A stretch of DNA of 41,456 nt from a virus. Under the pieces are notes generated by a model, which ran no database searches, was not told the DNA's origin, and worked only from the letters and a program-made list of their open reading frames with translations. Both the position numbers and the translations under genes were made by a program. Shown piece by piece: positions 1 to 41,456 of the stretch (within the stretch, counting starts at the first letter, position 1; each line of letters starts with the position of its first letter). The stretch is taken from positions 1-41,456 of IMG/VR virus record IMGVR_UViG_3300045242_000195; one strand, written 5' to 3'.

Positions 1-90
1 GCCATCATTCGTCAGAGCCGGGAGCGGGGCGAGGTTGAGAACGCCATGGCCGCCTACAAGAGACTGACCGGCGCCGACTGGCGCATGTGA
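1..90 (+). CDS. 3' end of the small lysogeny-block gene that starts at 40984
   Basis: Bases 1-90 encode the last 29 residues and TGA stop of the protein starting at 40984, ending in ADWRM. It is the same gene seen twice because the circle was opened inside it, so it should not be counted as a second gene. Confidence 0.8.
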   Translation, partial: AIIRQSRERGEVENAMAAYKRLTGADWRM

Positions 91-143
91 TTTTTCGAGT
101 TTCGTCCGGGCTTCGCAGCCGGGCGGGAAGCGCAGAGCCCAAG
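1..143. repeat. Left copy of terminal direct repeat (contig circularity)
   Basis: These bases recur at 41314-41456 with one mismatch (G at 127, A at 41440). The last gene of the window ends inside the repeat, so the molecule most simply closes into a circle of about 41.3 kb. The repeat ends inside the stem of the hairpin at 135-174, the kind of structure where an assembly can break. It could instead be a genuine short terminal redundancy. The single mismatch leaves this slightly open. Confidence 0.85.
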
Positions 144-174
144 CCCCTCGCCCCCCCGCAAAGGGCTTGGGCTC
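135..174. terminator. 12-bp stem hairpin upstream of the ParB-like gene
   Basis: GAGCCCAAGCCC (135-146) pairs perfectly with GGGCTTGGGCTC (163-174) around a 16-nt loop. No T-run follows, so it is not a classic intrinsic terminator. It sits between the stop at 90 and the start at 199, just before the Shine-Dalgarno AAGGAGG (185-191). It may be a weak terminator, an attenuator or an RNA-stabilising stem. Confidence 0.4.
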
Positions 175-198
175 GCGCCCCAACCAAGGAGGAAGGCA

Positions 199-1143
199 AT
201 GACAAATGTTGAACTCGCAGAAATCATCTCCCTTCCCGTCACTGAATTTCTTGAAATGTCGGCGGCCCCAGGACATCGCAACAGCGAGGGACGAGCAGCA
301 GCGGCGGAACATCTGAAAACATTGGTTCCCGAACATCTTGAAGTTGCGATAGCAGAATATCCCGATCCATCGGCACCCAGTGGCGTGAGGCGTGTTCGAA
401 TGACCGGCAACACCAGGGCGCAAGTATGGAAGTGTGGGCTCTCCAACGCCGTCCCCGAGTCTGTAAGCGCCCGGCTGTATCGCATGAAGAGCGAAACGGA
501 GGTGCGCGAACGAATGCTGCGGCACGATAGTCGCGAGCAAGCGTGGTCGGCGGCGGATTTGATGTATCGCGCCTATGACATGACCTTCGGTCCTGAATGG
601 CGTCCACGGTCCAAAATTTTGGCAGGCAGTAACAAACTCACCCAACCCATCAGAAAAGCCGATGCGATCGTCAATCACGCTCGCTATTCACCAGACCCGG
701 CCGTAAAGGTCGAGATGATAATGAGGCACTGGATCAAAGAGATTCAGACCCTCGACAACCTATTGGACCGCCCCGTTTCGAACTCGATCAAAGAAAAGGC
801 TCCCTTCACCCAGGGTCTACTCGCCGCGCTGCTCGTGATCTTGCGGTATCGCGACGAACAACAGATCGCCCCCTTCATGCAGACGTTTCCGGACGACGGC
901 GGTACCAAAACCGACGCCGGCCTGGACGGCGTTCAATTGCTGATCGAAGGACTTGGAAAGCCACGCACGAACCCGGACGATTTACTCAGGCGAGCGCTCA
1001 CGTGTTTCAGCTTGTGGGAGGCCAAGAGAGCAGTCTCCCCAAGCTTCAAGAAGTGGGCTGATGCCGTTCAATGGCATCAGGAACAACGTGACGCAAAGCG
1101 CGAAGAGGCTAAGCGTGAACGCCCGGTCGACGCCGCCGAATAA
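199..1143 (+). CDS. ParB-like nuclease-fold protein (314 aa), lysogeny block
   Basis: ATG follows a strong Shine-Dalgarno (AAGGAGG, 185-191). The N-terminal third has the pattern of a ParB/Srx-like domain: a HLKTLVPEH segment, then a strand with R-V-R-M-T-G-N-T-R near residues 66-74 in the place of the DGxxR core, then a segment ending in HDSREQAWSA. Phage and plasmid relatives often read 'DG(H/N)TRxxxW' here. The C-terminal two thirds are helical and charged, with no family I recognise. ParB-like proteins act in partition, transcription regulation or nicking, and this one could matter if the element is ever maintained extrachromosomally. No ParA is present. The fold call is from motif reading only. 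Confidence 0.5.
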   Translation: MTNVELAEIISLPVTEFLEMSAAPGHRNSEGRAAAAEHLKTLVPEHLEVAIAEYPDPSAPSGVRRVRMTGNTRAQVWKCGLSNAVPESVSARLYRMKSETEVRERMLRHDSREQAWSAADLMYRAYDMTFGPEWRPRSKILAGSNKLTQPIRKADAIVNHARYSPDPAVKVEMIMRHWIKEIQTLDNLLDRPVSNSIKEKAPFTQGLLAALLVILRYRDEQQIAPFMQTFPDDGGTKTDAGLDGVQLLIEGLGKPRTNPDDLLRRALTCFSLWEAKRAVSPSFKKWADAVQWHQEQRDAKREEAKRERPVDAAE

Positions 1144-1186
1144 CCCGAAGGCGGCACCTTGCCGCCACCGAACAGGAGAGCGAGAG

Positions 1187-1387
1187 ATGGCGAAGAAGGA
1201 AAACATCGCGCGCTATACGTCTGAAGAACTTACGGCGATGATTGCACGCGGCGAAGACCGCAGCGACATGGCCAAGGCCAATCGCGAAATGACCGAGGAA
1301 GAGATCGTCGCGCAGATCCTCGCCGAAGGCGTCGAAGACCTCGACGAATGGAATAGCGGCCAAATCTGGAAGGGCCTGCCACGGTGA
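1187..1387 (+). CDS. BrnA-antitoxin-like small protein (66 aa), no cognate toxin
   Basis: I start at ATG 1187 because AGGAGAG lies just upstream; an upstream extension would run back into the preceding gene. The sequence IARYTSEELTAMIARGEDRSDMAKANREMTEEEI closely follows the N-terminal style of BrnA antitoxins (RYT-x-EEL-x-(A/R)-M-x-A-RGEDR-(T/S)-D). BrnA normally follows a BrnT toxin, a small RelE-fold ribonuclease, and ends in a ribbon-helix-helix region. Neither a BrnT upstream nor a clear RHH tail is seen. It may be an orphan antitoxin, a regulator, or an unrelated acidic helical protein. It overlaps the next gene by GTGA. Confidence 0.5.
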   Translation: MAKKENIARYTSEELTAMIARGEDRSDMAKANREMTEEEIVAQILAEGVEDLDEWNSGQIWKGLPR

Positions 1388-1908
1388 ACATCCGCAGTGC
1401 CCGCGATTTGCAGATCGATGGGTTCATGGCGGAAATCGCGAAGCGCGTCCGCAATGGCAGTCCAACACGGGCAGAGGAAGCCGCCTTCCGGCAAATAATG
1501 CGGCTGGTGTCCGATGCCTGGGGAGATTTGAACGGGCTGCTCCGAGCGCATTCGCGGTTTTCGTACATCGCGCTCGCAGGCGGTCGCGTCCGTGACGGGC
1601 GCGATCTTATCGAAAACCCGCAGGAATACTTCGACCATGCGGAGTTCTTCCGCTGGCCCAAGACGCCGTACCGCGCCGCCGCCATTGTCGCGCATCTCTA
1701 CGACACCACGCCCGCGAAAGCGGCCGATTACGCCACGGAAGTAGGCTTGCAGACGCACGTGCCGCCCATACCGCGCGCATCTTGGTACTATCCGGGCCGC
1801 ACGATCCTTGTCTGCTACACGCGCCCCGGCAGCGTGCCGATCCAATGGCTCGAGCCGCAAACCAATCCCGAGGCGCTATGGCTGCAACCTCCCGAGGGCG
1901 ACGCATGA
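1384..1908 (+). CDS. Hypothetical phage protein (174 aa)
   Basis: It starts with GTG 1384 overlapping the previous stop (GTGA), which indicates translational coupling. The predicted protein is soluble and mixed alpha/beta, with an aromatic C-terminal half (ASWYYPGRTILVCYTRPGS). I recognise no family. Its place in a tightly overlapping run just upstream of excisionase and integrase suggests a lysogeny-associated role. There is no signal peptide or membrane segment. Confidence 0.6.
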   Translation: MNIRSARDLQIDGFMAEIAKRVRNGSPTRAEEAAFRQIMRLVSDAWGDLNGLLRAHSRFSYIALAGGRVRDGRDLIENPQEYFDHAEFFRWPKTPYRAAAIVAHLYDTTPAKAADYATEVGLQTHVPPIPRASWYYPGRTILVCYTRPGSVPIQWLEPQTNPEALWLQPPEGDA

Positions 1909-2264
1909 CCGAGATCCTGACCGTCAAGGAGGCCGCCGCGCGGCTGCGCATCAGCCGCAGCAAACTTGACGAATTGGTAGAAAAATACCCCTTTTTTATC
2001 CGAAACGGTAATCGTAAGCTGTTTACCGAAACGGATATTTCCCGGCTCATCGACGCGATGCGCCGGGAGGGGGAGAAGAAAACATGCCGGTCGAGCTTCA
2101 AGAACCGCGCCAAGGCAAAACAAAATACTGGTACGCCCGCGGCACTCTCAACGGGAAGCGCTTCGAGCGAAGTACAAAGGCGCTGTCGCGCAAAGACGCG
2201 CAAGCCGTCCTCGATAGCTGGATCGAACGTGGTGAGCTTTCCCCCGCCGGCGACGGCGACGTAA
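1905..2264 (+). CDS. xis: Excisionase-type HTH DNA-binding protein
   Basis: ATG 1905 overlaps the previous stop (ATGA). Residues 1-55 form a MerR/AlpA-like winged HTH (ILTVKEAAARLRISRSKLDE..., a 'wing' at PFFIRNGNRKLF, then TETDISRLIDAM), the usual build of phage recombination directionality factors. It lies directly upstream of the integrase, as excisionases often do. The frame stays open for another ~60 residues, overlapping the integrase by 181 bp and giving a basic, low-complexity tail. Family members are normally 60-75 aa. The tail may be real, with overlapping coding, or the true stop may have been lost. Confidence 0.7.
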   Translation: MTEILTVKEAAARLRISRSKLDELVEKYPFFIRNGNRKLFTETDISRLIDAMRREGEKKTCRSSFKNRAKAKQNTGTPAALSTGSASSEVQRRCRAKTRKPSSIAGSNVVSFPPPATAT

Positions 2265-3094
2265 AGACCTTTTCCCAAGCGGCGCTCGACTACATCAACC
2301 ACCACAAGGACGAGCCCCGCATCGCCAAGCTCGATAGCTATTTCGGCGACACCCCGATCAGCGAGATCGACAATGATGCGATCCGGGCGGCGGCGGTCGC
2401 GCTCTTTCCCAAGGGCACGGCGCAGACGCGCAACCGAGAGCTGTATACGCCCCTCTCCGCGATCCTCAAATTTGCCGGCTGCGAGTTCAAGGTGAAGCGC
2501 CCGAAGGGCTGGCGCGGCGAACAGAAAACCGACTGGCTGCATCCCGAGGAAGCCTTTCGCATCTTCGACGCCGCCGAGACGATCGATGTCGAGTTCTCCA
2601 TTTTCTTGATCGTGCTCAACTATACCGGGGTCCGGCTGTCGGAAGGCACGACCGGCTTCCCCATCGACCGGCTGAAATTCTTCGACAACAAGGACGGCAA
2701 GCGCGTCGGCCATTGCTATGTGCAGAAGACCAAGACCGGCACGCCGCGCGGCGTCCATCTCCCGCCCTTCGTCGCCACGGCCCTGCAACGCCACCCACGC
2801 GGGCTCGACCGTCCGGGCGAGACGGTGTTCCGCTTCCGCAAGAACGGCCGCCTGTACGAATTGCTGGACCTCGTGAGCCAGAAGGCGAGGCGGCCCTTCG
2901 CCCCGCGCCAAGCCTTCCATCTCTTCCGACACACCTATGGGGCCTGGGGCCGCCGCTATGGCGGGCTCGACACCACCGGCCTGATCGCGACCGGGACATG
3001 GAAAGACGAAAGTTCGGTCAGGCGCTACGAACACGCCATCGCGAGCGAGGAAGCGCAGAAGGCCGATCTGATGCCGGTGCCGAAAAAAGCATGA
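2084..3094 (+). CDS. int: Tyrosine recombinase / phage integrase (336 aa)
   Basis: The start is supported by GGGAGGGGGAGAAG just before ATG. Residues 1-50 look like an AP2-type arm-DNA-binding domain (EPRQGKTKYWYARGTLNGKRFERSTKA), ~60-140 like the SAM-like core-binding domain, and 150-336 form the catalytic domain. Catalytic residues are readable: R184 (TGVRLSE), K217 (QKTKTGTPR), H279-x-x-R282 (HLFRH), W306 in place of the second histidine, and nucleophile Y315 (RRYEHA). It should integrate the phage at the tRNA-derived att region about 450 bp downstream. The N-terminal domain is duplicated in the gene at 3864. All catalytic positions are intact. Confidence 0.95.
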   Translation: MPVELQEPRQGKTKYWYARGTLNGKRFERSTKALSRKDAQAVLDSWIERGELSPAGDGDVKTFSQAALDYINHHKDEPRIAKLDSYFGDTPISEIDNDAIRAAAVALFPKGTAQTRNRELYTPLSAILKFAGCEFKVKRPKGWRGEQKTDWLHPEEAFRIFDAAETIDVEFSIFLIVLNYTGVRLSEGTTGFPIDRLKFFDNKDGKRVGHCYVQKTKTGTPRGVHLPPFVATALQRHPRGLDRPGETVFRFRKNGRLYELLDLVSQKARRPFAPRQAFHLFRHTYGAWGRRYGGLDTTGLIATGTWKDESSVRRYEHAIASEEAQKADLMPVPKKA

Positions 3095-3114
3095 TCCAAG
3101 GAAAGGAACCCTCC

Positions 3115-3444
3115 ATGCCCCTCAACGACGCACAGAAGCGCGCCAACGAAGCCCATAACCAATTGATCGCCGAAGGCAAATTCATCGAAGGCGGTTTCGC
3201 TGCCTTCCAGATTATCGTCATTCCCGAGGACGCGCCGCCCGATCAACTGCGCGACATGCGCATGGCGTTCTTTGCCGGCGCCCAATATCTGTTCACTACG
3301 ATCATGACCAAAGGCGAACCGGGCGCGGAGTGGCCCTCCCCGGCCGATTTTAAGAAGAAGATGGATCAGATCCACGACGAATTTACCACGTTCACCGTGA
3401 GCGTTGAGCGGCGCGACGAGATGCGCACGGGACGCTTCAATTGA
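3115..3444 (+). CDS. Conserved-type hypothetical phage protein (109 aa)
   Basis: AAGGAAAGGAA precedes ATG 3115. An alternative ATG at 3091 overlaps the integrase stop and adds 8 residues. The protein is soluble. It contains QLRDMRMAFFAGAQYLFTTI, a pattern I associate with small phage proteins of alphaproteobacteria whose function is unknown. It is the last gene of the lysogeny operon before the att region. No domain can be named with confidence. Confidence 0.65.
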   Translation: MPLNDAQKRANEAHNQLIAEGKFIEGGFAAFQIIVIPEDAPPDQLRDMRMAFFAGAQYLFTTIMTKGEPGAEWPSPADFKKKMDQIHDEFTTFTVSVERRDEMRTGRFN

Positions 3445-3535
3445 CCCATAAGAAAAACGGAATTTCGCGGGCGTCCTTACACGGACTGAACGGGGCAAAA
3501 AACGCCTGTGATCGAAGCGTCAGCGATGAAACCGT
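3445..3535. other. Spacer between lysogeny operon and att region
   Basis: This AT-richer spacer has no gene and no clear intrinsic terminator. It runs into the paired GGTGGAG repeats that open the att region. Confidence 0.3.
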
Positions 3536-3639
3536 GGTGGAGTATTGGTGGAGTTTTGAGCTAACCCATTGATGCGAAAGAGCTTCAGACTCCCTTCACA
3601 CGGGATAGGCCGGAGGTTCGATCCCTCCCGCGCCCACCA
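3536..3639 (+). other. attP: attP region: paired GGTGGAG arms plus the 3' half of a tRNA-Val(CAC)-like gene
   Basis: GGTGGAG occurs at 3536-3542 and 3547-3553, exactly 11 bp apart. From 3590 the sequence reads as a tRNA 3' half: anticodon stem CTCCC, loop TTCACAC (anticodon CAC), GGGAT, then T stem-loop GGAGG-TTCGATC-CCTCC, then acceptor strand CGCGCCC-A-CCA ending at 3639. Phages commonly carry such a half so that the host tRNA is rebuilt after integration. The 7-nt anticodon loop flanked by CTCCC/GGG is a plausible strand-exchange region. A related 70-bp element occurs at 27842 and, inverted, at 39780. Confidence 0.8.
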
Positions 3640-3659
3640 CCAAAAAGCCAATAAAAACA

Positions 3660-3673
3660 GCCCCTTATGGGGC
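3660..3673 (-). terminator. Intrinsic terminator for leftward (late) transcription
   Basis: GCCCC-TTAT-GGGGC forms a tight hairpin. On the minus strand it is followed by TGTTTTTATT, a good U-tract. It would stop the long leftward structural transcript after the S74 gene. Transcription reaching this point would be antisense to the small gene at 3864-4154. Confidence 0.65.
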
Positions 3674-3863
3674 ATCCTTAAACGAGAACAAAAGGTTAAG
3701 TTTCGTACCAAATCGTGCACAAACGTGCCTTTTGCGACCGCTTTCGGTGGAATATCGGGGGACTTTTGTCCCTTCCCTACACCCCCCTAAAATGCTCATT
3801 CGTTCTCTGCCTTCCCAAGCCTTACCGAAACGGCTATTTTTGGCGTTCGCCAGGGGGAGACAA
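3674..3863. other. Gap between att region and the integrase-N-domain gene
   Basis: About 190 bp without a convincing gene. An in-frame extension upstream of ATG 3864 exists but reads as low-quality coding. The stretch ends with the Shine-Dalgarno CAGGGGGAGA before ATG 3864 and presumably holds that gene's promoter. I cannot place -35/-10 boxes confidently. Confidence 0.3.
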
Positions 3864-4154
3864 ATGCCGCTTAAACTTGAGGAACCGAGGAAGGGCAAAT
3901 CGCAATATTGGACCGTGCGGGGCACCATCAACGGCCAACGCATCGACCGAACGACCAAGGCCGTGACGCGGCAGGAGGCCGAGGTCGCGCTCGCCGCCCT
4001 GCGATCCGAACTTGACGAACCCCCGCCTTTCGCACCGCACACCCGATTCAGCCAGGGCGAGCTTCTCGCTGCCTGCAAAATGGCTAAGGATCTGCGCATG
4101 GATGTGGTCATCGATCCAGACGGCAACATCCGGATCACGGATCGAAAGGCTTAG
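3864..4154 (+). CDS. Integrase arm-binding domain fused to a small phage-protein tail (96 aa)
   Basis: ATG 3864 follows GGGGGAGAC. Residues 1-50 align directly with residues 1-50 of the integrase at 2084: both begin MP, then EPR-(Q/K)-GK, then YW, RGT-(L/I)-NG, R-(S/T)-TKA and a late A-x-x-A-L-x-S. This is the predicted AP2-like arm-DNA-binding domain, without any core-binding or catalytic domain. Residues ~62-96 (FSQGELLAACKMAKDLRMDVVIDPDGNIRI) resemble a stand-alone type of small phage protein with pattern 'FTQA-(D/E)-(L/V)...AK...G...IDPDG-I-I'. A domain that can bind integrase arm sites without catalysing suggests a competitor or accessory factor for recombination. It lies beside attP and ends 4 bp inside the convergent S74 gene. 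Confidence 0.75.
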   Translation: MPLKLEEPRKGKSQYWTVRGTINGQRIDRTTKAVTRQEAEVALAALRSELDEPPPFAPHTRFSQGELLAACKMAKDLRMDVVIDPDGNIRITDRKA

Positions 4155-4900
4155 GACAGCGCCGCCTTCGCTTCGAGCGCCGCGATGCGCTTGAGCGCGC
4201 GCGCCAGCAACGCCAAGGCGATATGAGTGAGATCACTATCGTATACCGCTTTGCGCTTGCCGCCCTCGCCTTTAGGGCCGAGATCGGTGTCGTCGACCAG
4301 TTCGGGCGCCGTCAGCGCGAACGCTTCCTCGACCCCTTGGGCCGTATAGCCGTGGTTCCAATCAGTGTGTGATTGGTCCAAATATTTGAACCGGCCCCAA
4401 TTCACCTGGAGGAACGAGGCTTGCAGCGCGTCAAGCTGCTTGTCGTCATAGGGCTCGACCGCCCCCTTCACCGCCGCATCGGACAGATTCGTATTGTTGG
4501 CGGAATAACTCGCCAGCCCGCCGTTCGAATTGAACTGCATCCGCGTTGCCAGGCTGTCGGTCAGAGTGGCAAACCAATTGCTCCCATTATTCGGCGAGGT
4601 ATTGAAATTCATATACACGCCGTTGGGATTGGCGCCTTTATGCCAGATTTCGACCACTTCGCTGCCCGCGACATTGCCGATGAATTCATGCGAAGTCCCC
4701 GCCGGGTTATAGGTCGCATTCGGATCATGCTTGGCATAGCCCGCAGGCGTCACCTGGCCGCGTTCCGTATCGTTGGTGAAAAACTTGATCGGCTGCGCCG
4801 TCTTGGTGACCAGCGACAGATCCCCGCTCGCCCCGGAATAGGCGCCGCTTGAAGTATAGGGCGTGGCCAAAGGCTTCACTCCTATGGAGAGAGCAATCAT
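4151..4900 (-). CDS. Tail-spike-associated protein with C-terminal Peptidase S74 chaperone domain (249 aa)
   Basis: The last ~110 residues are a typical intramolecular chaperone of tailspikes and tail fibres (Peptidase_S74). The cleavage site is Ser140 in SDAAVK with Lys145. It is followed by QLDALQASFLQVNWGRFKYLDQS, the GYTAQGVEEAF motif, a YDSDLTHIALALLARALKRIAALEA helix and the C-terminus. S74 domains trimerise the fibre and then cut themselves off. The N-terminal part (1-139) is beta-rich with Asn/Gly/Ser repeats and is short for a fibre, so this may be a separate receptor-binding subunit. It is the last gene of the late operon. The start (ATG 4900) has no clear Shine-Dalgarno and probably depends on coupling to the upstream gene. 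Confidence 0.8.
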   Translation of the reverse strand: MIALSIGVKPLATPYTSSGAYSGASGDLSLVTKTAQPIKFFTNDTERGQVTPAGYAKHDPNATYNPAGTSHEFIGNVAGSEVVEIWHKGANPNGVYMNFNTSPNNGSNWFATLTDSLATRMQFNSNGGLASYSANNTNLSDAAVKGAVEPYDDKQLDALQASFLQVNWGRFKYLDQSHTDWNHGYTAQGVEEAFALTAPELVDDTDLGPKGEGGKRKAVYDSDLTHIALALLARALKRIAALEAKAALS

Positions 4901-4904
4901 GTGT

Positions 4905-5180
4905 TCAATACACGGATATGATGTTGCCGGCGGAGGTTCCGGCCAGCATCACCATATCGACACGCACCGGAAGCATCGTTCCGGCGGGCACATTGGAAAA
5001 GGCAATGGTGTTCTGGCTTTCCAGCATGCGCACCGCGACATTGCCGGCAGTGCCGATATAGAGCCCGCGGCTTGGCTGCGCGAAGACGGTGGCATCTGAA
5101 GGGGTGACGGCCGCGGCAGAGGGGGCCGGCCCGATGAGGCGCAGCACATGGCCTTTGAGCCATTGGAAAGCATCGGCCAT
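4905..5180 (-). CDS. Spike base protein, RCAP_rcc01079 family (91 aa)
   Basis: The sequence pattern ATxxDATVFAQPSRGLYIGTAGNVAVRM...FSNVPAGTMLPVRVDMVMLAGTSAGNIISVY fits the small beta-rich spike-base family first named from the Rhodobacter capsulatus gene transfer agent. In that particle it joins head spikes to the capsid. It sits between the tailspike and the S74 protein, so here it probably helps attach a receptor-binding spike. The promoter-like element at 5218-5249 lies just upstream, so it and the S74 gene may be transcribed separately. Confidence 0.8.
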   Translation of the reverse strand: MADAFQWLKGHVLRLIGPAPSAAAVTPSDATVFAQPSRGLYIGTAGNVAVRMLESQNTIAFSNVPAGTMLPVRVDMVMLAGTSAGNIISVY

Positions 5181-5217
5181 GAGACGCGCACCCCCTTTTC
5201 AAACTGGAGTGCTTGCT

Positions 5218-5249
5218 AGGAGCGCCATAAAACCGCGCCCCATGTCAAG
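5218..5249 (-). promoter_or_regulatory. Promoter-like element, copy a: CTTGACA-N15-TGGCGCTCCT
   Basis: Read on the minus strand it has CTTGACA, 15 bases, then TGGCGCTCCT(AG). The same blocks with identical spacing occur at 25305-25336 and 34357-34388, each time in an intergenic gap and each time pointing left. It precedes the spike-base gene (start 5180). TTGACA matches a sigma-70 -35 box, but no ordinary -10 box lies at the usual distance. It could be a host-type promoter with an atypical -10 or a site for a phage activator. Confidence 0.55.
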
Positions 5250-5254
5250 ACCAC

Positions 5255-7687
5255 CTAAATTGCGTAAACCCGCGAGCGGAGGAAATCCTGTGCCTCGAAA
5301 CGGCTTTCAAATTGCTTGATCTGGTAATTGCGCAAGCAAAAATCCTGCGCGACTGCCGCCGCCGAGCTGCCCACGACCCAGAAGCCAATTACCGCCGAGC
5401 CCGAAGTAATGACACCGATCCCGCCCCAGCTATGCCACTCGCCGTAATCGGGCGGCGGAGAAAAATCGCCCAGCACATTTGAACCCAGGTCGAACAATTT
5501 GAAATGCGGATTGGCCGCATTGACTTTGACATCGCAGCTCCAGGCCCACCAACCCACCCCCGCAGTCAGATCGCTTCCCGCCAAGCGCGCGAATTGCGCA
5601 TTGGTGAGAAACCCCGTGTAGCGCGCCGCATCCGGATACAGCGAACCTTGCCCCACTGCCGCCGCTGTCGTCAGAAATCCGCCCGACATATCCGCCGCAC
5701 CCCCCGCCGTCACATTGCAGGCGTTGTTGACCCCGGCGATGTTATTCAAATCGGAAATCAGGATACGCGGCGGTATGATGTTGGCCCGTCCCGTGGCGCC
5801 GTTCGGCCCGAGTCCTGGGATGGCCTGGGTGCAGATCCCGTCAGTCATCACGCCGGCCTGTTGCGCACCCCCCTCATTGCAACTGAAATCCGAAATCAGA
5901 ATGCGGGAATTCGCCGGGTTCGCCACCTGGCAGGGTAAGCCGCCATAGCCAGACTGGGATTCAAAATGATCGTTGCGCGACACCACCGTACTATCGAGGC
6001 CCCGCAAATACACATCAGAGAACAAGCCGCCTTCACTGAAGGACGCATGGCACCCCCGGCCGTCGAAGATGAAGGCATGGGTATTGGCTGCGGCCGTCGT
6101 CTTTGTCGTCCCCGTCCAGAAATCAATATTGACGGTTGCGGGCGCCCCCGGCGACGCCACGCCATTCTGCTCGTTCCAATAGCTGCGCAAGGCGAAGGCG
6201 GCCTGCATCCCCGGCGTGTCGGTGTAGCCATAAAGGGCGATCTTACAGGTTTCGAAAATATGTCCGTCGAATTCGATGGCGCCCAAGCCACCCGTGCCGC
6301 CATTGTGGAAATAATGCCCGCAATCGCAGCCCGAGGTTTCGCCGCCAAGGCAATAGAAATTCCCGGCGTGCATGGGTGACCCGCCGAATTTGCTGTTCAG
6401 ATTATAGGTGCCATAGGTGCAATCGGTGAAAGAGGTGCGGTTGAGATACAGGCCGATATTGCCGAAGGTGCGCTGAATGCCTTTTTCGAGGCTGCTGAAA
6501 AAGCAATTGTTGAAACTCACCCGGCCGACATACTCATCATTGAGCGCGTACAGCGTGGGATCGGTTTTCGCCAAGGCCACGCCGATGCCGGCGCGGGCCG
6601 TCCCACTGAAGCCCAGCGCTTCAAACAGATACGACATGCTCCAATCGGCCGTCGTATTGGTGAGCGTGACGCAAGCGGTCACGGCATTGAACGGTTTCAG
6701 AATCGAAGACGTGCTTCCGATCCCAAAAACCTTGACGCGCTGATTCGCCGTGACATTGACCAGATAGGTTCCCTTGGGAATAAAGATAGAATAGGCCGAA
6801 TCGAACGCCGCTTGCGCCGCCACACTGTCATCGGTCGCGCCGTCGCCCTTTGCGCCGAACCATTTGAGACTGACTGTGCCATCGAACTGCCGGAACCAGC
6901 GACGGCCTGAAGCATCCACGAAGCCGGTCCCGCTTTGCGGAAATACCGTCGCCGCGTCGCCCGCCTTGTAGGTGAAGGTGCCGCCGTAACCGTCCGTGAC
7001 AGTATTGCGCCCCGCGACCACCATCGCCTGGCCATCAGCCAGCACCACGGGCGCGGCATAGAGCACAATGGCAGCGGCCAACGTCTTGGCCCAGGCCGTC
7101 ATGGTGGGCGCCGGGCTGATGCCGGCAAGGATCGCCGCAATCGCCGCCTCGATCGCGCCGCTCGAAATGCCAGGGTTCGCGACATTGCCCGAATCGTCAA
7201 AGGTCAGAACCGTATCGGCGCGCACGGCGGCGGGCGGGAGGACCAGATTGACCGGCCCATCTGAAACCGGCGCGGTGATCGCGCGCACCGCGCTCGCTTG
7301 CCCTTGCTGAATCTGCATCTGTAAGCGGTCTAACTCCGCCTCGACGCTTTTTGCGGGGAAGAGAGAATCATCGGCGAGCGACACGCTTTGCAGGGCCGCC
7401 ACCGAACGCTCGATGGTGATGCGGTAATTCGCGGGCGGCGCTGTGTTGAACGTCACCGTGCCGTTGAGATATTCGCCCGTCCCGTCGTCATCGATGGTCC
7501 CCGTCACACCATAGTCGAACGACGCCGCCCCATTGAGCATGGGCGGCGGGACCGGGGTATTGGTCGAAAGATCAAAGAGCCGCACGATGAGATCAGAGGG
7601 CGCGAAGAACTGATAAGGGAACGCGAACGCCACCGTGCCCCCATTGCCCCGATTGCTAACGGGCACATAAATCGATTCAACCGTCAT
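5255..7687 (-). CDS. Tailspike: T7 gp17-like N-terminus plus pectate-lyase-type beta-helix (810 aa)
   Basis: I start at ATG 7687 (MTVESIYVPVSNRG); the frame is open further upstream but that part would overlap the next gene. Residues 1-150 match the T7 tail fibre N-terminal particle-binding domain (FPYQFFAPSDLIVRLFD, then YRITIERS, SLADDSLFPAKSVEAELDRLQMQIQ). From about 274 the motif WFGAKGDGATDDS, then FIPKGTYLV, marks a Pectate_lyase_3-type right-handed beta-helix, the usual fold of depolymerase tailspikes. The rest is a long run of Gly/Asn-rich strands consistent with the helix and a C-terminal carbohydrate-binding-like cap. It probably binds and may cleave a surface polysaccharide. Catalytic residues cannot be assigned from sequence alone. 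Confidence 0.9.
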   Translation of the reverse strand: MTVESIYVPVSNRGNGGTVAFAFPYQFFAPSDLIVRLFDLSTNTPVPPPMLNGAASFDYGVTGTIDDDGTGEYLNGTVTFNTAPPANYRITIERSVAALQSVSLADDSLFPAKSVEAELDRLQMQIQQGQASAVRAITAPVSDGPVNLVLPPAAVRADTVLTFDDSGNVANPGISSGAIEAAIAAILAGISPAPTMTAWAKTLAAAIVLYAAPVVLADGQAMVVAGRNTVTDGYGGTFTYKAGDAATVFPQSGTGFVDASGRRWFRQFDGTVSLKWFGAKGDGATDDSVAAQAAFDSAYSIFIPKGTYLVNVTANQRVKVFGIGSTSSILKPFNAVTACVTLTNTTADWSMSYLFEALGFSGTARAGIGVALAKTDPTLYALNDEYVGRVSFNNCFFSSLEKGIQRTFGNIGLYLNRTSFTDCTYGTYNLNSKFGGSPMHAGNFYCLGGETSGCDCGHYFHNGGTGGLGAIEFDGHIFETCKIALYGYTDTPGMQAAFALRSYWNEQNGVASPGAPATVNIDFWTGTTKTTAAANTHAFIFDGRGCHASFSEGGLFSDVYLRGLDSTVVSRNDHFESQSGYGGLPCQVANPANSRILISDFSCNEGGAQQAGVMTDGICTQAIPGLGPNGATGRANIIPPRILISDLNNIAGVNNACNVTAGGAADMSGGFLTTAAAVGQGSLYPDAARYTGFLTNAQFARLAGSDLTAGVGWWAWSCDVKVNAANPHFKLFDLGSNVLGDFSPPPDYGEWHSWGGIGVITSGSAVIGFWVVGSSAAAVAQDFCLRNYQIKQFESRFEAQDFLRSRVYAI

Positions 7688-7700
7688 CGCTGGAACTCCA

Positions 7701-10400
7701 TCACTGAATGGTCGGTTGCTGCACCGCCCCTCGCGGCGGCGACGGCGCGGGTTGCTGGCCGATGCCGAACTCGTCTTTGAAGGCTTCGACCGGCCCCGGC
7801 ACACCGCCGCCAGGGCGATAGCCCGCCATGCCCCGGCCCTGTTCCTTGATGAAGCGGCGATTGGTCCGCTCCCACCAGCCCGGCGACATGGCCTCATAGG
7901 CGTGATACCAGACGAGGTAATCGAGAAAGCCCTTCAAATAGACGAGGTTCGCGAAGGGCACATGCCGCACGCCGAAGCGCAGAAGATCCGGCCAAGGCCC
8001 CTTGCTTTTCTCGCTCTCATATTTGCCGGTCGTCCAACGCTGATAAATCTTGATGAAGGTATCGGCATCGGTTCCGAGCGGCCCGCCGGCCCAGCCCAGG
8101 ATGCCGCCCTCGAAACGGTTGACTTCGCCGAACAGAAAATCGCCGAGGATGCCGACGCCGCCGCCTTGCGCCATCGCGGCCATGAGCGTGCGCGGGTCCG
8201 CCGGATCGCGCACCGGGCGGCCCTGCGCCACATCGTTCACACTCATGCGCAGATACCCGGTCAACGTCGAGATCGCGGCGAGCGTGCCGAGCCCCCAGGC
8301 CATATCCTTCTTGTTGAGCGACAGATGGATTTCGCGCCCGATCAATTGCGTCATCGCCGCGACCGGCCACATCTTGAATTGCGTCATGAAGCGCAGCGTC
8401 TCGCCCGGTATCGTGCCGCGCTGCGTTCTCCCCAGAAGCCAGGCGCGTTCCTTGGCGCCGGGCGTCACCACCGAATTTGCCGCCGTATCGCCGTAATAGG
8501 ACGAGAGCTTGTCGGACAGTTCATAGCCCAGATGCTCGACCTCGCGCGCGATCGCCGCCGGACCCGATTCCGGGCCGAGCGTGCCACGCGCGCGCAACAG
8601 CTTTTCGGCGTCTACGGAATCGATGCGCCGCCCCGTATCGGGCGTGAGATACGTCATGCCGTCGGCCTTGGGCAGATCGGGCACCGCGCGCAGGAGATCC
8701 CATTCCGCTTCGCCGATGCCGTATTTGCCGATCATCTGCGAGAGATGCGGATCGAGCTCGCCGAAACCTTTGCCGCCGTGGCGGGCGAGTTGATTAGCGA
8801 GCGTTTCGCGCACCCCCGCTTGCGTGTTCTCAAAGATGTAGGGCAGCACCGTGAACTTCATAAAGGTGTTGGCGGTTGCCGCAAGCCGGCCCGGAATACC
8901 ATCGACATCGGGTTGCCAGCGCGAATACATCTCGCGCGTCAGCCCTGAGGCATAGGCCCCGAGCTGCGCCTGGATTTCCTTGCGTTCTTCCGAAGTCCAA
9001 TGCCGCCCGCCCACGAGCTTCTGGACGATCAGGCCCAACGACTTCAGCATCGGCACACCATGATGACGCAATTCCGAGGTCACGGTCGGCCACACCGACG
9101 CGAAATGGGTCAGGCCGAAGCCGCCGCCGAAACCCAGGGTCAGCACGGTGCGGATACTGGACGAGATCGCCGCGCCCAACTGGTTTGCGGGGCGGTTGGC
9201 GCTGCCGTCCAATTGCATCATCACCGCTTCGATGCCGTTCTTTTTGTCCTGAAATTTGCGCACCCCGTCGAGATCGGAGCGGTAATCCTCTTCCACCTTC
9301 CGCATGATCTGCTTGAGATTGCCCATGGGATTGGTGCCGAACTTTTCCATCAGCGCGATGTGCCGCGCGCCCGTTTCGATTTCCTGCATGACGGCCTGGG
9401 TCAGCGTCGTCGCCATGCCGAACTGGCGCATGTTCTCCATCCATGCCTTGCCGCTTTTCCAACGGATGACGCGCGGCTCCGACAGCTTGCGCGCCAGGTT
9501 CGACGAGCCTTCATAGGCGGCCGGCACGAAGCCTTCGGTCGAATACTCGAGCCCCGGCCCTTGCTTGTGAACGCCCGTCACCAGCGCATCGAACACCGAC
9601 CGCCCGAAGCGCCGGCGCGCATCGCCCATCGTCTCCTTGCCTTCGGGCTCCACATGATTGTCGGCGAAGGTTTCGGGATTCCAGCGCGACTCCGTCACCG
9701 CCCACCACGCCTCGAATGCCTCATCGGGCGTTTTGTTGCGCCCCGCCGCGATCCGCATCTTTCTGCCGTCGTAATTGGTATGGGCGACGTGATCGAGCAC
9801 ATCGCCGATATGCGCGCCCGCCATATTCAATCGCGTGCGGATCAAGCTGAGCGCGGGCGCCAAGATTTCGGCGAGCTTGCGTGCCGGATTGTTGGCCGGG
9901 CCAGAGGGCGGTCCCGCCTTCATCGCCCACATATCATTGGCCGCATCGTCATCGAGCGCGCCCAATTGGGCCGCCTTCTTCAGCCCAGCTTTTTCAATCC
10001 CGCGATCGACCGGCGCCTGGATCTCTGCCGTCATGCCGCGCGAGCGCGCCTGTACAGAATCGCGGTGGCCGATATTGGTGCCATGCAGATTGCTGCGAAT
10101 CGTGTCCGCCGCCTTGGCGAGGCCGCCCGCGGCTTTGATTTCGTCGAGAATCTTTTTGCGCACCCCCGCATTGCGCAGCGCATCGAGCGCGCGCCTGTCC
10201 GCCGCGTCCTTCAAATTCGTCACAAGATCCTTGGCCGCGGTCACGAACGGATCGGCCGTTCCGGTGAGGCGCATTTTTTCGCCGCGATTGGCGACTTCTT
10301 CGAGCAGCTTCATCGCCTCGCCGGATGTGATCTTTCCCTTGGCCGCGATACGCGCGGCGCACGCCGCCCATTTTTCCGGCTTGAGCCTCGTGCGCGCCAT
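7701..10400 (-). CDS. Large internal virion / DNA ejection protein (899 aa)
   Basis: ATG 10400 starts one base inside the upstream stop. The protein is long, helical and Ala-rich, with several moderately hydrophobic stretches (LTLGFGGGFGLTHFASVWPTV near the middle, LGTLAAISTLTGYL later). By position (last of three large proteins after tail tubular B and a gp14-like protein) and by composition it corresponds to T7 gp16 or a related ejection protein. Such proteins leave the head core and form a channel across the envelope during DNA injection. I see no obvious lytic transglycosylase motif, unlike T7 gp16. Assignment is mainly by gene order. Confidence 0.7.
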   Translation of the reverse strand: MARTRLKPEKWAACAARIAAKGKITSGEAMKLLEEVANRGEKMRLTGTADPFVTAAKDLVTNLKDAADRRALDALRNAGVRKKILDEIKAAGGLAKAADTIRSNLHGTNIGHRDSVQARSRGMTAEIQAPVDRGIEKAGLKKAAQLGALDDDAANDMWAMKAGPPSGPANNPARKLAEILAPALSLIRTRLNMAGAHIGDVLDHVAHTNYDGRKMRIAAGRNKTPDEAFEAWWAVTESRWNPETFADNHVEPEGKETMGDARRRFGRSVFDALVTGVHKQGPGLEYSTEGFVPAAYEGSSNLARKLSEPRVIRWKSGKAWMENMRQFGMATTLTQAVMQEIETGARHIALMEKFGTNPMGNLKQIMRKVEEDYRSDLDGVRKFQDKKNGIEAVMMQLDGSANRPANQLGAAISSSIRTVLTLGFGGGFGLTHFASVWPTVTSELRHHGVPMLKSLGLIVQKLVGGRHWTSEERKEIQAQLGAYASGLTREMYSRWQPDVDGIPGRLAATANTFMKFTVLPYIFENTQAGVRETLANQLARHGGKGFGELDPHLSQMIGKYGIGEAEWDLLRAVPDLPKADGMTYLTPDTGRRIDSVDAEKLLRARGTLGPESGPAAIAREVEHLGYELSDKLSSYYGDTAANSVVTPGAKERAWLLGRTQRGTIPGETLRFMTQFKMWPVAAMTQLIGREIHLSLNKKDMAWGLGTLAAISTLTGYLRMSVNDVAQGRPVRDPADPRTLMAAMAQGGGVGILGDFLFGEVNRFEGGILGWAGGPLGTDADTFIKIYQRWTTGKYESEKSKGPWPDLLRFGVRHVPFANLVYLKGFLDYLVWYHAYEAMSPGWWERTNRRFIKEQGRGMAGYRPGGGVPGPVEAFKDEFGIGQQPAPSPPRGAVQQPTIQ

Positions 10401-12250
10401 CACATCTCCCCTTCGGTCAGGCACTCAGCCGCTTGGCCGTAGGCGTCTTCGATCAGACCCGCGTTCTCGACATCCTTGAGCGCGGCTGCGATAGCGCCGT
10501 CATCGTCGAGCGCCTTCAAATCCGTGGTTTCCGCGTCCTTGCCGACGATGTGGCGCAACAGATCGGACATGCGGGTTTTGAGCGCGGGTTTCGCTTCGCC
10601 TTCCGGCGCCTTGGCAGCTTCCGCCTTCGGCGCTTCCGCACCGGGTTCGCGCGGCGGATCGGCGAGTTCGACGGGCGCGGCCTCGTCGCCATACATGACG
10701 TTGTGCAGCGCATCGAACTGTTCTTGCGGAATGCCCGGCGAATACCCCCCGTCATAGAGATCCTGTTGCTCGCTCGCGAAGCCTTCCGTCTCGCGCGGCT
10801 TGCGCCCGTTGAAATCGAACAGATGCAGCACATCGACGGGACGGCCATCGATGATTTGCGAGACAGCGGCGCGCGCGGCGGCGGCCTTGGTTTCGGCATC
10901 GGCCGACAACACCCGAGCCATCGCATCGGCGATGTCCCTGAGCCCCGAGATCGCCTTGGGTTGCCCGCGTTCGGCGGCAATCGCATCGAGCTTCGCCGCG
11001 ATGGCTTCGCGCTGCGCCTGCAAGGTGCGGCGCGCCTCGAGCGGCGCGGCTTCGGCCTTCAACTTTTCCGGCGTCGTATCGGTCAGCAATTCATCGCGTC
11101 GGCGCTGCAATTCGGTGCGCGCTTCCGGCGTCAGGCCTTCCTTCGCCAATTCGCGATTCACCACCTCGAGCCGCGCGAGCGCATTCGCCGCCGGACGCCC
11201 GCCGCGCGGGAGATCGCGGATCTGGCGCAACAGATTGGCGTCTTCCGCCCTCAACGCCGCCTCATCGGCGGTCAGCCGCAGATCGCGCCCGACAAGGGGC
11301 ACCGAGGGATGCGGCGGCGGCACGGGTTCTTCGTCTTCCGGCTGCGGACGAAGGAAGGGATTCTCCATCTCTTCATCGGTGCCGCCGAACGGCGTGCGCG
11401 GCGCTTCTTCCGGCGCCCCCGGCAAAGCCGGGCGCTCTTGCGGCGGCTTGCCCGGCGGCGGCGGCTCGATCGCCCGCTTAGGCGGTCCAAACACCGCCTC
11501 GCCAAGCGTGCCGAAGCCGGTGTGCAACACCGCGCCGAACGCCGCGCCAAACATCAGATCGCGGAACGCCGAGCGCAGAGAATAATCCGCGCCTTCTTCC
11601 TGGCTGAACCCGTAGCGCAACGCGACTAACGGCGTCATAAATGAAACGCCCGCCGTGGCGCCCGCGCCCACGCGCGCCACCGTGCGCGCCAGAAAGCCGC
11701 CGCCGATGCGCGAGAGAATCGCTTCCTCGCCGATGCCCGGCAGGAATCCCGCCGCGAGCACGAGCGGGTCCGCCAGCGGCGCCGTCAGAAATGTGCCCAA
11801 TTGCGTGTACCAGGGCGCTTGTGCCTGGAAGGTGCTGAGGATCTTGTCGCGCTCGATTTCGCGCCGCTTCTGCTCGCCCAGCAATTGCGCCAAACCTTCC
11901 CGCATCGGCGTGTCGGTGAGCTTGACCGGCTTGCCGTCCGGGCCGACCGGGGCATAGCGCTGGTTCACGTCTTCGGCCGACAGCAGCGGCGTTTCGATCG
12001 GCCGCGGCGCATCGCTCGCGCCGATCATCGGGCCGCCGCCCGCCTCGGTCATGCCGAGAAACAGCGCGCGATCGACAGTGGACGACCCCGCATACGCGCC
12101 GCGCTCCGTGGCCCGCCCGATCGCGCCACTTCCCTCGTCGAACGCGCCCTCGACCGCCGCGCCGAACTCGCGACCGAACCGTGCCCGGTACGCGCCGCGC
12201 GGAACATAGTCGGGCTGCTCGAAGGTGCGTTCAGAAACGAACTCGCTCAT
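10400..12250 (-). CDS. Internal virion / ejection protein (616 aa)
   Basis: I use ATG 12250 (MSEFVSERTF), which overlaps the upstream stop; upstream in-frame sequence belongs to the neighbouring gene. The N-terminal half has two hydrophobic Gly/Ala segments (LTAPLADPLVLAAGFLPGIG and RTVARVGAGATAGVSFM) that could insert in membranes. The middle is Pro/Glu-rich, and the C-terminal part is coiled-coil-like (repeated EA..LEARRTLQAQREAIAAKLDAI). It lies between two other large ejection-type proteins. T7 gp15-like by position; the family is not recognisable from motif alone. Confidence 0.65.
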   Translation of the reverse strand: MSEFVSERTFEQPDYVPRGAYRARFGREFGAAVEGAFDEGSGAIGRATERGAYAGSSTVDRALFLGMTEAGGGPMIGASDAPRPIETPLLSAEDVNQRYAPVGPDGKPVKLTDTPMREGLAQLLGEQKRREIERDKILSTFQAQAPWYTQLGTFLTAPLADPLVLAAGFLPGIGEEAILSRIGGGFLARTVARVGAGATAGVSFMTPLVALRYGFSQEEGADYSLRSAFRDLMFGAAFGAVLHTGFGTLGEAVFGPPKRAIEPPPPGKPPQERPALPGAPEEAPRTPFGGTDEEMENPFLRPQPEDEEPVPPPHPSVPLVGRDLRLTADEAALRAEDANLLRQIRDLPRGGRPAANALARLEVVNRELAKEGLTPEARTELQRRRDELLTDTTPEKLKAEAAPLEARRTLQAQREAIAAKLDAIAAERGQPKAISGLRDIADAMARVLSADAETKAAAARAAVSQIIDGRPVDVLHLFDFNGRKPRETEGFASEQQDLYDGGYSPGIPQEQFDALHNVMYGDEAAPVELADPPREPGAEAPKAEAAKAPEGEAKPALKTRMSDLLRHIVGKDAETTDLKALDDDGAIAAALKDVENAGLIEDAYGQAAECLTEGEM

Positions 12251-14841
12251 GGGGCACCGCCCGCTGGCAGGTTTATCGGATCGAACTTGCCGGGGTTGCC
12301 GTATGCGGGTCGCGGCGGCGGCGTAACCGTGAACGGGATTTCGAGCGGCTTGCCGTCCTTGGTCCTGACGAGCTTGCCGTCGATGTCCATCAGCCGCAGC
12401 CCATCGGCGCGCGGGTTGTTGATCCACAGCGACGAATCCTGCACGAGCTCGAGAAATCGTTCCGGCGGCCCGGACGGTCCCGACACGCTGGCGGCCCGTG
12501 CGCCGGGCTCCCAAAGCGGCGCGACTTGGCCGGCATCCTTCGGCGCAATCTTCTGCCAGGCGTCCTCGCGATCCTGCGACGCTTTCTCTGCCTCTTGGTT
12601 GCTGTTGTAGCTCTTGAACTTGAGCCCGCTCCGCAACGCATATTCGACGGCCGTATCCTCATCGACATGCACAGGCTTGCCGTTGACGATCCACATGCCG
12701 GGAAGGACCGTCGCGCGGCCATTGTTCAAACGCGGCTCTTGGCCGGCTTGTACGGTGTTGGTGATTTCGCTCGACCAACTACCCTGTTTGTCCGTGCCCT
12801 TGGGCGGATTGTCGATCCATTCCCCCGGCGCCAGCGGACGCGGTGCGCCCGCCGGCACCTTGGGCGCGATCTTCTCATTGAGATGCAGCACGCCCGGCAT
12901 GACGGTTGCCGGGTCCGCCACGACAGGCGTCGAAGGCAACGCATCGCCGCCATACGCGCGCGGGATTTGAATCCGATCGGGCGTGAGCGTGTTCAGCGTT
13001 GCCGCCGCCGCGCGGCTCACCGCATCGTAATTCTCGCGCGGGATGCGCGCCGCACCGAGAAATTGATATTTGTCGAGAAACGCCGCCGCCGCGTGTTCTG
13101 CCGCCGACGCATCCTGATCCTGAAATCTTTTCGCATAGGCGAGCGCGACGATGCCGTCATTGATGCCGGCGATTTGTGTGTTCGCAAGTCCTTGCAATGA
13201 CATCGACCGATTGAATCGTTGCACGTCCTCATTGGCGACGATGTTCCTGTCGATGTCGCTTTTCGCGGTGCTGCCGATCAGATCATCGACCTGCCGGTCT
13301 TTGGTTTGCGCGATCCACCGCGCCAGGATCACGGCATCGCGTGTCGGCTCCTTCCCGTCCATGAGATTGCCCACCGCCTGCATCGCCGGCGGCAGCTTGC
13401 CGAGCGCCGTCAAATCCTGAAACACGCGCGGCCAGCGGTCGCCAAAGAGCTTTTGCTGCCCATCGAGGACCGCCGGCGCGTTCTCGGGCTTGTCCAAAAG
13501 CTGCGCGACACTGCGCTCCGCTTGCGCTTTCGTCAGCACCGCGCGCCGATCGGACGGCACTTCGAGACGGTCATAGAGCCCGTCTTGTGCGGCGAGCGCC
13601 GCCTTCATCTGTTCGGGTGTCTTCGCATTCTCCATCGCCTGTCGCGTCTCAGGCGAGTTGCCCAGCACATAACTCGCGGGGTCTTCCCTGAGCGCGTTAT
13701 ATTTCTTGTTCTGCGCGTTCACCCAGGCGTTGTATTGTTGCGCTTGCTGCTCCGCCAGGATTCCGGGTTTCGCGGCGAACGCCTCCGCCTGAGCATTGTC
13801 TTCCGCAGGCGTGGTCCATTTCATCGCCTGGCTCGCGTCGTAGCCATTCTGCGCCATCGTCGTGAGCCCGATCAGCTTCTCCGCCTCTACCGGATCTTTG
13901 GGCAGCGCCTCCTTGATTTGCTGATCCGTGGGCGCACCAGGGATCGGGAGCCCCGTTGCGCCGAGCGAGTTGATGTTGTCCCTCGCGGCTTCGACCGTAT
14001 GCCGCCGATTGATCGCATCGCTTGCTTCCAGGGAATTTTCGTAGCGGTCTTGCAGCGTATGGGCCATGCGCGCCGCTTCATCGGCGAGCGTGCCGAAGCG
14101 TTCCGCGCTGATGTCCTCGTAATGCTCCGGATTTTTCTGCATGTCCTGAGCCAGCGCATTCGCACGATAGGCCGCAAGTTCCGGGTCTTCCGTCGTCAGC
14201 GCTTCGTTCATGTGAAAGCGCACCCGCCCGATCGCGGCGCCCTCATTGAAATTCAGCCCATACGCCGCCGCTTTTTCGCCGGTGATGTAGCCGCTCGCAG
14301 ACGCGCCCTTGATCGCGGCCATCGCATTGTCATGCGCGAGGCTACGGATTTCCGGCGAGCTCCCCGTCGCCGCCTGAAACCCGTATTGGCCGAGTTGCTT
14401 TTCGAGATTGCCGCGCGCGTTGCTCGATTCATTGCCGAAGGATTGACGCCGCACCGACTCGCCGCGAGTCAGCGTCTCGGTATCGATTCGCTGCCCGACA
14501 TAATTCGACACGCGCAGATCGGTGACATCCTTCAGCGCTTCGGCCTTGATCTTCGCGGCGGCCTCGCCATACCCCTTTCCCGCCGCAATCGAATCGTCCG
14601 CCTTGGAATAGATGTCTTCCTGTTCCGACAGCGCGCGGCTCGCCTTCGCAACCCGGCCGGCGGCATCGGCCTGTTGCCGCGCTTCGGCATATTTTTGGAG
14701 GAAATCGGTTCCGATGTCGGCGACCGCGCCACCCAATTGCGCCAGCGCCCGGCCCGGCGCAGCCATTGCGCCGGGGTCCTGCATCGGCGGCGTATACCGC
14801 GTGACTGCGGCATCCGCCGTGAAGAGGGGGATCTTAGGCAC
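12247..14841 (-). CDS. Internal virion / ejection protein (864 aa)
   Basis: It starts with GTG 14841, directly after the TAG stop of the gp14-like gene, with CAGGGGG upstream. It is hydrophilic, almost entirely helical, rich in Ala/Glu/Gln/Asp, with long coiled-coil-prone stretches (residues ~40-330) and a Pro-rich C-terminal 200 residues containing short beta segments. There is no signal peptide or enzymatic motif. It is probably the soluble periplasmic/tunnel component of the ejectosome, as T7 gp15 is. The four-gene order gp14-like, then three large proteins, is the main evidence. Confidence 0.65.
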   Translation of the reverse strand: MPKIPLFTADAAVTRYTPPMQDPGAMAAPGRALAQLGGAVADIGTDFLQKYAEARQQADAAGRVAKASRALSEQEDIYSKADDSIAAGKGYGEAAAKIKAEALKDVTDLRVSNYVGQRIDTETLTRGESVRRQSFGNESSNARGNLEKQLGQYGFQAATGSSPEIRSLAHDNAMAAIKGASASGYITGEKAAAYGLNFNEGAAIGRVRFHMNEALTTEDPELAAYRANALAQDMQKNPEHYEDISAERFGTLADEAARMAHTLQDRYENSLEASDAINRRHTVEAARDNINSLGATGLPIPGAPTDQQIKEALPKDPVEAEKLIGLTTMAQNGYDASQAMKWTTPAEDNAQAEAFAAKPGILAEQQAQQYNAWVNAQNKKYNALREDPASYVLGNSPETRQAMENAKTPEQMKAALAAQDGLYDRLEVPSDRRAVLTKAQAERSVAQLLDKPENAPAVLDGQQKLFGDRWPRVFQDLTALGKLPPAMQAVGNLMDGKEPTRDAVILARWIAQTKDRQVDDLIGSTAKSDIDRNIVANEDVQRFNRSMSLQGLANTQIAGINDGIVALAYAKRFQDQDASAAEHAAAAFLDKYQFLGAARIPRENYDAVSRAAAATLNTLTPDRIQIPRAYGGDALPSTPVVADPATVMPGVLHLNEKIAPKVPAGAPRPLAPGEWIDNPPKGTDKQGSWSSEITNTVQAGQEPRLNNGRATVLPGMWIVNGKPVHVDEDTAVEYALRSGLKFKSYNSNQEAEKASQDREDAWQKIAPKDAGQVAPLWEPGARAASVSGPSGPPERFLELVQDSSLWINNPRADGLRLMDIDGKLVRTKDGKPLEIPFTVTPPPRPAYGNPGKFDPINLPAGGAP

Positions 14842-15336
14842 CTAGCGGCCCCCTGTGGGGACCGGCACGAACGGCGACACCGCCTTGCCGAGCCCGGTCA
14901 GCAGCGTTGCGCCCGCGGTGATGTTGCCGGCCGATTTCGCGGCGCGGCCTTGTTGCACATTGATGTCGGCCGATTGCACATCCTGAAGCGCCTGCACCTT
15001 GCCCTGATAGCGCTGCAACGACGCTTGCAGCGCCCCTTGCGCGTGTTGATCGGCCATCACCTCCAGGGGAGAGCCCGTGTTCACATCGACGCCGGCGGCG
15101 GCGTAATCCGACCGTATGCCGCCATAGCGCCGCTCATTGGCGGTTTCGGTCAGCCGCGCTTCGGCTTCGGCGGCGTCCTGATCGGTCTGCGCCTTGACGC
15201 GCTGCGCCGCCGCATTGGCGTTATAGGCCGATTGCTGCGCCGCCCCGGCATCGGCGGCACCCTTCGCGGCGAGCGCCGTTCCGGCGATGGACGCACCCGC
15301 CGCGATAAAGGGGAGCGCCGGAGCCGCGAAGGCCAT
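14842..15336 (-). CDS. gp14-like internal virion protein (164 aa)
   Basis: The N-terminal 30 residues form a hydrophobic Ala/Gly segment (LPFIAAGASIAGTALAAKG) followed by Gln/Ala-rich helices and the pattern DYAAAGVDVNTGSPLEVMADQ. This is the layout of small podovirus internal proteins that enter the outer membrane first during injection (T7 gp14 type). It lies between the GNAT-like gene and the large ejection genes, as in T7-like phages. The TAG stop is followed immediately by the next gene's GTG, suggesting coupling. Confidence 0.75.
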   Translation of the reverse strand: MAFAAPALPFIAAGASIAGTALAAKGAADAGAAQQSAYNANAAAQRVKAQTDQDAAEAEARLTETANERRYGGIRSDYAAAGVDVNTGSPLEVMADQHAQGALQASLQRYQGKVQALQDVQSADINVQQGRAAKSAGNITAGATLLTGLGKAVSPFVPVPTGGR

Positions 15337-15337
15337 T

Positions 15338-15796
15338 TCAGAACCTCTCCTTCACGCGCGCGAACAGCACATGATCGCGCGCCAACGGATCGTAGGCGCG
15401 CATCAACCCTTCGCGCACAAAGCCGAGCGCGTGCGCAAAACTCGAAGCCCAACAATTCGACGCGACGACCGTCATTTCGACACGGCGGAAGGCCGGGTCG
15501 CGCTGGCGCAGATCGAGAAAGGTTTTGAGCGCGCGCGTGCCTCTCACGATATGGCGCGGGCGGACCTGGCGCGACAGCAGCGCCCAGCATTCTGCCCTCC
15601 CTGCGAATATCGGGATCAGCCCGCACGCCGCCACCGCGAACGCACCGTCGATCATGGCGAAGGACAAGCCCGGTATGAGCATGGCGCGCGCCTCGAATTG
15701 CGGCCCCGATGCCATTTCCGCGGCGAGCGGATCGGCAGGCTCCGCGATCACCTCGCGCAACAGGAACGCATCGAGCGGCACGATCCGGGCGCTCAT
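15338..15796 (-). CDS. GNAT-fold phage protein, T7 gp13 / DUF2833-like (152 aa)
   Basis: The C-terminal half shows the end of a GNAT acyltransferase fold: VEMTVVASNCWASSFAHALGFVREGLMRAY, matching the 'xxNxxAxxxyxxxGFxxEG' end motif. In T7-like phages a protein of this kind sits after tail tubular B and is needed for particle assembly, and catalysis has generally not been shown. The P-loop-like acetyl-CoA motif is weak, so it may be structural. It overlaps the tail tubular B gene by 4 bp. Confidence 0.7.
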   Translation of the reverse strand: MSARIVPLDAFLLREVIAEPADPLAAEMASGPQFEARAMLIPGLSFAMIDGAFAVAACGLIPIFAGRAECWALLSRQVRPRHIVRGTRALKTFLDLRQRDPAFRRVEMTVVASNCWASSFAHALGFVREGLMRAYDPLARDHVLFARVKERF

Positions 15797-18198
15797 CGCT
15801 GCATCTCCGGAATTTCGGCGCGCGCCACGATCGCGAGCACCGTCAAAGGCAAGGGCTCATCCTGCGTGATCAGGATTTGCCCTTCGAGATCGGTGTTGCC
15901 CTGCGGCGCCAGCTTGCGCATTCCCGAGAACAGCGGCGGCGCCTGCCCCATCGCATCGGCGGCGTTGCGCGTCAGCATCCGCTCCGTCTTGTCCGTCACG
16001 ACGAAGGTCATCGGATCGCTCACACGCCGCCCGAACAAACAGCCGAGCGTTTCGTGAAAGCGAATCCACAGCGTATCGGGGCGCTTGGCCTTGCCCTGTG
16101 TCGCGACCGGAGTTTTCGGATTCTCCCACGGCATCGTCACGAGCACCGGCTGATACGGGAGCCCGATATTGGCAAGGCTCGCCTTGCCGGTGTCGAGCGT
16201 GACGCTGCCGCCCGCCACCGTGCGGCGCTTGAAACTCGCGCCGTCGCCGAGAATCGCCACGTCCTCGCCATTGAGATGATCGAGGCCGGTGAAGCTCGTA
16301 TGCACGGCCGTTGCCGACCAGGCATTCGGCGGCGCGGGCGCAACGCGCAACAGAGATTCGATCACCGTGCCGCGCACCTGTGCCGGGCTGATGTAGTGCG
16401 TGATCCGGGCCTTGCCCCCATTGACGCGAATGAAGCCGCCGGCCAGGGCGGGCGCGAAGGCGGGCGCATCCGTGCTGAACAGCCCCTCGCCGGTGAAGGC
16501 CGGGCGCTTCGTCTCCGGCGCGGTATTGGAGAGTCCCGAGATGGTCAGCGTCGCGTTCGGGAAGACGAGTTCCGACGACAGCCCCGCATCGCAGAAGAAC
16601 GCCTCTTCCTGCGCCGCGCCGTCGAAATACCGCGTCAGCACTTCGATGAAGCGCTTCGGCACGCCGTTGATGGTGCGGAGCACCGCAAGCCACAATTCAT
16701 CATAGCTCCCGTCCGGCGCGGGGATGACATCGAGGCTTTCGACCAAAGGCGGGCCGCCATAATAGTTGCCGCCCAGGCGATGGCGATGCGGCGCGAACAC
16801 CGTTTGCGTCCGGTCATAGGTGAAGCCGAGCAGCATCCCATCATTGCGCGCCGCCCAGATCACCTGATGCGGTGCGGCCTGATAGGCGAGTTGCTTCAGC
16901 CCGGACAATTCCGGCCCCGCGCCCGGAGGCCCGCGCGTGATGTGTTCGGAGAATTGCGTCGCATCAGGACCGTCATAGCCATCGAGTTGCCAGAAGAAGG
17001 ACCATTCGCGCAGCTTGCGCGCCGAGCGGTCCATGAACAGGATCGACTTGCCGATGCGCAGCGCGTTGACCCCGGCGGCCGAGCCATAGGCGGTTTCGCG
17101 ATAGGCTTGCACGCTGATCGGCGACAGACCGTCCGATGCGCTCGCCGCCTGCATGATCTGCTCGCTGCCCGATGTGCCGATGCCCAATTGCGGCGTGTGC
17201 GCCGCGCCCGCCGGCGAGAGCCAGCGGATCGCATTCACCTCTTCATCATCGAGACGCCAGACGAAGGCGTGCGCTTCCGTCACCGTGCCGTCCGGTTCGC
17301 TTGGCGCCATGTTGGTGAAATCGCCCACCACCGAACCCACGACGGCATTGGGCGCGCCATCATAGCCGCCCGAGATCAAGCGTTGCTGCCAGAAGGCCAC
17401 GGTATAGGGATAGCCCGTCGCCGGGGACCACATGCCGAGCCGCCAGAACGGCGTCGCCGCCGTCCCATCGAGCACGCCCGCAGCACCCGCAGCGCCGCCA
17501 ATGACTTCCGGCATGACGTTCGCGGTCACTTGCGTCGGCGAATTGACGCCCGTGATCTGCACCCAGCCCCACAGCGCCGTCACCCGGATGCGGATCAGGC
17601 GCCCGGCATCGCCGGGAAGGAAGCCCTGCCCCTTGTTGATGCCGGCGACAGCCGAGGCGTCGATGGTGATCGGCCCCGCCGTGCCCGAGGGCGTCAGCGT
17701 CGTCGCCGTCGTGTTGACATCCTCGTAAGGCCCGTCTCGCCACACGATCGGCGCATAGGCCCAATTCACATGCGAGCTCCGCGTCAGTGTCGCCGGCGGA
17801 TGGCGCGGATGCCAGATGTAGAGCGTGTCGGCGCTTTGCGTGAAATTCAGGAGTCTCAATTCGTCGAAGGTATAGGGCACTCCGACATCGACGGGCACGC
17901 CCGCATTCAACACCTGCGCGTCATTGGCATAGGGCCGCACATGCAAATCCGAAAATTCGAGCATGTAGGCTTGCACGGTCGAGAACACGAAGCGGCGCAG
18001 GCGGCAGGCATGGTCCTGATCGCGCGCGTCCGCGATGTATTCGGTCCCCGGCCTTTTGGTCGCCCCGCCTTGCGGCATCACGACAAAATTCACCAGCGTA
18101 TCGCAGCCGTTGTAATACTTGCCCTGATCGAAACGCCCCTTCAGGCGCGGGGACAATTCTCCCGCCGTGAAATTGGAAAGTTCGATCTGGCTTTCCAT
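15793..18198 (-). CDS. Tail tubular protein B / tail nozzle, T7 gp12-like (801 aa)
   Basis: The N-terminus (LSNFTAGELSPRLKGRFDQGKYYNGCDTLVNFVVMPQGG, then KRPGTEYIAD) is the hallmark opening of podovirus gp12-like nozzle proteins, also annotated 'stabilisation protein'. The remainder is beta-rich with many aromatic and Gly/Pro turns, consistent with the propeller fold. Length is close to T7 gp12 (about 790 aa). It follows tail tubular A directly, with its ATG one base after that stop, so the two form the tail tube together. Confidence 0.9.
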   Translation of the reverse strand: MESQIELSNFTAGELSPRLKGRFDQGKYYNGCDTLVNFVVMPQGGATKRPGTEYIADARDQDHACRLRRFVFSTVQAYMLEFSDLHVRPYANDAQVLNAGVPVDVGVPYTFDELRLLNFTQSADTLYIWHPRHPPATLTRSSHVNWAYAPIVWRDGPYEDVNTTATTLTPSGTAGPITIDASAVAGINKGQGFLPGDAGRLIRIRVTALWGWVQITGVNSPTQVTANVMPEVIGGAAGAAGVLDGTAATPFWRLGMWSPATGYPYTVAFWQQRLISGGYDGAPNAVVGSVVGDFTNMAPSEPDGTVTEAHAFVWRLDDEEVNAIRWLSPAGAAHTPQLGIGTSGSEQIMQAASASDGLSPISVQAYRETAYGSAAGVNALRIGKSILFMDRSARKLREWSFFWQLDGYDGPDATQFSEHITRGPPGAGPELSGLKQLAYQAAPHQVIWAARNDGMLLGFTYDRTQTVFAPHRHRLGGNYYGGPPLVESLDVIPAPDGSYDELWLAVLRTINGVPKRFIEVLTRYFDGAAQEEAFFCDAGLSSELVFPNATLTISGLSNTAPETKRPAFTGEGLFSTDAPAFAPALAGGFIRVNGGKARITHYISPAQVRGTVIESLLRVAPAPPNAWSATAVHTSFTGLDHLNGEDVAILGDGASFKRRTVAGGSVTLDTGKASLANIGLPYQPVLVTMPWENPKTPVATQGKAKRPDTLWIRFHETLGCLFGRRVSDPMTFVVTDKTERMLTRNAADAMGQAPPLFSGMRKLAPQGNTDLEGQILITQDEPLPLTVLAIVARAEIPEMQR

Positions 18199-18774
18199 CT
18201 ACCGCCTCGAGCGCAACAGGACATCGACATCCCATTCGACGGGCGAATTTTCCTGGCTCGAGATCGAGCGCGCCGTCGAGAGCTTGTCGCGCCAGTATTG
18301 CTCCAACTGATCGCGCAGTTTCTTGTCTTGCAGAATACCAATCGCGAGGCCGGAGCCCACGGCATAGCCGAGACAGGTACAGAACAGCGGATCGAATCGC
18401 GCCGGGTCTTTGAAATCGCAGATGTAGATCGTGTTGAGCGGCGCGCCTTCATCCGTATACAGAGCGTTTCCGACGACCTTCCATTCCGCCAGGTCGTTAT
18501 CGGGCAGATTGACCATGGTGATGTAATCCGCAGGCAGCGGAAAGGCGTTGGCATAGTGGAACGGCGGCGGCGTCATGTCGGCCGCCAACTGCGCGTATTT
18601 CATGGCGAAATTCCACGGGAAGGCGCGCAACACCTCGCGCCTCTTCGTGTCATAGAGCTGCTTGCACAGGATCGCGGGCTTGGTCTGATCGTCAAACGAC
18701 GTGATCGGGTCCTGGCCCAATCCTTCGATGAGGCCGATGTTGCAGATCGTAACCTGACTGTCGCCCGCGGCCAT
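18199..18774 (-). CDS. Tail tubular protein A, T7 gp11-like (191 aa)
   Basis: The pattern ICNIGLIEGLGQDPITSFDD, then LYDTKRREVLRAFPWNFAMKYAQL, then FPLPADYITMV, is typical of gp11-like head-completion/adaptor proteins that form the dodecameric ring between portal and nozzle. Size is the usual ~190 aa. Position immediately before the nozzle gene agrees. The C-terminal helix KLRDQLEQYWRDKLSTARSISSQE is also typical. Confidence 0.92.
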   Translation of the reverse strand: MAAGDSQVTICNIGLIEGLGQDPITSFDDQTKPAILCKQLYDTKRREVLRAFPWNFAMKYAQLAADMTPPPFHYANAFPLPADYITMVNLPDNDLAEWKVVGNALYTDEGAPLNTIYICDFKDPARFDPLFCTCLGYAVGSGLAIGILQDKKLRDQLEQYWRDKLSTARSISSQENSPVEWDVDVLLRSRR

Positions 18775-18784
18775 GTGCGGTTTC

Positions 18785-19297
18785 TCAATCGATGGTGTAG
18801 AAAAATCCGAGCCTCAACGTGCCCGCCGCCGGAGCCCCCGCGGCAGCAAGCGTCAGAATGATGTCCTCGTAAGCACCGCCGCCTTGGCCGGGAGAGTTCG
18901 GCCCGAGCGAGATGCCTTGCGAATCCACGCCGACCGAGATGATCTGTTGATATTTCGCGGTGAGCGCAACGAAGGTGAGCGTATCGACCGCGGTGAACGC
19001 GCCGGCGGCTTTGTAGATCGCCGCATTGCCGTTCCCCGCATTGCCAAGCGCGAGCGTTGTCGTGCCCGATGAGGTATCGCCAAGAAGCGTAATGAATTGC
19101 AGCGCGAAGGGCACAGGCAGACGCGCCACACCGATGACCGTGGGTGCGGCTTGCGCGGCATAGATCACGGTTTCATTGAAGACGCGGAGTTTGCCGCCCA
19201 CAAGTGTGACCTCGGGGAGTTGCGGCAATTGACCGGCGGTGGCGCCAACGATCTTCGCCATATTGACGCCATAGGCGGTTGCGGGAGTGATCGCCAT
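18785..19297 (-). CDS. Putative capsid-associated or decoration protein (170 aa)
   Basis: It sits 15 bp after the major capsid gene and before tail tubular A. It is hydrophobic-to-neutral, beta-rich and full of Ala/Gly/Thr/Val, with a repeating strand-turn pattern and almost no charged patches. That composition suits a head decoration or fibre-like outer capsid protein. I do not recognise a family. An alternative is a structural protein of the head-tail junction. Confidence 0.6.
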   Translation of the reverse strand: MAITPATAYGVNMAKIVGATAGQLPQLPEVTLVGGKLRVFNETVIYAAQAAPTVIGVARLPVPFALQFITLLGDTSSGTTTLALGNAGNGNAAIYKAAGAFTAVDTLTFVALTAKYQQIISVGVDSQGISLGPNSPGQGGGAYEDIILTLAAAGAPAAGTLRLGFFYTID

Positions 19298-19312
19298 TGG
19301 AAGAGTCCTTTC

Positions 19313-20230
19313 TCAGATCGTCTTGATTTCGGTGATTTTGGCTTCTTCCAGGCGGCTCGCGCCGATCGACATGTCGGCGTAGACGTACCAGGAGAACCGT
19401 TTGTCGGGCCGTTCGGCGACGCGGCCCGAAATGTCCTTGACGATGCCGAGGCCCATGCCGCCTTTGCGCCACGCCGGAATCCGGTCAAAGCCGTTCGAAT
19501 CCACGCCCAGGCGTTCGCTGTGCTTGAACTCGAAACCCATGAAGCTATTGATCTTGCCGTCCACCAGCGCCTTGACCGAATTGTAGTTCACATTGGTCAC
19601 TTCTGTTGTCGCGAGCAGTTGGCCCTTGTGCTTCGCCTTGACCACGATATAGCGCGGCTCGTTTTCGTCGCCTTCGGCCGCATCGAGCGCGACGTTCGCC
19701 TCGATCAGTTTGCTGATGGTAAGCCCGGAATTGCCCGAGCCCGTGCCATAGGCCCAGGAGTTGACAGCGACGACCGTCCCGCCCGGCTGCGGCGGATTGC
19801 TTTCCGCATTGCCGTTCGGCCAGACGACGGCGGTCCCGCCGGTATGTCCGGCATAGGCGGTGCCGAAGAACGCGCTGATGATTTCATCGTCCTTGCCGCG
19901 ATTGAGTGCCGCCGCCGCCGCCATCGTGTAGGGCGATGTCGGATCGGCAATCATCTTCAGCTTGTCGAGTTTGTCGATCATGTCGCCCCAATCGTAATCG
20001 TAGGGGACAAGCCGCCGCCTCAGATGTTGGGAGTTCATCATTGGGCTATCGCCATGACGCGCCATGACCTTGCGCGCAGCGGTCGCCCCCAATTGCTCGA
20101 AATAGGCGGCTTCGCCGGTCATCATATCGACGCGGACACAACCATCGAGCCGCGACGTTTCCTGTTGGGCGACGAGATGAATGGCCCCCGTGAATTGCTG
20201 CACGAAGGCGTCCGTGATGGTGAAGGACAT
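19313..20230 (-). CDS. Major capsid protein (305 aa)
   Basis: Position after the scaffold and before the tail genes, and the motif RRLVPYDYDWGDMIDKLDKLKMIADPTSPYTMAAAAALNRGKDDEIISAFFGTA, identify it as a podovirus capsid protein. Related proteins carry this YDxxWGDxIDxxD block in the A-domain. It is shorter than T7 gp10A (about 345 aa) but within the range of HK97-fold capsid proteins without insertions. GGAGAGTAACC precedes the start, and a strongly structured ~220-nt leader lies upstream. Confidence 0.88.
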   Translation of the reverse strand: MSFTITDAFVQQFTGAIHLVAQQETSRLDGCVRVDMMTGEAAYFEQLGATAARKVMARHGDSPMMNSQHLRRRLVPYDYDWGDMIDKLDKLKMIADPTSPYTMAAAAALNRGKDDEIISAFFGTAYAGHTGGTAVVWPNGNAESNPPQPGGTVVAVNSWAYGTGSGNSGLTISKLIEANVALDAAEGDENEPRYIVVKAKHKGQLLATTEVTNVNYNSVKALVDGKINSFMGFEFKHSERLGVDSNGFDRIPAWRKGGMGLGIVKDISGRVAERPDKRFSWYVYADMSIGASRLEEAKITEIKTI

Positions 20231-20450
20231 CGGTTACTCTCCGTCGTGACGCCGGTCCTCATCCGGCGTCAGGGTTGCAAGGCGGGCGCACGGTTTCACG
20301 CGCGGCCCGCATATCTGACGGCTGAGCTCCCCGGCCCCGTAGCGAAACGCCACCACGCCGGACCCGCACCTGGGAAGTTTACGGCGCCCCTTCGCCGTGC
20401 TTTGGCCGGACCCCGCGTTTAACCCGCGAAGCTCCCCGGCCCTCTGCAAA
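20231..20450 (-). other. Structured leader of the major capsid gene
   Basis: This is the only sizeable gap inside the late operon. On the minus strand it contains a hairpin GACGCCGG-7nt-CCGGCGTC (20248-20270) immediately before the capsid Shine-Dalgarno. It also has a repeated pair of blocks, AGCTCCCCGGCCC (two copies) and GCCGGACC (two copies). No gene is convincing. The hairpin could be an RNA-processing or stability element that raises capsid expression over the neighbouring scaffold. Confidence 0.45.
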
Positions 20451-21449
20451 TCACGCAGGCGGATATGCCTGCTCGTAAAGTTTCGCGCGCCGCTCGACCG
20501 TCTCGCGATGCTGCGGATGTTTCGGATCGAGCAGCGCTTTTTTCGCCGTCTCGTCGCTGGCCATGGCGTTGATCTGTTGCCTCGCTTCGGCGGGCGAGAG
20601 CCCCGCGGCAAAGCCCGCGTCGCCCTTGCCGATCAGGCCATCCTCTTTGAGTTGCGAGCCCAGATGCGCCAGCATCTTTGCCAGACCCGGCGTGTTGCCG
20701 AGCTTGGTCGAATCGAGTTCGGCGAGCACCGCATCGGTGATCTTGAGCTCGCCCGCATAGTGATTGATCGCCGATTGCGCGAGATTCAGCTTGTCGTCAT
20801 AGGCGGTGCCCCATTCGGCCTTGAGCGCCGTTTCCGCTTTCGTCTTATCTGCGGCGTCGGCATCGGCGCGCGCCTTGTCCGCGTTGTCGAAGACGGCGTT
20901 CCAGGCGGGCACGAGCACATCGATCTGGCGCTGCGACAAGCCCGCTTCGTGCAGCTTCGGCACGATCGCCTTCTGGAAGCCCTGCGCATCCGCGTCGTAT
21001 TCCTTGCCGTCGCCGCGCTTGGGGATCTTGTAGCCTTCCGGTTTTTCCGGCCGCCCTGTCTTGCCGTAGAAATCGCCCCATGCCTTGGCGTCGTCATCCT
21101 TCGGCAATTGCAGGATGGTCGCCTTATCCGCGCCGACGAGACGCTGCGCGTTGACGAAACTTTCGGCAAGATTCTCGAAGCTCTTGATGTCGCGGAACGA
21201 CGGATCGGTGCGCACCCGTTCGGGCAGATATTCCGCAAACGGCTTATCGGTCGGGAAGGACCATGGCTTCGCGTCGCCGCCGGCCGGAGCGCCGCCCGCA
21301 GGCGGAGCGCCCCCGGCAGGCCCGCCGCCAGCAGGAGGAGTCGCGCCAGCGGCGGGAGCACTACCACCACCCGCGCCGGCGCTGCCGCCTTCGCCGGCGG
21401 GATCAGGCATGAAGGTGGAAAGCAGCAATCCGTTTTTGACTCTCAACAT
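20451..21449 (-). CDS. Capsid scaffolding / assembly protein (332 aa)
   Basis: Residues 15-65 are a Gly/Ala/Pro-rich disordered region, followed by helical Lys/Glu/Asp-rich sequence and a short basic C-terminal helix (HRETVERRAKLYEQ), the typical build of podovirus scaffolds that bind the capsid through the C-terminus. It is immediately upstream of the major capsid gene. I favour ATG 21449 because GAAGGGC lies six bases upstream and it overlaps the previous stop (TGATG). An internal ATG at 21410 has no ribosome site. Confidence 0.82.
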   Translation of the reverse strand: MLRVKNGLLLSTFMPDPAGEGGSAGAGGGSAPAAGATPPAGGGPAGGAPPAGGAPAGGDAKPWSFPTDKPFAEYLPERVRTDPSFRDIKSFENLAESFVNAQRLVGADKATILQLPKDDDAKAWGDFYGKTGRPEKPEGYKIPKRGDGKEYDADAQGFQKAIVPKLHEAGLSQRQIDVLVPAWNAVFDNADKARADADAADKTKAETALKAEWGTAYDDKLNLAQSAINHYAGELKITDAVLAELDSTKLGNTPGLAKMLAHLGSQLKEDGLIGKGDAGFAAGLSPAEARQQINAMASDETAKKALLDPKHPQHRETVERRAKLYEQAYPPA

Positions 21450-21595
21450 CAGCCCTTCGCTTTCCCGTTCGCCTTTTCCGCACCCTTGACCTTGCCCGCA
21501 TTGATCGAGGCGTAGAACACGCTTTTGCCCTTCTCGTCGCCATACTGCTTCTGCATCTCGGTCAGGATCGTGCGGCCCTTATTGGTAAGTGGCAT
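21449..21595 (-). CDS. Small conserved-type podophage protein (48 aa)
   Basis: It reads MPLTNKGRTILTEM...GDEKGKSVFYASINAGKVKG, a lysine-rich small protein. The block 'GEKKGKSVFYASINKGKI(K/T)G' is very common in phages near portal and scaffold genes; its role is unknown. It overlaps the Bbp19-like gene at its 5' end (17 bp) and the scaffold start by one base. Confidence 0.75.
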   Translation of the reverse strand: MPLTNKGRTILTEMQKQYGDEKGKSVFYASINAGKVKGAEKANGKAKG

Positions 21596-21878
21596 CCATC
21601 ATCCCCACATCTTCATCGGTCTGCATCTGCGCGAGCTTCACCAATTCGGCTTCGTTCCAGCGCAATTGATCGACGATGTGCAGCGCGAGGCTGCGCCTGC
21701 CGTCATTCCACTCCGTCGAGTACGGATCGCCCGGTACATGGCTGATCGTGAGCAAGCCCCCGGCGCGCAAAATATCGTAGAGCACGCGCTTGCCATCGGG
21801 CGAGGCGAAGACCTGTTCATAGGCCCGCGCATCGGCAAATCTCGCTTTCAGCATGGCGGCGCGCGCGCTTTTGGTCAT
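21579..21878 (-). CDS. Bbp19-like small phage protein (99 aa)
   Basis: ATG 21878 overlaps the previous stop by 4 bp. The pattern YEQVFASPDGKRVLYDILRAGGL...DPYSTEWNDGRRSLALHIVDQLRW matches the Bbp19 family of podophages (Bordetella phage BPP-1), where the gene lies between portal and capsid genes. The function is not known. It is soluble and helical. Confidence 0.75.
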   Translation of the reverse strand: MTKSARAAMLKARFADARAYEQVFASPDGKRVLYDILRAGGLLTISHVPGDPYSTEWNDGRRSLALHIVDQLRWNEAELVKLAQMQTDEDVGMMDATYQ

Positions 21879-22279
21879 GTCAACGCCAAAGCCCTGATGC
21901 CGTGATAGCCGAGAGTGTTCATAAAGGCCCGGTATTCCGGCGTCGTCGTCAGCACCCAATCGATCCACGCTTTATCGAAATTGCATTTGAAATCGATCGG
22001 CCGCGCCGTCTTCGCCGTCGCCTCGAATCGCGCCTTGATCGCGCTGTCGAGGAAATCCGCTGCCTTCCATCCGATGCGGTGCAACTCGCAGAAATGCAGT
22101 GTCGTCATCATGCGCAAATGCTGATGGTCCGGCGCTTCGGGCGTCATCGACGGCACGATGATGCGCGGCGCACGCATCGGCGGGTTCTTGCATGTCCGCA
22201 CCATCCCCATGACCTGATCGCAGTGCATAGCAAAGTCCGGATACGGAGTTTTCGGCGTGTCGGGAAGGATCAGTGTCAT
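21875..22279 (-). CDS. Hypothetical structural-region protein (134 aa)
   Basis: It overlaps the portal stop and the Bbp19-like start (ATGA type) at its two ends, so it is certainly part of the coupled late operon. It is rich in His/Met/Cys in its first half (MHCDQVMGMVRTC..., HQHLRMMTTLHFCELHRIGW), which might bind metal. No family is recognised. Confidence 0.65.
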   Translation of the reverse strand: MTLILPDTPKTPYPDFAMHCDQVMGMVRTCKNPPMRAPRIIVPSMTPEAPDHQHLRMMTTLHFCELHRIGWKAADFLDSAIKARFEATAKTARPIDFKCNFDKAWIDWVLTTTPEYRAFMNTLGYHGIRALALT

Positions 22280-23952
22280 GCCGCTTGCCTCTGGCCGATG
22301 TCGGCCGCCGTCGAGAGCGCGTCGGCGCCCGACTTCGCCGCACCCGCCATCGTTTCGGCCTGCTTGGCTTGCGCCGCCTGTTCTTGCGCCTGAGCCTGCG
22401 CTTGCGCTTCCGCCTGCATCTGATCGCGCGTCTTCAGCGCCAAGACCGGCACGTTCAGATCGCGGCCATAGAGCCGCATCGTCTCTTCGGTGTTGACCAC
22501 CATCGGCGCTTGCGGGTCCATCTGCTTCATCACCATCTGTTTTTCCATCAGACGGTCGAGGCTATCGGTTTCGCTCGAGCGCTGCGCCAGCGCGATCGGC
22601 GAGACGTATTCGACGCGTAAACTCGAGCCCGACAATTCCGGCGGCGGCGGCGGGAAAGGCGAGCCCGGCCCGAAGCGCATCAGCTTCGCGCGCCGCCATT
22701 CGATCGCGAACACACGATCGATCAGCGGGTCCGTCCATTCCGCATTGACGCGCGCCAGCATCGGCGACAGCGCCATCATTTCCTTTTCGCGCCGCTGCAT
22801 CCAATAGGTCGCGGTCGAACCCTTGCCGTCGCCCGAGGGATCGGAGAGATCCGTTGGCATCCTCAGCAGATCGACATAGAAGGCGCGCAGGATTTGATTC
22901 CGGATCGCCTCGATCATCTCCTGGCCGAGCTGCGGCTGGCCGCCGGTTTCGATGGGCTTGATTCTGTCGTCGGCCCGCACATTGGCGCGGTGAAAATTGA
23001 GCGAGCCCGGCGTCGTCTTGATCGGAACGAGATAGCCCTGATCGGGCAGATCGAGCGGCGGATCGAGCACCTTCTGGCTCGCCTTCAAAACGACCTTCGC
23101 CATCTCGTTCAGCATCTTCACATCGGGCAGCGCGATCGAGCCGTTGCCGCGCCCGTAGAGCTCCGCCGTCGCTTTGGTCAGCCGCGGGCAGAGATAGGGA
23201 AACTCATCGAAGCCGCCTTCGCGGATCACCGTGCCATCGGCCACCGACACATAGACGCTGGCGAACGCCTTATGCGCGGAGTCCGAACGCAGCACGTTGC
23301 GCAAGGAACGCGGCTTCACCTGATGCACGAAAACGAATTTATCCGTCTTGCCGTCCGCGTAAGCCTTCCCGACCTTTTCGCCCGCGTCTTTGCCAAAGGC
23401 CCCAACGGCCTGCGCCGGGGTGAACTCCCATTTGCGTGTCAGGGTATCGATGCGATCGGTGTCGTTTTCCGCCCACACCACCTCCTTCATGTGCCGCGTC
23501 GAGAACAGCACATCGATGCGCGGATGCTCAAGCACGGCCATGCAGCCATTGCCGATGCCGCCGAGGTCCGAATAAATCTCGTGGCTCTGCGAGGCGAAAT
23601 TGTGCTTTGGCGAATTGAACACCGAATAGAGCCGCGTCGTCGCCGTCTCGAGCCAGCCGCGCACCGCCGGGATCTGATCGACCCGCTCATCCTCGCATTT
23701 GAGCGCGAACCATTTCAGCGTCGGGCTGGTGAGCAGCGCATGAAGCCCGGCCGCGAATTGTTCGAGCGCCCAGATCGGCGTCGCGTCATAGACCCATTGC
23801 ATCCGCTTCGCGCCCGCCGGCTGAACCATGGTGTAATCGGCGCGGTTGGGCTGGATGTAGCGCGTGATTTCCTGCCAATGCGTGAGAAACGTCGAACGAT
23901 CGGAATTGCCCCGCTCCCAATCCTGAATGATGGATTGCGCGCGCGGCTCCAT
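22276..23952 (-). CDS. Portal / head-to-tail connector protein, T7 gp8-like (558 aa)
   Basis: ATG 23952 overlaps the previous TGA (TGATG). The N-terminal part (ITRYIQPNRADYT, then YDATPIWALEQFAAGLHALLTSPTLKWFALK) and middle (FPYLCPRLTKATAELYGRGNGSIALPDVKMLNEM) are characteristic of the Head-tail connector family (PF12236) of T7-like phages. The C-terminal ~60 residues are a Gln/Ala repeat coiled coil. Length fits T7 gp8 (536 aa). It forms the dodecameric DNA portal and interacts with TerL, scaffold and tail tubular A. Confidence 0.93.
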   Translation of the reverse strand: MEPRAQSIIQDWERGNSDRSTFLTHWQEITRYIQPNRADYTMVQPAGAKRMQWVYDATPIWALEQFAAGLHALLTSPTLKWFALKCEDERVDQIPAVRGWLETATTRLYSVFNSPKHNFASQSHEIYSDLGGIGNGCMAVLEHPRIDVLFSTRHMKEVVWAENDTDRIDTLTRKWEFTPAQAVGAFGKDAGEKVGKAYADGKTDKFVFVHQVKPRSLRNVLRSDSAHKAFASVYVSVADGTVIREGGFDEFPYLCPRLTKATAELYGRGNGSIALPDVKMLNEMAKVVLKASQKVLDPPLDLPDQGYLVPIKTTPGSLNFHRANVRADDRIKPIETGGQPQLGQEMIEAIRNQILRAFYVDLLRMPTDLSDPSGDGKGSTATYWMQRREKEMMALSPMLARVNAEWTDPLIDRVFAIEWRRAKLMRFGPGSPFPPPPPELSGSSLRVEYVSPIALAQRSSETDSLDRLMEKQMVMKQMDPQAPMVVNTEETMRLYGRDLNVPVLALKTRDQMQAEAQAQAQAQEQAAQAKQAETMAGAAKSGADALSTAADIGQRQAA

Positions 23953-24173
23953 CACGCACCGAGCAGCGTTTTCTTGCGCGAGCCGAGATAATCGCTCGCC
24001 CCCATGCCCGAGGTCAGGATGGTCGAGACACGCCCTGCCGCTGCCGCCGCAGAGGCGCGCGCCGCATCGCCCGCGGCCTGCACATCCTTGTCCGTGACGG
24101 AAGGCGGCGACGGCACCGGGCCGGCGGGGCTCGCCACCGGGGTAGCGGCGCGACTGGACGATCCGAAGCTCAT
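23952..24173 (-). CDS. Small head-region protein (73 aa)
   Basis: I start at ATG 24173, which overlaps the previous stop. It is Ser/Pro/Ala-rich and disordered, with the C-terminal signature SGMGASDYLGSRKKTLLG. Small phage proteins ahead of portals commonly end in such a 'xxKKTLLG' motif; the function is unknown. The coding frame is open upstream, but that part lies over the neighbouring gene. Confidence 0.65.
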   Translation of the reverse strand: MSFGSSSRAATPVASPAGPVPSPPSVTDKDVQAAGDAARASAAAAAGRVSTILTSGMGASDYLGSRKKTLLGA

Positions 24174-24421
24174 GGGCGGTTGTCGATCGCCCAATTGTCG
24201 CGCGGACACGGATTGCTGTCCGCGAAGCGCTTCATCGAGGGCGGAAAGGGCGGCGGCGGTCCCGTGATCGCGAGCACCTGCGCCGGCGTCAGCGGCGTGT
24301 ACCCGTTGGCAGCGTATTGCGCCCACAGCGCATCGTCGGTTTCGTGCGTGGGGACAACACCTGGGGCATAGCGGTACAGATCGGAGCGCACGTCGTAGAA
24401 CGGATTGGGCTTCGCGCTCAT
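24170..24421 (-). CDS. Hypothetical protein (83 aa)
   Basis: This short soluble protein is rich in Pro, Tyr and Trp (NPFYDVRSDLYRYAPG..., then TGPPPPFPPSM). It overlaps its downstream neighbour by 4 bp and lies 3 bp from its upstream one, so it is part of the coupled run from TerL to portal. I recognise no family. Confidence 0.6.
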   Translation of the reverse strand: MSAKPNPFYDVRSDLYRYAPGVVPTHETDDALWAQYAANGYTPLTPAQVLAITGPPPPFPPSMKRFADSNPCPRDNWAIDNRP

Positions 24422-24424
24422 GGC

Positions 24425-24757
24425 TCACGGCGTCCGCACGATGCAGACAATCGGGCCTTCATCCTTGGGCGGAGGATCGAGTCTTAGGAACGCGGCGTTC
24501 ACCGCATCGGTGCTAACGATTTCAAACGCCCCGTTGTTGAGATTCGTGCCCTGGATCAGCACAGGGTCTTGCGGCACGAAGTTTGCGAATGTGCCGTTGG
24601 CGCCGGTGACGCGCCCAGTGGCGGCGGCGAAGGTGAGCGATACCTGCACGCGCTTGCTCATACCGGCATCGCGGGTATGCGAGCGCGTATCGCTGCCGCC
24701 TTCCTGATGCGCGCTTTGACCTGTCGCCTTGATGCGTGTCCCCATCTCGTCGCTCAT
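24425..24757 (-). CDS. Hypothetical beta-rich structural protein (110 aa)
   Basis: GGGAGGATCGCGA precedes ATG 24757. The first third is charged and polar. The last two thirds are predicted strands (VQVSLTFAAATGRVTGANGTFANFVPQDPVLIQGTNLNNGAFEIVS). This could be a small head or head-tail protein, but no family is recognised. It overlaps the previous gene by 4 bp. Confidence 0.6.
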   Translation of the reverse strand: MSDEMGTRIKATGQSAHQEGGSDTRSHTRDAGMSKRVQVSLTFAAATGRVTGANGTFANFVPQDPVLIQGTNLNNGAFEIVSTDAVNAAFLRLDPPPKDEGPIVCIVRTP

Positions 24758-24975
24758 TCGCGATCCTCCCCCTCCCATGCCGTACACCAGTCATCCTCAG
24801 CCTTCGGCTCCGGTTTCGGGAACAGCCGGCACGTTCCCTTCGGCAACGCCTGCCCGGCGTTGATGAACCGGGTACGCGCCGCCTCTTCGGTTTCGCCTTT
24901 GCGGAGCACGATAGGCGGTGCCTCCGTGAAGGCGAGGCAATTGCCGCAGCGCCGCGTTTCATCCCATCCCGGCAT
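24754..24975 (-). CDS. Small cysteine-motif protein (73 aa)
   Basis: It has a CGNC motif near residue 10 and two further Cys (GTCRLF, DWCTAW), which could form one zinc site. Similar CxxC mini-proteins occur in phage late operons with unknown function. It ends in an acidic tail. It overlaps the next gene by 4 bp. Confidence 0.6.
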   Translation of the reverse strand: MPGWDETRRCGNCLAFTEAPPIVLRKGETEEAARTRFINAGQALPKGTCRLFPKPEPKAEDDWCTAWEGEDRE

Positions 24976-24981
24976 GGGTCA

Positions 24982-25269
24982 TCATCCGTTCTTGCGGTCG
25001 GCCGAGTTTTGCGCCGCTTCAAACGCGGTTTCGGAAGGGTCTTCGAGTTCTTCTCCCGGCACATCATTGACCGTCGCCGGTGCCCGGTTGGGCGGGAAGA
25101 TCACGATGTCGTATCGGCCCACGTCGCACACGCGCACGACGAGCCCCGCGAAATCCGTCAGTTCGGGGTGAAAGGCCGAGCCCCGCACTTCGGTTTTGTC
25201 GTGCTTTTTCGTGAGCATTTGGCGCTCAGGCGGCACGCGGTAAACGATCGGGAAGCCGAGTTGCGGCAT
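24982..25269 (-). CDS. Hypothetical protein (95 aa), first gene after the second promoter-like element
   Basis: The N-terminal half is beta-like (FPIVYRVPPERQML, then LVVRVCDVGRYDIVIFPPN) and the C-terminus is acidic and disordered. The upstream gap holds the element at 25305-25336, so this gene probably heads a transcript covering portal and capsid genes. Function not recognised. Confidence 0.6.
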   Translation of the reverse strand: MPQLGFPIVYRVPPERQMLTKKHDKTEVRGSAFHPELTDFAGLVVRVCDVGRYDIVIFPPNRAPATVNDVPGEELEDPSETAFEAAQNSADRKNG

Positions 25270-25304
25270 GGGGTGTTCTCCACACGGAGGGGATCACCCG
25301 CCCT

Positions 25305-25336
25305 AGGAGCGCCACAAAGGTCACATCACTGTCAAG
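25305..25336 (-). promoter_or_regulatory. Promoter-like element, copy b: CTTGACA-N15-TGGCGCTCCT
   Basis: On the minus strand: CTTGACA, 15 unrelated bases, TGGCGCTCCTAG. The flanking blocks are identical to copies at 5218 and 34357 while the 15-bp spacers differ, which suggests selection on the blocks. It is in the only gap (25270-25372) between the terminase genes and the portal-capsid genes, so it is placed to drive head genes leftward. Confidence 0.6.
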
Positions 25337-25372
25337 TACCACGGAACAAAGATGGAACCAGGGTGATTCGCG

Positions 25373-25636
25373 TCATCCCCCTAATTTCCTCCCGAAGAAC
25401 CTATGACACCGGCCGCAATACAGATGTTCGATGTCCTTCGGATGAAAGCTTCGCATCCCGCACGGTCGGAACAGGATGCTCTTGCCGTCCGATGTCGTTT
25501 CGATTTTCCAAACCACGCCCTCGCGCGGGGCGCAGTCGCGCCGCCATTCCTCCTGCTCGAGAGCAGCGTCGTGCACGGCACCTTCGATCTTCCGCCGCAA
25601 GAGCTGCAAGACTTTGCCGATCATCTCATCATTCAC
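25373..25636 (-). CDS. Hypothetical protein with C-terminal CxxC motif (87 aa)
   Basis: I start at GTG 25636, which overlaps the TerL stop (GTGA); an in-frame TTG further upstream is less likely. It contains FRPCG and, near the end, LYCGRCHRFFGRK, so up to three or four Cys could bind zinc. It might be a small DNA-processing partner of the terminase, but it lacks a complete HNH motif. Function unknown. Confidence 0.55.
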   Translation of the reverse strand: MNDEMIGKVLQLLRRKIEGAVHDAALEQEEWRRDCAPREGVVWKIETTSDGKSILFRPCGMRSFHPKDIEHLYCGRCHRFFGRKLGG

Positions 25637-27099
25637 GCCATCGCGAACGGGTCCCAATCATGCACGTGGGTTGCCGATGCCGTGCGCTGCGCTTCGCTCG
25701 CGTGGCGACCGCGGATTTCCAAATCCTCGCCTTCCGCACTCATGGCGTATTGCAGCGCATCGTGCGGATGGCTGTGCGGCGTCTTATCCGGTTCCTCCGA
25801 ATAGCGCTCGATGTCCACGAGCGGCAGCTTCTTGTAGCGATAGCCGCTGTTGAACCCTTCGCGCAGCACCGGACACAGATTGGGATCGAGCAGAAAAGCG
25901 GGCTCACCGTCGATCAGGTTCATCAGCGGCTTGCGCACCGCTTCGAGACGCGGGATCAGCGCATTCGTGGGCGCAGGCAGGATCGTGATGCCCGCATGAA
26001 ACGAGACGATTTCGATCCACGACATTTCGCCATCGTCCTTGTCGTTGCCGTGCTGTGCCGACGGATCGGCATAGCAGAGGATCTTCTGCACATCGAGCCC
26101 CGGATAATTCTCCTTCAGCGTGAGCGCGAGCAATTGGCCGAAGCGGATCGGTCCCGTGCCCGATTGCGTCGCGAGTTCACGCAAGGCACGCCATTGCCCG
26201 TTCGGCAACCGCTGCAAAAACGCCGCCGCAGGCGACAGGCCCGCATCGAGCCCGATGATGAGCTTGTGCCAAGGCGCGAACGCGAGCGGCACTTTCGAGA
26301 CGTGGATCGTATCCTGATATTCCGGATAGATCGGCTTTCCGGCGCGGGAGAAGCCCGGCGCATTGTCGATCATCCGCTTGATGTACCAGACCGGCTGCCC
26401 CTTCGCCTGATCGATGTAATAATCCGCAGGCAGATTATGCAGATTCTCCGCCCCCGGCTCCAAGCCGCCCGGCTGGCGGAAAAGATCGACATCATCGGGC
26501 GTGTTCCTGAAAATCTCCGTATACAGCCAGCTTGTCAGTTCGGGCGCATTGCAATCCATCAGAATGCCCCACCATGACGGGCCGCCTTCGCTCATGTCGG
26601 GATAGCGGCCCCACCGGCCCTTCGCGAAGGTGTAGACTTCGCGTGACAGCAGATCGGCTTCGTTCAGGTACCACAGCGTCGGCTCATAGCCGCGCATCAC
26701 ATCCTCGACATTGTTCTCGCCGATGGCGATGAAATCCATCTGCAAATCGCAGATCGTCTTGTCGGCAAGCTCGAATTGGATTCGGTGCGTGGCGGGACCG
26801 TCCGTCGAACCCTGAAACTCGCCCGCATCTTTCGGGATGCGCTTCCACCACGAGGGCAGTGTCGTCTTCCAAAGTTGGCGATAGGTGTCGCGCACGATGC
26901 AGACCTTGGTCTTGCGCGTCTTGTTGTCCTGATTGCTGGTGCGCTGGCGCGAGGCGTAGAGGATCGATTTCATGCAGCAGGCGGTCGTTTTTCCGGAGCC
27001 GACCGGCCCGTTAATGATCTGAACCCTCTTCTTGGCGAACATGAACCCCTGCGCCACCGGCCCCGGCGGCAACCATTGGAGCTTCAGTTCTTGACGCAT
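25633..27099 (-). CDS. terL: Terminase large subunit (488 aa)
   Basis: Walker A is GPVGSGKTT (31-39). A Walker B-like strand is LWYLNEAD (142-149). The C-terminal nuclease half begins around residue 265 with LIIGLDAGLSPAAAF, carrying the first acidic residue, and ends with HPHDALQYAM, the usual last nuclease motif with an Asp. This is the DNA-packaging motor and headful or site-specific nuclease. It is preceded by the TerS-like gene with an 89-bp overlap. Confidence 0.93.
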   Translation of the reverse strand: MRQELKLQWLPPGPVAQGFMFAKKRVQIINGPVGSGKTTACCMKSILYASRQRTSNQDNKTRKTKVCIVRDTYRQLWKTTLPSWWKRIPKDAGEFQGSTDGPATHRIQFELADKTICDLQMDFIAIGENNVEDVMRGYEPTLWYLNEADLLSREVYTFAKGRWGRYPDMSEGGPSWWGILMDCNAPELTSWLYTEIFRNTPDDVDLFRQPGGLEPGAENLHNLPADYYIDQAKGQPVWYIKRMIDNAPGFSRAGKPIYPEYQDTIHVSKVPLAFAPWHKLIIGLDAGLSPAAAFLQRLPNGQWRALRELATQSGTGPIRFGQLLALTLKENYPGLDVQKILCYADPSAQHGNDKDDGEMSWIEIVSFHAGITILPAPTNALIPRLEAVRKPLMNLIDGEPAFLLDPNLCPVLREGFNSGYRYKKLPLVDIERYSEEPDKTPHSHPHDALQYAMSAEGEDLEIRGRHASEAQRTASATHVHDWDPFAMA

Positions 27100-27661
27100 T
27101 CGCGGTGCCCTCGATCACGGTTGCGGTGAGTCCGACGCCGATCAGATTTTCGGGTTCGGGAGATGGCGGCGCGGCCCCGGTGAGCTCGCCCCCGATGTGC
27201 AAGTAGATCACCTTGCGATTTGTGATGTCGATGGAAACCGGCATTTTGCTGTGCAGATAGGGCAAGAGCGGGATCATCGACAGCCGCTTCTCTTGCAACG
27301 CCTCGAGCCTCGTGCATCCTGTCGCGGCAACCAGTTCCTCAATCGACATGGCCGCGATCTGCAACAGCCCCTCCGCGGGCGAGGTGTATTTGTTCAGCAG
27401 ATATTCCGCGAACTCGACGGTGCGCTTGTTCCGCGCACCAGGCGGGCGGCCAATCCGGGCGCGGATGTCCTTGACCGCGGCGCCATGTCTGCCGGGGCCG
27501 ATCAACTCATCCACCCAATCGATCTGGTTCGCGTCCTCATCGAGCGGTTCGGGCGGCGGCGCCATTTCGAGCGCGAGCTTGAGAGCGGCCTTTTCGCCGC
27601 TCGTCGATTTCACCCGCCCGCCTTTCCTGGCGCCGGCAAGCGGCGGCTTTCGCTGAGTCAT
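27011..27661 (-). CDS. terS: Terminase small subunit-like protein (216 aa)
   Basis: I start at ATG 27661. The central part, IGRPPGARNKRTVEFAEYLLNKYTSPAEGLLQIAAMSIEELVAATGCTRLEALQ, then LPYLHSKMPVSID, follows the pattern of small-terminase-like proteins ('GRPKGxxNKRT... A-LPYxHxKxP'). Its place before TerL agrees. The C-terminal ~30 residues overlap TerL by 89 bp and are Gly/Ala-rich. It would recognise the packaging site. I could not identify a cos or pac sequence. Confidence 0.75.
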   Translation of the reverse strand: MTQRKPPLAGARKGGRVKSTSGEKAALKLALEMAPPPEPLDEDANQIDWVDELIGPGRHGAAVKDIRARIGRPPGARNKRTVEFAEYLLNKYTSPAEGLLQIAAMSIEELVAATGCTRLEALQEKRLSMIPLLPYLHSKMPVSIDITNRKVIYLHIGGELTGAAPPSPEPENLIGVGLTATVIEGTANASRTEAPMVAAGAGGAGVHVRQEEGSDH

Positions 27662-27841
27662 GCCAAAATCCCCGACCCTTTGGGTTTGGGATTCTGGACT
27701 CGCATTTTTGCCAAAACTCCACAACCTCAACTACCACTCGGTGACAGAGGTCATAGTGGCGCGCGGCGGCCGAAACCGGGGGTACCCCCCCCTCGAGCGC
27801 GCGCGCGCCGGCGCCGGCCTGGCGCGAATCGAGCGCCCGAT
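27662..27841. other. Leader region of the late operon
   Basis: No convincing gene. It contains a perfect palindrome GGGGGTACCCCC (27778-27789) and a CG-alternating run (27795-27815). It must include the promoter for the terminase genes and perhaps a packaging signal, but I cannot place either with confidence. Confidence 0.3.
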
Positions 27842-27911
27842 CGGTGGAGATTTGGTGGAGTAGCGGCTAAACCGTTGATTTCATTAGGCTAGGCGCTCCC
27901 TACACAAGGGA
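27842..27911 (+). repeat. att-like element R1 (inverted partner at 39780-39849)
   Basis: Seventy bases match the reverse complement of 39780-39849 at 67 positions. It contains GGTGGAG twice, 11 bp apart (27843-27849, 27854-27860), GCTAA-x-CC-x-TTGAT, and a hairpin CTCCCT-ACACA-AGGGAG (27896-27912). The same blocks in the same order occur in the attP region at 3536-3604. The loop reads TACACAA here and TTCACAC in attP. I infer an integrase-recognised site or a fossil of one. Confidence 0.7.
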
Positions 27912-28021
27912 GAACATCAAGCTGGACATAGAGATTCGCCAGATCCGGGCGCCGGCCGCTCCGGCGAGCGCGCGCCCTAGCCAGTAAAATGTCCCTGGAA
28001 TAATCCGATCCGGCAAATAGC

Positions 28022-28287
28022 GCTGCACAGTTGCACAGGCGTTGCACAGGCGTTGCACACCCTTAGAATAGAATTACATGAGACATAACAATATCTTATC
28101 TTATCTGTCCCGCTCACTGTGCAACTGTGCAACGCGATCCTCGCGCACATGCGCGCGCGCTCGCTTGCGCGCACATGCGCACGTGTTTGCCCGTTGCACA
28201 GTTGCACAGTGCCACCAATTCGCTCTTTTCATAGCAATATCAACGGCTTAGATGTGCAACGTCCTGTGCAATGGCGTTGCACAGGAC
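28022..28287. repeat. Iteron/palindrome cluster built on TTGCACAG, with AT-rich segment
   Basis: TTGCACA(G/C) occurs at 28031, 28042 and 28053 (exact 11-bp steps), inverted at 28117 and 28125, direct at 28194 and 28202, inverted at 28264 and direct at 28277. A 20-bp perfect inverted repeat joins 28115-28134 to 28192-28211, enclosing a duplicated GCGCACATGCGC (28143, 28169). A second perfect 11-bp palindrome lies at 28261-28287. An AT-rich stretch (28063-28108) lies between the first and second groups. The plan resembles a replication origin with iterons, or a dense operator for a phage regulator. Confidence 0.75.
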
Positions 28288-28452
28288 CCGGACCCGTATC
28301 GCACGAAGCATCTCGCGTGTGTTCTGCCACTAATCGGCAAGGGTAGGGGCGAACGCAACAGACACACGCGCGAAGTCGGAGCTCACGCGATCCGCGCAAT
28401 CCGCCACGAGTCGGAGCGGTGCTCGAACGTGCGGCGTTCTGTCACATATGCT

Positions 28453-28469
28453 AGTGAAATAATTTCATC
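28453..28469. promoter_or_regulatory. Operator-like palindrome upstream of ardC
   Basis: AGTGAAATAATTTCATC contains TGAAA-N3-TTTCA. A near copy (AGTGAACCAATTTCACT) lies at 30342-30358. It sits in AT-rich sequence 56 bp upstream of the ardC start, where a promoter would be expected, so it is probably a regulator binding site. Confidence 0.45.
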
Positions 28470-28524
28470 ATATACGGCCGATGCCATGTTGGCGCATGGC
28501 ACGAAACAGCAAGGGAATTCAGTC

Positions 28525-29376
28525 ATGAGAGACATCTACCAAGAAGTAACCGATCGCATCATTGCAGCGCTCGAGTCCGGCACGGCGCCTTGGTTGCGTC
28601 CGTGGCGCGACGGCAAAAGCGGTTCAGCACAAGAACCGTTCAACGCGCTTAGCGGGCGGCCCTATAACGGCATCAATCTGTTGATCTTAGGGACCATGCC
28701 GTACGCGTCGCTTGCCTGGCTCACCTTCAAGCAAGCGCTTGAGCTAGGCGGCAACGTCAAGAAGGGTGAACGCGGCACTCAAATCATTTTTTGGAAGTTC
28801 GAAGCGCGCAAAGACGAAGAGACGGGCAAAGTAAAAACGATCCCGTTCGCGCGCGCCTATACCGTGTTCAACGTGGAGCAATGCGAGAACCTGGACGCGG
28901 CAAAACTCAAGCTTCCGGCGCCGCCAACGGAAGGCGCAACGGATATGAACGCATTGGCGGCCAGGGTCGGGGCAATCGTCCGTCATGGCGGCAACCGCGC
29001 GTTCTTTTCGCCGCATCATGACTTTGTGCAAATGCCGGGCGCCGAAACCTTCAAGAGCCAAGAACACTACCAGGCGACGCTCGCTCACGAATTGACGCAC
29101 TGGACCGGCCACGACAAACGCTGCAAGCGCGAATTCGGCAAGCGCTTTGGCGATGACGCCTACGCCTTCGAAGAGCTAGTCGCGGAAATCGGGTCTGCCT
29201 TCCTTTGCGCGCAACATGGCATCGCTTTGGAAGGCTTGCAGCATGCGGCCTATCTGGCCGGCTGGCTCAAGATCCTGAAAGAGGACAAGCGCGCCATCTT
29301 TACTGCCAGCTCCAAAGCGCGCGAAGCGGCCACATTCCTGACAGGCGAACGCGAAGAAGAAGCAATCGCCGCCTGA
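28525..29376 (+). CDS. ardC: ArdC-like antirestriction protein (283 aa)
   Basis: I choose ATG 28525 (MRDIYQEVTDRIIAALESGTAPWLRPW) with AAGGGA upstream; earlier in-frame starts add an unlikely leader. Residues 1-130 form the ArdC N-terminal ssDNA-binding domain (PFNALSGRPYNGIN..., then GERGTQIIFWKFE, then ARAYTVFNVEQC). The C-terminal domain is a zincin-like metallopeptidase with H188-E-L-T-H192 and the downstream EELVAEIGSAFL segment, which should supply the third ligand. Plasmid ArdC protects incoming DNA from restriction, and the TraC-type primase shares the N-terminal domain. It starts a small plus-strand operon. Confidence 0.93.
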   Translation: MRDIYQEVTDRIIAALESGTAPWLRPWRDGKSGSAQEPFNALSGRPYNGINLLILGTMPYASLAWLTFKQALELGGNVKKGERGTQIIFWKFEARKDEETGKVKTIPFARAYTVFNVEQCENLDAAKLKLPAPPTEGATDMNALAARVGAIVRHGGNRAFFSPHHDFVQMPGAETFKSQEHYQATLAHELTHWTGHDKRCKREFGKRFGDDAYAFEELVAEIGSAFLCAQHGIALEGLQHAAYLAGWLKILKEDKRAIFTASSKAREAATFLTGEREEEAIAA

Positions 29377-29448
29377 TTTCTCCGGCTAGGGCACGGATCA
29401 TTCCGTGCCCCTTCCGGTGCAATCAAGCGCCAAACGAAAGGACAGCAC

Positions 29449-29643
29449 ATGCAATTCACAGCCGAAGAAGCATTCGAAGCGAGCGATTGCGAGGAACCGA
29501 TCATGATTACACGCGCGGCGGCGATGCGCCTAGTAAGCGAGCACGACGCCACGTGGGAAGAATTCGAAGCGGACAATAAGGGAACCGGGATCGGCTTTAA
29601 TACTTTTGACGCGGCGCATGTTTTGCGCTGGCTTGGTTACTGA
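29449..29643 (+). CDS. Small acidic protein in the ardC operon (64 aa)
   Basis: GAAAGGACAGCAC precedes ATG 29449. It is acidic (many Glu/Asp, e.g. EEAFEASDCEEP, DATWEEFEADNKG) and helical. Small acidic proteins next to ard genes can be DNA mimics, but 64 aa is short and no ArdA or Ocr similarity is visible. Function unknown. Confidence 0.6.
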   Translation: MQFTAEEAFEASDCEEPIMITRAAAMRLVSEHDATWEEFEADNKGTGIGFNTFDAAHVLRWLGY

Positions 29644-29724
29644 ATTGACAGCCTAAAGCAACCTATCAGCATCATACAAATGCCGCGTTGGCGCGCGGTA
29701 CAACAACAGCAAGGAGTTACTGCA

Positions 29725-30165
29725 ATGGCGAAACTGAAAGCACACGGCACGGAAATCGGCACGCTCTACACAATGACCGGGCAACGCCGGTATATGTCGG
29801 ATGGCAAGATTTTGACCAATCATGGCCATGGCTGGAAATTGCACGGCAAGATCAAAGACGGCGTGAACCCGCAACAGGCATTCGAACGCGCGCAAGAACG
29901 CCAAAGAGAATTTATCGCCGCGAACCCCATGACTGCGGCCTATAAGGCCGCGCTTCATGAGACTGCGCCGGCGTGCAAACGCTGGAAGCTCCACCTAGCA
30001 ATTGGCATGATGCCCGACGATCCAGATGGCGTGTGGTCCGATGCCTGTGACGGCTATGGCGACAACGTGCATGCGGACTTGGACGACGTTGTGCGCCTTT
30101 GCGAGCTGTACAAGCTGGCATTGAACGAGCGCAAATCTCTGCAAACCACAACCGACGCCACGTGA
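29725..30165 (+). CDS. Hypothetical protein in the ardC operon (146 aa)
   Basis: AAGGAG at 29711 supports ATG 29725 rather than the in-frame ATG 45 bases earlier. The N-terminal part is compact and beta-like (GTEIGTLYTMTGQRRYMSDGKILTNHGHGWKLHGKIK), the rest helical. It is followed by a strong terminator, so it closes the operon. No family is recognised. Its place beside ardC suggests an anti-defence or plasmid-like accessory role. Confidence 0.6.
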   Translation: MAKLKAHGTEIGTLYTMTGQRRYMSDGKILTNHGHGWKLHGKIKDGVNPQQAFERAQERQREFIAANPMTAAYKAALHETAPACKRWKLHLAIGMMPDDPDGVWSDACDGYGDNVHADLDDVVRLCELYKLALNERKSLQTTTDAT

Positions 30166-30176
30166 CGGCAAAAAGC

Positions 30177-30210
30177 GGCCCCCGGACGGATTGGCGTCTA
30201 TCCGGGGGCC
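30177..30210. terminator. Bidirectional intrinsic terminator after the ardC operon
   Basis: GGCCCCCGGA pairs perfectly with TCCGGGGGCC around a 14-nt loop. On the plus strand TTGATT follows. On the minus strand GCTTTTTG follows, so it should work well in both directions. It isolates the ardC operon from the hairpin-rich interval to its right. Confidence 0.8.
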
Positions 30211-30341
30211 TTGATTGCCATGGCCTCGACCCAACGCCAGCAAGGCAACGGGGGGGAAACCATAGACAACCCAAGGGGAACCTATGACCTATGCCAGGGA
30301 AAACGGCGCCGAAAATGACGCGGCGTTCTGCCGCGTATCAT

Positions 30342-30358
30342 AGTGAACCAATTTCACT
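30342..30358. promoter_or_regulatory. Operator-like palindrome, second copy
   Basis: AGTGAA-CCAAT-TTCACT is a 6-bp-arm inverted repeat, and its sequence matches the palindrome upstream of ardC (28453-28469) except at a few positions. It is 63 bp upstream of the 25-codon ORF. A shared regulator, perhaps the HTH protein at 30591, could bind both. Confidence 0.4.
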
Positions 30359-31109
30359 GATTTCTTGGGAGTGGTGAAGGGGATGGAATCGGCCATCCCC
30401 GCCACACTGAGGAGAGCCCGATGGAGAAACATCGGACCATCCTCCACCTTCGGATCAGATTGTTCGGGTACGCCCTAACGATCCTGCTCCGCCGGTGAGG
30501 AGGCCGCCCCCAGGTACGAACTGGGGGCGGTTCTCTCCAATATAGGGCAGAAATCCATGACTGATCAATTACCGCGCGGGAAACCCTGAAATGACGCCCC
30601 GCGATTTCGCCGCCTGGCGCAAGGCCATGGGATATTCCTACACGGCCGCCGCCGCAGCGCTTGGCCTGTCCCGCCGCATGATCATCCTCTACGAGAATGG
30701 CGAAAAACCCGTTCCCGGTGATCCCGCAAAAACAACGGACATCGTTATTCCACGTGCGGTCGCGCTCGCCTGCGCCGCGCTTGCCGCGGGGCTCGATCCC
30801 ATCGGCACACTCAAACCCAAAGGACGATTGGGCTGACCTGGCGCTCCTCAAAAGTATATCCCCGTTCCGTTGGGTCCAACGGCTCGCCCCGTGCTCGGGG
30901 CTGGTGAGCTCTTGCTCCCTGGTCGGTAGTCCGCCGCTGGCGACAACATCTTCCCAAGCGGCGTCGTTGACATCGACGGTCGGCACGTCCTGCCAGCCGC
31001 CGTACTTCTCGCCGGGGCAAAGAGAGCCACTCGCATCGACGCATGGCGTCACGTAGCGGAACTGGAGGAACCGCTGCTCGCCAAGGGCAACCCATCGCAT
31101 CTCAAACAT
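30354..31109 (-). CDS. Leftward ORF: N-terminal ~85 residues look real, remainder doubtful
   Basis: The start (ATG 31109) is 10 bp after the stop of the upstream gene. Residues 1-60 (LQFRYVTPCVDASGSLCPGEKYGGWQDVPTVDVND) resemble small phage proteins with a 'LQ(Y/F)R... DASG... W-DVP-VD' pattern. Beyond ~residue 90 the frame lies antisense to the HTH gene (30591-30836) and across the terminator at 30504, and its composition becomes random (Arg/Trp-rich). I think the original stop was lost by mutation or rearrangement. The correct gene is probably about 31109 down to ~30840. Confidence 0.45.
   Translation of the reverse strand: MFEMRWVALGEQRFLQFRYVTPCVDASGSLCPGEKYGGWQDVPTVDVNDAAWEDVVASGGLPTREQELTSPEHGASRWTQRNGDILLRSARSAQSSFGFECADGIEPRGKRGAGERDRTWNNDVRCFCGITGNGFFAILVEDDHAAGQAKRCGGGRVGISHGLAPGGEIAGRHFRVSRAVIDQSWISALYWREPPPVRTWGRPPHRRSRIVRAYPNNLIRRWRMVRCFSIGLSSVWRGWPIPSPSPLPRNQ
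30379..30400 (+). other. Hairpin upstream of the 25-codon ORF
   Basis: GGGGATGG-AATCGG-CCATCCCC gives an 8-bp perfect stem. It ends 20 bases before the ATG at 30421, close to its Shine-Dalgarno (GAGGAGAG). It could form an attenuating or stabilising leader structure. Confidence 0.4.
30421..30498 (+). CDS. 25-aa basic/hydrophobic peptide ORF between two hairpins
   Basis: ATG 30421 has an excellent Shine-Dalgarno (GAGGAGAG, spacing about 6). The peptide has basic ends (MEKHR..., ...LLRR) and a central hydrophobic stretch (LFGYALTILL). It is flanked by the hairpin at 30379-30400 and the terminator at 30504-30530, so the interval looks like a self-contained mini transcript. It may be a leader peptide, a type I toxin-like membrane peptide, or simply an unselected ORF. 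No homologue is known to me. Confidence 0.4.
   Translation: MEKHRTILHLRIRLFGYALTILLRR
30504..30530 (+). terminator. Intrinsic terminator after the 25-codon ORF
   Basis: CCGCCCCCAG-GTACGAA-CTGGGGGCGG is a perfect 10-bp stem with a 7-nt loop, followed by TTCTCT. It begins 5 bases after the TGA of the 25-codon ORF. Confidence 0.7.
30591..30836 (+). CDS. XRE-type HTH regulator (81 aa)
   Basis: The first 40 residues (FAAWRKAMGYSYTAAAAALGLSRRMIILYENGEKPVPGD) form a lambda-type HTH, with GLSRRMIILYENG as recognition-helix region. The second part (IPRAVALACAALAAGLDPI) is the helical end usual in small phage regulators of alphaproteobacteria. It is near two matching palindromes (28453, 30342) that it might bind. 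An opposite-strand frame covers it but reads as non-coding there. Confidence 0.8.
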   Translation: MTPRDFAAWRKAMGYSYTAAAAALGLSRRMIILYENGEKPVPGDPAKTTDIVIPRAVALACAALAAGLDPIGTLKPKGRLG

Positions 31110-31118
31110 TTTGGCTCG

Positions 31119-31304
31119 TCAAGAATTGGGGGCAGCATTGATCGGGCCGCCGTCTGATTTCTGTTCAAGCAGGAAGGCCAGTGCCGAGACTTGAAACTCC
31201 AGATCGCGAACGCGCTCGACCAACCCCACGACTACGCGCCAGCCGCGCCGCCCCTTCAGCCTCTCGGCCAACTCTTCGCCTTCTCGGATCAGTTCAGCGC
31301 TCAC
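31119..31304 (-). CDS. Small coiled-coil protein (61 aa)
   Basis: It starts with GTG 31304, overlapping the upstream gene by 11 bp. Most of it is one amphipathic helix (ELIREGEELAERLKGRRGWRVVVGLVERVRDLEFQVSALAFLLEQ). No family is recognised. It is part of the leftward cluster of very small genes 32.3-30.8 kb. Confidence 0.5.
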   Translation of the reverse strand: MSAELIREGEELAERLKGRRGWRVVVGLVERVRDLEFQVSALAFLLEQKSDGGPINAAPNS

Positions 31305-31449
31305 GGAGGGCTCTGAGTTCGCGGACGGATTCGCAAAGATTTTTGATGGCCCTGGCCGCGTCCCACATCTGCGCGGTGTATGCTTTTGAGTTAGACAGCA
31401 CTAGGGCTGCGTCCGCTTCGTACTTTTTCAGGTCATCTTCGCTGATCAT
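31294..31449 (-). CDS. Small helical protein (51 aa)
   Basis: ATG 31449 is preceded by TAGGTGAG. The sequence is charged and helical (EDDLKKYEADAALVLSNSKAY..., ending LRALRER). It overlaps the next gene by 11 bp. Function unknown. Confidence 0.5.
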   Translation of the reverse strand: MISEDDLKKYEADAALVLSNSKAYTAQMWDAARAIKNLCESVRELRALRER

Positions 31450-31459
31450 GGTGCTCGTC

Positions 31460-31552
31460 TCACCTAGAACGTTGGAAAGCAATTATTGCTATAATTCCGA
31501 TCAATGGACCGAATAGGATTAGCAGTGTTGCGCCAATAAGAATTTCGGCCAT
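31460..31552 (-). CDS. 30-aa single-pass membrane peptide
   Basis: The start ATG 31552 is preceded by GAGGAGCAA, a strong ribosome site. The peptide is one long hydrophobic segment of about 24 residues (LIGATLLILFGPLIGIIAII) followed by FQRSR. It could be a small phage membrane regulator or lysis accessory. Its ribosome site is part of the repeated GATTGAGGAGC junction. Confidence 0.6.
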   Translation of the reverse strand: MAEILIGATLLILFGPLIGIIAIIAFQRSR

Positions 31553-31554
31553 TT

Positions 31555-31565
31555 GCTCCTCAATC
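31555..31565 (-). repeat. Stop/Shine-Dalgarno junction repeat GATTGAGGAGC (copies 31555, 32020, 32234)
   Basis: The same 11 bases occur at 31555-31565, 32020-32030 and 32234-32244 on the minus strand. Each contains the TGA stop of one gene in frame after an Asp codon and the GAGGAGC ribosome site of the next gene. This module lets genes be swapped with stop and ribosome site intact. Confidence 0.7.
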
Positions 31566-31805
31566 CTTCTTCCGAGCAACGGCACGACGACGCCCCGCTC
31601 GAACCTGTTTCGGCCCGCAGAGGATGACGCCTTCCGGCAACGGCACGAGCCCGCCAGTCGCGTCCCACATCTCGACCTGCTTCATGGCGTCAAGCAGACT
31701 ACGGCTTGCTGGCGACAAACCCTTAATGTAGCGGGCGACCGCTTCCGTGCTGTCGGTTGGCTTGAAGCCGCAGAACGCCATAATCTCGGCATCGGTCATG
31801 GGCAT
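31560..31805 (-). CDS. Hypothetical small protein (81 aa)
   Basis: AAAAGGTGAG precedes ATG 31805. The N-terminal half is acidic (PMTDAEIMAFCGFKPTDSTEAVARYIKG), the C-terminus basic (VRAGRRRAVARKKD). The stop lies inside the repeated junction GATTGAGGAGC, so it is coupled to the membrane peptide. No family is recognised. Confidence 0.55.
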   Translation of the reverse strand: MPMTDAEIMAFCGFKPTDSTEAVARYIKGLSPASRSLLDAMKQVEMWDATGGLVPLPEGVILCGPKQVRAGRRRAVARKKD

Positions 31806-31812
31806 TGGCTGC

Positions 31813-32016
31813 TCACCTTTTGGATGTTGGGGGTAATGGCGGAGTGCCATGGATCGCGAGCCACCACGCGAGCCGCGCGTACCATGGCCTAACACCATTG
31901 GAGAGACAGAACATCGCCAGCGCCATTTTCAGCGCACGCAGCCGCGAGCCTTCGCCCATGCCGTGACGCTTGCGGCGGACTGAGCGATAGGCGGATATAG
32001 CTGGTTCTATCTTCAC
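31813..32016 (-). CDS. Hypothetical basic protein (67 aa)
   Basis: I start at GTG 32016 because GAGGAGC lies six bases upstream in the repeated junction. It is basic (RSVRRKRHGMGEGSRLR) with one hydrophobic, aromatic segment (ALAMFCLSNGVRPWYARLAWWLA) that could associate with membranes. Function unknown. Confidence 0.5.
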   Translation of the reverse strand: MKIEPAISAYRSVRRKRHGMGEGSRLRALKMALAMFCLSNGVRPWYARLAWWLAIHGTPPLPPTSKR

Positions 32017-32024
32017 GATGCTCC

Positions 32025-32231
32025 TCAATCAGGTATTGGCTCAAAGCGACCATCAAGAAACTCTTCGGTCAGGCGCAGGCGGAATTCCCCTGTCTCCACG
32101 TTGCGATAGACAGTCCACTTCTGATCAGCAAAACGGTCCTCGAACTCCTGCGCGGTGGAACATTGGAGCGACGCGGTATCTGAAATGACCTCGTAGATTT
32201 TGTTACGCTTGATGTGTCGATACTTGGTCAT
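32025..32231 (-). CDS. Small DUF1653-like phage protein (68 aa)
   Basis: ATG 32231 is preceded by GAGGAGCGA. The sequence YRHIKRNKIYEVISDTASLQCS..., then WTVYRNVETGEFRLRLTEEFLDGRFE, resembles the small SH3-like DUF1653 pattern ('Y-H-KG-Y-V...VVYR...G--WVR---EF-dRF'). Such proteins are common in phages and have no proven role. It ends in IPD at the repeated junction. Confidence 0.6.
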   Translation of the reverse strand: MTKYRHIKRNKIYEVISDTASLQCSTAQEFEDRFADQKWTVYRNVETGEFRLRLTEEFLDGRFEPIPD

Positions 32232-32238
32232 TCGCTCC

Positions 32239-32328
32239 TCAATCAGACGTGCCGAGTGCAGCATTTTGGACAGTTTCATTACCATGTCTGCGAACCTGTT
32301 CGGCTGAGCCTAACTTTCTAAATTCCAT
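32239..32328 (-). CDS. 29-aa ORF ending at the third GATTGAGGAGC junction
   Basis: It starts at ATG 32328 without a clear ribosome site and ends GTSD-stop inside the junction repeat, exactly as its two downstream neighbours end (KKD-stop and IPD-stop). This is the main reason to list it. It may be a C-terminal remnant of a larger lost gene at the left edge of the cassette run. Confidence 0.3.
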   Translation of the reverse strand: MEFRKLGSAEQVRRHGNETVQNAALGTSD

Positions 32329-32353
32329 ACGGGCAATTGGATATTATGGATGT

Positions 32354-32389
32354 TCAACGGCAACACCAAAAAGACTCTAACTGAGGCCC
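32354..32389 (+). repeat. 36-bp exact direct repeat, copy 1 (copy 2: 33763-33798)
   Basis: The sequence TCAACGGCAACACC...GAGGCCC is identical at both sites. In copy 2 it is the last 10 codons, stop and downstream bases of the 33389 gene. In copy 1 it lies upstream of a different gene and is read in another frame. Copy 1 is therefore a leftover gene end. Confidence 0.85.
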
Positions 32390-32394
32390 CAACC

Positions 32395-32580
32395 GTGATT
32401 GAGAATTGCCTAGTCGATCACTGCATGCGGCGCGAATTGCGCTGGGAGATTGATCGTCTCAGGCTCTGCCTTCAGGAAATCTCTGACCTACAATATGGCG
32501 GCACATCGCTCACGGATCAGGCCCATAAGTTCAATGCTGCCCTGAGCTACGCTAAATTCGCCCTGAGCAAGAAAGTATAG
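32395..32580 (+). CDS. Small hypothetical protein (61 aa)
   Basis: I favour GTG 32395, with GAGG nine bases upstream inside the 36-bp repeat (32354-32389). An ATG at 32350 in the same frame has no ribosome site. The protein is helical (RELRWEIDRLRLCLQEISDL). Its TAG stop is fused to the Shine-Dalgarno of the next gene (TAGGAG). Confidence 0.5.
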   Translation: MIENCLVDHCMRRELRWEIDRLRLCLQEISDLQYGGTSLTDQAHKFNAALSYAKFALSKKV

Positions 32581-32585
32581 GAGAC

Positions 32586-32673
32586 GCCCGCCATGGATTA
32601 CGGCTCAACAGCGCTTACTCTAGTTGATCGCATTCGCGCACTGATCCCGGCCCACCCAGAAATCCTGGCGATG
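32586..32673 (+). repeat. 88-bp exact direct repeat, copy 1 (copy 2: 33382-33469)
   Basis: Eighty-eight bases, from GCCCGCC before the ATG through codon 27, are identical in the two positions, 796 bp apart. Copy 1 then diverges, copy 2 continues as a full gene. The identity includes silent positions, so the duplication is recent or maintained by recombination. Confidence 0.9.
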
Positions 32674-32778
32674 GAATCAGCTTGGGATTTGGGCGCTGCG
32701 GCACGCGCAAGAGCTTTATTCAAAAGACTCTTAGAAAGACCCGCACCGTGCCAAGGCACTTGCATACGAGTTCGATGA
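32593..32778 (+). pseudogene. Truncated/frameshifted copy of the 33389 gene (61-codon ORF)
   Basis: The first 27 codons are identical to the gene at 33389. After that, the sequence has one extra G compared with copy 2 (GATGGAATC versus GATGAATC). If that G is removed the frame reads MNQLGIWALRHAQELYSKDS and then stops at TAG, with QxxxKDS resembling the end of the intact gene (RQHQKDSN). The open frame as it stands ends in an Arg/Ala-rich tail that looks random. I read it as a decayed copy. An alternative is a short true protein with a new C-terminus. Confidence 0.5.
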
Positions 32779-32921
32779 TTAGGAAGCACCCCAAGGCGCT
32801 TGCGCGGGCAATCTGGCATCCGGGCAAGAAATGCGGCTGGGGTCCGACTAAGAAGCGGAAGCGCCGCAAGGGTAAAGTGCACTTCTCGTTACGTGACAAA
32901 CAAGCCGATTGTAGAACCTAG
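32775..32921 (+). CDS. Very basic small protein (48 aa)
   Basis: ATG 32775 overlaps the preceding TGA (ATGA). It is strongly basic (GPTKKRKRRKGKVHF) with two Cys, suggesting nucleic-acid binding. The TAG stop is fused to the next ribosome site (CCTAGGAGACGCC). No family is known to me. Confidence 0.45.
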   Translation: MIRKHPKALARAIWHPGKKCGWGPTKKRKRRKGKVHFSLRDKQADCRT

Positions 32922-32935
32922 GAGACGCCGATCCC
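32918..32935 (+). repeat. Stop/Shine-Dalgarno junction CCTAGGAG(A/T)CGCCGATCC (copies 32918, 33138)
   Basis: The junctions before the 32936 and 33157 genes share 17 of 18 bases, and the one before 32593 (TAGGAGACGCC) shares the core. Each joins a TAG stop to an AGGAG ribosome site, the plus-strand counterpart of the GATTGAGGAGC module. Confidence 0.65.
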
Positions 32936-33142
32936 ATGAATATCAAATGGCTCAAGGTGCAGATGGATAAGTTGAGGTCCGAGGCCAGTCGTGGGCCGGT
33001 GCCGTCGTCGGTGATATTTACGCTCACCGACCCGATCATGGACAAGATTTCTGCCTGGGAATACCCGCGCTACCATGCCTGCTGCGGATACTCCTCAGAT
33101 GGCCCGCACAACGATTCGTGCCCCATCATCCCAGCTTCCTAG
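32936..33142 (+). CDS. Small hypothetical protein (68 aa)
   Basis: The ribosome site is AGGAG inside CCTAGGAGACGCCGATCC. The C-terminal third has a CC and further Cys/His (RYHACCGYSSDGPHNDSCPI), possibly metal-binding. Its own stop is fused to the next Shine-Dalgarno in a near copy of the same junction. Confidence 0.5.
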   Translation: MNIKWLKVQMDKLRSEASRGPVPSSVIFTLTDPIMDKISAWEYPRYHACCGYSSDGPHNDSCPIIPAS

Positions 33143-33156
33143 GAGTCGCCGATCCA

Positions 33157-33378
33157 ATGCTTGGCTGCAATCACACCATCCAGGCCCAGGGCGAATTTTT
33201 CGAGAGCCGTTTTGGACGAGCGCCGGGATGGGTAAAGCAGCGCATCGTTTTCGTCTCAAACGGCGACGACGATCATTACTGGATGGGCTTGGAGAATTGG
33301 TCAGAAGTGGACGCAATGATCACCAAATTGCAGACAGCAGCGACCGAAGCTTTCGGCCCCAAACCTGAAACTACGTGA
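33157..33378 (+). CDS. Small hypothetical protein (73 aa)
   Basis: I start at ATG 33157 after TAGGAGTCGCC. The protein is soluble with an acidic, aromatic centre (RIVFVSNGDDDHYWMGLENWSEVDAMITKL). No recognised family. It is followed directly by the 88-bp repeat that opens the next gene. Confidence 0.5.
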   Translation: MLGCNHTIQAQGEFFESRFGRAPGWVKQRIVFVSNGDDDHYWMGLENWSEVDAMITKLQTAATEAFGPKPETT

Positions 33379-33388
33379 AAGGCCCGCC

Positions 33389-33793
33389 ATGGATTACGGC
33401 TCAACAGCGCTTACTCTAGTTGATCGCATTCGCGCACTGATCCCGGCCCACCCAGAAATCCTGGCGATGAATCGCCCGCCAGTGCTCGAAAAAATCAACA
33501 GCACTCGCCTGATAAAATCAGTAGGGATCACGCGCGTCCTAGTGAACGATAGCGATCGCGAGCACTCCTACCAGATGAGCATTCCGGCCGGTGATCCAAC
33601 GGGCGACGGCTCACTCGGATGGCGGCTCAACTATGGCGGAGAACCCACGCTGAACGATCTGCACTCGGCGATCAGCATCATGGAAAGCTACGAATACCTG
33701 CTCTCGTCCGGCATCACGACGGCGGAGGCTATCAACCGCCTCCGTTGCCTGCGGCGCGAGTATCAACGGCAACACCAAAAAGACTCTAACTGA
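33389..33793 (+). CDS. Intact copy of the duplicated gene (134 aa)
   Basis: The first 27 residues (MDYGSTALTLVDRIRALIPA...) are shared with the decayed copy at 32593. The body is soluble, mixed alpha/beta and ends in a charged helix (INRLRCLRREYQRQHQKDSN). The upstream bases GAAAGGCCCGCC give a weak ribosome site. No family is recognised. The last ten codons form copy 2 of the 36-bp repeat. Confidence 0.6.
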   Translation: MDYGSTALTLVDRIRALIPAHPEILAMNRPPVLEKINSTRLIKSVGITRVLVNDSDREHSYQMSIPAGDPTGDGSLGWRLNYGGEPTLNDLHSAISIMESYEYLLSSGITTAEAINRLRCLRREYQRQHQKDSN

Positions 33794-33923
33794 GGCCCGG
33801 CGCAACGGCTCACAAGAAACCGTCCTCCGCAGGCAAGACCACAAAGGCCAACACCGGCTAAAAATCCCCAGGAGGGGCGGCGCGCAACCCGCCACCCTTT
33901 TCCTTTTCTAAGGAGTCTTCCGT
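33794..33923. other. Short gap without gene
   Basis: About 130 bp following the 36-bp repeat, GC-rich. It ends with CTAAGGAGTC, the ribosome site of the next gene. I see no other feature. Confidence 0.3.
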
Positions 33924-34247
33924 ATGCCTTTTATCGTTATCGTTATGGTGCTCGCCGCCCTGCCTGTGCTCGTCGTTTTCGCCGCGCTCACCCCGTCCAA
34001 ACCTCCGCCCGCCACCCCGCATCGCGCCACATGCTGCGAGTTCGTTTCCGATGGTAAGTGGCAACAGAGTCTCATCGACGCGCAGGACGAGACAGAGGCG
34101 GATCGCGAGCGCCGTCGCAAACAGCTTAACGCTGATGTCGCGCGCGAGATGTGGATCAAGAAGATTCACGACGAGGCTGAATCGTACCGCCCGCCGCCGC
34201 CCTGCGGTTCGCTGTCGAATCCCTGCCACGTCACCATGTCACCGTGA
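33924..34247 (+). CDS. Membrane-anchored protein, possible inner-membrane spanin-like (107 aa)
   Basis: Residues 1-24 are a hydrophobic anchor (FIVIVMVLAALPVLVVFAAL), followed by a Pro-rich linker, a charged helix (QSLIDAQDETEADRERRRKQLNADVAREMWIKKIHDEAE) and a Pro-rich end. An N-terminal anchor plus coiled coil is the plan of i-spanins, but no Rz1 partner or endolysin is next to it, so this is only a possibility. CTAAGGAGTC supports the start. Confidence 0.5.
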   Translation: MPFIVIVMVLAALPVLVVFAALTPSKPPPATPHRATCCEFVSDGKWQQSLIDAQDETEADRERRRKQLNADVAREMWIKKIHDEAESYRPPPPCGSLSNPCHVTMSP

Positions 34248-34350
34248 AAAAACGAAGGCCCCCTGAAAAGCGCAACCAGTTCCGGGGGCCTTCCACAGGC
34301 ATCTAGGGAGGGGGGAAAAATTGGGGCGACACCTGTACTCCGAGGGGAGC
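34245..34350 (-). ncRNA. Candidate ~100-nt leftward small RNA
   Basis: The third promoter-like element (34357-34388) points left, and the first thing downstream is the U-tract terminator at 34255-34292; there is no leftward gene until 32.3 kb. The transcript would have no ORF with a ribosome site and would end antisense to the 3' end of the 33924-34247 gene. The exact 5' end is unknown. Confidence 0.35.
34255..34292 (-). terminator. Intrinsic terminator, best for leftward transcription
   Basis: AAGGCCCCC pairs with GGGGGCCTT around a 20-nt loop. On the minus strand the stem is followed by CGTTTTTTCAC, a strong U-tract; on the plus strand only TTCC follows. It should stop transcription coming from the element at 34357, giving a short RNA. 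Confidence 0.75.
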
Positions 34351-34356
34351 AGGGTC

Positions 34357-34388
34357 AGGAGCGCCACGGTTCGCCCCACTCTGTCAAG
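34357..34388 (-). promoter_or_regulatory. Promoter-like element, copy c: CTTGACA-N15-TGGCGCTCCT
   Basis: Minus strand: CTTGACA, 15 bases, TGGCGCTCCT, with identical blocks and spacing to copies at 5218 and 25305. It begins 10 bases after the stop of the gene at 34398-34619. It points to the terminator at 34255-34292 rather than to a gene. Confidence 0.55.
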
Positions 34389-34397
34389 GGGTTCCCC

Positions 34398-34619
34398 CTA
34401 TTCCTGAATCACGAACATGCGCACGAACTTGCCGTGCCCGAGCGGCAATTCCGCGATCTGTTCCGGCATCTCGATGTCGCCGCGTTCGATTGCGTCACAA
34501 TAGGCGCGCGTGACGGCGAGAAAGAGCTTTTTGTCCGCCTGCGGCCCGAGCACGGCACCCAAGCGCTGATAGAGCGGCTGCTTGTTGTGATGCCCGTGTG
34601 CTGTTTCGGTCTTTTCCAT
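34398..34619 (-). CDS. Hypothetical small protein (73 aa)
   Basis: I use ATG 34619, with AGGAAAG about ten bases upstream; the frame is open for 18 more codons. The protein is soluble (ADKKLFLAVTRAYCDAIERGDIEMPEQIAELPLGHGKFVRMFVIQ). A 9-bp-stem hairpin (GGCCGCGTG/CACGCGGCC, 34651-34679) lies in its leader. No family recognised. Confidence 0.5.
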   Translation of the reverse strand: MEKTETAHGHHNKQPLYQRLGAVLGPQADKKLFLAVTRAYCDAIERGDIEMPEQIAELPLGHGKFVRMFVIQE

Positions 34620-34693
34620 AGACTTGTCGCTTTCCTGAAAAGTGAAAGGAGGCCGCGTGACGATCTGATCCACGCGGCCCCCGTATCTAAAAT

Positions 34694-34713
34694 GGGCGCG
34701 CGGACGCGCGCCC
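34694..34713 (-). terminator. Terminator of the leftward replication operon
   Basis: GGGCGCGCG-GA-CGCGCGCCC forms a 9-bp stem with a tight loop directly after the stop at 34716. On the minus strand ATTTTAGA follows, and on the plus strand CTTTATTT, so it may serve both directions. Confidence 0.65.
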
Positions 34714-34715
34714 CT

Positions 34716-35057
34716 TTATTTCGGCTGTGGGATGTCGAGGACCCCGTAATGCTTCCCGTCGCTCGCCCAAATCACGACCAGCGCCTTACCCGGCGGGATG
34801 TTGCTGCCCGGAGGCAAGGGCGGCCAGATCGTACCGCCCTGCGGATCGGGTGGCACGATCGGATGGGCCGGCGCTGGCGGATAAGGTTGTCCAGGCGGCA
34901 AGGCGATGGGATGCGACGGCTGGCCGCCGCCCGGCAACCCTTGATCGGGATGGCCGGGACCACCCGGCAACCCATGGCCCGGATGGCCGGGCCAGCCGCC
35001 CGGCAACCCTTGATCGGGATAGTTCCCGGTGACCGGGATGATCAAAGCAAGCTGCAT
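34716..35057 (-). CDS. Gly/Pro-rich repeat protein (113 aa)
   Basis: AGGAGAT precedes ATG 35057. Residues 15-70 contain imperfect repeats of PDQGLPGG and PGHPGHGLPGG, then PSHPIALPPGQPYPP. The C-terminus is a short beta segment (KALVVIWASDGKHYGVLDIP). I have seen this type ('PDQGLP... PSHPI...') in phages of alphaproteobacteria; the function is unknown, possibly structural. It ends directly at a terminator. Confidence 0.65.
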   Translation of the reverse strand: MQLALIIPVTGNYPDQGLPGGWPGHPGHGLPGGPGHPDQGLPGGGQPSHPIALPPGQPYPPAPAHPIVPPDPQGGTIWPPLPPGSNIPPGKALVVIWASDGKHYGVLDIPQPK

Positions 35058-35129
35058 GAATGAATCTCCTTTTTTGGTTGACACCCCCTCGGAGCACAGG
35101 AGCCGCCCCCTTAAAGCGGCCCCACTCGC

Positions 35130-35369
35130 TCACCGCCGGATCGCAAACAAGCCCGTGCAGGAGAGCAAATCGAAAACGAAAACGATGACGGCGATCGCCA
35201 CCAGCGCCCAAATGATGATGCGCAGAATCGCTACGACAATGCCGCCGTCCGGATTGCCGAATTGCGCGAGCACCCAAGGCACCACCAGATTGACGATGGC
35301 GATGACCGCGATGACAAAGACGAGCCAGATCAAAAAACTCTGCAAGACTGCCGGAGTGAAGCAAGCCAT
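35130..35369 (-). CDS. Two-helix membrane protein, possible holin (79 aa)
   Basis: ATG 35369 follows AAGGAAATTGACG. Two hydrophobic segments (SFLIWLVFVIAVIAIVNLVV at ~10-32 and LRIIIWALVAIAVIVFVFDLL at ~48-70) are joined by a short polar turn, and the C-terminus is GLFAIRR. Size and topology match a class II holin or other small phage membrane protein. No endolysin is adjacent, so the holin call is tentative. Confidence 0.55.
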   Translation of the reverse strand: MACFTPAVLQSFLIWLVFVIAVIAIVNLVVPWVLAQFGNPDGGIVVAILRIIIWALVAIAVIVFVFDLLSCTGLFAIRR

Positions 35370-35371
35370 CG

Positions 35372-37300
35372 TCAATTTCCTTTTGCTCGATCGGGCGGCG
35401 CGATGTCGTCTTCCTCGCCCGCCTGCATCGGCGGGAACACCGTCTCCCACGGCAATGTCGTGACGATATGCTGCACGCCGCCGATACGCCGGCGCCGGAC
35501 CTCGCCGCGATTGCCGAAGATCGCGCCATCGAGACGCTGCATCGCTTGCGCCCAGGTCCCCGGCGCACCCGCCTCGCCCTTCCATTGCGTACCGTTGAAG
35601 ATCTTCCGCAATTCGAGCGCGGTATGGCTGATGTCGACGAACCAGCCCTGTTCATCCTGCCAATCGGACTTGCCTTCGAATCGCCTCGACGCGCCGGCCG
35701 CGAAACTGCGCGCATCGCGATAGACCCTGAGCCCAATCCGCGCCAGCGTGTCGCCCGCCGTCTTCTGTCCCATCGCCTCGAGCAATTCGCGCCGCGCTTC
35801 GACCAGCCAAAACGCCACCGATTCGCGCGACCCGCCCCGGAAATGATCGGGCAGATATTCCAACAGATGATCGAGGCATTGGCGTTCCTCGCTTTTCTGA
35901 TCGGCCTCGCCGACCACGCTCAAGGGCATCGCCTGCCCCCATTCTTCGGCGCGCGCCGGATCGAACCCGGTCCACATCATCAGATCGTAGGCCGCACCGA
36001 TGGCGGCATACTGATCGGCGATGCGATCGGTATGACCGGCATTGCGCAAACCCCGGCGATAGGACCCCAGGGTCCGTTTGTACCGGCCCCATTGCTCGAC
36101 CAGACGCCCGAGCAATTCCGCGCCGATGCGGGTCCAATCCTCCCGTCTGCCCAACACCTCATGCACTTCGATGTCGTCTTCGAGTTCGCCTTCGTCTTCG
36201 CCGGCCTCGCGTTCGCGCGCACCCCGGCGCAACAGCGACAACACGGCAAAGCGCGAACGGTCCTGTGCCCGCAGGGGCGGCATCAGCACCGACGACGCCA
36301 CAAAGCAGTTCCAAAGCTGTGTCGATGTCGGCGTGCCATCCTGCCCGCCGCGCAGCCGCGTGCCGCCGCTGCTTGCGATCCGCATCAATTCGATGGTTTC
36401 GGTGATCTGACGATTGTCGGCCTTGGCTTCGAGCTCATCGAGGCTGACGGGCCGCGAGGAATAGCCGACCGTCTGCGCGATGCCCGCCGTCGTCGCGTTC
36501 TCCGCTTCGATCATGCCGTCCCTGCCGTGCAACCACCGGCTCAACAATTGCAGCGTGCTCTTGCCGGAGCCGAAGCCCCCGGTAATCCACGCTTGCGCGC
36601 GCCATTCATTCGCCTGCCCGAGACATTGACAGCCATAGAGCCCGACCCAGAGCTTCGCCATGACCGGCTGCGCCCATTGGCAGGTTTCCGCGAGCGCCAG
36701 AAGCTTCGCGGCGGGCCCATCCGGCCCCGCCTTCGCCCCGAACACAGGCTCGCGCACGCTCGCGCATTTCGGATACAGCAACCCGCCGCGCAAACCCGTG
36801 CCGCAGCGCTCCTTGCCGACAAACAACACATCGCCGCAATGGATGATGAGCTTGCCCTCTTCGACCCATCCGCCCTGTGTGCGGACATGGGTCATCGGGT
36901 CCCACACGCCCTTCTCAGTCGCGGCCCGGATCAGCATCCCGCCGAGGATGCCGTGATTCCAATTCTTGAGATTGCCGTCCTTGTCATAGACCGGGAAGCG
37001 CTTGCGCAACCATTGCTCGCCGCCGAACAACCCGATGATGTTGAGGCGATTGACCTCGCTGCATTTGAGTTCGATCAATTGCCCGATGGAATCGAGGAAA
37101 TAACAGACATTGCCCTTGCGCCCGAGCGCGATGACCGGCGCATCGGGCGGCAAACGATCCGGTATTTCCGTCGCATAGAAGGGGGGCCCTTCGCCCGCCG
37201 CCGTCTTCTCTTTCTTCGGCCGCCGCTTGATCGGCTCCGCATTGACGACGGCAAGGTGAACCGTCTTTTTGGGTTCGGAGGAAGGGGTTTCGTCCGTCAT
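35372..37300 (-). CDS. AAA+ replicative helicase / primase-associated ATPase (642 aa)
   Basis: I start at ATG 37300. The first 40 residues are basic and disordered. Residues ~40-220 have mixed strands with several Cys. Walker A is GGFGSGKST (241-249), Walker B-like is VSLDELEA (LDE 287-289), and a later segment (LMRIASSGGTRLRGGQDG, then FVASSVLMPPLRAQDRSRF) has the sensor and arginine-finger style of DUF927/D5-type phage helicases. It lies three genes downstream of the Toprim primase. Together they are probably the replisome core, recruiting a host DNA polymerase. Confidence 0.82.
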   Translation of the reverse strand: MTDETPSSEPKKTVHLAVVNAEPIKRRPKKEKTAAGEGPPFYATEIPDRLPPDAPVIALGRKGNVCYFLDSIGQLIELKCSEVNRLNIIGLFGGEQWLRKRFPVYDKDGNLKNWNHGILGGMLIRAATEKGVWDPMTHVRTQGGWVEEGKLIIHCGDVLFVGKERCGTGLRGGLLYPKCASVREPVFGAKAGPDGPAAKLLALAETCQWAQPVMAKLWVGLYGCQCLGQANEWRAQAWITGGFGSGKSTLQLLSRWLHGRDGMIEAENATTAGIAQTVGYSSRPVSLDELEAKADNRQITETIELMRIASSGGTRLRGGQDGTPTSTQLWNCFVASSVLMPPLRAQDRSRFAVLSLLRRGAREREAGEDEGELEDDIEVHEVLGRREDWTRIGAELLGRLVEQWGRYKRTLGSYRRGLRNAGHTDRIADQYAAIGAAYDLMMWTGFDPARAEEWGQAMPLSVVGEADQKSEERQCLDHLLEYLPDHFRGGSRESVAFWLVEARRELLEAMGQKTAGDTLARIGLRVYRDARSFAAGASRRFEGKSDWQDEQGWFVDISHTALELRKIFNGTQWKGEAGAPGTWAQAMQRLDGAIFGNRGEVRRRRIGGVQHIVTTLPWETVFPPMQAGEEDDIAPPDRAKGN

Positions 37301-37530
37301 GGGCGCGCCGCCGGGTTCCACCGGAGCGGCTGTTGCCAGTCGAACAGCGGGGCCTTGTTTCGCGCAAAGCACCAGCGCCCCCCCGACCAGACCACCGGAT
37401 AGGGAAATTCATGCTCGAAAGGCGGGTGCTTCCGCACGCCGCCGGCGCCCTTCACCAGAATCGTAATCACCGTGCCGTCCCGAGGCGCATCGCGCATCCC
37501 CCACCAGGCATGATCCGGCTCGCTTGTCAT
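37297..37530 (-). CDS. Small hypothetical protein (77 aa)
   Basis: ATG 37530 overlaps the upstream stop (ATGA) and the TGA overlaps the helicase ATG, so it is strictly coupled. The pattern WWGMRDAPRDGTVITILVKG...VVWSGGRWCFARN...PLRW resembles small phage proteins with an 'AP-DGT-I...V-W...G-W' motif, often encoded near replication genes. Function unknown. Confidence 0.6.
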   Translation of the reverse strand: MTSEPDHAWWGMRDAPRDGTVITILVKGAGGVRKHPPFEHEFPYPVVWSGGRWCFARNKAPLFDWQQPLRWNPAARP

Positions 37531-37703
37531 GTCTGATCCTCCCTGCGCAGCCGCCGCACTTCGGCGAGCAGCGCCACCGCATCGGCCTTCAACTGTTCAA
37601 CCCACGGCGCATAAGACAGATCGCGCAGACTCTTCGGACACCCGAAATGATCGGCGAATCGCTTCGCCATCGCTTCCAATTCGGCATCCGCGAGTTTGCT
37701 CAT
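37527..37703 (-). CDS. Small helical protein (58 aa)
   Basis: It begins MSKLADAELEAMAKRF and ends VRRLRREDQT, with ATGA overlaps on both sides inside the replication operon. It is helical with a possible coiled coil at the C-terminus (KADAVALLAEVRRLRRE). It may be an accessory to primase or helicase. No family recognised. Confidence 0.6.
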   Translation of the reverse strand: MSKLADAELEAMAKRFADHFGCPKSLRDLSYAPWVEQLKADAVALLAEVRRLRREDQT

Positions 37704-38794
37704 GCGGCACCCCGCCCTTGCCCGCGCGTCTTTCCGATCAGGACATCGTTCACGTCCTTGAAGGCATCGGGCATTCGCGCGAGTTTGACTTCGTACCGAT
37801 CCGCAAGATCGAGGCAGCGCAATTCGAGATTGCGTTCCGCTTCCACATTGCCGGTATCGTTATCGCCGACCACCACCACGCCGCCGATGGTTTGCGGAAA
37901 GCGCATCAGGCCGAGCGCGTTCAGGCTATAGGCCGCGACCACCCGCTCGCCGGGCAGCGCGATCGCCAGCGCCAGACCGTCTTCGATGCCTTCCGTGGCG
38001 TGAACCCACTCGCCCTTGGGCGCGTGATTCAGCGCCTTGCCCGATCGCCCCCGCGCGATGCGGATGCTCGCGCCGGCGACATAGCCGAGCACGCATTTCG
38101 AATCCTTCTTGCCGAACGCCTTCACCCACACCCCGCCTTCTTCTTTCAGGTAGATGCGATGGATGCCGCCGAAGCCCCGGCCCTGGCCCTCGAGACTTTG
38201 GCAGGCGACGAGCGCGGGAAAGCGCCCCGGCTGACTCGGATGCGTCAGACGCGGATGGAAGTGCAAGCTGCGCGGAAACACGCCGCCTTCGAGTTCGCGC
38301 GGGTCCAGCCCGCGCGCCTTCAGATACAGGCTCGCCGGATCGTCCCCATTGAGCGGGTTCGATTCGAGATAGAGCGCGAAAGCGATGCCGCGCTTCCTGT
38401 CGCGTTCCGCTTTTTCGCCGGCGCGGTTGCGCTTGACCTGTTCTTCGACGGCGCGCGCCTTGGCGGGGTCCGGCGCCTCGCCTTCGATGCCGAGCCAGCG
38501 CTTCGCCCATGGGATAGCGCGGTGAAAATCGCCTTCGGTCGCGAGATAGGCGACGAGCGACAGGCCGGGCAGCGCCTTGCCGCCGTCGCCGGTAAAAAAA
38601 TCCTTCCACACCCCGGTCGCGAGATTGATGCTGAAGGACCCGCGGCTGCGGTCGAACCGCGCCGGATTGATCGCCACCCATTCATGACCGCGGCGCTCGC
38701 CATCGGGCGCGAGCTCGCGCGCCAGACGCTCCATCTGATTGATCAGCAGACGGTCGATCTGCTCGACCGTGTAGTAGTAGCGCACGGCACTCAT
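37700..38794 (-). CDS. Toprim-domain DNA primase (364 aa)
   Basis: The N-terminal third has primase-like features (WVAINPARFDRSRGSFSINLATGVWKDFFTGDGG, then SLVAYLATEGDFHRAIPWAKRWLG). The Toprim domain has TEGIEDGLALA with the catalytic Glu and GDND near the end. It lacks a full four-Cys zinc ribbon. It would synthesise primers for the adjacent helicase-driven replication. The start overlaps nothing unusual; the stop overlaps the next ATG. Confidence 0.85.
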   Translation of the reverse strand: MSAVRYYYTVEQIDRLLINQMERLARELAPDGERRGHEWVAINPARFDRSRGSFSINLATGVWKDFFTGDGGKALPGLSLVAYLATEGDFHRAIPWAKRWLGIEGEAPDPAKARAVEEQVKRNRAGEKAERDRKRGIAFALYLESNPLNGDDPASLYLKARGLDPRELEGGVFPRSLHFHPRLTHPSQPGRFPALVACQSLEGQGRGFGGIHRIYLKEEGGVWVKAFGKKDSKCVLGYVAGASIRIARGRSGKALNHAPKGEWVHATEGIEDGLALAIALPGERVVAAYSLNALGLMRFPQTIGGVVVVGDNDTGNVEAERNLELRCLDLADRYEVKLARMPDAFKDVNDVLIGKTRGQGRGAA

Positions 38795-38979
38795 GCTTCG
38801 TCCTTGAGCTTTTTCTTGCGCCGCTTTTTATGGCCGAGCTTGCCGACGACCGAGGCGAGATTGCGGAATCCTCCCGAACTCCAATCGACCGTGCTCTTGC
38901 CCGGCGGCACCACGCTCACCCTGCCGCCCTTCTTGGCGAAATCGCGCATCAAGGTTTCGATGTCGCGCTTGGTGCTCAT
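38791..38979 (-). CDS. Small basic protein (62 aa)
   Basis: I start at ATG 38979, which overlaps the upstream stop (TGATG). It ends in a strongly basic tail (LGHKKRRKKKLKDEA), so nucleic-acid binding is plausible. It is translationally coupled to the primase. No family is known. Confidence 0.6.
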   Translation of the reverse strand: MSTKRDIETLMRDFAKKGGRVSVVPPGKSTVDWSSGGFRNLASVVGKLGHKKRRKKKLKDEA

Positions 38980-39281
38980 CACCGCGCCGCCTTCCGATGC
39001 GTATACGGAGCATCGTTCTCGAGCCGCGCGAACGCATCGACGAGATCCATCACCGCGTCCGCCGCGAGCGCGCGCGCTTCGCCCTCGAGCGAGGCGAGGT
39101 TCAGCGTTGCCTCGCGCAAGGTGCGCGCGGCCTGGTGCTTGACCTCGCCCACCACTTCGGGCGGCGGCAGGCGGGCGAGCACCATATCGGCGAGCGCGAT
39201 GTTGCGGTCCTCGCTGGTCGGGCCGCGCGCCGCGCGCTTGGCGATGACGATCAGATGCGTGCCGCGCGAAAACCGGCTCAT
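38979..39281 (-). CDS. Hypothetical early protein (100 aa)
   Basis: It starts at ATG 39281 within the stop region of the HTH gene and ends one base inside the next ATG. It is helical (EVVGEVKHQAARTLREATLNLASLEGEARALAADAVMDLVDAFARLE). The N-terminus (SRFSRGTHLIVIAKRAARG) is basic. Function unknown; it is the second gene of the early operon. Confidence 0.6.
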   Translation of the reverse strand: MSRFSRGTHLIVIAKRAARGPTSEDRNIALADMVLARLPPPEVVGEVKHQAARTLREATLNLASLEGEARALAADAVMDLVDAFARLENDAPYTHRKAAR

Positions 39282-39553
39282 GGCGGCGGCTCCGCGCAGA
39301 GGCCATCCGGCCCCGGCTTGTTAAGGCGCGTCAGATGCGCGGCCTGCCAGTCTTCGATCGCCCGGCGCGTCACCGCGCCATCGGTCAGGGCCTCGACCGC
39401 GATGCGGTTTTCGACCCGCATCTCGCGCACGCCCATGAACCAGCGCGACACCGTAATGACGCTGACCCCAAGGCGCTTGGCGGCGAAGCCATTGGGCAGG
39501 CGGTGATCGTGCAGCCAGATTTTCAGGGGATGGTGAAGGGGGGAATTTACCAT
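39278..39553 (-). CDS. Cro-like HTH regulator, first early gene (91 aa)
   Basis: An HTH is visible at residues ~10-45 (LKIWLHDHRLPNGFAAKRLGVSVITVSRWFMGVREM), in the style of YdaS/Cro-type phage proteins. It is first in the leftward early operon and divergent from the XRE repressor at 39950. It probably antagonises the repressor during lytic growth. Sites of type ACCATNNNGGT occur upstream, and a half site (TTACCATAAT) covers its start codon. Confidence 0.75.
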   Translation of the reverse strand: MVNSPLHHPLKIWLHDHRLPNGFAAKRLGVSVITVSRWFMGVREMRVENRIAVEALTDGAVTRRAIEDWQAAHLTRLNKPGPDGLCAEPPP

Positions 39554-39591
39554 AATCCGCCAAGCCTTCCCGTCGCGCCTCTCGCAAGAGA

Positions 39592-39620
39592 GTTAAGACG
39601 GCGGCCCGCGCCAGTGTCAA
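39592..39620 (-). promoter_or_regulatory. Leftward early promoter overlapped by an operator
   Basis: On the minus strand TTGACA (39620-39615) is followed about 17 bases later by CTTAAC (39597-39592), a weak -10. The operator AACCATTATGGTT (39619-39631) overlaps the -35, the same arrangement as at 40366-40382. Binding there would block the early operon. Confidence 0.55.
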
Positions 39621-39662
39621 CCATTATGGTTAAATTTCAGAGCGACTATTACCATAATGGTT
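39619..39662. promoter_or_regulatory. Operators O1 and O2 (ACCATNNNGGT type)
   Basis: AACCATTATGGTT at 39619-39631 and TACCATAATGGTT at 39650-39662 are near-perfect palindromes 31 bp apart (about three helical turns). They lie between the divergent Cro-like and repressor genes and would allow cooperative repressor binding. Confidence 0.65.
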
Positions 39663-39779
39663 GAATTGCACTCCGGACGGAATCCCAACTTAGACCACTA
39701 AAATTTTTGTGAGCATGTCCGACTCTGAACAGACACGCCTCCGGCCTGCCCGATCAAACGCCGGCCGCGCGCGATTCCA

Positions 39780-39849
39780 TCCCTTGTGTAGGGAGCGCCT
39801 AGCCTAATGAAATCAACGGCTTAGCCGCCACTCCACCAATTCTCCACCG
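39780..39849 (-). repeat. att-like element R2 (inverted copy of R1)
   Basis: The reverse complement matches 27842-27911 at 67 of 70 bases, including both GGTGGAG repeats and the CTCCCTACACAAGGGA core. It lies in the switch region between O2 and the repressor promoter. See R1 and attP. Confidence 0.75.
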
Positions 39850-39892
39850 TTATTCAGGACGCGCAAAGTCTCAAATTTGTCATGCATTAACT

Positions 39893-39906
39893 TACCATTT
39901 CGGTTA
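39893..39906. promoter_or_regulatory. Operator O3 in front of the repressor gene
   Basis: TACCATTTCGGTTA fits the ACCATNNNGGT pattern. It is 44 bases upstream of the repressor ATG and just downstream of a possible -35 (TTGTCA, 39877-39882), so it is placed for autoregulation. Confidence 0.55.
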
Positions 39907-39949
39907 TTTATTAGGCGTCACACTCCGCCCTTTTAGGGACGCGTCTTTT

Positions 39950-40336
39950 ATGAGCACCACGAAAATCGCCGCCCTGCGCAAGGAACGCGGCCTGACACAG
40001 AAAGATCTTGCCCTCCGCTTGAAGCCCAAGACCTCCGACGTTCAGATCAGCCGTCTCGAATCGGAGGACCGGCGCCTCACCCTGAACTGGCTTCGCCGCA
40101 TCGCCGCCGGGCTCAAGGTGCGAGTCTCCGAGCTCTTGGCCGATGAGGATGTGGCACCGCGCCCACTCGCCCTCGACCGGAACATCACCATCCAATTCAA
40201 TGAGGGACGGGGCATGACCCTCACTGAAGAGGACATCGTGCGGATGGCAAAGCTTTGGCTCCAGCATAGGGAAGTCACCCACGCCAGCTTGATGTTTGAA
40301 CAGGAACTCAGGGCGCGCGAGCCGCGAGCCGAATAA
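39950..40336 (+). CDS. XRE-family repressor (128 aa)
   Basis: Residues 5-60 form a lambda-type HTH (IAALRKERGLTQKDLALRLKPKTSDVQISRLES...LTLNWLRRIAAGLKVRVSELLAD). The C-terminal part is short and lacks the Ser-Lys protease (LexA-like) region, so it would not self-cleave on DNA damage. It is the prophage repressor candidate by position, facing the Cro-like gene with four matching operators around it. Another possibility is an accessory regulator. Confidence 0.82.
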   Translation: MSTTKIAALRKERGLTQKDLALRLKPKTSDVQISRLESEDRRLTLNWLRRIAAGLKVRVSELLADEDVAPRPLALDRNITIQFNEGRGMTLTEEDIVRMAKLWLQHREVTHASLMFEQELRAREPRAE

Positions 40337-40365
40337 CCGTTCCGGAAAATATCCCTCGCCTAATT

Positions 40366-40405
40366 TAACCATTTCGGTTGACACGCCCCAACCTCTGAAG
40401 GTTAA
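40366..40405 (+). promoter_or_regulatory. Rightward promoter with operator O4
   Basis: AACCATTTCGGTT (40366-40378) overlaps a consensus -35 TTGACA (40377-40382). GTTAAT lies 17 bases further as a -10. It drives the small genes from 40435 and, across the circle junction, the ParB-like to integrase genes. The overlap predicts repression by the XRE protein. Confidence 0.65.
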
Positions 40406-40434
40406 TGGCGCGCCTTCCCCAAGGAGCGCGCGCC

Positions 40435-40764
40435 GTGAAAACCCATCCCGCATTTACCGATCCGGTTGTTTCACGTGAAATCCGCGAGGCTGAAGATTGG
40501 CTCGCCAGCCCCGCGTTCCAGACCGAACACACCCGCCTCGTCGCCGAACTCAACGCCTTGCGTCTGGAAATGAGCGCGCGCGGCATCCCCCCGCGCGCGG
40601 CCCGAGCCCTCATGCTGACCCTCCATGTCGAAGCCATGGCCCATGGCGGGCGCCGGCATCCCAATCCCAAACTCTTTGCCAGCTTCGTCACGAACGAAAT
40701 CAGCCGGCGGATTTTCGAGGCCAACGACCTCAACGCCCCCGCCATCATCCTCGACGACCTATGA
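40435..40764 (+). CDS. Hypothetical protein (109 aa)
   Basis: I choose GTG 40435 with AAGGAG about 10 bases upstream; the in-frame ATG 40405 lies inside the promoter. The protein is soluble and helical (VSREIREAEDWLASPAFQTEHTRLVAELNALRLEMSARG...FVTNEISRRIFEAND). It is the first gene of the rightward operon. Function unknown. Confidence 0.55.
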   Translation: MKTHPAFTDPVVSREIREAEDWLASPAFQTEHTRLVAELNALRLEMSARGIPPRAARALMLTLHVEAMAHGGRRHPNPKLFASFVTNEISRRIFEANDLNAPAIILDDL

Positions 40765-40991
40765 AGCCCGCCGCCGACAGCCTGTTGCACCAGCTTGCCC
40801 AGGGCAGCGAGCGCGAGCGCGCCGCCTACCGCACGATCCTCGCCCTCATCCGCCTCGTCACCGAACAGGACGACGCGCTCAAGCTCGCCCATGGCCGCGC
40901 GCGGCGCTTTCAGGAATTGACCTATCGCTCCTATGCGCTCGCGACCGAGGCCATCCGGCACCTGCAACAGCGGGAGCGCGACGATGCCTGA
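40761..40991 (+). CDS. Small helical protein (76 aa)
   Basis: ATG 40761 overlaps the previous TGA (ATGA). It is nearly all helix with charged heptads (SERERAAYRTILALIRLVTEQDDALKLAHGRARRFQELTYRSYALATEAIRHLQQ). A coiled-coil dimer is likely. No family is recognised. Confidence 0.55.
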   Translation: MKPAADSLLHQLAQGSERERAAYRTILALIRLVTEQDDALKLAHGRARRFQELTYRSYALATEAIRHLQQRERDDA

Positions 40992-41403
40992 CGCCGCTCT
41001 TTGGTGCATCACCCCGCCCGTGACGCAGGCACCGCCGGAGCGGCAGATTCCGGGCGAATGGCGCTTCTGCGTCACCACCTTCAACGGCAAGCGCTCTTAC
41101 GCGATCGAGCACTACACGAACGGCGGCTCGCGCGACGCCCTAGGCTCAACCGCGCGCTACGATCTCACGGCGCAACAGATGGGGCAGGACCTCGACACCC
41201 TGATCGCGGCGTTCAAGGCGCAGGAAGCAGCGGCGGCGACATCGGCACCGGACAACCGGCCGTCCTGGGAACGCGACCCCGCTTTGCGCGCCGCCATGAT
41301 CGCGCGGCTCGACGCCATCATTCGTCAGAGCCGGGAGCGGGGCGAGGTTGAGAACGCCATGGCCGCCTACAAGAGACTGACCGGCGCCGACTGGCGCATG
41401 TGA
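40984..41403 (+). CDS. Hypothetical protein (139 aa), runs through the circular junction
   Basis: I use ATG 40984, overlapping the previous stop by 8 bp and preceded by GGGAG. The N-terminal half is beta-like (WCITPPVTQAPPERQIPGEWRFCVTTFNGKRSYAIEHYTNGGS), the rest helical and charged. Its last 90 bases are repeated as bases 1-90 of the window. No family is recognised. Confidence 0.55.
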   Translation: MPDAALWCITPPVTQAPPERQIPGEWRFCVTTFNGKRSYAIEHYTNGGSRDALGSTARYDLTAQQMGQDLDTLIAAFKAQEAAAATSAPDNRPSWERDPALRAAMIARLDAIIRQSRERGEVENAMAAYKRLTGADWRM

Positions 41404-41456
41404 TTTTTCGAGTTTCGTCCGGGCTTCGCAGCCGGGCGGAAAGCGCAGAGCCCAAG
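41314..41456. repeat. Right copy of terminal direct repeat
   Basis: Identical to bases 1-143 except one base (A at 41440 versus G at 127). It supports closing the sequence into a circle. The final bases lie inside the left arm of the hairpin at 135-174. Confidence 0.85.

Follow-up and report, generated by a model that had tools for sequence, protein, structure and literature searches.

The locus examined here raises the question of whether two near-identical sites, lying inverted on either side of the accessory and replication genes of a temperate phage, belong to the phage's own integrase and allow it to flip the DNA between them. Comparing the window (the whole 41,456-nt stretch analyzed) with itself, we found an inverted repeat of 70 nt, R1 (27842-27911) and R2 (39780-39849), with 67 of 70 positions matched (96% complementary), an arm spacing of 11,868 nt and E = 1.6e-25 in self-BLAST; both comparisons bore out the match from which an earlier sequence-only reading had started. 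This is the longest inverted repeat of the window by a wide margin, the runners-up reaching at most 50 nt at ~70%, and the remaining inverted self-BLAST matches are local palindromes or weak. A pattern search for GGTGGAG-N4-GGTGGAG-N30..40-CTCCCTNCACANGGG gave three exact occurrences, at attP (3536-3604, plus strand), R1 (27843-27910, plus strand) and R2 (39781-39848, minus strand). The same reading had described R1 and R2 as laid out like attP, with two boxes 11 bp apart and a CTCCC-N7-GGG core, and exactly these three sites have that layout. The motif was absent from all 100 dinucleotide shuffles (expected number 0.00), which rules out a chance origin, and 6 of the 8 GGTGGAG boxes in the 41 kb fall within attP, R1 and R2. 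The pair is not an assembly artefact, because it recurs in a relative, G001, assembled independently from another sample.

The only recombinase found in the window is a tyrosine integrase, encoded together with its attachment site as follows:
1782..2264, plus strand: excisionase-like HTH_17 ORF overlapping the start of int (HTH_17, PHROG)
2084..3094, plus strand: tyrosine integrase with a putative arm-binding-type N-terminal domain (catalytic residues, structure model, Foldseek)
3536..3763, plus strand: attP (left arm pair, IHF-like site, core, right arm pair)
3536-3553, plus strand: attP left arm pair
3562-3574, plus strand: attP IHF-like site with 1 mismatch, in the same place as in R1 and R2
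3590-3604, plus strand: attP core, overlap TTCACAC
to 3639, plus strand: tRNA-Val 3' half at attP (tRNA identity by analogy with L262)
3746-3763, plus strand: attP right arm pair
The catalytic set of the integrase is complete (R184, K217, H279, R282, W306 and Y315), and Foldseek matched Xer, lambda Int (full-length) and Cre. In the predicted structure, residues 4-48 form a beta-beta-beta-alpha domain at pLDDT ~80, with just 61.7 for the whole model. The excisionase-like ORF scored above the HTH_17 cut-off and matched PHROG excisionase families. In its sequence anatomy attP is of the lambda type: besides a core it has bend sites, and arm-type sites on both arms. Its right arm pair is degenerate in the window and perfect in G001 (GGTGGAATATTGGTGGAA), which confirms that the arm-type motif is a pair of boxes spaced 11 bp apart. 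Judged by analogy, the tRNA-Val(CAC) anticodon loop supplies the overlap TTCACAC.

R1 and R2 have the following parts:
27842..27911, plus strand: R1, attL-like site (motif, IHF match, self-comparison)
27843-27849 and 27854-27860, plus strand: R1 arm boxes, GGTGGAG
27868-27880, plus strand: R1 IHF-like site (consensus match)
27896-27910, plus strand: R1 core, CTCCC-N7-GGG, with the overlap TACACAA at 27901-27907
39780..39849, minus strand: R2, inverted attL-like site (motif, IHF match, self-comparison)
39781-39795, minus strand: R2 core, with the overlap at 39784-39790 (TTGTGTA on the plus strand)
39811-39823, minus strand: R2 IHF-like site
39831-39837 and 39842-39848, minus strand: R2 arm boxes
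Each site thus carries a core with two arm boxes and an IHF site on one side only, and of just three IHF-consensus matches in the window, R1 and R2 contain one each, identically placed. Within a few hundred bp on their inner sides there was no second arm-box pair, only a single one-mismatch box near R2. Because the second arm pair of attP (3746-3763) is missing from both, R1 and R2 resemble lambda attL. The earlier reading had mentioned neither the IHF sites nor this second arm pair nor the tRNA-Val(CAC) anticodon loop. The outer flank of R1 carries GCCCGATCGGTGGAG, and the inner flank of R2 carries GGGATGGAATCG. As had been proposed, the two sites share the asymmetric overlap TACACAA in inverted orientation, the arrangement expected for site-specific inversion. 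This overlap differs at two positions from the TTCACAC of attP/attB; R1 and R2 should therefore pair with each other and only poorly with attP or the tRNA. We rejected the R cores as a further tRNA target by sequence reasoning: TACACAA cannot be an anticodon loop, since one strand has no U33 and the other would give the anticodon GTG with U37.

The segment between the sites and its surroundings are organized as follows:
25633..27099, minus strand: large terminase subunit at the start of the late operon, outer side of R1
27908..39783, between the overlaps: segment that R1 x R2 exchange would flip, with ArdC, accessory genes and the early/replication operon
28030..28284: GTTGCACA iteron cluster and AT-rich stretch, origin-like, ~120 bp inside R1
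35372..38794, minus strand: primase-type replication genes (ORFs of 666 and 364 aa), early operon
39278..39553, minus strand: small Cro/YdaS-like HTH gene that heads the early operon
39554-39780: early promoter/operator stretch, inside the segment
39950..40336, plus strand: repressor-like gene (HTH_3), beyond the segment at ~100 bp from R2
GC skew marked no origin signal, and the ORFs scanned included no transposase; the flanks of the segment are 70-bp att-like sites and not the insertion sequences of an excisable plasmid of the PhiH1 L-region type. Inversion had been expected to rewire the early operon and the iterons to other promoters. This part of the proposal is unsupported: the segment itself contains the early promoter/operator and the iterons, which would travel along with their genes. 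What inversion would change is the neighbors of the early genes and iterons, namely the repressor and the late operon.

Comparison with G001, whose backbone is ~93% identical, showed that both sites are retained, inverted and in the same genomic orientation as in the window. The 16-bp core including the overlap was invariant in all four copies. The R1 orthologues differ at 6 of 70 positions, none of them among the 38 predicted binding positions (p = 0.006), and the R2 orthologues at 7; the R2 of G001 is partly degraded, having lost its second arm box and IHF consensus, with 3 binding positions changed. Within the window R1 and R2 differ at 3 positions, fewer than either pair of orthologues, indicating that the copies are not drifting apart independently, and overall the R sites diverge between the phages at about the backbone rate. 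The region at 28.5-34.2 kb is strongly different, its accessory genes being largely replaced, whereas 34.6-39.8 kb inside the segment is conserved as well as the DNA outside.

The inverted orientation was not found among these relatives. G001 has the parental one, and in G003, a complete distant relative found by its portal gene, the early and late genes are co-directional and in the same relative order as in the window. G003 had no match to the window integrase and no long inverted repeat; a Pfam integrase search of G003-G005 carried no information, as it missed even the window's own integrase. No recombinant R1/R2 junction occurred among the IMG/VR core matches, in which all arm-boxed R-type cores are parental. 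Both circles, window and G001, are single contigs assembled through the repeats, and a 50:50 mixture of orientations would probably have prevented such unbroken assembly. Integrase and primase queries in IMG/VR returned G001 alone, core and arm pattern searches returned G001 and unrelated matches, and blastn against phages and plasmids gave no relatives. A pattern search of genome contigs had no matches, and 385 genomes of the class of G163 gave none either. G163 itself, an element bounded by 48-bp direct repeats at tRNA-Glu and carrying a 38%-identical integrase, has no inverted copy. None of 70 fetched, partly overlapping stretches of at least 13 kb had an inverted repeat with a length of 50 bp or more, 90% identity and arms >3 kb apart; the G001 pair itself falls slightly below this identity limit.

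The reading of R1 and R2 as att-like sites served by the phage's own integrase is well supported by the shared arm boxes, the IHF-like site, the palindromic core, the private identical overlap and the constraint on R1. We tentatively favor, at somewhat less than an even chance, the explanation that they are extra attL-type sites that would invert the 11.9 kb through this overlap. At each site two Int protomers at the core would be bridged over one IHF bend to the two arm boxes of a single arm, and an Int- and IHF-dependent exchange of the attL x attL type between the inverted sites would flip the accessory-plus-replication segment. Binding of Int is likely, inversion in cells is plausible, and the sequence is best read as a pair used for inversion alone, independently of attP x attB; Int binding, strand exchange and inversion in cells are steps that we infer, and a regulated switch function for the flip is unsupported. 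Of the original proposal, the att-like nature of the sites has stood, and the flip is hypothetical, the parental orientation being the only one seen.

The same sites could be relics, a captured half site like a prophage junction that was copied at the joints of modules as the genome evolved by mosaicism and now only drifts. The decay of the G001 R2 at arm and IHF site, the backbone-like divergence, the position of R1 and R2 at module borders and the order arm, core, foreign DNA, which has the appearance of a prophage/host junction, all suit this origin. We consider it rather unlikely, as inverted duplication in two places requires an extra event, the binding positions of R1 are unchanged despite 6 substitutions, R1 and R2 are more similar to each other than to their orthologues, and the pair persists in two phages that have largely replaced their accessory genes. 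Slightly less probable, and unlikely in our judgment, is that Int and IHF bind R1 and R2 mainly without recombination, in an architectural or regulatory role. Since R1 precedes the late operon and R2 lies between the repressor and the early genes, Int produced after infection could bridge the sites, modulate promoters or be titrated. Both intergenic regions are expected to hold promoters, core, arm and gene follow in order toward the outside gene (the small terminase side at R1, the repressor at R2), and R2 is surrounded by repressor-operator-like ACCATWATGGTT repeats; the conserved binding positions of R1 and the missing inverted orientation in G001, G003 and the IMG/VR core matches fit as well. 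However, no sigma-70-like promoter was recognized at R1 or R2, and binding needs neither an overlap identical across sites and phages nor a complete palindromic core, with 16 of 16 core bases invariant.

It is improbable that the 70-bp repeat serves another protein, such as the repressor or a replication initiator, with its resemblance to attP secondary. A 13-bp piece of the repeat (ATCAACGGCTTAG) does recur within the iteron cluster at 28239, but it is not conserved at that position in G001, and the match to attP comprises two boxes of fixed spacing, an IHF-like site and an equidistant core, for which the expected number is 0.00. Double R x R exchange between co-infecting phages, swapping the whole accessory-replication module, is very improbable: R1 and R2 flank the module, and next to it the two phages are strongly different at 28.5-34.2 kb, but the divergence profile of the window and G001 has no step at either R core, which speaks against swapping with breakpoints there, and 34.6-39.8 kb is conserved like the outside. 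We give the lowest probability, a very slight one, to a replication-mode switch from theta to rolling-circle that yields concatemers for packaging. With the origin-like iterons close to R1 and R2 11.5 kb away, an exchange after one fork had passed R1 and before the other reached R2 would let Int turn one fork around, so that both forks would chase each other, on the model put forward for Flp/FRT in the yeast 2-micron plasmid.

Should Int recombine R1 with R2, a single integrase would carry out two independent reactions, inserting the phage into tRNA-Val and inverting the replication/early module, with only the two-base overlap difference to keep them apart. A well-studied enzyme class would thereby gain a function at the scale of the genome, with a possible bearing on changes of replication mode in temperate phages or on the uncoupling of early genes from the repressor. 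No comparable role of a phage integrase is known to us, and a literature search found no example. To our knowledge, lambda lacks extra inverted att-site copies in its genome; here there are two, with an overlap distinct from attP. The likeness to lambda lies in the probably heterobivalent tyrosine integrase with an excisionase, in the second arm of attP, and in the layout of attL, where a core is combined with a single IHF bend and, on the same arm, a pair of arm-type Int sites. The lambda attL intasome becomes competent for synapsis with exactly two Int bridges, P'1-C' and P'2-B, which span a single IHF bend (PMC4880445).

L221, a Myxococcales MAG contig with a tRNA-Val(CAC)-targeting integrase (43-45% identical), shares the overlap TTCACAC in the tRNA-Val anticodon loop and the overlapping xis-like/int layout; unlike the window, this 10.9 kb contig contains neither GGTGGAG boxes nor inverted extra sites. 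The yeast 2-micron plasmid, in which fork inversion by Flp/FRT is thought to trigger amplification (PMC3737535), likewise combines inverted tyrosine-recombinase sites with a circular replicon and an origin close to one site; its FRT sites are simple and the plasmid is eukaryotic, and the geometry alone is common and the origin here predicted. The L-region of halovirus PhiH1 is IS-flanked, invertible and also circularizes as a plasmid (PMC6210493; Schnabel 1984). At ~11-12 kb it, too, is a replication/regulatory module in a temperate phage, capable of inverting as is proposed here, but integrase attachment-like sites take the place of the IS flanks and plasmid form. Rin of bifidophages (PMC6109161) and the tail-fibre module of PhiCh1/PhiH1 (PMC6210493, PMC6471424) also pair a phage-encoded tyrosine recombinase with inverted crossover sites. 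Those are dedicated invertases acting at simple sites on short tail-fibre segments, whereas here the sole recombinase found is the integrase, the sites are complex and the segment holds early and replication genes.

Self-comparison of the window showed that its longest inverted repeat is formed by 27842–27911 and 39780–39849, which match at 67 of 70 bases, as the sequence-only reading had claimed. The sites concerned are as follows:

27842–27911, plus strand: att-like site R1
39780–39849, minus strand: att-like site R2
3536–3763: attP, the phage's own attachment site (core, 3590–3604)

The motif GGTGGAG-N4-GGTGGAG-N30..40-CTCCCTNCACANGGG occurred in the window only at attP, R1 and R2, with 0 matches in 100 shuffles, bearing out the proposal that R1 and R2 are laid out like attP. 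IHF-consensus matches were found in the window only in R1, in R2 and once in the iteron cluster; attP carries an IHF-like site with one mismatch at the position equivalent to that in R1 and R2. That R1 and R2 are att-like is strongly supported.

Each of R1 and R2 consists of a left arm pair, an IHF-like site and a core, nothing further, and thus shares the layout of lambda attL, where a single IHF bend spanned by two Int bridges makes the site synapsis-competent (PMC4880445). Similarity stops at the core, and no GGTGGAG pair was found on the other side of R1 or R2. The overlap of R1 and R2, TACACAA, differs at 2 of 7 positions from that of attP, TTCACAC. Partners in tyrosine recombination are selected by the identity of their overlaps, and R1 would therefore be expected to pair with R2 in preference to attP or the tRNA. 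Lambda Int can reportedly recombine attL with attL without Xis (Segall and Nash).

In attP, the anticodon arm of tRNA-Val(CAC) supplies the core, CTCCC-TTCACAC-GGG, and the 3' half of this tRNA then runs to CCA at 3639; in a nearly identical stretch of an alphaproteobacterial genome, ARAGORN calls tRNA-Val(CAC). The same TTCACACGGGAG and tRNA end lie immediately 3' of a 43–45% identical integrase on a Myxococcales-labelled MAG contig (L221), so the target is common to both integrases. The L221 integrase (6685–7859), which shares the tRNA-Val overlap and whose gene is overlapped by a xis-like ORF, has HIFCHT at the expected R282 position and may therefore be inactive. A second arm pair at 3746–3763 (GGTGGAA-TATC-GGGGGAC; GGTGGAA-TATT-GGTGGAA in the close relative G001) extends attP to ∼228 bp and gives it an arm pair on either side.

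The window, an IMG/VR virus record of 41,456 bases, has a 143-base direct repeat at its two ends (1–143 and 41314–41456), which indicates that the genome, ∼41.3 kb long, is circular or has terminal redundancy. The identity of the two copies is 99%, short of 100%, and points to a population that varies in sequence. Judged from its predicted genes, the gene set is that of a temperate podovirus:

Structural and packaging genes: major head protein, tail proteins, large terminase
Replication genes, primase-type
ArdC antirestriction protein
HTH gene, repressor-like
Tyrosine integrase
Excisionase-like HTH_17 ORF, overlapping the integrase start

The portal is T7-type, with best similarity to pelagiphage portals, and relatives of the integrase occur in Alphaproteobacteria and the one Myxococcales-labelled MAG.

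Two relatives were compared with the window:

G001: IMGVR_UViG_3300047408_000298, a separate record of 40,714 bases
G003: distant structural relative whose portal is 59% identical; a complete genome that has an end repeat of 97 bases and lacks the inverted repeat

G001 is ∼93–96% identical to the window across most of the genome and diverges strongly at 28.5–34.2 kb. The two ends of its contig fall within the integrase gene and share four bases; once the circle is closed, the gene is intact, and its integrase is 90% identical to that of the window. Direct repeats in the accessory region (32354–32389/33763–33798, 36 bp exact; 32560–32673/33356–33469, 114 bp, 90%) border ∼1.2 kb missing from G001, an insertion or duplication.

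R1 and R2 differ at 3 of the 70 positions in the window and at 10 in G001; between genomes, the differences are 6 (R1-R1), 7 (R2-R2), and 8 and 7 (cross pairs). Summed for the three groupings of the four 70-mers, the differences (13/13/15) give no clustering of copies by position, so independent evolution of R1 and R2 has not lasted long. None of the 6 changes between R1 orthologues falls at predicted binding positions (38 of 70 positions; p = 0.006), compared with 3 of 7 between R2 orthologues, all in the second arm box and IHF site of G001's R2; a pooled test with nearly the same position count gave p = 0.014. R1 therefore looks constrained, and the R2 of G001 looks partly worn.

No flipped orientation was present in G001, and an IMG/VR search for R-type sites found them all in G001 in the parental arrangement, a weak negative because the records searched may exclude those closest to the window. 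In G003, primase and terminase genes are co-directional as in the window. The window and G001 circles were each assembled straight across the repeats, so one orientation probably dominates in each sample. The sequence-only reading is partly supported: its att-like sites stand, and no evidence of an actual flip was found; R1 × R2 inversion is plausible but unproven.

The earlier claim that inversion would rewire promoters is not supported, as the early promoter region lies inside the segment, together with repressor-operator-like repeats at 39617–39665. The repressor gene and one operator-like site at 39892 lie outside, so a flip would leave the early operon away from the repressor gene and facing the late operon head to head, and would bring the iteron cluster beside the repressor. 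Regulation through inversion is speculation. Palindromic ACCATWATGGTT-like repeats at 39617–39665, 39892–39907 and 40365–40380, around the repressor/early intergenic region, are likely repressor operators.

In the iteron cluster (28030–28290), GTTGCACA repeats spaced 11 bp apart are followed by an AT-rich stretch and then by opposed copies; G001 has extra tandem copies, and the cluster looks like an iteron-type origin. The third IHF-consensus match, at 28238–28250, has the 13-mer ATCAACGGCTTAG in common with R2 and is unconserved in G001. The position of the cluster ∼120 bp inward of R1 matches the geometry of the yeast 2-micron plasmid, in which inversion of a fork is the proposed trigger of rolling-circle amplification (PMC3737535); that R1/R2 inversion would, by analogy, switch replication mode is very improbable.

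In an open-access library, we found no report of a phage that carries additional, inverted attachment sites for the integrase it encodes. There is precedent for the separate elements: the temperate phage PhiH1 has an invertible replication/regulatory module of ∼11 kb, although its flanks are IS (PMC6210493), and phage tyrosine invertases are known for tail fibres (PMC6109161, PMC6210493, PMC6471424).
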